This document shows positions 1 to 21,364 of a DNA stretch of 21,364 bases, piece after piece. Made by a program: the position numbers and the translations under genes. Under the pieces are notes generated by a model. It saw only the letters and a program-made list of their open reading frames with translations, had not been told where the DNA came from and did no database searches. Location: positions 1 to 21,364 of the IMG/VR virus record IMGVR_UViG_3300008448_000791. One strand, given 5' to 3'. The stretch comes from a virus. Position 1 is the first letter of the stretch; each line of letters starts with the position of its first letter.

Positions 1-1
1 T

Positions 2-592
2 GATGCTGTTGGCACTGGTCAACGTTTTAGCCATCTTATGGCTGTTGCTCCAAATGCTTCTTCGTCTATCATCATGGGAAATACTAGCCCTAGTATCGAA
101 CCTTATCGTGCTAACGCTTATCGTCAGGACACTTTATCGGGCTCATCATTAGCCAAAAACAAGTGGCTTGACAGGATCATCAAAAGTGTAGTAAAATCAG
201 ATGATGAATATCAGACAGTCTGGTCTAGCATTATTGCAAATGATGGTAGTGTACAGCACTTAGATATTCTAGATGATTGGACTAAAGACGTATTCAAGAC
301 TTCTATGGAGATTGACCAACGTTGGTTAGTTAATCATGCCGCAGATAGACAAGAGTATATCGATCAAGCACAGTCATTGAATCTATTCTTCCGACCTGAT
401 GTGAACATCATGTATCTACATGCAGTACACTTTCAAGCATGGAAGCAAGGCCTCAAAACATTGTACTACTGTCGTTCAGAGAAGATTGGTAAAGCAGACA
501 AGGTATCAAAACGCATTGAGCGTGAAGTAATTAAAGAACTCGACATGAAAGCACTCATCGATGGTGATGCATGTCTCGCATGTGAAGGATAA
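2..592 (+). CDS. nrdA: Ribonucleoside-diphosphate reductase alpha subunit, C-terminal part (5' end outside window)
   Basis: This is the end of the large catalytic subunit of class I ribonucleotide reductase, which makes deoxyribonucleotides for phage DNA synthesis. The frame is open from base 2, so the gene enters from the left and is not a short gene starting at the ATG at 38. The segment PNASSSIIMGNTSPSIEP is the characteristic late NrdA motif. LKTLYYCRSEK carries the paired tyrosines used in radical transfer. The chain ends in CLACEG, a C-terminal cysteine pair of the kind that re-reduces the active-site disulfide. Here the pair is CxxC, whereas as I recall the E. coli protein has four residues between the two. 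The gene is followed after 2 nt by a thioredoxin, the expected electron donor to that pair. Family assignment is very secure. Confidence 0.95.
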   Translation, partial: DAVGTGQRFSHLMAVAPNASSSIIMGNTSPSIEPYRANAYRQDTLSGSSLAKNKWLDRIIKSVVKSDDEYQTVWSSIIANDGSVQHLDILDDWTKDVFKTSMEIDQRWLVNHAADRQEYIDQAQSLNLFFRPDVNIMYLHAVHFQAWKQGLKTLYYCRSEKIGKADKVSKRIEREVIKELDMKALIDGDACLACEG

Positions 593-594
593 AA

Positions 595-837
595 ATGAAA
601 GTACTTAGATTTACAGCATCATGGTGTCAGCCATGTAAGATGTTAGCAAAGACATTAGAAGACGTTGATACTCAAATTCCAATTGAAGTTATTGACATTG
701 ATGAGAATCAACAAATCGCAATGGACTATGGCATTCGTGGTGTCCCAACTTTAGTGATGATAGATGGTGACATTGAAGTTAAACGATTCTCTGGCATGAA
801 AATGAAAAATGAAATAGAAACTTGGTTAGGAGCTTAA
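595..837 (+). CDS. Thioredoxin-like protein (80 aa)
   Basis: A small thiol-disulfide oxidoreductase likely to reduce ribonucleotide reductase. The N-terminal strand leads into FTASWCQPCKML, the thioredoxin WCxPC active site (cysteines near residues 11 and 14). The cis-proline motif GVPTLVM lies near residue 50 and a GMKMKNEIETWL helix closes the fold. At 80 residues it is shorter than cellular thioredoxins (about 105) and close in size to the T4 NrdC protein. It lies between nrdA and nrdB with 2 nt and 0 nt spacings, so it is co-transcribed with its probable partner. The fold and active site are clear. The exact reductant role is inferred from context. Confidence 0.9.
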   Translation: MKVLRFTASWCQPCKMLAKTLEDVDTQIPIEVIDIDENQQIAMDYGIRGVPTLVMIDGDIEVKRFSGMKMKNEIETWLGA

Positions 838-1146
838 ATGGAATTCTCAACCTCAGACGTAATATTTTTAGTTGTATTGTCAATTTATTTCTTATTCAGA
901 GATTTGAAAAAACGATTTCAAGTAAGAGAAAATGAAATTGATAAAGTTCTTGCTGAAGCGGAACAAGTTAAATATAAAAATATGGTAAGAGAAGTTATGT
1001 TTTGCAAGAGTGAAATCGTTGAAGGACAAATTTTTGTCTACGAAAAAGACACGAATGCATTCATCACACAACAGCCTAACGTTGAAAGTATGTTTAAATA
1101 TTTTATAAACAATTACCCAAACAGAAGAATACAATTCGGAGAATAA
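838..1146 (+). CDS. Small membrane-anchored protein of unknown function
   Basis: I do not recognise this 102-residue protein. Residues about 7-19 (DVIFLVVLSIYFLF) form one N-terminal membrane segment, followed by a charged helical stretch (DLKKRFQVRENEIDKVLAEAEQ) that could be a short coiled coil. A small globular part (FCKSEIVEGQIFVYEKDTNAFITQQ) follows, where a strand pair seems likely. It starts directly after the thioredoxin stop and is followed by nrdB after 7 nt, so it belongs to the nrd transcript. A topology with the C-terminal part in the cytoplasm is my inference from the positive DLKKR after the membrane segment. No function can be assigned. Confidence 0.75.
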   Translation: MEFSTSDVIFLVVLSIYFLFRDLKKRFQVRENEIDKVLAEAEQVKYKNMVREVMFCKSEIVEGQIFVYEKDTNAFITQQPNVESMFKYFINNYPNRRIQFGE

Positions 1147-1153
1147 TAAAAAA

Positions 1154-2149
1154 ATGAGTGCAACAAAAGTAAAAAGTAATTTAATGGATGGCAGAGATGC
1201 GTTCAAGCCATTTAATTATCCGTGGGCGTATGATGCTTGGCTGAAGCACGAACAGAGTCATTGGCTACACACAGAAGTACCAATGGCTGAAGATGTGAAA
1301 GATTGGAAGAAAAAATTAACAGCAGAAGAGAAACATTTTCTCACAAACATTTTTCGTTTCTTCACACAAGGTGACATTGACGTTGCTGGTGGCTACGTAA
1401 AAAACTATCTACCATACTTCAAGCAACCAGAAGTAAGAATGATGTTGCTTGGCTTTGCCGCTAGAGAAGCATTGCACGTTGCCGCATACTCACACTTGAT
1501 TGAGACATTAGGTCTGCCAGATACAACATATAACGAATTCTTAGCATATCAAGAAATGAAAGACAAGCACGATTATGTGCTAGACATTTCAAATGCAAAT
1601 GGGGATTTACAATCAACTGCAACCCACATCGCCGTGTTCAGTGCTTTCACTGAAGGGATGCAGTTGTTCTCTTCATTCATTATGCTATTGAACTTTCCAC
1701 GTATGGGTAAGATGAGAGGCATGGGTCAGATTATTACTTGGTCGATTGTTGATGAAACACAACATGCCGAATCTATGATTAAATTATTCAGAACATTCAT
1801 TCAAGAAAATAATGAGATTTGGAATGACGAATTAAAATCTAAGATATATACTATTGCAGAACGAATGGTTGAACTCGAAGACAAGTTTATCGATTTAGCA
1901 TTCGGCATCAATGAAATGGAAGGACTCACTTCAGAAGAAGTTAAGAAGTACATTCGTTACATTGCAGACAGGCGCCTTATCAGTCTTGGACTAAAAGGCA
2001 TTTTTAAAGTTAAGAAGAATCCATTACCTTGGGTTGAAGAAATGATTAATGCACCAACGCATACAAATTTCTTTGAGAACAGAGCAACCGATTATGCAAA
2101 GGGTGCTACAAAAGGTGATTGGGCAGACGTATGGGGTAAAGCGGCATGA
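1154..2149 (+). CDS. nrdB: Ribonucleoside-diphosphate reductase beta subunit
   Basis: The small radical-generating subunit of class I ribonucleotide reductase (331 aa), partner of NrdA upstream. All expected di-iron ligands can be placed: D74 (TQGD), E105 and H108 (AREALH), E167 (FTEGMQ), and E201 and H204 (DETQH). The radical tyrosine is Y112 (HVAAY), seven residues after E105 as in E. coli NrdB. The last three ligands keep a constant offset from E. coli numbering, which supports the alignment. Length is slightly below the E. coli protein. The stop overlaps the next start in an ATGA. nrdA and nrdB are separated here by two small genes instead of being adjacent. Confidence 0.95.
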   Translation: MSATKVKSNLMDGRDAFKPFNYPWAYDAWLKHEQSHWLHTEVPMAEDVKDWKKKLTAEEKHFLTNIFRFFTQGDIDVAGGYVKNYLPYFKQPEVRMMLLGFAAREALHVAAYSHLIETLGLPDTTYNEFLAYQEMKDKHDYVLDISNANGDLQSTATHIAVFSAFTEGMQLFSSFIMLLNFPRMGKMRGMGQIITWSIVDETQHAESMIKLFRTFIQENNEIWNDELKSKIYTIAERMVELEDKFIDLAFGINEMEGLTSEEVKKYIRYIADRRLISLGLKGIFKVKKNPLPWVEEMINAPTHTNFFENRATDYAKGATKGDWADVWGKAA

Positions 2150-2616
2150 AACAATTAACATATGTATTTTTTGCTCTTGCATTGATTGTTGCAGGATTTA
2201 CATTTTCTGCATTGAATGCACACGCACAAACAGGAAAACAAAAGGCTGGAGTTACCTATGACGCTAATATTACTAGGGTTATTGATGGGGATACTGTTGC
2301 GTTTGAAGCGACATTCCTTCCTGATCCACTCAAAAAAGAATTAAGCATTCGTGTCTTTGGTGTTGACACACCAGAAAAAGGACACAGAGCGCAATGCCCA
2401 AAAGAAGATGTGATGGGTAAAAGGGCTACTGAATTCACAAAGCAAGCAGTTATCTCCGCACAGAAACGTCAAATCGTTTTAATGGACTGGGACAAGTATG
2501 GTGGTCGTGTTCTTGGTGATGTTATTTTAGATGGAAAGAGTCTACGTCAAGCATTGATTGCAAATGGTCTAGCCCGTGAATACTACGGCGAGGCTAAAAC
2601 TTCTTGGTGTAATTAA
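2146..2616 (+). CDS. Exported staphylococcal nuclease-like (SNase/thermonuclease) protein
   Basis: A predicted secreted Ca-dependent nuclease of the SNase family (156 aa). Residues 1-27 look like a signal peptide: positive start, a hydrophobic core LTYVFFALALIVAGF, then an AHA|QT cleavage site. The catalytic set is intact: VIDGDT (D47, D49), IRVFGVDTPE (R69, D74, E77) and YGGR (R121), with the same R-to-D-to-E spacing as the staphylococcal enzyme. Two cysteines, C84 and C155, could form a disulfide in the periplasm. It overlaps nrdB by 4 nt, so it is probably made together with the nucleotide-synthesis genes. Degrading extracellular or periplasmic DNA, for salvage or against incoming DNA, is a guess. 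The enzyme class is well supported. Confidence 0.88.
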   Translation: MKQLTYVFFALALIVAGFTFSALNAHAQTGKQKAGVTYDANITRVIDGDTVAFEATFLPDPLKKELSIRVFGVDTPEKGHRAQCPKEDVMGKRATEFTKQAVISAQKRQIVLMDWDKYGGRVLGDVILDGKSLRQALIANGLAREYYGEAKTSWCN

Positions 2617-2627
2617 TTGAGGTGTTC

Positions 2628-2777
2628 ATGTGGAGATTGTGGGCAAAATCATTGGGCGATAAGGCTAGTGCATGTGACAGAGAGTCCGACAAAGTTGCAA
2701 TCATTAGAACATGTATTGTGCTTTGCTATATAATAACGAACCTGTTTATTGTAGCAGGCGTTATAAGGCATTGGTAA
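2628..2777 (+). CDS. 49-residue membrane peptide, conserved-looking, unknown function
   Basis: A short gene filling the gap between the nuclease and the next unknown gene. It has a GAGG ribosome-binding sequence about 6 nt before the ATG. The product begins MWRLWAKSLGDKAS, continues with a charged stretch CDRESDKVAIIRT, and then has one membrane segment (CIVLCYIITNLFIVAGVI) ending in RHW. From memory it resembles a small protein common in T4-like phages of marine bacteria, with the same MWRxWAK start and IRHW end, but I could not check this. It is likely inserted in the inner membrane with a cytoplasmic N terminus. The role is unknown. Confidence 0.7.
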   Translation: MWRLWAKSLGDKASACDRESDKVAIIRTCIVLCYIITNLFIVAGVIRHW

Positions 2778-2794
2778 ATTGGAGAAGATATTAA

Positions 2795-3427
2795 ATGAGT
2801 TTTTTAGTCGCAAACACACCAAGAGTTAGATGTTACGTAAGAAAAGAATTTCTTTATAATTTTGAAAAAGGCTTTGGTGAATACGTACCTTGTATTTGGG
2901 TATCAATTAAATCGATGAGCCGTAGGGCATTTTTTATTGAATCGTATTTGCCTGAGTATGGCGCATTGTACGATAAACTTCCTTTAGAAGCATATGTAAG
3001 TAGAAATCACAATTTAGATAGAGATAAATTTTTGCCTCTAGACCATTTACAGATATGGGACTGTTTGTCGTATGACCTTACTGTAATACAAAAATCATTT
3101 CTAATGAATCTAAGTGGTAAGTTTTACGCTAAAGATAAACAATGGTATTCTGGTAACTACATGTTTACTGTTGACAATTGTGCATCAGATGAATATCTAG
3201 ATATGGGCGATAGCGAAAATCCAGAAGACCATAAATCATATAATTTCTTAGAACTAGACAACGGACAATATGCGGCACAACCAAACAACCGTTGCATATG
3301 GCTTGACGCCGCAAGCAATCCAAAAGAGATGCTATTCCCAGACTTTAAAGTCTGTACTAAAAAATACATTGTAGAGCAAAATCCAAAATGGGCGATTGGT
3401 GATGCTGATACAGTAATGTACGAATAA
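2795..3427 (+). CDS. Conserved-looking phage protein of unknown function (210 aa)
   Basis: No domain is recognised with confidence. The protein starts MSFLVANTPRVRCYVRKEF and is rich in aromatic and acidic residues. It contains a segment around residues 35-60 (WVSIKSMSRRAFFIESYLPEYG) and a later one rich in D, E, N and Q (LDNGQYAAQPNNRCIWLDA). It shows no signal peptide or membrane segment and is presumably a soluble cytoplasmic protein. A GGAGA ribosome-binding site lies 9 nt before the ATG. From memory it resembles an uncharacterised protein found widely in T4-like cyanophages. The zinc-ribbon gene follows after 10 nt, suggesting one transcript. Confidence 0.8.
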   Translation: MSFLVANTPRVRCYVRKEFLYNFEKGFGEYVPCIWVSIKSMSRRAFFIESYLPEYGALYDKLPLEAYVSRNHNLDRDKFLPLDHLQIWDCLSYDLTVIQKSFLMNLSGKFYAKDKQWYSGNYMFTVDNCASDEYLDMGDSENPEDHKSYNFLELDNGQYAAQPNNRCIWLDAASNPKEMLFPDFKVCTKKYIVEQNPKWAIGDADTVMYE

Positions 3428-3437
3428 GGAGAAAAAA

Positions 3438-3647
3438 ATGACAACATATAACGTATTCTGCGATTCATGTGCGGCTGAGTATTCAGTAACACCATTAGTA
3501 GGAACAGACACACCCCCAACAAATTGCGCCTATTGCGGTTCAACAATAACCGATGATGCAATTTCGGAAAAAGACGAAGAGTGGACAGATGAAGAGTGGG
3601 ACAAACTAATAGAAGATGATGAATGGTCCTCGGAAGACGATAGATGA
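3438..3647 (+). CDS. Small zinc-ribbon protein with acidic tail
   Basis: A 69-residue protein with two CxxC knuckles, FCDSC (residues 8-11) and CAYCG (31-34), separated by about 20 residues. This is the pattern of a single zinc ribbon. The rest is a strongly acidic tail (DEEWTDEEWDKLIEDDEWSSEDD) with repeated D/E-W units. The acidic tail could mimic nucleic acid or contact a basic partner; that is inference. A GGAG site precedes the ATG. The stop overlaps the start of the RuvC-like gene by 4 nt (ATGA), so the two are translationally coupled and may act on the same DNA structure. Confidence 0.8.
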   Translation: MTTYNVFCDSCAAEYSVTPLVGTDTPPTNCAYCGSTITDDAISEKDEEWTDEEWDKLIEDDEWSSEDDR

Positions 3648-4228
3648 TCGTAGCAGGAGTAGATTATTCGCTAACGTGCCCTGCAATGTGTGTATTTGAT
3701 ACAGGAGACGATAATGATAGGATTGGACACTTTAATTTTTCTGATTGTAATTTTTATTTTCTAACTCAATCTAGAAAATATGATGTACAATTTAAAAATA
3801 TAAGAGGTAAGTTTTTCGACCACGAAGGAATGACTGACGTATTAAGATATGATGGTATATCAAATTTCTTCATCGATAGACTGTTAGAGACAGACAAACA
3901 ATGTCACGTATTCCTAGAAGGATATTCTATGGGATCAAAAGGCAGAGTATTCAACATTGCAGAGAACGCTGGCATTCTAAAATATAGATTGTGGTTGTTT
4001 GGTGTTGAATGCACAGAGATACCACCAACAGTACTTAAGAAATATGCCACTGGTAAGGGCAATGCAAATAAAGAACGGATGCAAGAAGTTTTTGAAGAAT
4101 TCAATGACATTCGTTTAAAAGAAGAACTACATATGACTGAGAAGCAATGGAATCCTTCTTCCGACTTGATTGATGCATATTGGTTGTGCAAATATGGAGT
4201 TGACAGTTTGACATCCGAAACAAAATAG
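3644..4228 (+). CDS. RuvC-like Holliday-junction resolvase / RNase H-fold nuclease
   Basis: A 194-residue nuclease of the RuvC superfamily, likely resolving branched recombination or replication DNA before packaging. Four acidic catalytic positions are visible in the right order: D7 (AGVDYSLT), E92 (FLEGYSMG), and D174 and D177 (SSDLIDAYW). The stretch LKKYATGKGNANKE (131-144) matches the RuvC motif KKxxTGxGxAxKE. It lacks the endonuclease VII fold used by T4 itself for this job, so it would be a functional replacement. The -35 element of the clpP promoter lies within its last codons. Superfamily is secure; resolvase activity rather than another RNase H-fold role is likely. Confidence 0.82.
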   Translation: MIVAGVDYSLTCPAMCVFDTGDDNDRIGHFNFSDCNFYFLTQSRKYDVQFKNIRGKFFDHEGMTDVLRYDGISNFFIDRLLETDKQCHVFLEGYSMGSKGRVFNIAENAGILKYRLWLFGVECTEIPPTVLKKYATGKGNANKERMQEVFEEFNDIRLKEELHMTEKQWNPSSDLIDAYWLCKYGVDSLTSETK

Positions 4229-4236
4229 AGTATACT
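4208..4236 (+). promoter_or_regulatory. Sigma70-type promoter for clpP
   Basis: TTGACA (4208-4213) and TATACT (4231-4236) are separated by exactly 17 nt, a near-perfect match to the host housekeeping promoter. The -35 box lies inside the end of the RuvC-like gene. The start codon of clpP is about 20 nt downstream of the expected transcription start. Confidence 0.75.
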
Positions 4237-4240
4237 CTAT
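4225..4240. promoter_or_regulatory. 16-bp perfect palindrome over the -10 box, candidate operator
   Basis: ATAGAGTATACTCTAT reads the same on both strands and is centred on the -10 box of the clpP promoter. A second, looser inverted repeat follows at once (CTATA 4237-4241 and TATAG 4246-4250, 4-nt gap). A dimeric DNA-binding protein sitting here would block RNA polymerase. The binding protein is unknown. Confidence 0.45.
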
Positions 4241-4262
4241 ATTACTATAGAAAGTGATAATC

Positions 4263-4916
4263 ATGGAAGAAGAAAAAATTAGTTCTTTGTTTGGCTTAGA
4301 TGACGCTAAGAAACCTAGACAACCAAAAGTACTAGGACAACTATACACATTGTATTTGGTCGGAGAAATAACATCTCCAGACGATTACGTTGAGTGGTTC
4401 GAAATCATTAGAAATGCAACAGAGAATGATGTTATCAAAATTCACATCAATTCTTCTGGTGGTAATCTATTTACTGCTGTACAGTTGATGCGTGTCATGT
4501 CCGAATCTCAAGCAAACATTTTAACATCAGTAGAAGGCGCATGTATGTCTGCGGCTACGATGGTGTTCTTGTCTGGCGATGGATTTGAAATCTCAGAACA
4601 TTCTATGTTTATGTTCCACAACTATTCGGGTGGAACAATTGGTAAGGGTGGTGAGATGTATGACAACATCATGTATGAACGCAAATGGTCAGATAAATTC
4701 ATGCGTAGCATTTATGACGGGTTCTTAACTGATCTTGAAATCAAATCAATGCTAGAGAACAAAGATATCTGGATGGAACCAGAAGAAGTGTTCAAACGCC
4801 TGAACAAACGTGGAGAAGATATAATGAAAGAGGCAGAGGCTAAAGTTAAAAAACCTAGAGCCAAACCAGCCCCCAAAAAGGTGCCTGCTAAAAAAGTGAG
4901 GAAGACAAATGAGTGA
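4263..4916 (+). CDS. clpP: ClpP-like serine protease with basic C-terminal tail
   Basis: A ClpP-family serine protease (217 aa from the ATG at 4263; a GTG three codons upstream is less likely). The catalytic triad is S96 (GACMSAAT), H119 (MFMFHNYSGG) and D168 (NKDIWM). The oxyanion-hole motif is NSSGG (63-67). The protease fold ends near residue 185. An extra lysine/proline/alanine-rich tail follows (KVKKPRAKPAPKKVPAKKVRK), absent from typical ClpP. It has its own strong promoter with an overlapping palindrome. Phage ClpP-like enzymes are often head-maturation proteases, but no capsid gene is nearby, so a role in degrading host or phage proteins is equally possible. Confidence 0.88.
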   Translation: MEEEKISSLFGLDDAKKPRQPKVLGQLYTLYLVGEITSPDDYVEWFEIIRNATENDVIKIHINSSGGNLFTAVQLMRVMSESQANILTSVEGACMSAATMVFLSGDGFEISEHSMFMFHNYSGGTIGKGGEMYDNIMYERKWSDKFMRSIYDGFLTDLEIKSMLENKDIWMEPEEVFKRLNKRGEDIMKEAEAKVKKPRAKPAPKKVPAKKVRKTNE

Positions 4917-5619
4917 TGGTGTATTCTTAGTATCGTCTGCGATTCATGCAAAGCATGGTGTGTATGATACTCAAACAAGACTTGAACAAACTATTGAAAC
5001 TTGCAAGTCTATCAGAAACAAGTGTGATGCAGAAATCATTATACTAGATGGTGGATATCAAGATATCACAGAAAAAGAACGTGATATCTTATCACCACAC
5101 ATTAAAAGATTTTATAGTTTTGCTGACGCAGAGAATGTTCAACAACTTCAGCAAGTGCCAAATCACGATATCGTAAAGAATATGATTGAGATTATCGTAT
5201 TCGGTTCGTTCTTTGATAAAGCAGTTGAAGATGGTTGGCGTGAAAAGTATAAGCGTATCTTTAAGATGAGTGGACGTTATACGTTGAATGATGACTTCAA
5301 CTATGACAAACACATGCAAGCTAAAGACATGGTTGTCATTCGTGGTCCTTTCACAAGCCAATTCAATTCAAATATTACAGGCGGTGTTTCATTGCAATAC
5401 ATGAGTCGCTTGTGGAGTTTCGATGCATTCTTACTTCCATACGTTCGAGACATTTATACTGACATGTTTAATCACATGACAGATAGATTGAACGCAAAGG
5501 GATACATTGACATTGAACATTTATTGTTTCATCACCTTGATCCTGCGTTAATTGAGAATATTGGTAAAGTTGGTGTAGAAGGAAATATCGCACCAAATGG
5601 AGTGAGGGTATCAGATTGA
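4909..5619 (+). CDS. Unknown protein, weakly glycosyltransferase-like (236 aa)
   Basis: A soluble protein overlapping clpP by 8 nt. The N-terminal part alternates strands and helices (VFLVSSAIHAK, then CDAEIIILDGG near 44-54) like a nucleotide-binding Rossmann or GT-A core. The central segment YKRIFKMSGRYTLNDDF (about 118-134) reminds me of 'SGRY' motifs in sugar-transferase-like proteins of bacterial polysaccharide clusters, such as the WavE group. No DxD metal motif is obvious. With the next gene it may modify cell-surface sugars or phage components. The assignment is tentative. That it is a real gene is well supported by length and coupling. Confidence 0.6.
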   Translation: MSDGVFLVSSAIHAKHGVYDTQTRLEQTIETCKSIRNKCDAEIIILDGGYQDITEKERDILSPHIKRFYSFADAENVQQLQQVPNHDIVKNMIEIIVFGSFFDKAVEDGWREKYKRIFKMSGRYTLNDDFNYDKHMQAKDMVVIRGPFTSQFNSNITGGVSLQYMSRLWSFDAFLLPYVRDIYTDMFNHMTDRLNAKGYIDIEHLLFHHLDPALIENIGKVGVEGNIAPNGVRVSD

Positions 5620-6434
5620 ACTATAAGATTTTTCAGATTTGTTTCGAAAACAGACAGATTCCTTTAGTCGATCCTCTACTGACACCATTTGATAATACGT
5701 CAAATGAGAAGCCCGAGTTGCGTGAGTTTCATTCATTCAATCGTATCATTGATGAAGGCTTTGCAGATGACTTAGATGCTTGGGGTGTCTTTGGTCCTCG
5801 CTGGCAAAGCAAGATGCGTTATGAAGCTAACGTAATTAAAAATGCTATTGATGAGAGTGAAGGATTTGATGTTTACATTTTCAATCATGCTAGAGTACAG
5901 AATGCATTAACTGCGAACGTGTGGGAACAAGGAGATTATTTCCATCCAGGAATTAAACAAGTTGTTCGTTCCGCATTTACTGCTGGCGGATATGATACGA
6001 ATGTGCTTGATAGTGTAATGACAGATTCAGCTTGCTATTGTAGTTACTTTGTTGCGACAAAAGCATTTTGGTTAGAGTACATTGCATTCGTAAAAGATAT
6101 CAAAGAAAAACTCGAATCATTGACTGGAGAAGATGCAGAAATTTATCACGGTAGTGCAAACTATAGCAGAGACCCAAATCTGAATATGTTTCCATTTATC
6201 GTTGAACGATTGTTCTCTACGTTTCTTCAGATGAAAGAATATAAAGTCTATAGTCAGCCATATGACTATGACGTTTATCAAAATCAAATTAATGATTTTA
6301 GCAAAGTGCTAAACGCACTGTATGGTATTAAACGTATGGTTGTCGAAAGACAATCACATGAGTTATTCGAACACTGGAACTTATTGAGGTTGTATTTCGC
6401 AAAGACACACCCCGATTTATTTAACTTAGATTGA
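5616..6434 (+). CDS. Unknown protein, coupled to the preceding gene, TTG start (272 aa)
   Basis: I do not recognise a named domain. The start is a TTG overlapping the previous stop (TTGA), preceded by GTGAGGG. The next in-frame ATG is more than 60 codons in, so the rare start seems genuine. Visible segments include FDVYIFNHARVQNALTANVW (about 85-104) followed by GDYFHPGIK, then a cysteine-containing CYCSYFVATKAFWLEYI, and DPNLNMFPFIVERLF. The 'xCxYxVATKAFW' style resembles proteins next to glycosyltransferases in polysaccharide loci, but this is memory only. There is no signal peptide or membrane segment. Strict coupling to the preceding gene suggests the two act together. Confidence 0.6.
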   Translation: MNYKIFQICFENRQIPLVDPLLTPFDNTSNEKPELREFHSFNRIIDEGFADDLDAWGVFGPRWQSKMRYEANVIKNAIDESEGFDVYIFNHARVQNALTANVWEQGDYFHPGIKQVVRSAFTAGGYDTNVLDSVMTDSACYCSYFVATKAFWLEYIAFVKDIKEKLESLTGEDAEIYHGSANYSRDPNLNMFPFIVERLFSTFLQMKEYKVYSQPYDYDVYQNQINDFSKVLNALYGIKRMVVERQSHELFEHWNLLRLYFAKTHPDLFNLD

Positions 6435-6438
6435 GATT

Positions 6439-6732
6439 ATGATTATTGATTTGTTTCGCCCCACTATAGAATGGATTAAAGATGATTTTAAGTCTAACAG
6501 AATTCGCTTTGTTGTTGAGTTGCTTGCTTGGGCTATTAGCATTGGCTGTAGTATTACTATGGCACTCACAGTCCCCACTCCTCCGCTTCTTACTCTTTAC
6601 CCTATCTGGATCCTTGGCTGTGCTATGTATGCTTGGGCTAGTTGGACTAGGAAATCTTTTGGCATGTTGGCTAACTATATTCTGCTAACAACTATTGATT
6701 CCATAGGTTTGATAAGAATGCTTGCCGCTTGA
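6439..6732 (+). CDS. Multi-pass inner-membrane protein, conserved-looking (97 aa)
   Basis: After an amphipathic start (LFRPTIEWIKDDFKSNRIRF) the protein has about three hydrophobic segments: roughly 26-45 (VELLAWAISIGCSITMALTV), 50-68 (LTLYPIWILGCAMYAWASW) and 75-95 (GMLANYILLTTIDSIGLIRML). The segments contain polar and small residues (N, D, G, S) typical of a transporter-like bundle. The general look recalls small SemiSWEET/PnuC-like proteins, though no diagnostic motif proves this. From memory, near-identical sequences occur in T4-like phages of marine bacteria, which would mean strong constraint. It ends where the next promoter begins. Confidence 0.75.
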   Translation: MIIDLFRPTIEWIKDDFKSNRIRFVVELLAWAISIGCSITMALTVPTPPLLTLYPIWILGCAMYAWASWTRKSFGMLANYILLTTIDSIGLIRMLAA

Positions 6733-6757
6733 CTTTTCATGACACTTGAGTTATAAT
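6729..6757 (+). promoter_or_regulatory. Sigma70-type promoter for the AbrB-like gene
   Basis: TTGACT (6729-6734) and a perfect TATAAT (6752-6757) are separated by 17 nt. The -35 overlaps the last codons of the membrane-protein gene. An AAGGAG ribosome-binding site precedes the start at 6782. Confidence 0.75.
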
Positions 6758-6781
6758 AAATGTATCGCTTAAGGAGTACGT

Positions 6782-7276
6782 ATGGCAAACAAATCTTGGA
6801 CTATAAACTTGGAAGAAGACCCTGAGACTGGTGACTTGATTCTTCCACTGAATGATGATATACTAGAGCAAACTGGTTGGAAGACTGGTGACACTATTGA
6901 TTGGATTGACAATAAGGATGGTAGTTGGACTATGAAGAAGACTGAAACACAATGGGTTCTTGTTGAAGCCGTGTCTATGTTTCGTGAACGATACATGGTA
7001 GAAGTGCCTGTTGGCGTTGACAGATACGGCAAAGACAAAGCTGATTGGGCACTTGATACAGTTACTTTGTGTGAGGCTAAAGAATTCTCACAAGAACACT
7101 TGGGTGAAACTATCACCTCACATCGTGTCATTACAAAAGAAGAAGCACTTGCGTTATGTGATAAGGACAATGCCTACTGCAAAGCGTGGACTGAAGAAAT
7201 GAAAGTTAAAAATTTCTTCACGACAATGGCAGAGCATATTCAAAAAGATGACTACTCTGACGATTCTTCGAGGTAA
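6782..7276 (+). CDS. AbrB/SpoVT-like N-terminal domain protein, possible regulator (164 aa)
   Basis: The first 55 residues (TINLEEDPETGDLILPLNDD, then ILEQTGWKTGDTIDWIDNKDGSW) follow the swapped-hairpin AbrB pattern: a strand, 'LP.. +L...GW..GD.i.W', then a strand. This fold usually binds DNA as a dimer. The remaining part (VLVEAVSMFRERYMVEVP, then EEALALCDKDNAYCKAWT) is a second, unnamed domain that I recall from other phage proteins. The gene has its own strong host-type promoter and an AAGGAG site, suiting an early regulator. DNA binding and targets are inference. Confidence 0.68.
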   Translation: MANKSWTINLEEDPETGDLILPLNDDILEQTGWKTGDTIDWIDNKDGSWTMKKTETQWVLVEAVSMFRERYMVEVPVGVDRYGKDKADWALDTVTLCEAKEFSQEHLGETITSHRVITKEEALALCDKDNAYCKAWTEEMKVKNFFTTMAEHIQKDDYSDDSSR

Positions 7277-7281
7277 CTATA

Positions 7282-7515
7282 ATGACGCTACCTGACGAAA
7301 GATATCGTGCGTTGCGTTGCGGGCATCAAATGCTTTTGGATTTGTTGAATCCAAAAGTAACACCTAAGGTGCCTAAGTATATTCGTCAACGTGCATTGGG
7401 TGTTCTACGACACTATCCAGACCCATATCACTTCACAAAGATTGTGGAGAGATTGCCTGAAGATTTTGCCGTCAATAGTCCATTTGTGAAGGTGACGAAT
7501 GAAAACGCAAACTGA
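7282..7515 (+). CDS. Small BPSL0761-like protein (77 aa)
   Basis: The opening MTLPDERYRALRCGHQMLLDLL and the later QRALGVLRHYPDPYHF fit the pattern I know as the BPSL0761 family: 'MT.P.ER.RAL....fL..L', then '.R..A...LRHYP'. Members are small helical proteins of unknown function in bacteria and phages. No membrane or secretion signal is present. It follows the AbrB-like gene by 5 nt and is overlapped at its end by a further small gene, so it is translated from the same message. Confidence 0.65.
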   Translation: MTLPDERYRALRCGHQMLLDLLNPKVTPKVPKYIRQRALGVLRHYPDPYHFTKIVERLPEDFAVNSPFVKVTNENAN

Positions 7516-7678
7516 AAATGAAGTTGTGCATTTTTTGCAAGAGTTACTGCATCCTGAGGGTTTTGGTTGGTCAGTAACTGCTGAGGTTCGTAAAGAATCA
7601 AAGCGTCTTTTAATTATGATAGAAAGTGAAAGTAATGAGCAAGATTCAGCAATTCGGCAGAGTGTTCGAAACGTTTGA
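7499..7678 (+). CDS. Small overlapping gene (59 aa), unknown function
   Basis: An open frame that begins within the last codons of the BPSL0761-like gene (17 nt overlap), preceded by GAAGGTGACG as a possible ribosome-binding site. It fills what would otherwise be a 110-nt gap in a genome with almost none. The product starts MKTQTENEVVHFLQELLHP, continues EGFGWSVTAEVRKES and ends in a polar, low-hydrophobicity tail. The last 44 nt overlap the next gene in another frame, so that part may be poorly conserved. The tight fit with both neighbours favours a real gene, but it is unproven. Confidence 0.55.
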   Translation: MKTQTENEVVHFLQELLHPEGFGWSVTAEVRKESKRLLIMIESESNEQDSAIRQSVRNV

Positions 7679-7934
7679 CCCTAGTAATAAAAACCATAGA
7701 AAAATTTTCCACGATGTTTTAAGATATCGTACATGGGGTAGGTCTCCGATCTGTTTTTGGGCAGAAGATGATTCTTCTGGTTCTAATAGTTTGATGGATC
7801 AATGTATCAAGGCGATGGGTAAATACTATATAGAAAAAGAGTTTGGTGTGTTAATAGATGATGATCCCTTTTTGAATGCAGAAATTCGCACTAGACCTAA
7901 TCCATGTCCACACATTAGGAAGAAATTGAAATGA
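7635..7934 (+). CDS. Unknown small protein (99 aa)
   Basis: Starts at the ATG at 7635. A GTG three codons earlier is possible but less likely. The product opens MSKIQQFGRVFETFDPSNKNH, has an aromatic middle (RYRTWGRSPICFWAEDD) and ends in a basic PCPHIRKKLK. I see no membrane segment and recognise no domain. Its stop overlaps the next start by 4 nt (ATGA), giving translational coupling with the MKVYIGPYKNW protein downstream, so the two may cooperate. Confidence 0.7.
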   Translation: MSKIQQFGRVFETFDPSNKNHRKIFHDVLRYRTWGRSPICFWAEDDSSGSNSLMDQCIKAMGKYYIEKEFGVLIDDDPFLNAEIRTRPNPCPHIRKKLK

Positions 7935-8656
7935 AAGTTTATATCGGACCTTATAAGAATTGGGTTGGACCATATCAGATTGCCGAAGCACTTTGCTTTT
8001 GGGCAAAGCCTGTCGAGGATGAATATGGATTCAAACGTAAGCCTGATTGGGTGCATAACTTTGGTACTTGGCTTTCTCACGGAACTACAAAAGAAGAAAT
8101 TGTAGAATCAAAGAATGCTCCAGAAACTTGGCTGTTGAAACTATGCCAATGGATAGAGTCTAAGCGCAATCGTAAGTCATATATCAAGATTGACAAATAC
8201 GATACATGGTCAATGGATCACACACTCGCAATGATTGTCTTGCCTATGCTGAAACAATTGCAAGCAACAAAGCATGGTGGACCCCATGTTGATGATGAAG
8301 ATGTGCCAGAAGAATTGAAGTCAACTTCAGCGCCAGCAAAAGAGAATGAATATGATACTGACGAAAATCATTTTAAGCGTTGGGATTGGGTATTAGATGA
8401 AATGATTTTTGCGTTTACTTGCAAGAATGATGATTCGTGGGAAGAAGCGTTTCGTTCTGGTGAACACGAATTGATTTGGACTCCAATCGACAAAGACGGC
8501 AATGAAGTTCCCAAGAAAGACGCTAAGTTGTTTCGAATGGGTCATGGTCCTAACGACACATACAAATGTGACTATGAAGGCATGAAAGTGGTTGAGACAC
8601 GAATTCAAAACGGATTTCGTTTGTTTGGCAAATACTATCAAGCACTTTGGGATTAA
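7931..8656 (+). CDS. Conserved-looking phage protein of unknown function, 'MKVYIGPYKNW' type (241 aa)
   Basis: The start MKVYIGPYKNWVGPYQIAE and the centre YDTWSMDHTLAMIVLPMLKQL (about 93-113), followed by the acidic GGPHVDDEDVPEEL, match a hypothetical protein I have seen repeatedly in phages and environmental sequences. No function is known to me. The later half is acidic and aromatic (ENHFKRWDWVLDEMIFAF; QNGFRLFGKYYQALW). It is soluble, with no signal peptide. It is the last gene before the late-like motif and the lysozyme gene, so a transcription boundary probably follows it. Confidence 0.8.
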   Translation: MKVYIGPYKNWVGPYQIAEALCFWAKPVEDEYGFKRKPDWVHNFGTWLSHGTTKEEIVESKNAPETWLLKLCQWIESKRNRKSYIKIDKYDTWSMDHTLAMIVLPMLKQLQATKHGGPHVDDEDVPEELKSTSAPAKENEYDTDENHFKRWDWVLDEMIFAFTCKNDDSWEEAFRSGEHELIWTPIDKDGNEVPKKDAKLFRMGHGPNDTYKCDYEGMKVVETRIQNGFRLFGKYYQALWD

Positions 8657-8663
8657 TTCTATG

Positions 8664-8670
8664 CTAAATA
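8664..8670 (+). promoter_or_regulatory. Possible T4-type late promoter (CTAAATA) for the lysozyme gene
   Basis: CTAAATA resembles the TATAAATA late-promoter box of T4 and the variant I recall from T4-like cyanophages. It lies about 29 nt before the GH19 lysozyme start, a suitable distance for a late gene. A TATAAT at 8677-8682 is also present but has no good -35 partner, so a sigma70 reading is weaker. Confidence 0.4.
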
Positions 8671-8698
8671 CTTCTATATAATCATAGAGGAGACAGCA

Positions 8699-9319
8699 AT
8701 GGACTTTTTTACAGAAGAGGCAGTACATCATTTAATTCCAAAAGTTAAAAACTTTGACGAATGGTATACTAATCTAAGTGATATTTTACCTGAGTATGAC
8801 ATAGACACACCAAAGCGAGTTGCGGCTTTCATGGCACAATGTGGACATGAGTCTGGTGGATTTACTTTGATGCAAGAGAATTTGAATTATTCTGCAAAAG
8901 GTTTAGTCGGTACTTTTAAGAAATACTTTCCTACTGAAGCCCACGCAAAACCATACGAACGCAAACCAGAAATGATTGCGAATCGTGTATATGCTAATCG
9001 TATGGGTAATGGAGATGAAGCATCTGGAGAAGGCTGGTACTTTCGTGGAAGAGGCATTATACAAATTACAGGAAAGAATAACTACACTAAGTGTTCACAA
9101 TCATTGTTTGAAAGCAATGTACTAGTTGAGAATCCTGATTTGTTGCTTGAAGCAGAGTATGCTATTCATTCTGCTTGTTGGTTCTGGTCTGCGGCTAGAC
9201 TGAATGAACTATCAGATAGTGGAGATATAAAGACAATGACGAAACGAATCAATGGTGGATTCATTGGCTTAGAAGACAGAATCAATCATTACAATCATGC
9301 GATTGAAATTTTAACTTAA
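8699..9319 (+). CDS. GH19 chitinase-type endolysin (peptidoglycan hydrolase)
   Basis: A 206-residue glycoside hydrolase of family 19, which in phages cleaves peptidoglycan for lysis. The catalytic glutamate is E51 in QCGHESGGF. The substrate-groove segment GWYFRGRGIIQITGKNNY (about 117-134) is the family hallmark, and the C-terminal CWFWSAARLNELSD and RINGGFIGLEDRINHY helices match phage members. There is no signal peptide, so release would need a holin or other membrane lesion. GAGGAG precedes the start and a late-like CTAAATA box lies upstream. A virion-associated role is possible because tail genes may be nearby, but endolysin is the simplest reading. Confidence 0.9.
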   Translation: MDFFTEEAVHHLIPKVKNFDEWYTNLSDILPEYDIDTPKRVAAFMAQCGHESGGFTLMQENLNYSAKGLVGTFKKYFPTEAHAKPYERKPEMIANRVYANRMGNGDEASGEGWYFRGRGIIQITGKNNYTKCSQSLFESNVLVENPDLLLEAEYAIHSACWFWSAARLNELSDSGDIKTMTKRINGGFIGLEDRINHYNHAIEILT

Positions 9320-9331
9320 AAGGCGATAATC

Positions 9332-9613
9332 ATGTTCAATAAAATTAAAGAGTTTTTCACAGGTAGCAAACCAGCGGTAGAGGCAACTCAAGAAGTTCCA
9401 TTGACTGCGGCTGATGCGGCAATCAAAAACATCAAAGAAACTACTGCGGCAGTAGATGCTAAGGTTGAAGTTGCACCAGTAGCAGAAGCGATACCACAAC
9501 AAGCATGGACTAAAAATTCTCCTGCGCCTATCGCAACGACTACTAGAAAAAAACCACAAACTACTAAAGCGACTACTACTGCGCCTAGGAAAAGAAAGCC
9601 AGCACCAAAATAA
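9332..9613 (+). CDS. Low-complexity Ala/Thr/Pro/Lys-rich protein (93 aa)
   Basis: The first 11 residues (MFNKIKEFFTG) form a short amphipathic helix. The rest is low-complexity, rich in A, T, P and V, and ends in a strongly basic tail (TTTRKKPQTTK, then APRKRKPAPK). The sequence looks intrinsically disordered and may bind membrane through the helix and nucleic acid or acidic surfaces through the tail. Proteins of this build are common in T4-like phages of marine bacteria near structural or lysis genes, as I recall. It follows the lysozyme gene by 12 nt, so a lysis or virion role is possible. It converges on the minus-strand cassette with only 5 nt between the stops. Confidence 0.7.
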   Translation: MFNKIKEFFTGSKPAVEATQEVPLTAADAAIKNIKETTAAVDAKVEVAPVAEAIPQQAWTKNSPAPIATTTRKKPQTTKATTTAPRKRKPAPK

Positions 9614-9618
9614 TGTGC

Positions 9619-10332
9619 TTAATTCCAGTATCTATTATGGTATAAACTTTCCCAATACTTTTTGTTATTGCGATTAACAAAATTTTTAATAAGATATTTG
9701 CCCATACCTAAGTAGCCCATCTTTTTAAATCTACGGCTATCTTGTCCGAAGTGGTGTCGAATAATCTTAAACTTTCTAGGACTATATTTTTTAGACAAGA
9801 AGTAGTCTTCAGATGTTAGTAGGTTTTCAGGAAACCCACCATACTCTTCAAACTTATCTTTACGTGTCAGCATGAATGCGCCAACTGCAAATGGTGAAAA
9901 GAATTTTAGTGTATGATTAATTAGGTTGAATGCAGTAAAGCCAATCTTTGCACGTATATCTTTATCGTAACATTTAATGTTTAGTCCAACAAGATGTAGT
10001 TTCTTTAATTCCATCTTGTTAACAGAATCTTGAATAACTGTATCTTTAAAGAATCGAACATCGGCATCGATGAACAGAATGTAAGGAGTAGTGACTAGTC
10101 TTGCTCCGTTGTTCTTAGCAATAGACACTGGACCACCATCAATGATTTCAACATTCAGTCCAATACTGTTATCTTTAATAACTTGTCTAGTGGCATCGGT
10201 GGAACAGTCAGCAATGATTACTCTAGTGTCACCTATGTTTTGTGAACGTAGTGAATCTAGTAGATGATGAATATAATTTTCTTCATTCTTACACGGCACA
10301 ACAATAGTAATTTTATCACAGAGTTTCATCAT
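9619..10332 (-). CDS. Family 2 glycosyltransferase (GT-A fold)
   Basis: A 237-residue sugar transferase. It has the GT2 start ITIVVPCKNEENYI (8-21), the nucleotide-binding IADCSTDAT (40-48), the metal-binding DAD (89-91 in LFIDADVRF) and a catalytic-base-like ED (175-176 in LTSEDYFL). No membrane segment is evident, so it probably works in the cytoplasm on a nucleotide-sugar donor. It is the last gene of the minus-strand operon and overlaps the LpxH-like gene by 17 nt. That pairing suggests modification of host lipopolysaccharide or another glycolipid, perhaps to alter receptors. The acceptor is unknown. Confidence 0.85.
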   Translation of the reverse strand: MMKLCDKITIVVPCKNEENYIHHLLDSLRSQNIGDTRVIIADCSTDATRQVIKDNSIGLNVEIIDGGPVSIAKNNGARLVTTPYILFIDADVRFFKDTVIQDSVNKMELKKLHLVGLNIKCYDKDIRAKIGFTAFNLINHTLKFFSPFAVGAFMLTRKDKFEEYGGFPENLLTSEDYFLSKKYSPRKFKIIRHHFGQDSRRFKKMGYLGMGKYLIKNFVNRNNKKYWESLYHNRYWN

Positions 10333-11089
10333 TGTCTTTTTCCTTAGTCCAAGTTATAATTTCCCAGCGGCCGTCATGGTGTTCTACAAGTGCTGTACAA
10401 CTTTCAACCCAATCGCCATCATTCATATACATAACGCCATTAATTTCTTTAATCTCTGCGTGGTGTATATGTCCGCATATAACTCCATCAAAACCTCGCT
10501 TCTTACAGTAATTGGCCAAGTTTTCTTCAAACTTGAACATAAAGTCTACTGCCTTTTTAACTCTGTGTTTAAGAAACTTGCTAATGCTAAAGTACCCAAA
10601 ACCCATGCGATGACGTAGCCAATTATACCTACTATTGACAGAAAGGATGAAGTCATATGCTTTATCTCCTAAGAATGCTAACCATGGTGCCAGTTTAGTA
10701 ATGCCGTCAAACAAGTCTCCATGTGTGACTAGATAATGCTTACCATCTGCACCTATATGTTCTATTTGATTGTGAATTTCAACAAGACCAAAACTAAAAC
10801 CATATGGTATCATGGGTCTAAGAAACTCATCGTGATTCCCGGCTATATAAACAACTCTAGTGCCACGTTTTGCGTGACCTAATACTCTACGTACTACATT
10901 GGTATGGCTTTGTTTCCATCGCCACTTGTTTTGTTGTATGCGCCATGCATCAATAATATCACCCACTAGATATAGTGTGTCACAACTGTTATGCTTTAAA
11001 AAGTTATTTAACTTATCTGCTTGACTATCTTTCGTGCCTAAATGCACATCACTCACAAAAATAGAACGATATGTTTTCGTATGAACCAT
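10316..11089 (-). CDS. LpxH-like metallophosphoesterase (UDP-2,3-diacylglucosamine diphosphatase family, COG2908-like)
   Basis: A calcineurin-like phosphoesterase (257 aa) with all metal motifs: D14/H16 (SDVHLG), D44 (GDIIDAW), N85/H86 (GNHDE), H123 (THGD), and H207/H209 (GHIHH). Motif spacing and the extra features YLVGDIIDAWR, VNSRYNWLRHRMG and NDGDWVESCTALVEHHDGRWE match the LpxH2-like subgroup of bacterial enzymes, which act in lipid A synthesis or on related nucleotide-lipids. In several bacteria genes of this subgroup lie next to glycosyltransferases, as here. The protein is complete and nothing looks degenerate. Acquisition from a proteobacterial envelope locus is likely. The true substrate cannot be told from sequence. 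Confidence 0.85.
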   Translation of the reverse strand: MVHTKTYRSIFVSDVHLGTKDSQADKLNNFLKHNSCDTLYLVGDIIDAWRIQQNKWRWKQSHTNVVRRVLGHAKRGTRVVYIAGNHDEFLRPMIPYGFSFGLVEIHNQIEHIGADGKHYLVTHGDLFDGITKLAPWLAFLGDKAYDFILSVNSRYNWLRHRMGFGYFSISKFLKHRVKKAVDFMFKFEENLANYCKKRGFDGVICGHIHHAEIKEINGVMYMNDGDWVESCTALVEHHDGRWEIITWTKEKDNDETL

Positions 11090-11863
11090 TTATCTACCCA
11101 CATAAATTTGTGGTTGGGATTCCTGTCTGCGTTGTTCTTCTGTTTTTGGAATAAATTCGTTGCCGTACTGAGGGTACATTTCTTGTCGCATTTGTGCAAC
11201 CCACATCATGCTGAATCCAAAAACAAAAATTACAAATAAGATAGCAATGCCAATCATTGCCTGATGCATCATTTGTTTTTTCCTAACGGTGCGTCTACGG
11301 TTTTCAATTTCTTCTCTTTGTATTTGTTTTGTGATAAGAATCTTTTGTTCTTTTCCCATCTGAACCATCATCTCTTCAACTTCAGTATACAATGCACCCA
11401 ACTCAGGCGGACTTTGATATACCATCAATTCACGCAACTCAACAGCCATTTGTTCTAATTGTTTACGCATTAACACACGCTGTAACGCACGTTTACCTAA
11501 ACTATCATCACCCTCATAAATTTTAGTCCTTGCTTTTCGTTCTTCTTCTTCAAACACAGCAATACATTTATTTAAGTTATCGTAGTATGTGCCAAGATGA
11601 TTACCAATCTCTGTATAGATGCTAGTTGTATCACCATCACGCTTGTTTAATTCTATTACACGATTTTTCTCTTCTATGTACGCATTACGTTGTGTAGTTG
11701 TTGCTGGTTTATTCTTATGGTTATTTGCAAACTGTTCATCTAAATCTTTGAGTACGCCTCTGATATCTCCAGCGGCACCTTTAATATCTTTATAAAGTTT
11801 GCATCCAGCCTTGACTGCGGAGACTGCTCCGTTCGCTAATGCAAAGAGGGTGATTGGATCCAT
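11090..11863 (-). CDS. Membrane-anchored coiled-coil protein, 'DPIT' family, long member (257 aa)
   Basis: Starts MDPITLFALANGAVSAVKAG, closely like the MIDPITALAGITSAISMVKK start of the 12023-12520 protein. A long charged helical region follows (about 60-195, with EEEERKARTK and IQREEIENRRRTVRKKQ). Then comes one membrane segment, 203-223 (MIGIAILFVIFVFGFSMMWVA), and a polar tail. The two proteins are probably paralogues. I recall relatives in T4-like phages of marine bacteria near structural genes, without known function. A charged coiled coil ending at a membrane would suit a membrane-associated assembly, lysis or exclusion factor, but this is speculation. No clear ribosome-binding site was seen. 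Confidence 0.75.
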   Translation of the reverse strand: MDPITLFALANGAVSAVKAGCKLYKDIKGAAGDIRGVLKDLDEQFANNHKNKPATTTQRNAYIEEKNRVIELNKRDGDTTSIYTEIGNHLGTYYDNLNKCIAVFEEEERKARTKIYEGDDSLGKRALQRVLMRKQLEQMAVELRELMVYQSPPELGALYTEVEEMMVQMGKEQKILITKQIQREEIENRRRTVRKKQMMHQAMIGIAILFVIFVFGFSMMWVAQMRQEMYPQYGNEFIPKTEEQRRQESQPQIYVGR

Positions 11864-11873
11864 TTTTCATGTG

Positions 11874-12026
11874 CTAAAAAGGTAGGTACTTATTAATCAA
11901 TCCATTGACAATTCTGTCTGATAGGTCATCAGGCAAGAATTTAAGGAAGCCTAATAAGTATAATGCTACTGAGCCATAACAAAATATCTTTAAGCAAAGA
12001 TCAAATGTTTTTTGGTATTCGTTCAT
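11874..12026 (-). CDS. 50-residue membrane peptide between the paralogues
   Basis: A short minus-strand frame whose start overlaps the preceding stop (ATGA). The product is MNEYQKTFDLCLKIFCYG, then a hydrophobic segment SVALYLLGFLKFL (about 19-31), then PDDLSDRIVNGLINKYLPF. It fills an otherwise unexplained 159-nt gap in a fully packed operon. One short membrane or amphipathic segment suggests a membrane-bound microprotein, possibly a lysis or exclusion component given its membrane-protein neighbours. The function is unknown. Support is the coupling and spacing, not homology. Confidence 0.65.
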   Translation of the reverse strand: MNEYQKTFDLCLKIFCYGSVALYLLGFLKFLPDDLSDRIVNGLINKYLPF

Positions 12027-12520
12027 CTTCCACACCTAGCACTTGTTTGGCACCATTGTATCAGTTCATAACTACCGATAGCAAATATGAATATGACAAA
12101 TGCAACTGCGCCGATAATCATCGCCCATTCATTTAACTCTTCTTCTTTTTGTTTACGCTTACGTTCTTGTGCGTTATGAAGTCTTAAATCATTAGCATCG
12201 TCTGCATCCATTTCTGCTTGACGAGCCTTGATTTTATTCCATACGTCAATCTTGCCTGTCTGCATAAACAGCAATTTTAACTCTTCTTCGAATGCCCTAG
12301 CTTGTTCTAATGCCATTTCAATCTGAAGTGCGGTTCCCATGTTGGAACCCTTCTTTGTCTTTTTAGCTTCAATCAATGCTTTAGTAGCGGTACTCTTGGC
12401 ATCGAACATCTTGCCGATCATTGGCGCAAGAGAACCTAGGTCATTTGCGACCTTAGCCGCTTTTTTAACCATCGAAATAGCAGACGTAATGCCTGCTAGT
12501 GCCGTGATAGGATCGATCAT
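12023..12520 (-). CDS. Membrane-anchored coiled-coil protein, 'DPIT' family, short member (165 aa)
   Basis: The N terminus MIDPITALAGITSAISMVKKA is clearly like that of the 11090-11863 protein. A charged helical middle includes EQARAFEEELKLLF and AQERKRKQKEEELNEW. A membrane segment at about 133-151 (AMIIGAVAFVIFIFAIGSY) is followed by a short tail with two cysteines (CQTSARC). A GGGAG ribosome-binding site precedes the start. The shared layout (DPIT start, basic coiled coil, C-terminal membrane anchor) suggests gene duplication with divergence. It is coupled to the 50-residue peptide downstream by an ATGA overlap. Cellular role unknown. Confidence 0.78.
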   Translation of the reverse strand: MIDPITALAGITSAISMVKKAAKVANDLGSLAPMIGKMFDAKSTATKALIEAKKTKKGSNMGTALQIEMALEQARAFEEELKLLFMQTGKIDVWNKIKARQAEMDADDANDLRLHNAQERKRKQKEEELNEWAMIIGAVAFVIFIFAIGSYELIQWCQTSARCGR

Positions 12521-12525
12521 TTGTT

Positions 12526-12744
12526 TTACTCCCGTTTACAAATTTCTTTGTGTAATCTATTCGAACAGTCTTTTTTAACCCACTCTATGCAATATACTTT
12601 TCGTTCAAACACATCACCAGTCCATCCCCAACGGACACACTTCATCGTTTCGTTTTTGTTTGTCCTTTCAGCACTCGCATTTAGAATTATTAAACATATT
12701 ATAAAGACAATAATTTTTATAAAACTATTGGAAGCCAAAGCCAT
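12526..12744 (-). CDS. Small secreted cysteine-containing protein (72 aa)
   Basis: The start MALASNSFIKIIVFIICLIILNASA is a probable signal peptide, cut after ASA near residue 25. The mature part is about 47 residues with four cysteines (KCVRW, YCIEW, DCSNR, EICKRE), enough for two disulfides, and is rich in W, K and E. The CxRW/CxEW plus DCSNRLxKEICK pattern is one I recall from other marine phage genomes, with no known role. It overlaps the end of the upstream membrane-protein gene by 28 nt and has AAGG before the start. It is probably a periplasmic effector made with the surrounding envelope genes. Confidence 0.7.
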   Translation of the reverse strand: MALASNSFIKIIVFIICLIILNASAERTNKNETMKCVRWGWTGDVFERKVYCIEWVKKDCSNRLHKEICKRE

Positions 12745-13277
12745 AGACCTTGACTCATTAGTAAGGCGGCAAAAATTCCAACGCCAATACTAGCAAAATA
12801 TAACGACATGCTAACTGCTAAAATGCTTGCCGTCAATAAAACAATTGCAATTTGAAATGCAGAACCAGCAAATGTCATCCAAGGACCAGACTTACGAATT
12901 TGGTCACGTTCCGCTTCAAGTGCCTTTGCTTTAGCAAATAGTTCTTTCTTACCTTCACCTGTTGCAGGCTCAGATTCGTATCTATCAATCTTTGCAGTTA
13001 ACTTGTCTGCTTTATCAAATTGTTTTCTATCGATAGCATCATCTCTAGCCATCTCAGCAAGAGTTTGTTTAACTGATTTTGCTTGATAGAATGCCCAAGT
13101 ATTATTTGCACTAATTGTATTGTTCAATACTTTACTGCTGTTACCACTTGAAACATATGTATTGATTGCAAGCAAAGCGGCTAGAACAGTAATCAACCAT
13201 CCCGCTTTGTCTTTGATATTTGCTTCACGCTCACTACGTGACAATGGTTTCTTTTCTGAAAATACTACTTCTGCCAT
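12717..13277 (-). CDS. DUF4337-like membrane protein (186 aa)
   Basis: First gene of the minus-strand cassette. Membrane segments are near 26-42 (GWLITVLAALLAINTYV), 136-158 (FAGSAFQIAIVLLTASILAVSM) and 160-184. Between the first two lies a charged helical region (LAEMARDDAIDRKQFDKADKL) that would lie outside the membrane. The order of membrane segment, coiled region with a WAFYQAKSVK start, and paired C-terminal segments matches the DUF4337 family as I know it. A strong GGGAGG site precedes the start, and a late-like ATAAATA box lies about 26 nt further upstream. Function unknown. Confidence 0.72.
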   Translation of the reverse strand: MAEVVFSEKKPLSRSEREANIKDKAGWLITVLAALLAINTYVSSGNSSKVLNNTISANNTWAFYQAKSVKQTLAEMARDDAIDRKQFDKADKLTAKIDRYESEPATGEGKKELFAKAKALEAERDQIRKSGPWMTFAGSAFQIAIVLLTASILAVSMSLYFASIGVGIFAALLMSQGLWLWLPIVL

Positions 13278-13302
13278 GACAACCTCCCTTTAAATGTCGA
13301 TA

Positions 13303-13310
13303 TATTTATG
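13303..13310 (-). promoter_or_regulatory. Possible T4-type late promoter (CATAAATA, minus strand) for the envelope cassette
   Basis: On the minus strand CATAAATA differs from the T4 late box TATAAATA at one position. It lies about 26 nt before the first start codon of the minus-strand operon, after which comes a strong GGGAGG site. This suits late expression of the cassette from 13277 down to 9619. Confidence 0.5.
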
Positions 13311-13345
13311 GTAAACCAAGTTTTCAGCAATTATCAGAGGGGGAT

Positions 13346-13367
13346 TTTGTTGTTTTCCTGCAACAAA
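13346..13367 (+). repeat. Hairpin of promoter module, copy 1
   Basis: TTTGTTG (13346-13352) and CAACAAA (13361-13367) form a 7-bp stem with an 8-nt loop. The -35 box of the GIY-YIG promoter begins 16 nt beyond the GTTG...CAAC core. The block is about 90 percent like copy 2 at 18752-18775 and its flank, including the trailing GCC(G/A)AAATA. Confidence 0.7.
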
Positions 13368-13380
13368 GCCGAAATAACCC

Positions 13381-13408
13381 TTGACTTGTTGTCCCACTAT
13401 GGTATACT
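13381..13408 (+). promoter_or_regulatory. Sigma70-type promoter for the GIY-YIG gene
   Basis: TTGACT (13381-13386) and TATACT (13403-13408) with 16 nt between, and an extended -10 TG (TGGTATACT). The expected transcription start falls at or next to the ATG at 13415, so the message may have no leader. Confidence 0.7.
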
Positions 13409-13414
13409 AGTCAT

Positions 13415-13732
13415 ATGACATTGAGAAAGAAACGTTCCGACCGAAACCATGTGCTGTACAAAGTTACGTGCGTGGATACTGGCGATTCATATGTTGGCTT
13501 GACTGTTGCACAGGGTCAAGCCTATGTCCGTTCTGTTAAAGTTCGCTGGCAAAAACATGTGAGTCGTGCAAAGTGCGAAAACAAAAATTGGGCAATGTGT
13601 ACTGCATTGCGTGAGTTGGCTGGTGCCGCATGGCAATATGAAGTCCTTGAAGTGATTCGTGGACGTAAACCCGCACACCAGCGTGAACGAGAATTGATTG
13701 CCGAATTCGAACCATCGTTGAATACATTTTGA
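13415..13732 (+). CDS. Small GIY-YIG family nuclease (105 aa)
   Basis: A single-domain GIY-YIG endonuclease-like protein. The two strands read VLYKVTC (13-19) and SYVGLT (25-30), the GIY and YIG equivalents. A conserved arginine lies in VKVRWQKH (about 41-48), the metal-binding glutamate is probably E91 or E93 (QRERELIAEF), and SLNTF closes the fold. No extra DNA-binding domain is attached, so it is more like a stand-alone DNA-processing factor than a complete homing endonuclease. From memory a start MTLRKKRSDRNH recurs in other marine phages, supporting this start. It has a strong host-type promoter, so early expression is likely. It may act in degrading host DNA, which is inference. Confidence 0.82.
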   Translation: MTLRKKRSDRNHVLYKVTCVDTGDSYVGLTVAQGQAYVRSVKVRWQKHVSRAKCENKNWAMCTALRELAGAAWQYEVLEVIRGRKPAHQRERELIAEFEPSLNTF

Positions 13733-13757
13733 CATGCCATGATTGTTATGTTATACT
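13729..13757 (+). promoter_or_regulatory. Sigma70-type promoter for the 13783 operon
   Basis: TTGACA (13729-13734) and TATACT (13752-13757) are separated by 17 nt, with an extended -10 TG (TGTTATACT). The -35 overlaps the GIY-YIG stop. TAGGAG precedes the next start. Confidence 0.75.
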
Positions 13758-13782
13758 GTATAAACATTGAATAGGAGTTTTT

Positions 13783-14004
13783 ATGAAAATTGGTCCGTTT
13801 ACATTTGCGCCTGAAAAAGCAACGGCCGGCGTCATTCTTGGTGCGTTGATTGCTTGGGTGTCACTGTACATTCTAGGTTCATACATTACATTGTCTGCTG
13901 TCAATACTTTGTTTGCCGTTAACATTCCTGTGACATGGGAAACTGTAATGTCGGTGTTTTGGTTGACTGCAATAATTAATGCTATCATTGGGAGTTCAAA
14001 ATGA
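13783..14004 (+). CDS. Small membrane protein with two membrane segments (73 aa)
   Basis: Unknown function. Hydrophobic segments lie at about 13-36 (ATAGVILGALIAWVSLYILGSYIT) and 51-70 (TWETVMSVFWLTAIINAIIG), joined by a short loop AVNTLFAVNIPV. It is small enough to be a holin-like or accessory membrane protein, but its own early-type promoter argues against a lysis role. A TAGGAG site and near-consensus promoter make translation certain enough. It overlaps the next gene by 4 nt (ATGA), linking it to two exported proteins, so the set may act together in the envelope. Confidence 0.75.
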   Translation: MKIGPFTFAPEKATAGVILGALIAWVSLYILGSYITLSAVNTLFAVNIPVTWETVMSVFWLTAIINAIIGSSK

Positions 14005-14435
14005 AATTCTTGACCACTGCACTAGTTGGAATTATGATTTCAACATCCGCAGTTTCTGGTATGCTTCAAGGTAATTCTAGCAATTATCGAAGTAGCCTTG
14101 AGGGTGACAGTTTAGTTAAGTTCGAATTGGCAAGAGTTGTTCGCATTCAACCGATTCAAGAATCCAGAACGTATAACGTGACTAGAACATCATGCACAAT
14201 GGTAGAAGACTTGTCTGGCGCATCGGCACAAACTGCTGGCACACCTACGGGCAAACCTCCAAGCAACATGATTCAAAGATGCATTCCCTATGCTGATAGA
14301 GAATACAAACAATTCATTATTGGATATGATGTAACGTTTGAATACTACGGACAAATCAGAACCGTTCGTATGAATCACGATCCAGGTACCGCAGTACGTG
14401 TAAAATCAGTAACTAGCATATATGTGATGGAATGA
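14001..14435 (+). CDS. Exported surface-antigen-like protein lacking the glycine zipper (144 aa)
   Basis: Residues 1-20 (MKFLTTALVGIMISTSAVSG) look like a signal peptide. The rest, LARVVRIQPIQESRTYNVTRTSC (about 43-65), C94, and IGYDVTFEYYGQIRTVRMNHDPGTAVRVKSV (about 107-137), matches the flanks of bacterial '17 kDa surface antigen/glycine zipper 2TM' envelope proteins. Their usual C-terminal pattern is 'GYDVTYxYxGxxYTTRMxxDPGxxxRVxVxV'. The glycine-zipper segment that normally lies between the two cysteines is missing, replaced by a short S/T/P linker. The mature protein is therefore probably soluble in the periplasm. It is a paralogue of the next gene. Interference with a host envelope protein is a reasonable guess. 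Confidence 0.7.
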   Translation: MKFLTTALVGIMISTSAVSGMLQGNSSNYRSSLEGDSLVKFELARVVRIQPIQESRTYNVTRTSCTMVEDLSGASAQTAGTPTGKPPSNMIQRCIPYADREYKQFIIGYDVTFEYYGQIRTVRMNHDPGTAVRVKSVTSIYVME

Positions 14436-14839
14436 AAAACTTGTCTACGCTACATAGTATTGTAGCACTTTTAATTATGTGTAATTTTGCACATGCCGAG
14501 GTTACCCTTGTTGAAGATAATTCTTCAACGAATAAAGTATACATGGCAAAAGTAATAAGCAAGAAACCTATCATAGAAAAGGTACCGTACATGGCAACAA
14601 AAAATTATTGTGAAAAACATTATGGAACAGTTCACTATTCAGGTGCGTCTGTCGGAACACCTGTTATATTAGCAACAACACCATTAAACCAAAAACCAAT
14701 ATGCAATTTAGTAACCCACGAAGAATTCTATAATGTCGTAAAGGGTTATCAAGTTACGTATGATTTCAAGGGTACACTCAAAACTGCAATATTAAATAAT
14801 GAACCCAGTGACTATGTGCAGGTGTACAATGTGCCTTAA
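14432..14839 (+). CDS. Exported surface-antigen-like protein, paralogue of the preceding one (135 aa)
   Basis: Signal peptide at 1-22 (LHSIVALLIMCNFAHA, cleavage after AHA). The mature part follows the same plan as the upstream protein: a strand with VISKKPIIEKVPYMATKNYC (C60), a SGASVGTP linker, C91, and a C-terminal GYQVTYDFKGTLKTAILNNEPSDYVQVYNV. The Cys-to-Cys spacing is 31, against 29 upstream. Sequence identity is low, so the duplication is old or both genes came from a diverse family. It overlaps the preceding gene by 4 nt and the next by 1 nt. A periplasmic location is likely; function unknown. Confidence 0.7.
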   Translation: MKNLSTLHSIVALLIMCNFAHAEVTLVEDNSSTNKVYMAKVISKKPIIEKVPYMATKNYCEKHYGTVHYSGASVGTPVILATTPLNQKPICNLVTHEEFYNVVKGYQVTYDFKGTLKTAILNNEPSDYVQVYNVP

Positions 14840-15081
14840 TGTATTATGTCTATGGTGCGATTGGAAGCAAAGCAACCGAAAAAACAGAATTGCTCCTTAA
14901 CATATGCAAAAGAAGATACAAACTTTTCATACTTGGCGAAGATTATACAGTAGCCCAATTACAGAAATTGATTCCTAACACAAACTTTGTTCCACACATA
15001 TACCATGAATTCAAATACGTTGGTGGTATCAATGAATTGCATGATTATCTTTATGATGAATTAAGAACACAGAATGATTGA
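14839..15081 (+). CDS. Glutaredoxin-like protein without the active-site cysteines (80 aa)
   Basis: The fold is that of a glutaredoxin. A first strand MYYVYG is followed by a helix TEKTELLLNICKRR, then a second strand YKLFIL. The cis-proline motif NFVPHIYHEFKYVGGINELHDYL (about 48-70) corresponds to the family pattern 'TVPQIFxxGxxIGGxxDLxxY'. However, the place of the CPxC active site reads GSKAT, and the only cysteine is C23 in the helix. It therefore cannot do normal thiol-disulfide exchange. It may have become a binding protein, or an inhibitor that mimics a host glutaredoxin. It starts within the previous stop and ends just before the next promoter. Confidence 0.72.
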   Translation: MYYVYGAIGSKATEKTELLLNICKRRYKLFILGEDYTVAQLQKLIPNTNFVPHIYHEFKYVGGINELHDYLYDELRTQND

Positions 15082-15082
15082 C

Positions 15083-15111
15083 TTGACAACCGAACGGATT
15101 GTAGGTATACT
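15083..15111 (+). promoter_or_regulatory. Sigma70-type promoter for the Sm-like gene
   Basis: TTGACA (15083-15088) and TATACT (15106-15111), 17 nt apart. The expected start of transcription is near 15118, about 33 nt before the ATG at 15151. This supports that start over the upstream ATG at 15118. Confidence 0.78.
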
Positions 15112-15150
15112 AGAGACATGAAAGATATTTTTAACATGGAGAACTTTGAT

Positions 15151-15450
15151 ATGACAACTTTTAACTATGCAACAAGTGACGCAAAAGAGCAAAAAGTATT
15201 TCGTGATTGGCTTGTTAGCCACCTCAAATATGGTCCTGTGACTGTTGACTTTCTTAAGAAAGACGGCACAATGCGTACCATGAAATGCACATTGCAAGAG
15301 AGCGCAATCCCAACATACGAAAAGAAAACCGAACGTGTTCGTACAACGGCAACTGATGAGGCAATCTCTGTAGTCGACTTAGAGAAAAACGAATGGCGTT
15401 CTTTCCGTTACGATTCTGTTAAGTCTGTATCATTTACATTAGGTGAATAA
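15151..15450 (+). CDS. Sm-like / SH3-barrel protein (WYL_2, DUF2693-like), 99 aa
   Basis: I start this at 15151: GGAGA lies 8 nt upstream, while the earlier ATG at 15118 sits at the predicted transcription start. The core reads GPVTVDFLKKDGTMRTMKCTLQESAIP (about 28-54), then DEAISVVDLEKNEWRSFRYDSVKSVSF (about 72-98). I know the pairing of 'F.KKDGT.R.M.CTL....IP' with 'I.V.DL....WRSFR.DSV..V' as the WYL_2/DUF2693 small beta-barrel found in many phages. Such barrels may bind RNA or DNA, but the function is unproven. It heads the operon that includes the RNase H-type exonuclease. Confidence 0.7.
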   Translation: MTTFNYATSDAKEQKVFRDWLVSHLKYGPVTVDFLKKDGTMRTMKCTLQESAIPTYEKKTERVRTTATDEAISVVDLEKNEWRSFRYDSVKSVSFTLGE

Positions 15451-15453
15451 ACT

Positions 15454-16578
15454 ATGAAATTTTCCAAGATCAATCCTGGCGCTGACGCACAAGCCTTTGG
15501 CACAGAACCTTCTTGGACCAATCAAGAGGAAATCAACAATCTTAAGATTGCTGAGATTCGTGCATTGAATTGGTATAACTATTTTTGTGACAGCAAGCAA
15601 GCAAAAACGTTTGTTGTCGAATACATGGCTAGCATTGGTCGACCGAAGGAAGAAATTTCTTTAGTGTCATCAAGTGACGCATCTATTCCAGTACAACTTG
15701 GTTGGGTAGCACGTATGATGTGTATGGGCTACGAACCATCTGACACATTCAAAAACTTTTTTGTCAAAGAGTTTAAGACTGTCATTGAGACTGCAAAGAA
15801 AACTAAAAAAACAAAAGCGCCCGTTGTCGCAACAACAACTGCACCAGTCGTATCTATTCAAGATCGAATTCGTGAAAAGGCTTCGGATGAAGTCGGTGAG
15901 ATTGAAGGACTTGTTGATGAGTTCATTGCCGGCGGATGTAAGTTCGCACCAGATATGGAATCGTATCTAAAGGGTAAAGAATTATCTGCCGTTGTGCAAA
16001 AGAAAATGTGTGAAGTGTTCATCAAGCGTTCTAAAGAATTTGAAGATGCGATGAATACCTCCGATGCTGATATTAAAGAAGGGTATTCTAATTTCAGTAA
16101 AGTTCAATTACGCAAGATCAAAGAATTTTATGATGCGATTGTTACAGAAACAAATCGTGGTGCAGAAAAGAAACCCACACGTAAAACACGTAAAGTAAAA
16201 GAGAAACCTGCAAGTGTGATTGCCGCTAAAGTGCAATACATGAAAGATTTTGCTGAGTTGAATTTGAAGAGTGTTCTACCAGAAAAGATTGTTGGTGCGA
16301 ATCAGGTGTGGTTGTACAATACCAAAACTAAATTGCTTGGCATGTACAATGCTGACAATGCAAAAGGCCTGACAATCAAAGGTACGACAATTCAAAACTT
16401 TAATACAGAAACGTCCATTGGCAAACGTTTGCGTAAGCCCGAAGTGACTGTTAAGCAAGTACTTGATGGTGGTAAGATTGTGTTGAAAAAACTGTTAGAT
16501 GGATTGACTACCAAGCCCTCCGAATTGACAGGACGCATTAACTCTGATACAATTGTTGTTAGAGTAATAACTGGATAA
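15454..16578 (+). CDS. Conserved-looking phage protein of unknown function (374 aa)
   Basis: A soluble, largely helical protein. The N-terminal region (TEPSWTNQEEINNLKIAEIRALNWYNYFC, about 17-45) and LGWVARMMCMGYEP (about 82-95) resemble an uncharacterised protein I recall from T4-like cyanophages and pelagiphages. A linker rich in K, T, A and P (about 114-130) separates this from a second helical region. A second basic linker (KKPTRKTRKVKEKP, near 240-253) leads to a C-terminal part with NQVWLYNTKTKLLGMYN and later strands. So there are probably three domains joined by flexible linkers. It precedes the exonuclease by 6 nt, suggesting a replication-linked role. Confidence 0.75.
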   Translation: MKFSKINPGADAQAFGTEPSWTNQEEINNLKIAEIRALNWYNYFCDSKQAKTFVVEYMASIGRPKEEISLVSSSDASIPVQLGWVARMMCMGYEPSDTFKNFFVKEFKTVIETAKKTKKTKAPVVATTTAPVVSIQDRIREKASDEVGEIEGLVDEFIAGGCKFAPDMESYLKGKELSAVVQKKMCEVFIKRSKEFEDAMNTSDADIKEGYSNFSKVQLRKIKEFYDAIVTETNRGAEKKPTRKTRKVKEKPASVIAAKVQYMKDFAELNLKSVLPEKIVGANQVWLYNTKTKLLGMYNADNAKGLTIKGTTIQNFNTETSIGKRLRKPEVTVKQVLDGGKIVLKKLLDGLTTKPSELTGRINSDTIVVRVITG

Positions 16579-16584
16579 CTTAAA

Positions 16585-17451
16585 ATGATTTTAATCGACT
16601 TGAATCAGGTAATGATTTCAAACCTGATGATGCAAGTGAATTCAAATGCATCAAATCCTATTGATGAGAACATGGTTCGCCACATGGTGCTGAATAGCAT
16701 TCGAATGTACAATGTTAAATTCAAAGATGAGTATGGCGACATTGTTATCTGTTGCGATGATAAGAAGTACTGGCGCAGAGACTACTTTCCATATTACAAA
16801 GCTGGTCGTAAGAAAGACAGAGAGGCATCTCCGTTTGACTGGAATATGATTTTCGAAACGCTAAACAAAGTGCGTGACGAAATCAAAGAATACTTTCCGT
16901 ACAAAGTGATTCAAGTTGAGAAGACTGAAGCCGATGATGTTATCGCAACATTGGCACACAAGTTCGGTGTTCCTCTTAAGAATAGCACTACTGAAAAGAT
17001 TCTGATTCTATCCAGCGATAAAGACTTTATGCAATTGCAGAAGTTCGCAAACGTAGAACAGTATAGCCCAATGGGTAAGAAGTTCTTGCGTACCAATACG
17101 CCAGAAGCATTCTTAAAGGAACACATTATCAGAGGTGACAGAAGCGATGGTATTCCTAACTTCATGTCTTCTGATGACACATTCGTAACAGAAGCCCGTC
17201 AAAAACCTGTAACTGAGAAAAAGCTAAATAAGTGGTTAGAAGAAGAACCTGAGTCTTTTTGCGATGAAGTGATGCTGAGAAATTACAAGCGAAATGAATT
17301 GCTGATTGACCTGTCTAAGATTCCAACTGAGTATCAAGAGAAGATTCTTGAGACTTATGAAAATACCCCTAAACGTGGTAGGGAAAAACTACTTAACTAT
17401 TTTATCCAAAACCGCATGAAGCAGTTGTTGGAACATATACAGGAATTTTAA
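16585..17451 (+). CDS. rnh: 5'-3' exonuclease / RNase H, FEN-1-like (T4 Rnh type)
   Basis: A 288-residue flap nuclease homologue that should remove RNA primers from lagging-strand fragments. Metal-binding acids are at expected places: D5 (LIDLNQ), D58 (CCDDKKYWRR), E115/D117/D118 (EADD), D145/D147 (SSDKDF), and D185/D188 (GDRSDGIPN, the helix-hairpin-helix junction). The basic YYKAGRKKDRE segment (70-80) suits the DNA-binding arch. Length is close to T4 Rnh (about 305). It lies in an operon with the unknown 374-aa gene before it and the DUF6433-like gene after it. Family assignment is secure. Confidence 0.9.
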   Translation: MILIDLNQVMISNLMMQVNSNASNPIDENMVRHMVLNSIRMYNVKFKDEYGDIVICCDDKKYWRRDYFPYYKAGRKKDREASPFDWNMIFETLNKVRDEIKEYFPYKVIQVEKTEADDVIATLAHKFGVPLKNSTTEKILILSSDKDFMQLQKFANVEQYSPMGKKFLRTNTPEAFLKEHIIRGDRSDGIPNFMSSDDTFVTEARQKPVTEKKLNKWLEEEPESFCDEVMLRNYKRNELLIDLSKIPTEYQEKILETYENTPKRGREKLLNYFIQNRMKQLLEHIQEF

Positions 17452-17452
17452 A

Positions 17453-17896
17453 ATGGCTATTGATATTAGTAAAATGACTTTACCAGAGTTGCTCCAGCAT
17501 GTCGCAGAATTACCAGCGGCTAAAAGAGCAAGTTCATTGAAGCAGATTGCAAACTTGACACCAGAATTGAAAACGGTTTTGCGATATACATTTCATAAGA
17601 ATGTTATATTTGAATTGCCCGCAGGCGCTCCACCATATAGACCTATGGAAACTCCAGACAATTGGGGACACAATCGTCTACCAAAAGAATTGAGAAAGTT
17701 TGAATATTTTCTAAAGGGTAGTGCTATAAACCCTATCAAGCGTGAATCAATTTTTATTGAGGTTCTTGAAACAGTTTCTCCAGAAGAGGCTAAACTTGTT
17801 TTGATGATGAAGGATAAAAAACTTACGTACAAAGGCATCACTAGAAAACTTATTGAAGAAGCGTTGCCCGAAATCTTGCAGGGAGAATCAGAGTAA
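17453..17896 (+). CDS. DUF6433-like protein (147 aa)
   Basis: The central part, KTVLRYTFHKNVIFELPAGAPPYRP (about 39-63), and later SPEEAKLVLMMKDKKLTYKGITRKLIEEALPEI (about 109-141), match the pattern I associate with DUF6433: 'L+.tFdp.IkF.LP.G.PPYkP ... L..LspEEAklL..+KDKkL...YkGlt..lv.eAFP'. This family is common in T4-like phages, and its function is unknown to me. A link to the late-transcription factor or a replication factor is possible by position, 1 nt after the exonuclease gene. Residues 1-40 look helical (ELLQHVAELPAAKRASSLKQI). Confidence 0.65.
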   Translation: MAIDISKMTLPELLQHVAELPAAKRASSLKQIANLTPELKTVLRYTFHKNVIFELPAGAPPYRPMETPDNWGHNRLPKELRKFEYFLKGSAINPIKRESIFIEVLETVSPEEAKLVLMMKDKKLTYKGITRKLIEEALPEILQGESE

Positions 17897-17900
17897 CAAA

Positions 17901-18089
17901 ATGGCAAAAACAAAAAAGTATTCCAGTTTCCGTGACTTCTATGATGACGAAGGTCGCAAAGGGAAACCGAAGTTGGACGAATCTAAAAAGCAAAAAGATA
18001 AGTTCAAGCACCAGACTAAGTTTATTGATCCTAAGAATCTCAAAGAAGATGATTGGGACGAGTTTGAAGAATTTGACGAAGTGAAATAA
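17901..18089 (+). CDS. Small highly charged protein (62 aa)
   Basis: Begins MAKTKKYSSFRDFYDDEGRKG at the ATG at 17901. An upstream in-frame ATG inside the previous gene gives an unlikely leader. The protein is very rich in K, D and E, with alternating basic (KKQKDKFKHQTKF) and acidic (EDDWDEFEEFDE) blocks, and has almost no hydrophobic core. It is likely disordered and may be a nucleic-acid or protein-binding linker. It lies 4 nt after the DUF6433-like gene and shares its transcript. Function unknown. Confidence 0.7.
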   Translation: MAKTKKYSSFRDFYDDEGRKGKPKLDESKKQKDKFKHQTKFIDPKNLKEDDWDEFEEFDEVK

Positions 18090-18106
18090 TTTATTGAGAG
18101 TATATT

Positions 18107-18706
18107 ATGAAAAAAGAATTGGACGAAGCACTAGTAGCAAAGTACCCAAAGATTTTTAAGTATCGTCATGCCCCAATGACACACACCGCTATGTGTTGGG
18201 GTTTTGATTGTGGTGATGGTTGGTACAACATCATTGATGTATTGTGTTCAAACATTCAACATCACGTGGATCAAAGACGTAAAGAACGTGCAAGAGTATT
18301 GAAATTCAATCGTGCGTTGAAACGTGCATTGGCTGGAGACACACGCCCACTTCAAATGAATTTTACATTTGGTAATAAAACAGAACCAGATGAATGGGCG
18401 ATTGAACATTCTAGCAAAGCAATTGTAAAAGGAGAGTTCAGAGAAGTTCCTCCACATATGCCACACATCACAGCAAGTCAAGTGAAAGAAAAGTTTGGCG
18501 GATTGCGATTCTATACAAATGGTTTTACAGATACAATTGATGGAATGATTCGTATGGCTGAGTCCATGTCATATCGTACATGTGAAGTGTGTGGTAGTCC
18601 TGGTCGTTCAAATAACTACGGATGGATTTCAACATTGTGCGATACCCATCGATTAGAACGAGGTGAGAAATTGCCGCAAAACGAGGAACTAGAGTCCGAA
18701 GATTGA
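18107..18706 (+). CDS. Zinc-binding-looking protein of unknown function, widespread type (199 aa)
   Basis: The N-terminal part contains KYPKIFKYRH and MCWGFDCGDGWYNIIDVLCSNIQHHV (about 29-54), a pattern I recall in many phage and bacterial hypothetical proteins. The C-terminal part has CEVCG (about 158-162) and LCDTH (about 177-181), which together look like a zinc site, and a preceding VKEKFGGLRFYTNG. No enzymatic motif is recognised. A ribosome-binding sequence GAGAG precedes the start. It is the last gene of the operon, ending just before a clear terminator. Confidence 0.78.
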   Translation: MKKELDEALVAKYPKIFKYRHAPMTHTAMCWGFDCGDGWYNIIDVLCSNIQHHVDQRRKERARVLKFNRALKRALAGDTRPLQMNFTFGNKTEPDEWAIEHSSKAIVKGEFREVPPHMPHITASQVKEKFGGLRFYTNGFTDTIDGMIRMAESMSYRTCEVCGSPGRSNNYGWISTLCDTHRLERGEKLPQNEELESED

Positions 18707-18733
18707 ATACCGAAGTACTAATACCCCTTTTCG

Positions 18734-18755
18734 AGCCGTTTTAGACGGCTTTTTT
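18734..18755 (+). terminator. Rho-independent terminator
   Basis: AGCCGT (18734-18739) and ACGGCT (18745-18750) form a perfect 6-bp stem with a 5-nt loop, followed by six T. It ends the operon starting at 15083 and separates it from the next promoter module. Confidence 0.9.
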
Positions 18756-18775
18756 GTTGTTTTCCAGCAACAAAA
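18752..18775 (+). repeat. Hairpin of promoter module, copy 2
   Basis: TTTTGTTG (18752-18759) and CAACAAAA (18768-18775), 8-bp stem with an 8-nt loop TTTTCCAG. The left arm overlaps the terminator T-run. The trailing GCCAAAATAGTTG leads directly into the -35 box, with 17 nt between the CAAC core and the -35. Confidence 0.7.
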
Positions 18776-18788
18776 GCCAAAATAGTTG

Positions 18789-18816
18789 TTGACGTACCTA
18801 CCGAACCGTGTATAAT
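18789..18816 (+). promoter_or_regulatory. Sigma70-type promoter of the first early-gene block
   Basis: TTGACG (18789-18794) and a perfect TATAAT (18811-18816), 16 nt apart. The spacer and downstream bases (CCGAACCGTG, then ATTCTGT) are shared with the promoter at 20313-20340, showing common origin. Confidence 0.75.
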
Positions 18817-18852
18817 AGATTCTGTAGTGAGTAAGATTAATAGGAGATTTAG

Positions 18853-18933
18853 ATGCTTACAGTTTTGATGATTTTTACAGTAATAGTTTTGTTCGGTGCC
18901 GCTGTTAGTGGTTCTGTTACGACCCTCGGCTGA
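18853..18933 (+). CDS. 26-residue hydrophobic membrane microprotein
   Basis: A tiny open frame immediately downstream of a strong promoter, with a TAGGAG ribosome-binding site 7 nt before the ATG. The product is MLTVLMIFTVIVLFGAAVSG plus a short SVTTLG tail, almost all of it a single membrane helix. It is the first translated unit of this early transcript, so it should be made in quantity. Peptides of this size in phages can modify host membrane proteins, but no target is known. It is too short for homology. Support is the signal context only. Confidence 0.6.
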   Translation: MLTVLMIFTVIVLFGAAVSGSVTTLG

Positions 18934-18956
18934 TTTTAATTTTTAAGGAAAAGAAA

Positions 18957-19289
18957 ATGATTGACGGATTTAACGAATACCTCGAATGCATCAAAGCTGA
19001 CTATGTTAAATGGCATGGTGACAATCCTTCTGAAATTCAAAAAGCAATGGCACAAGAATTTTGCGATTCCTTGTCCTATGAAGTTGGTCGTAGTTATATC
19101 AAAGTAATTACTGGTCGTGCTGGTAGCGGTCGTTCCGTGCATTCGTTTGTTTGTCTCCGTGACATGGGCAAATTCACCAAAGGCGACATTTTGAAAGCGG
19201 CTGGTTGGTCGGCTCCTGCAAAGAATTTTGCCCGTGGTAACACGATGGCACGGACTTTCCAGAACGTTCGTTGGATGGGGGCAATGTGA
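18957..19289 (+). CDS. Unknown small early protein, 'VHSF...GDILKAAGW' type (110 aa)
   Basis: A soluble protein with the run ECIKADYVKWHGD (about 10-22), RSYIKVITGRAG (45-56), VHSFVCLRDMGKFTKGDILKAAGWSAPAKNFARGN (61-95) and a closing VRWMGAM. The 'SVHSF....KF..GDILKA..W.APA.NFARGN' pattern is one I recall in many phage hypothetical proteins, function unknown. The last part is basic, which may indicate nucleic-acid binding. TTAAGGAAAAGAAA precedes the start. It is the second gene after the promoter at 18789. Expression is expected early. Confidence 0.75.
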   Translation: MIDGFNEYLECIKADYVKWHGDNPSEIQKAMAQEFCDSLSYEVGRSYIKVITGRAGSGRSVHSFVCLRDMGKFTKGDILKAAGWSAPAKNFARGNTMARTFQNVRWMGAM

Positions 19290-19304
19290 ATACCAAAGTA
19301 TTCA
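19287..19304. repeat. Perfect 7-bp inverted repeat at the stop codon of the 18957 gene
   Basis: TGAATAC (19287-19293) and GTATTCA (19298-19304) with the loop CAAA. The first three bases are the stop codon. A similar unpaired sequence, TGAATACCGAAGTACT, follows the stop of the 18107 gene at 18704. It sits just before the third promoter module. No T-run follows, so a terminator is unlikely. Confidence 0.6.
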
Positions 19305-19320
19305 GTTGCAAAAAAACAAC
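19305..19320 (+). repeat. Hairpin of promoter module, copy 3
   Basis: GTTG (19305-19308) and CAAC (19317-19320) with an 8-nt, A-rich loop. The arms are only 4 bp here, the shortest of the four copies. CGAAAATAGTTG follows and the -35 box begins exactly 17 nt after CAAC. Confidence 0.55.
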
Positions 19321-19337
19321 AGAATCGAAAATAGTTG

Positions 19338-19365
19338 TTGACAAGTGTGCCCATTGTGGTATACT
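19338..19365 (+). promoter_or_regulatory. Sigma70-type promoter of the second early-gene block
   Basis: TTGACA (19338-19343) and TATACT (19360-19365), 16 nt apart, with an extended -10 TG (TGGTATACT). The sequence GGTATACTAG is shared with the promoters at 13381 and 15083. Confidence 0.75.
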
Positions 19366-19402
19366 AGAGTCTAGAGATTGAGAAAAGAAAAGGAAATTTG
19401 AA

Positions 19403-19672
19403 ATGCGTACAAAAACTTACATTCAGGGCTTCAAGAATTCACAAAAAATTCGTGTGATGTTTGACGGAATTGGTGTCTACACCACCGTTGCTGGTGTGTC
19501 AAGTGTGTTTGCTACATACACCCATTCACAAGCGGCTAATGATGCTTTGCTCCGTTTGTCTTACATGCGTTACATGGCACAAAAAGATGGTGCGTTAGTT
19601 CCGACTGGTGTTGGCATGACAAGTTACAATACCTCGCAAGTTGGTACGCAAGTTCAAGTTGATTTGATTTAA
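19403..19672 (+). CDS. Unknown small early protein (89 aa)
   Basis: First gene after the promoter at 19338, with an AAAAGGAAA site before the start. The product begins MRTKTYIQGFKNSQKIRVMFDG, continues as an alanine- and aromatic-rich middle (GVSSVFATYTHSQAANDALLRL) and ends with a threonine/glycine/valine-rich tail (GVGMTSYNTSQVGTQVQVDLI). It is soluble and basic at the N terminus. I recognise no domain. Early expression in a block of similar short genes suggests an anti-host or regulatory role, unproven. Confidence 0.68.
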   Translation: MRTKTYIQGFKNSQKIRVMFDGIGVYTTVAGVSSVFATYTHSQAANDALLRLSYMRYMAQKDGALVPTGVGMTSYNTSQVGTQVQVDLI

Positions 19673-19681
19673 GGAAATAAA

Positions 19682-19918
19682 ATGACTACATTATCACATG
19701 ATATCTCTTACGGAATGTTTAGCGAAGTTGGCAACTTAGCCGTTCACGGTGTTGTTGTTGCCGCAGTAACAATGAACCTAACATGGCCAGAAACTTACAA
19801 GTGTCTCAACATGTTAGCCAAAAATGATTACAACAAATTTGGTGAAGCGATGGACACCACAGTTCGTGAGTGTGTCTACAATACTTGTGGTTTTACTTCT
19901 GACTTTTATGGTGCTTAA
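19682..19918 (+). CDS. Unknown small early protein (78 aa)
   Basis: Begins MTTLSHDISYGMFSEVGNLA and includes a helical run VVVAAVTMNLTWPETYKCLNMLA (about 25-47), then a DYNKFGEAMDTTV helix and a C-terminal part with two cysteines (RECVYNTCGF). The start follows TTAAGGAAATAAA, the same ribosome-binding block as the 20109 gene. No domain is recognised. It may be a small helical DNA- or protein-binding factor. It is co-transcribed with the preceding gene. Confidence 0.68.
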   Translation: MTTLSHDISYGMFSEVGNLAVHGVVVAAVTMNLTWPETYKCLNMLAKNDYNKFGEAMDTTVRECVYNTCGFTSDFYGA

Positions 19919-19919
19919 T

Positions 19920-20099
19920 ATGATTACATACAAATTTTATGTTGGTAAAGATGTTTATGAATTCGCCGCAGAGTCTAAACTGAATGCGATGGAAATGTGT
20001 AATCGTCAAGTGATTGATAAGTTGGATTTGCATCCTATGGCTTGGGCTGATGCTGGCCAGAATGCATTTTCGTATCAGTCTGGCAACTTTTTTGATTAA
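19920..20099 (+). CDS. Unknown small early protein (59 aa)
   Basis: I start this at the ATG at 19920, 1 nt after the previous stop. A longer open frame to the left lies inside the neighbouring gene and would mean a 96-nt overlap. The product begins MITYKFYVGKDVYEFAAESK, with a helix LNAMEMCNRQVIDKLDL and a C-terminal PMAWADAGQNAFSYQ. No domain or membrane segment is seen. The translational context suggests re-initiation after the preceding gene. Confidence 0.68.
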   Translation: MITYKFYVGKDVYEFAAESKLNAMEMCNRQVIDKLDLHPMAWADAGQNAFSYQSGNFFD

Positions 20100-20108
20100 G
20101 GAAATAAA

Positions 20109-20291
20109 ATGAAAATCGAAACAGCAATTGGTATTCTGAATAAAGAACGTGAATTTTTAGGTTTGGGTTTCTTGGAGTTATTGCAAGATATCCAACATGA
20201 AGGTAAGATGGTTTACTCTGAAAAGACTATGGAAGCATTTGAACGGTTCATGGTTGATGGTCGCAAGATGTTTGCACCTGTTGCAGAATAA
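20109..20291 (+). CDS. Unknown small early protein (60 aa)
   Basis: Preceded by TTAAGGAAATAAA, identical to the site before the 19682 gene. The product is largely helical: MKIETAIGILNKEREFLGLG, then FLELLQDIQHEGKMVYSEKT, then MEAFERFMVDGRKMFAPVAE. It has no cysteine and no membrane segment. Its last codons overlap the hairpin of promoter-module copy 4, so the stop codon is embedded in that element. Function unknown. Confidence 0.66.
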   Translation: MKIETAIGILNKEREFLGLGFLELLQDIQHEGKMVYSEKTMEAFERFMVDGRKMFAPVAE

Positions 20292-20296
20292 CAACA
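20279..20296 (+). repeat. Hairpin of promoter module, copy 4
   Basis: TGTTG (20279-20283) and CAACA (20292-20296), 5-bp stem, 8-nt loop. The -35 box begins 17 nt after the CAAC core, as in copies 2 and 3, with CGAAAATAGTTG between. Confidence 0.6.
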
Positions 20297-20312
20297 GTAA
20301 CGAAAATAGTTG

Positions 20313-20340
20313 TTGACTTACCCTCCGAACCGTGTATAAT
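20313..20340 (+). promoter_or_regulatory. Sigma70-type promoter of the third early-gene block
   Basis: TTGACT (20313-20318) and perfect TATAAT (20335-20340), 16 nt apart. Its spacer and downstream sequence match the promoter at 18789. Confidence 0.75.
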
Positions 20341-20371
20341 TAATTCTGTTGAGTTGATAAAGGACATTGAA

Positions 20372-20626
20372 ATGAGAACAGCAAGCGAACAAACCCTCTG
20401 GGAAATCCAAGCATACGGTGCTAAGAAATCCGAAATTCTTGAGTCTGTACAAGATTCAATTAGTTTCCAACTTTCTGGTCCTGGTATGGTGATTGCAAGT
20501 TACCTTTCTGATGCACAGGAAGTGATGGAACACGGTAGTGAACGTGCGTTGAATGATGCAAGGCAATATATTAATATTGCAAAAATGTTGATGATGGAAT
20601 TTGAATTAGGTTTTAAGGAAAGATAA
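20372..20626 (+). CDS. Unknown small early protein (84 aa)
   Basis: Starts at the ATG at 20372, 7 nt after AAAGGA. A TTG at 20354 in the same frame would place the ribosome-binding site inside the gene. The product is mainly helical: MRTASEQTLWEIQAYGAKKS, then ILESVQDSISFQLSGPGMVI, then ASYLSDAQEVMEHGSERALN with a C-terminal DARQYINIAKMLMMEFELGF. No known domain is seen. The 'SGPGMVIASYLSDAQE' region looks like a conserved helix cap. It is the first gene after the promoter at 20313. Confidence 0.68.
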   Translation: MRTASEQTLWEIQAYGAKKSEILESVQDSISFQLSGPGMVIASYLSDAQEVMEHGSERALNDARQYINIAKMLMMEFELGFKER

Positions 20627-20627
20627 T

Positions 20628-20822
20628 ATGACTAATTTTGTTACTGTTGCGGATATGATTACCGCTTTGTCTGCCTTGCCGGCTGATGCCCGCTTGGTTG
20701 TGACACAGACTGGTTACTACTGTTATGATGATTTTGCCGATTGTTTTATGCCACGACCTGCTGGCGATGACAACGATGGTACCCCATTGTTTGCAGTAGG
20801 ACATTCTCACCAAAGTTATTAA
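20628..20822 (+). CDS. Unknown small early protein, 'DARLVVTQTGYY' type (64 aa)
   Basis: The pattern VADMITALSALPADARLVVTQTGYYCYDDFADCF (about 7-41), followed by LFAVGHSHQSY at the end, matches a small protein I recall in many phages ('LP.DARVVV.QTGYY.Y..FADVF...I.HS.QSY'). It probably folds as a short alpha/beta domain. It starts 1 nt after the previous stop, and the three cysteine/histidine positions near the end are not a clear metal site. Function unknown; recurring in early phage regions, as I recall. Confidence 0.72.
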   Translation: MTNFVTVADMITALSALPADARLVVTQTGYYCYDDFADCFMPRPAGDDNDGTPLFAVGHSHQSY

Positions 20823-20834
20823 AGGAATAAATAT

Positions 20835-21179
20835 ATGATGATAGTTATCCGCACTCAGTACCACGAAAATTATGGCGCACATGATTGGGATGGTGTGGGT
20901 GAGTGTCCTCAGTATTGGAAAGCCAAAGGCGGTTCAGAGTATAAGATACTTGACGTTCCGCTTAACATAGATTACAATGAGTTTGTGAAGTTCACATTGA
21001 CTGGCATTGAAACGAATACGGATTATTCTAGCGAGTACATGGTCGATTGGTCTATGGAAAGTGATGACTACCTTTCATGGTTTGAGAGGTCTCAGTTACA
21101 GTTTGATGGTGCTATCACTAGCAAAGAACCCACAATGACGTATCAACAAGTTTTGGATAAGCAAAAGGAACTAGCATGA
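20835..21179 (+). CDS. Unknown protein, 'MIVIxTQYxENYGAH' type (114 aa)
   Basis: Begins MMIVIRTQYHENYGAHDWDG, then PQYWKAKGGSEYKILDVPL (about 26-44), an acidic middle (YSSEYMVDWSMESDDYLSWFE) and a polar end with EPTMTYQQVLDKQKELA. Proteins with this start, and often with WKxKGG, occur in many phages and plasmids as I recall, with no known function. The gene has AAAGGA before the start. Two adjacent ATG codons (20835 and 20838) leave the exact start open by one residue. It overlaps the next gene by 4 nt. Confidence 0.75.
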   Translation: MMIVIRTQYHENYGAHDWDGVGECPQYWKAKGGSEYKILDVPLNIDYNEFVKFTLTGIETNTDYSSEYMVDWSMESDDYLSWFERSQLQFDGAITSKEPTMTYQQVLDKQKELA

Positions 21180-21364
21180 GTAAGATGAGCGAGTTGGCTA
21201 TGGAGATTGAAGAGTTGTATCTTCAAGGATACAATGAATTCACGATTGCAACAATGCTTAATATACCAGTAGAATTGGTTGACAATTTTGTTGCAAGTTT
21301 TATGGATGCAGAGTATAATGAAAGCATGGACGGAGATTTTGATTCCGCTATGGCTTCAGCAGGA
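21176..21364 (+). CDS. Unknown small protein, helix-turn-helix-like start (3' end outside window)
   Basis: An open frame overlapping the previous stop (ATGA) and running off the right edge, so only the first 63 residues are seen. The start MSKMSELAMEIEELYLQGYN, then FTIATMLNIPVELVDNFVAS, has the shape of a small helix-turn-helix: 'eI.eLy..G.s...IA..LnIp...V..fv'. This would suit a DNA-binding regulator. The rest is acidic (MDAEYNESMDGDFDSAMAS). The family resembles short phage proteins that I recall starting MxKxxELSxEIEELxxxG. The function is unproven. Confidence 0.7.
   Translation, partial: MSKMSELAMEIEELYLQGYNEFTIATMLNIPVELVDNFVASFMDAEYNESMDGDFDSAMASAG

Follow-up and report, generated by a model that had tools for sequence, protein, structure and literature searches.

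Elimination of GCWGC outside one flank context, and of other short words, in a clade of phages

The DNA analysed here, a 21,364-b stretch of viral sequence called the window below, belongs to a clade of phages that has very probably lost restriction target words by selection, with an orthodox Type II enzyme of the GCWGC class in past and present hosts as the inferred agent. Avoidance of GCWGC is a lineage-specific trait of this clade, and the avoided word is GCWGC except in one flank context, GGCWGCC. Restriction-site elimination is a known phenomenon; the present case is unusually rich and includes flank detail. The virus is probably a lytic T4-like phage, judging from the annotations of distant relatives, and we take it to be of aquatic origin from the IMG sample numbers.

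GCWGC counts in the window

Direct counting finds neither GCAGC nor GCTGC in the window, while a maximal-order Markov model predicts 19.5 GCWGC, the lowest z among all 5-mers. When 43 hand-picked ORFs are shuffled among synonymous codons (1000 shuffles), 23.4±2.9 sites result, and never fewer than 15. The words GCCGC and GCGGC are present 12 and 16 times, respectively (28 in total), and the shuffled ORFs hold 27 of them versus 10.0 expected. When a GC-codon follows, alanine is encoded 25 times by codons ending in G or C and never by codons ending in A or T, against an A/T to G/C ratio of 346:112 for all alanine codons of the window ORFs. The features concerned are the following.

1..21364, no strand assigned: whole window, without GCAGC/GCTGC, CGCG, CGWCG, AAGCTT, AGATCT, TGCGCA and GCATGC
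3471..3475, + strand: GCGGC, Ala-Ala pair with a GCS codon first (word count, codon analysis)
8822..8826, + strand: GCGGC, Ala-Ala pair with a GCS codon first (word count, codon analysis)
13625..13629, + strand: GCCGC, Ala-Ala pair with a GCS codon first (word count, codon analysis)

These numbers, including the Markov analysis of 5-mers that it proposed, bear out a preliminary description of the sequence, which had reported the absence of both words where 15-20 were expected at 38-40% GC (the base counts give 38.2%), about 27 GCCGC/GCGGC in excess of expectation, and the use of GCG or GCC as the first of two neighbouring alanine codons. The Ala-Ala pairs that it cited do exist, but their true starts lie 1-2 bases lower than given, at 3471, 4551, 8822, 9191 and 9407 for GCGGC and at 13625 for GCCGC.

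GCWGC avoidance is a clade trait

A megablast search against 50,697 phage records gave no match. A contig of 65,986 b (G001), 99.98-100% identical to the window over 17.8 kb, represents the same virus and has 5 GCWGC in its 66 kb, versus 65.7 or 67 expected in two calculations. The preliminary description had considered that the site might occur at the expected rate in the rest of the genome, which is not the case in G001. Five long contigs, G001 included (428,444 b), contain 44 sites versus 458 expected. Observed and expected numbers are 8/85.9 in G003 and 0/52.8 in G005, depletion being weaker in G002 (21/176.9 = 0.12) and G004 (10/65.4 = 0.15). If elimination is defined as an observed/expected ratio below 0.1 with at least 15 sites expected, a Markov measure distinct from the index of PMC6286503, the site is eliminated in the window, G001, G003 and G005, while G002 and G004 lie narrowly above the limit.

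A total of 62 related loci was gathered with a conserved gene of the window, and the tree was built from those other than the short pieces L060, L061 and L063.

15454..16578, + strand: conserved phage gene phrog_11903, marker for the 62 related loci and the tree

Loci L039-L042 have 12 sites versus 31 expected when pooled (3/10.4 in L039 and 4/9.1 in L040), and numbers near or below expectation are found in L057 (2/2.6), L058 (2/2.6), L061 (5/8.7) and L062 (10/8.6). The 54 sister-group contigs have 540 GCWGC when pooled versus 557±15 expected, and sisters G411 and G412 reach 260/164 and 230/142, respectively. Two pieces of G001 and G002 (L115 and L129) were left out of the A-group count. Partial records of four distant cultured relatives show no avoidance: Caulobacter phage Cr30 (85/47), Ochrobactrum phage OC (32/34), Pseudomonas phage PA5oct (58/46) and Pelagibacter phage HTVC008M (34/14.3). 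The comparison with related phages suggested in the preliminary description therefore identifies the elimination as lineage-specific. The clade border is blurred because GCWGC is likewise missing from some of the sister contigs (L153, 0/8; L162, 0/4).

Selection acts on the DNA word

In coding DNA of the five long contigs, GCWGC is found 38/0/2 times in the three frames versus 414/38/34 expected. Codons AGC and TGC never follow an NGC codon in these contigs, yet AGT does so 68 times and TGT 23 times. GCSGC rises to 559 versus 184±13 expected. Nine GCWGC sites of L039-L042 were aligned with avoiding phages. At four of them all aligned avoiders read GCSGC, as at L041:4438 (14 GCGGC and 4 GCCGC in 18 avoiders), and at the other five the avoiders differ in another manner, with a deamination-like GTTGC in 8 of the 10 aligned at L040:1546. 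Ala-Ala dipeptides number 518 versus 663 expected in avoiders (22% fewer) and 539 versus 568 in sister phages.

Ordinary bias is almost certainly not the cause, be it in codons or dinucleotides, which the preliminary description had named as a possible source of near-zero counts, or in codon pairs. Codon-pair bias might act on Ala-Ala pairs, the main expected seat of GCWGC (frame 0), but codon shuffling gives 23.4±2.9 sites in the window and 486±14 in the five contigs, depletion extends to all three frames, and counts in sister phages are normal or raised; shuffles and sister phages lead to its rejection. Loss by mutation, in which GCWGC would be methylated at cytosine and then deaminated with no cutting involved, is very improbable. 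PMC6329791 describes GCWGC methyltransferases without a partner endonuclease in environmental bacteria, with m4C as the mark, and both the shortage of Ala-Ala pairs and the GTTGC at L040:1546 would be in line with such a process. However, the ratios of C-to-T products in avoiders and sisters (1.10 vs 1.17 and 1.18 vs 1.02) reveal no clear excess, and one aligned site in nine fits. The raised GCSGC differs from the site at the central A/T and is out of reach of site deamination, so that its excess also counts against mutational loss. The GCSGC excess at Ala-Ala pairs, the depletion in all frames and the lack of a clear excess of deamination products thus point to selection on DNA, as do the codon shuffles and the swaps at four of nine orthologous sites. 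Selection against the site itself, as proposed in the preliminary description, is well supported by the shuffles, frame counts and C-to-T product ratios.

Flank dependence and the proposed mechanism

In coding DNA of the five long contigs HGCWGCD is absent versus 358.6±11.9 expected, while GGCWGCC is found 24 times versus 8.8, more than expected. Full tolerance needs both flanks (G_C, 27/15.3), one flank alone giving ratios of 0.06-0.35. GATC is likewise tolerated when C comes next, with the exception of AGATCC (0.20). The GCWGC flank pattern is seen again in 73 loci, 68 from contigs other than G001-G005 and 5 that are pieces of them. This recount left out L001, a piece of the window, and L039-L042, L057, L058, L061 and L062, with their larger or ordinary GCWGC numbers; it comprises 13 contexts, one of which is also in G003, in 10 clusters of alike sequence.

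TseI, ApeKI and BbvI are Type II enzymes of specificity GCWGC. A host enzyme of this type would cut phage DNA at GCWGC, with little if any cutting at GGCWGCC. Every cut would lower phage survival, mutants that lose sites would win until few are left, and sites with protecting flanks would remain. The other purged words may be the record of further restriction systems in the host population.

We know of no enzyme that accounts for the tolerated GGCWGCC context. Possibly, and we suggest this tentatively, the pattern is the footprint of a new restriction specificity, with a GCWGC-core nuclease blind to GGCWGCC and a CASTG-core partner that works chiefly on DCASTGH, blindness to GGCWGCC being a flank rule of the enzyme or the work of a phage methyltransferase that shields CC-flanked sites. 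If true, flank-resolved depletion in metagenomic phages would give access to the restriction repertoire of uncultured hosts together with its flank rules. It is rather unlikely that the exemption is due to protection by a phage or host methyltransferase that modifies C within GCC/CC or a similar sequence and so shields GGCWGCC on both strands. The need for both flanks and the tolerance of GATC before C, AGATCC excepted, agree with protection, and the phages encode a 533-aa protein matched by DNA-methyltransferase PHROGs; yet GGCC, CCGG and CCCAG contain CC and are avoided, the methyltransferase family is common to sister phages, and the PF01555 score of the 533-aa protein is under the cut-off.

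Phage-encoded nuclease and methyltransferase candidates

One small ORF of the window is a candidate nuclease gene.

13415..13732, + strand: small GIY-YIG-like ORF, candidate nuclease (21.1 bits, below the 22.6 cut-off)

Some phages have sequence-specific nucleases that shred host DNA. An enzyme of this kind acting at GCWGC, with the phage purging its own sites, is an improbable cause of the depletion, even if the window encodes both the weakly GIY-YIG-like protein and a protein of a nuclease family (SNase). The GIY-YIG-like region is kept in L039, L040, L049 and L054. This nuclease candidate region, one from a partial annotation of the long contigs, is present in avoiders and in L039/L040 alike; the latter have GCWGC sites, although fewer than expected, which makes the ORF an unlikely driver. 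Furthermore, different lineages purge different words, and many phage nucleases would be needed.

The putative methyltransferase of 533 aa features DPSSGWGG and TSPPY motifs. PF01555 matches were obtained in 2 of 12 contigs, both under the family cut-off, C5-methyltransferase PF00145 in none of the 12, and no solved structure was matched by the sequence of the methyltransferase-like protein. Sister phages whose GCWGC counts are normal have a protein of this family as well. The alternative of a phage nuclease or modification enzyme, raised in the preliminary description, is weakened by these distributions.

Host and enzyme candidates

Neither a host nor a GCWGC enzyme was found through tmRNA, tag pattern or accessory-gene relatives. 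The tmRNA of the relative G002 scores best within its Rfam clan as beta_tmRNA; its tag-peptide pattern matched none of 398 genomes of one proteobacterial phylum and 0 of 1 in another set. Record titles of the accessory-gene relatives (21 loci at 50-53%) are mostly from Acetobacteraceae, which points away from the beta_tmRNA hint; some titles give the genus, and the family is our presumption. These relatives are too distant to assign a host. A phage tmRNA need not match its host, according to PMC9004378.

BbvI, TseI, ApeKI and M.AbaBS3I share GCWGC as core word, the one avoided here, and the Chloroflexi with M.AbaBS3I reportedly come from a freshwater lake. In PMC6329791, M.AbaBS3I is a GCWGC methyltransferase of these environmental Chloroflexi, listed without an R-M partner, whose hosts also methylate TTAA and GANTC. 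It exemplifies GCWGC methylation in uncultured environmental bacteria. Unlike GCWGC, the two other words of this methylated set are not avoided by the phages (TTAA 2893/2810; GANTC 81/91.5, the latter in the window), and Chloroflexi with this set are unsupported as host. The literature search found nothing joining restriction site avoidance, phage and freshwater; PMC11094077 was discarded as its match was a primer sequence only.

Enzymes recognizing GCNGC, a word overlapping GCWGC, include the modification-dependent BisI family. Such a target is rejected, since not all four central bases are avoided and GCSGC is in excess.

Other purged words

CGCG (0 vs 20.4 expected) and CGWCG (0 vs 8.8) are also missing from the window, where GATC (24/75.5), AGCT (10/49.9), GGCC (7/28.6) and CCGG (4/14.8) are reduced. 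Palindromes purged alongside GCWGC in the long contigs include CGCG, CGWCG, AAGCTT, AGATCT, TGCGCA and GCATGC. Among words with at least 12 expected, each long avoider contig has 10-15 independent palindromes of 82-95 tested at or below 0.15 of expectation, and 16-20 of 2104-2451 non-palindromic words at the same limit; GCWGC is not on the G004 list. Non-palindromic purged words such as GAGCT, CCCAG and GACATC fit orthodox Type II enzymes less well. A restriction target remains the best reading of GCWGC, as the preliminary description had it, but the word is not special, being one of many purged, and it is tolerated as GGCWGCC.

Avoidance is modular, that of single words having been lost independently among lineages: AGCT is absent from G003 (0/172) and GATC from L054 and L055 together (0/47), and CGCG is not purged in L049 (8/10) or the B group (114/125).

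For Type II systems, loss of restriction sites from non-temperate dsDNA phages is an established phenomenon (Rusinov et al. 2018, PMC6286503); in that study GCWGC was examined within the Type IIM set, with CB<1 in 66.3% of the genomes paired with it. Such phages resemble the present ones in that a short Type II-like palindrome has almost vanished. The present phages differ in having purged 10-15 words jointly, in a set that shifts between relatives, and in a depletion that depends on the bases flanking the core. The extent of restriction escape in a natural phage lineage is apparent in one 150-kb contig with 15 palindromes nearly purged, and in the thinned Ala-Ala pairs. The list of purged words and the GCWGC flank rule form a concrete prediction of host enzymes and suggest a route to restriction repertoires from phage metagenomes. 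Purging of multiple sites is not confined to the avoider clade, since HTVC008M, although not avoiding GCWGC, has its own purged set of 8 palindromic words.

Avoidance of GCWGC

The window samples a clade of phages from which many restriction words have been purged and in which the rule for GCWGC (GCAGC/GCTGC) depends on the flanking bases. The absence of GCAGC and GCTGC reported in the preliminary description holds on recount (0 and 0 in 21,364 b), and GCCGC and GCGGC, which it called common, occur 12 and 16 times. A maximal-order Markov model predicts 19.5 GCWGC sites, giving the lowest z of all 5-mers. Synonymous-codon shuffling of 43 hand-picked ORFs of the window, which leaves all proteins and total codon usage unchanged, yields 23.4±2.9 sites (minimum 15 in 1000 shuffles) and only 10.0 GCSGC (GCCGC/GCGGC) against the 27 observed in these ORFs. 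The alanine pairs behave as had been described: Ala codons preceding a codon that starts with GC end in A/T in 0 cases and in G/C in 25, the totals for all Ala codons being 346 and 112, respectively.

The depletion extends beyond the window. Contig G001, 65,986 b long, represents the same virus, with 99.98-100% identity to the window across 17.8 kb, and carries 5 GCWGC against 66-67 expected. Contigs G002 (150 kb), G003 (88 kb), G004 (67 kb) and G005 (57 kb) have 79.5-84.7% identity to this virus in their alignable parts only. The five contigs (428,444 b) hold 44 sites versus 458 expected, and their coding DNA 40 versus 486±14; the ratio of observed to expected is <0.1 in G001, G003 and G005, 0.12 in G002 and 0.15 in G004. 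A further 19 contigs, surrounding a phage methyltransferase-like gene, have 2 sites versus 221. No avoidance is found in 30-50 kb stretches of Caulobacter phage Cr30 (85 observed/47 expected), Ochrobactrum phage OC (32/34), Pseudomonas phage PA5oct (58/46) and Pelagibacter phage HTVC008M (34/14.3). The pooled sister-group contigs (n=54) have 540 sites versus 557±15, with individual variation (e.g. L153 0/8, L162 0/4). Two sister phages, G411 (260/164) and G412 (230/142), show no avoidance. Avoidance of GCWGC is thus a trait of the clade.

Selection at the DNA level

Selection against the site itself, as first proposed, is borne out by depletion in all three reading frames (38, 0 and 2 sites versus 414, 38 and 34 expected in coding DNA of the five contigs) and by a threefold excess of GCSGC (559 versus 184±13). 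In the same DNA, serine following an NGC codon is written AGC 0 and AGT 68 times, and cysteine TGC 0 and TGT 23 times. Ala-Ala dipeptides number 518 versus 663 expected in the avoiders (539 versus 568 in sister phages), and therefore part of the protein sequence has apparently been sacrificed too.

Deamination is disfavoured, its genome-wide products showing no clear excess relative to sister phages (1.10 versus 1.17 and 1.18 versus 1.02).

The flank rule

All 44 leftover sites of the five contigs have a preceding G or a following C, and 27 have both. In coding DNA HGCWGCD is absent (0 versus 359±12), sites with one such flank only are reduced (~16 versus 118) and GGCWGCC is in excess (24 versus 8.8±3.3). 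Across 73 loci (826 kb), 5 of which are pieces of the five contigs, 24 leftover sites represent 13 distinct contexts in 10 clusters of alike sequence; all are flanked, 8 of the 13 being GGCWGCC. The chance of finding zero unflanked sites is ~1.5e-6 with 10 independent sites and 3e-8 when all 13 are counted. GGCWGCC is missing (0 versus 6) from the A group, a contig set in which the same stretch recurs in homologous contigs, and therefore no tolerance is seen in that region.

CASTG follows a similar but weaker rule in the five contigs (DCASTGH <=0.13, other flanks 0.42-0.66), almost complete in G002-G005 (0/162, 0/85, 1/64 and 0/59) but not in G001 (15/66). The flank rule may reflect the taste of an enzyme or protection by methylation.

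Other purged words

The reading of GCWGC as a restriction target was right in kind and too narrow in scope, since many words are purged and the GCWGC rule is flank-dependent. Among the 82-95 palindromic words tested in every long contig (n=5), 10-15 independent ones are at <=0.15 of expectation, compared with 16-20 of 2104-2451 non-palindromic words. Pooled counts are 0/417 for CGCG, 0/189 for AGATCT, 0/142 for AAGCTT, 0/113 for TGCGCA and 1/120 for GCATGC, with no avoidance of GAATTC, GGATCC, GTTAAC or GATATC. The non-palindromic GAGCT/AGCTC, CCCAG/CTGGG (49/301) and GACATC/GATGTC (15/167) are purged too in L064-L087.

Purged palindromic words number 0 in Cr30 and PA5oct, 2 in the Ochrobactrum phage and 7 in each of G411 and G412. 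The first 30 kb of HTVC008M (L209) nearly lack 8, including TCGA (0/34) and CASTG (1/41), and certain groups of phages may often purge multiple sites. The clade is a rich new example of a kind of system already known, the elimination of restriction sites by phages, which is established for Type II systems (PMC6286503).

Lineage differences

The set of purged words varies among lineages. AGCT is absent from G003 (0/172), and a more distant lineage (L054+L055) has another set (GATC 0/47, AGCT 0/36, GGCC 0/27). CGCG is present in contig L049 (8/10) and in the B group of contigs (114/125). Relatives L039-L042 have GCWGC (12/31), CGWCG (7/12) and TGCGCA (10/7) and are nearly devoid of CGCG (1/22) and GAGCT (0/14). 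Nine of their 12 GCWGC sites have aligned avoiders; at 4 of these every aligned avoider has GCGGC or GCCGC, and at the remaining 5 the avoiders differ otherwise, including GTTGC in 8/10 at L040:1546. In a tree whose deeper forks are weaker and whose root serves drawing only, L039-L042 group with L056 (support 100/100) amid avoiding lineages, which makes loss of avoidance in L039-L042 the simpler reading of these sequences. Such word-by-word gain and loss is the pattern that changing host restriction systems would give.

Candidate modifier and host

A candidate modifier is a phage protein of 533 aa that carries the motifs DPSSGWGG and TSPPY:

L112:301-1902 (G001), putative DNA methyltransferase
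L113:1495-3096 (G002), putative DNA methyltransferase

It matches DNA-methyltransferase PHROGs, scoring under the Pfam cut-off, but avoiders and sister phages alike carry members of its family. Relatives were found in 271 IMG/VR stretches, 80 of them retained; matches among phage records are distant and partial (23 records). A report on environmental Chloroflexi describes GCWGC methylation as m4C without a restriction-modification partner (PMC6329791).

Each of G002-G005 encodes 23-25 tRNAs and one permuted tmRNA:

L065:4378-4767, permuted tmRNA
L076:15847-16242, permuted tmRNA
L081:15979-16456, permuted tmRNA
L087:9807-10195, permuted tmRNA

Two leftover GCWGC sites, both GGCTGCC, lie inside tmRNAs (L065:4473 and L081:16074). 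The tag is ANDSRFALAA in G002-G004 and ANDSQFALAA in G005, and among the types of its Rfam clan the betaproteobacterial one gives the G002 tmRNA its highest score. The tag pattern had no match in 398 genomes, all from one proteobacterial phylum. Phage tmRNAs may originate in another host group, as PMC9004378 indicates. A GCWGC enzyme in the host is the inferred agent of the avoidance.

Gene content of the window

The window comprises one entire virus record (21,364 b). Its PHROGs matches are a partial reductase large subunit, an ATP-dependent protease, an endolysin, an exonuclease and a RuvC-like protein; a reductase small subunit was located by tblastn. Megablast of the window against 50,697 phage records gave no match, and relatives of its conserved gene (15454-16578) are encoded in 62 IMG/VR loci. 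From the annotation of one distant relative we infer a T4-like virus, presumably aquatic, to judge by the IMG sample numbers. A minus-strand stretch is set in the otherwise mostly plus-strand window:

9619-13277, minus, stretch including genes for a glycosyltransferase 2, a metallophosphoesterase and a DUF4337 protein
11090-11863, minus, protein with no Pfam match
12023-12520, minus, protein with no Pfam match, its N-terminus alike by eye to that of the preceding one
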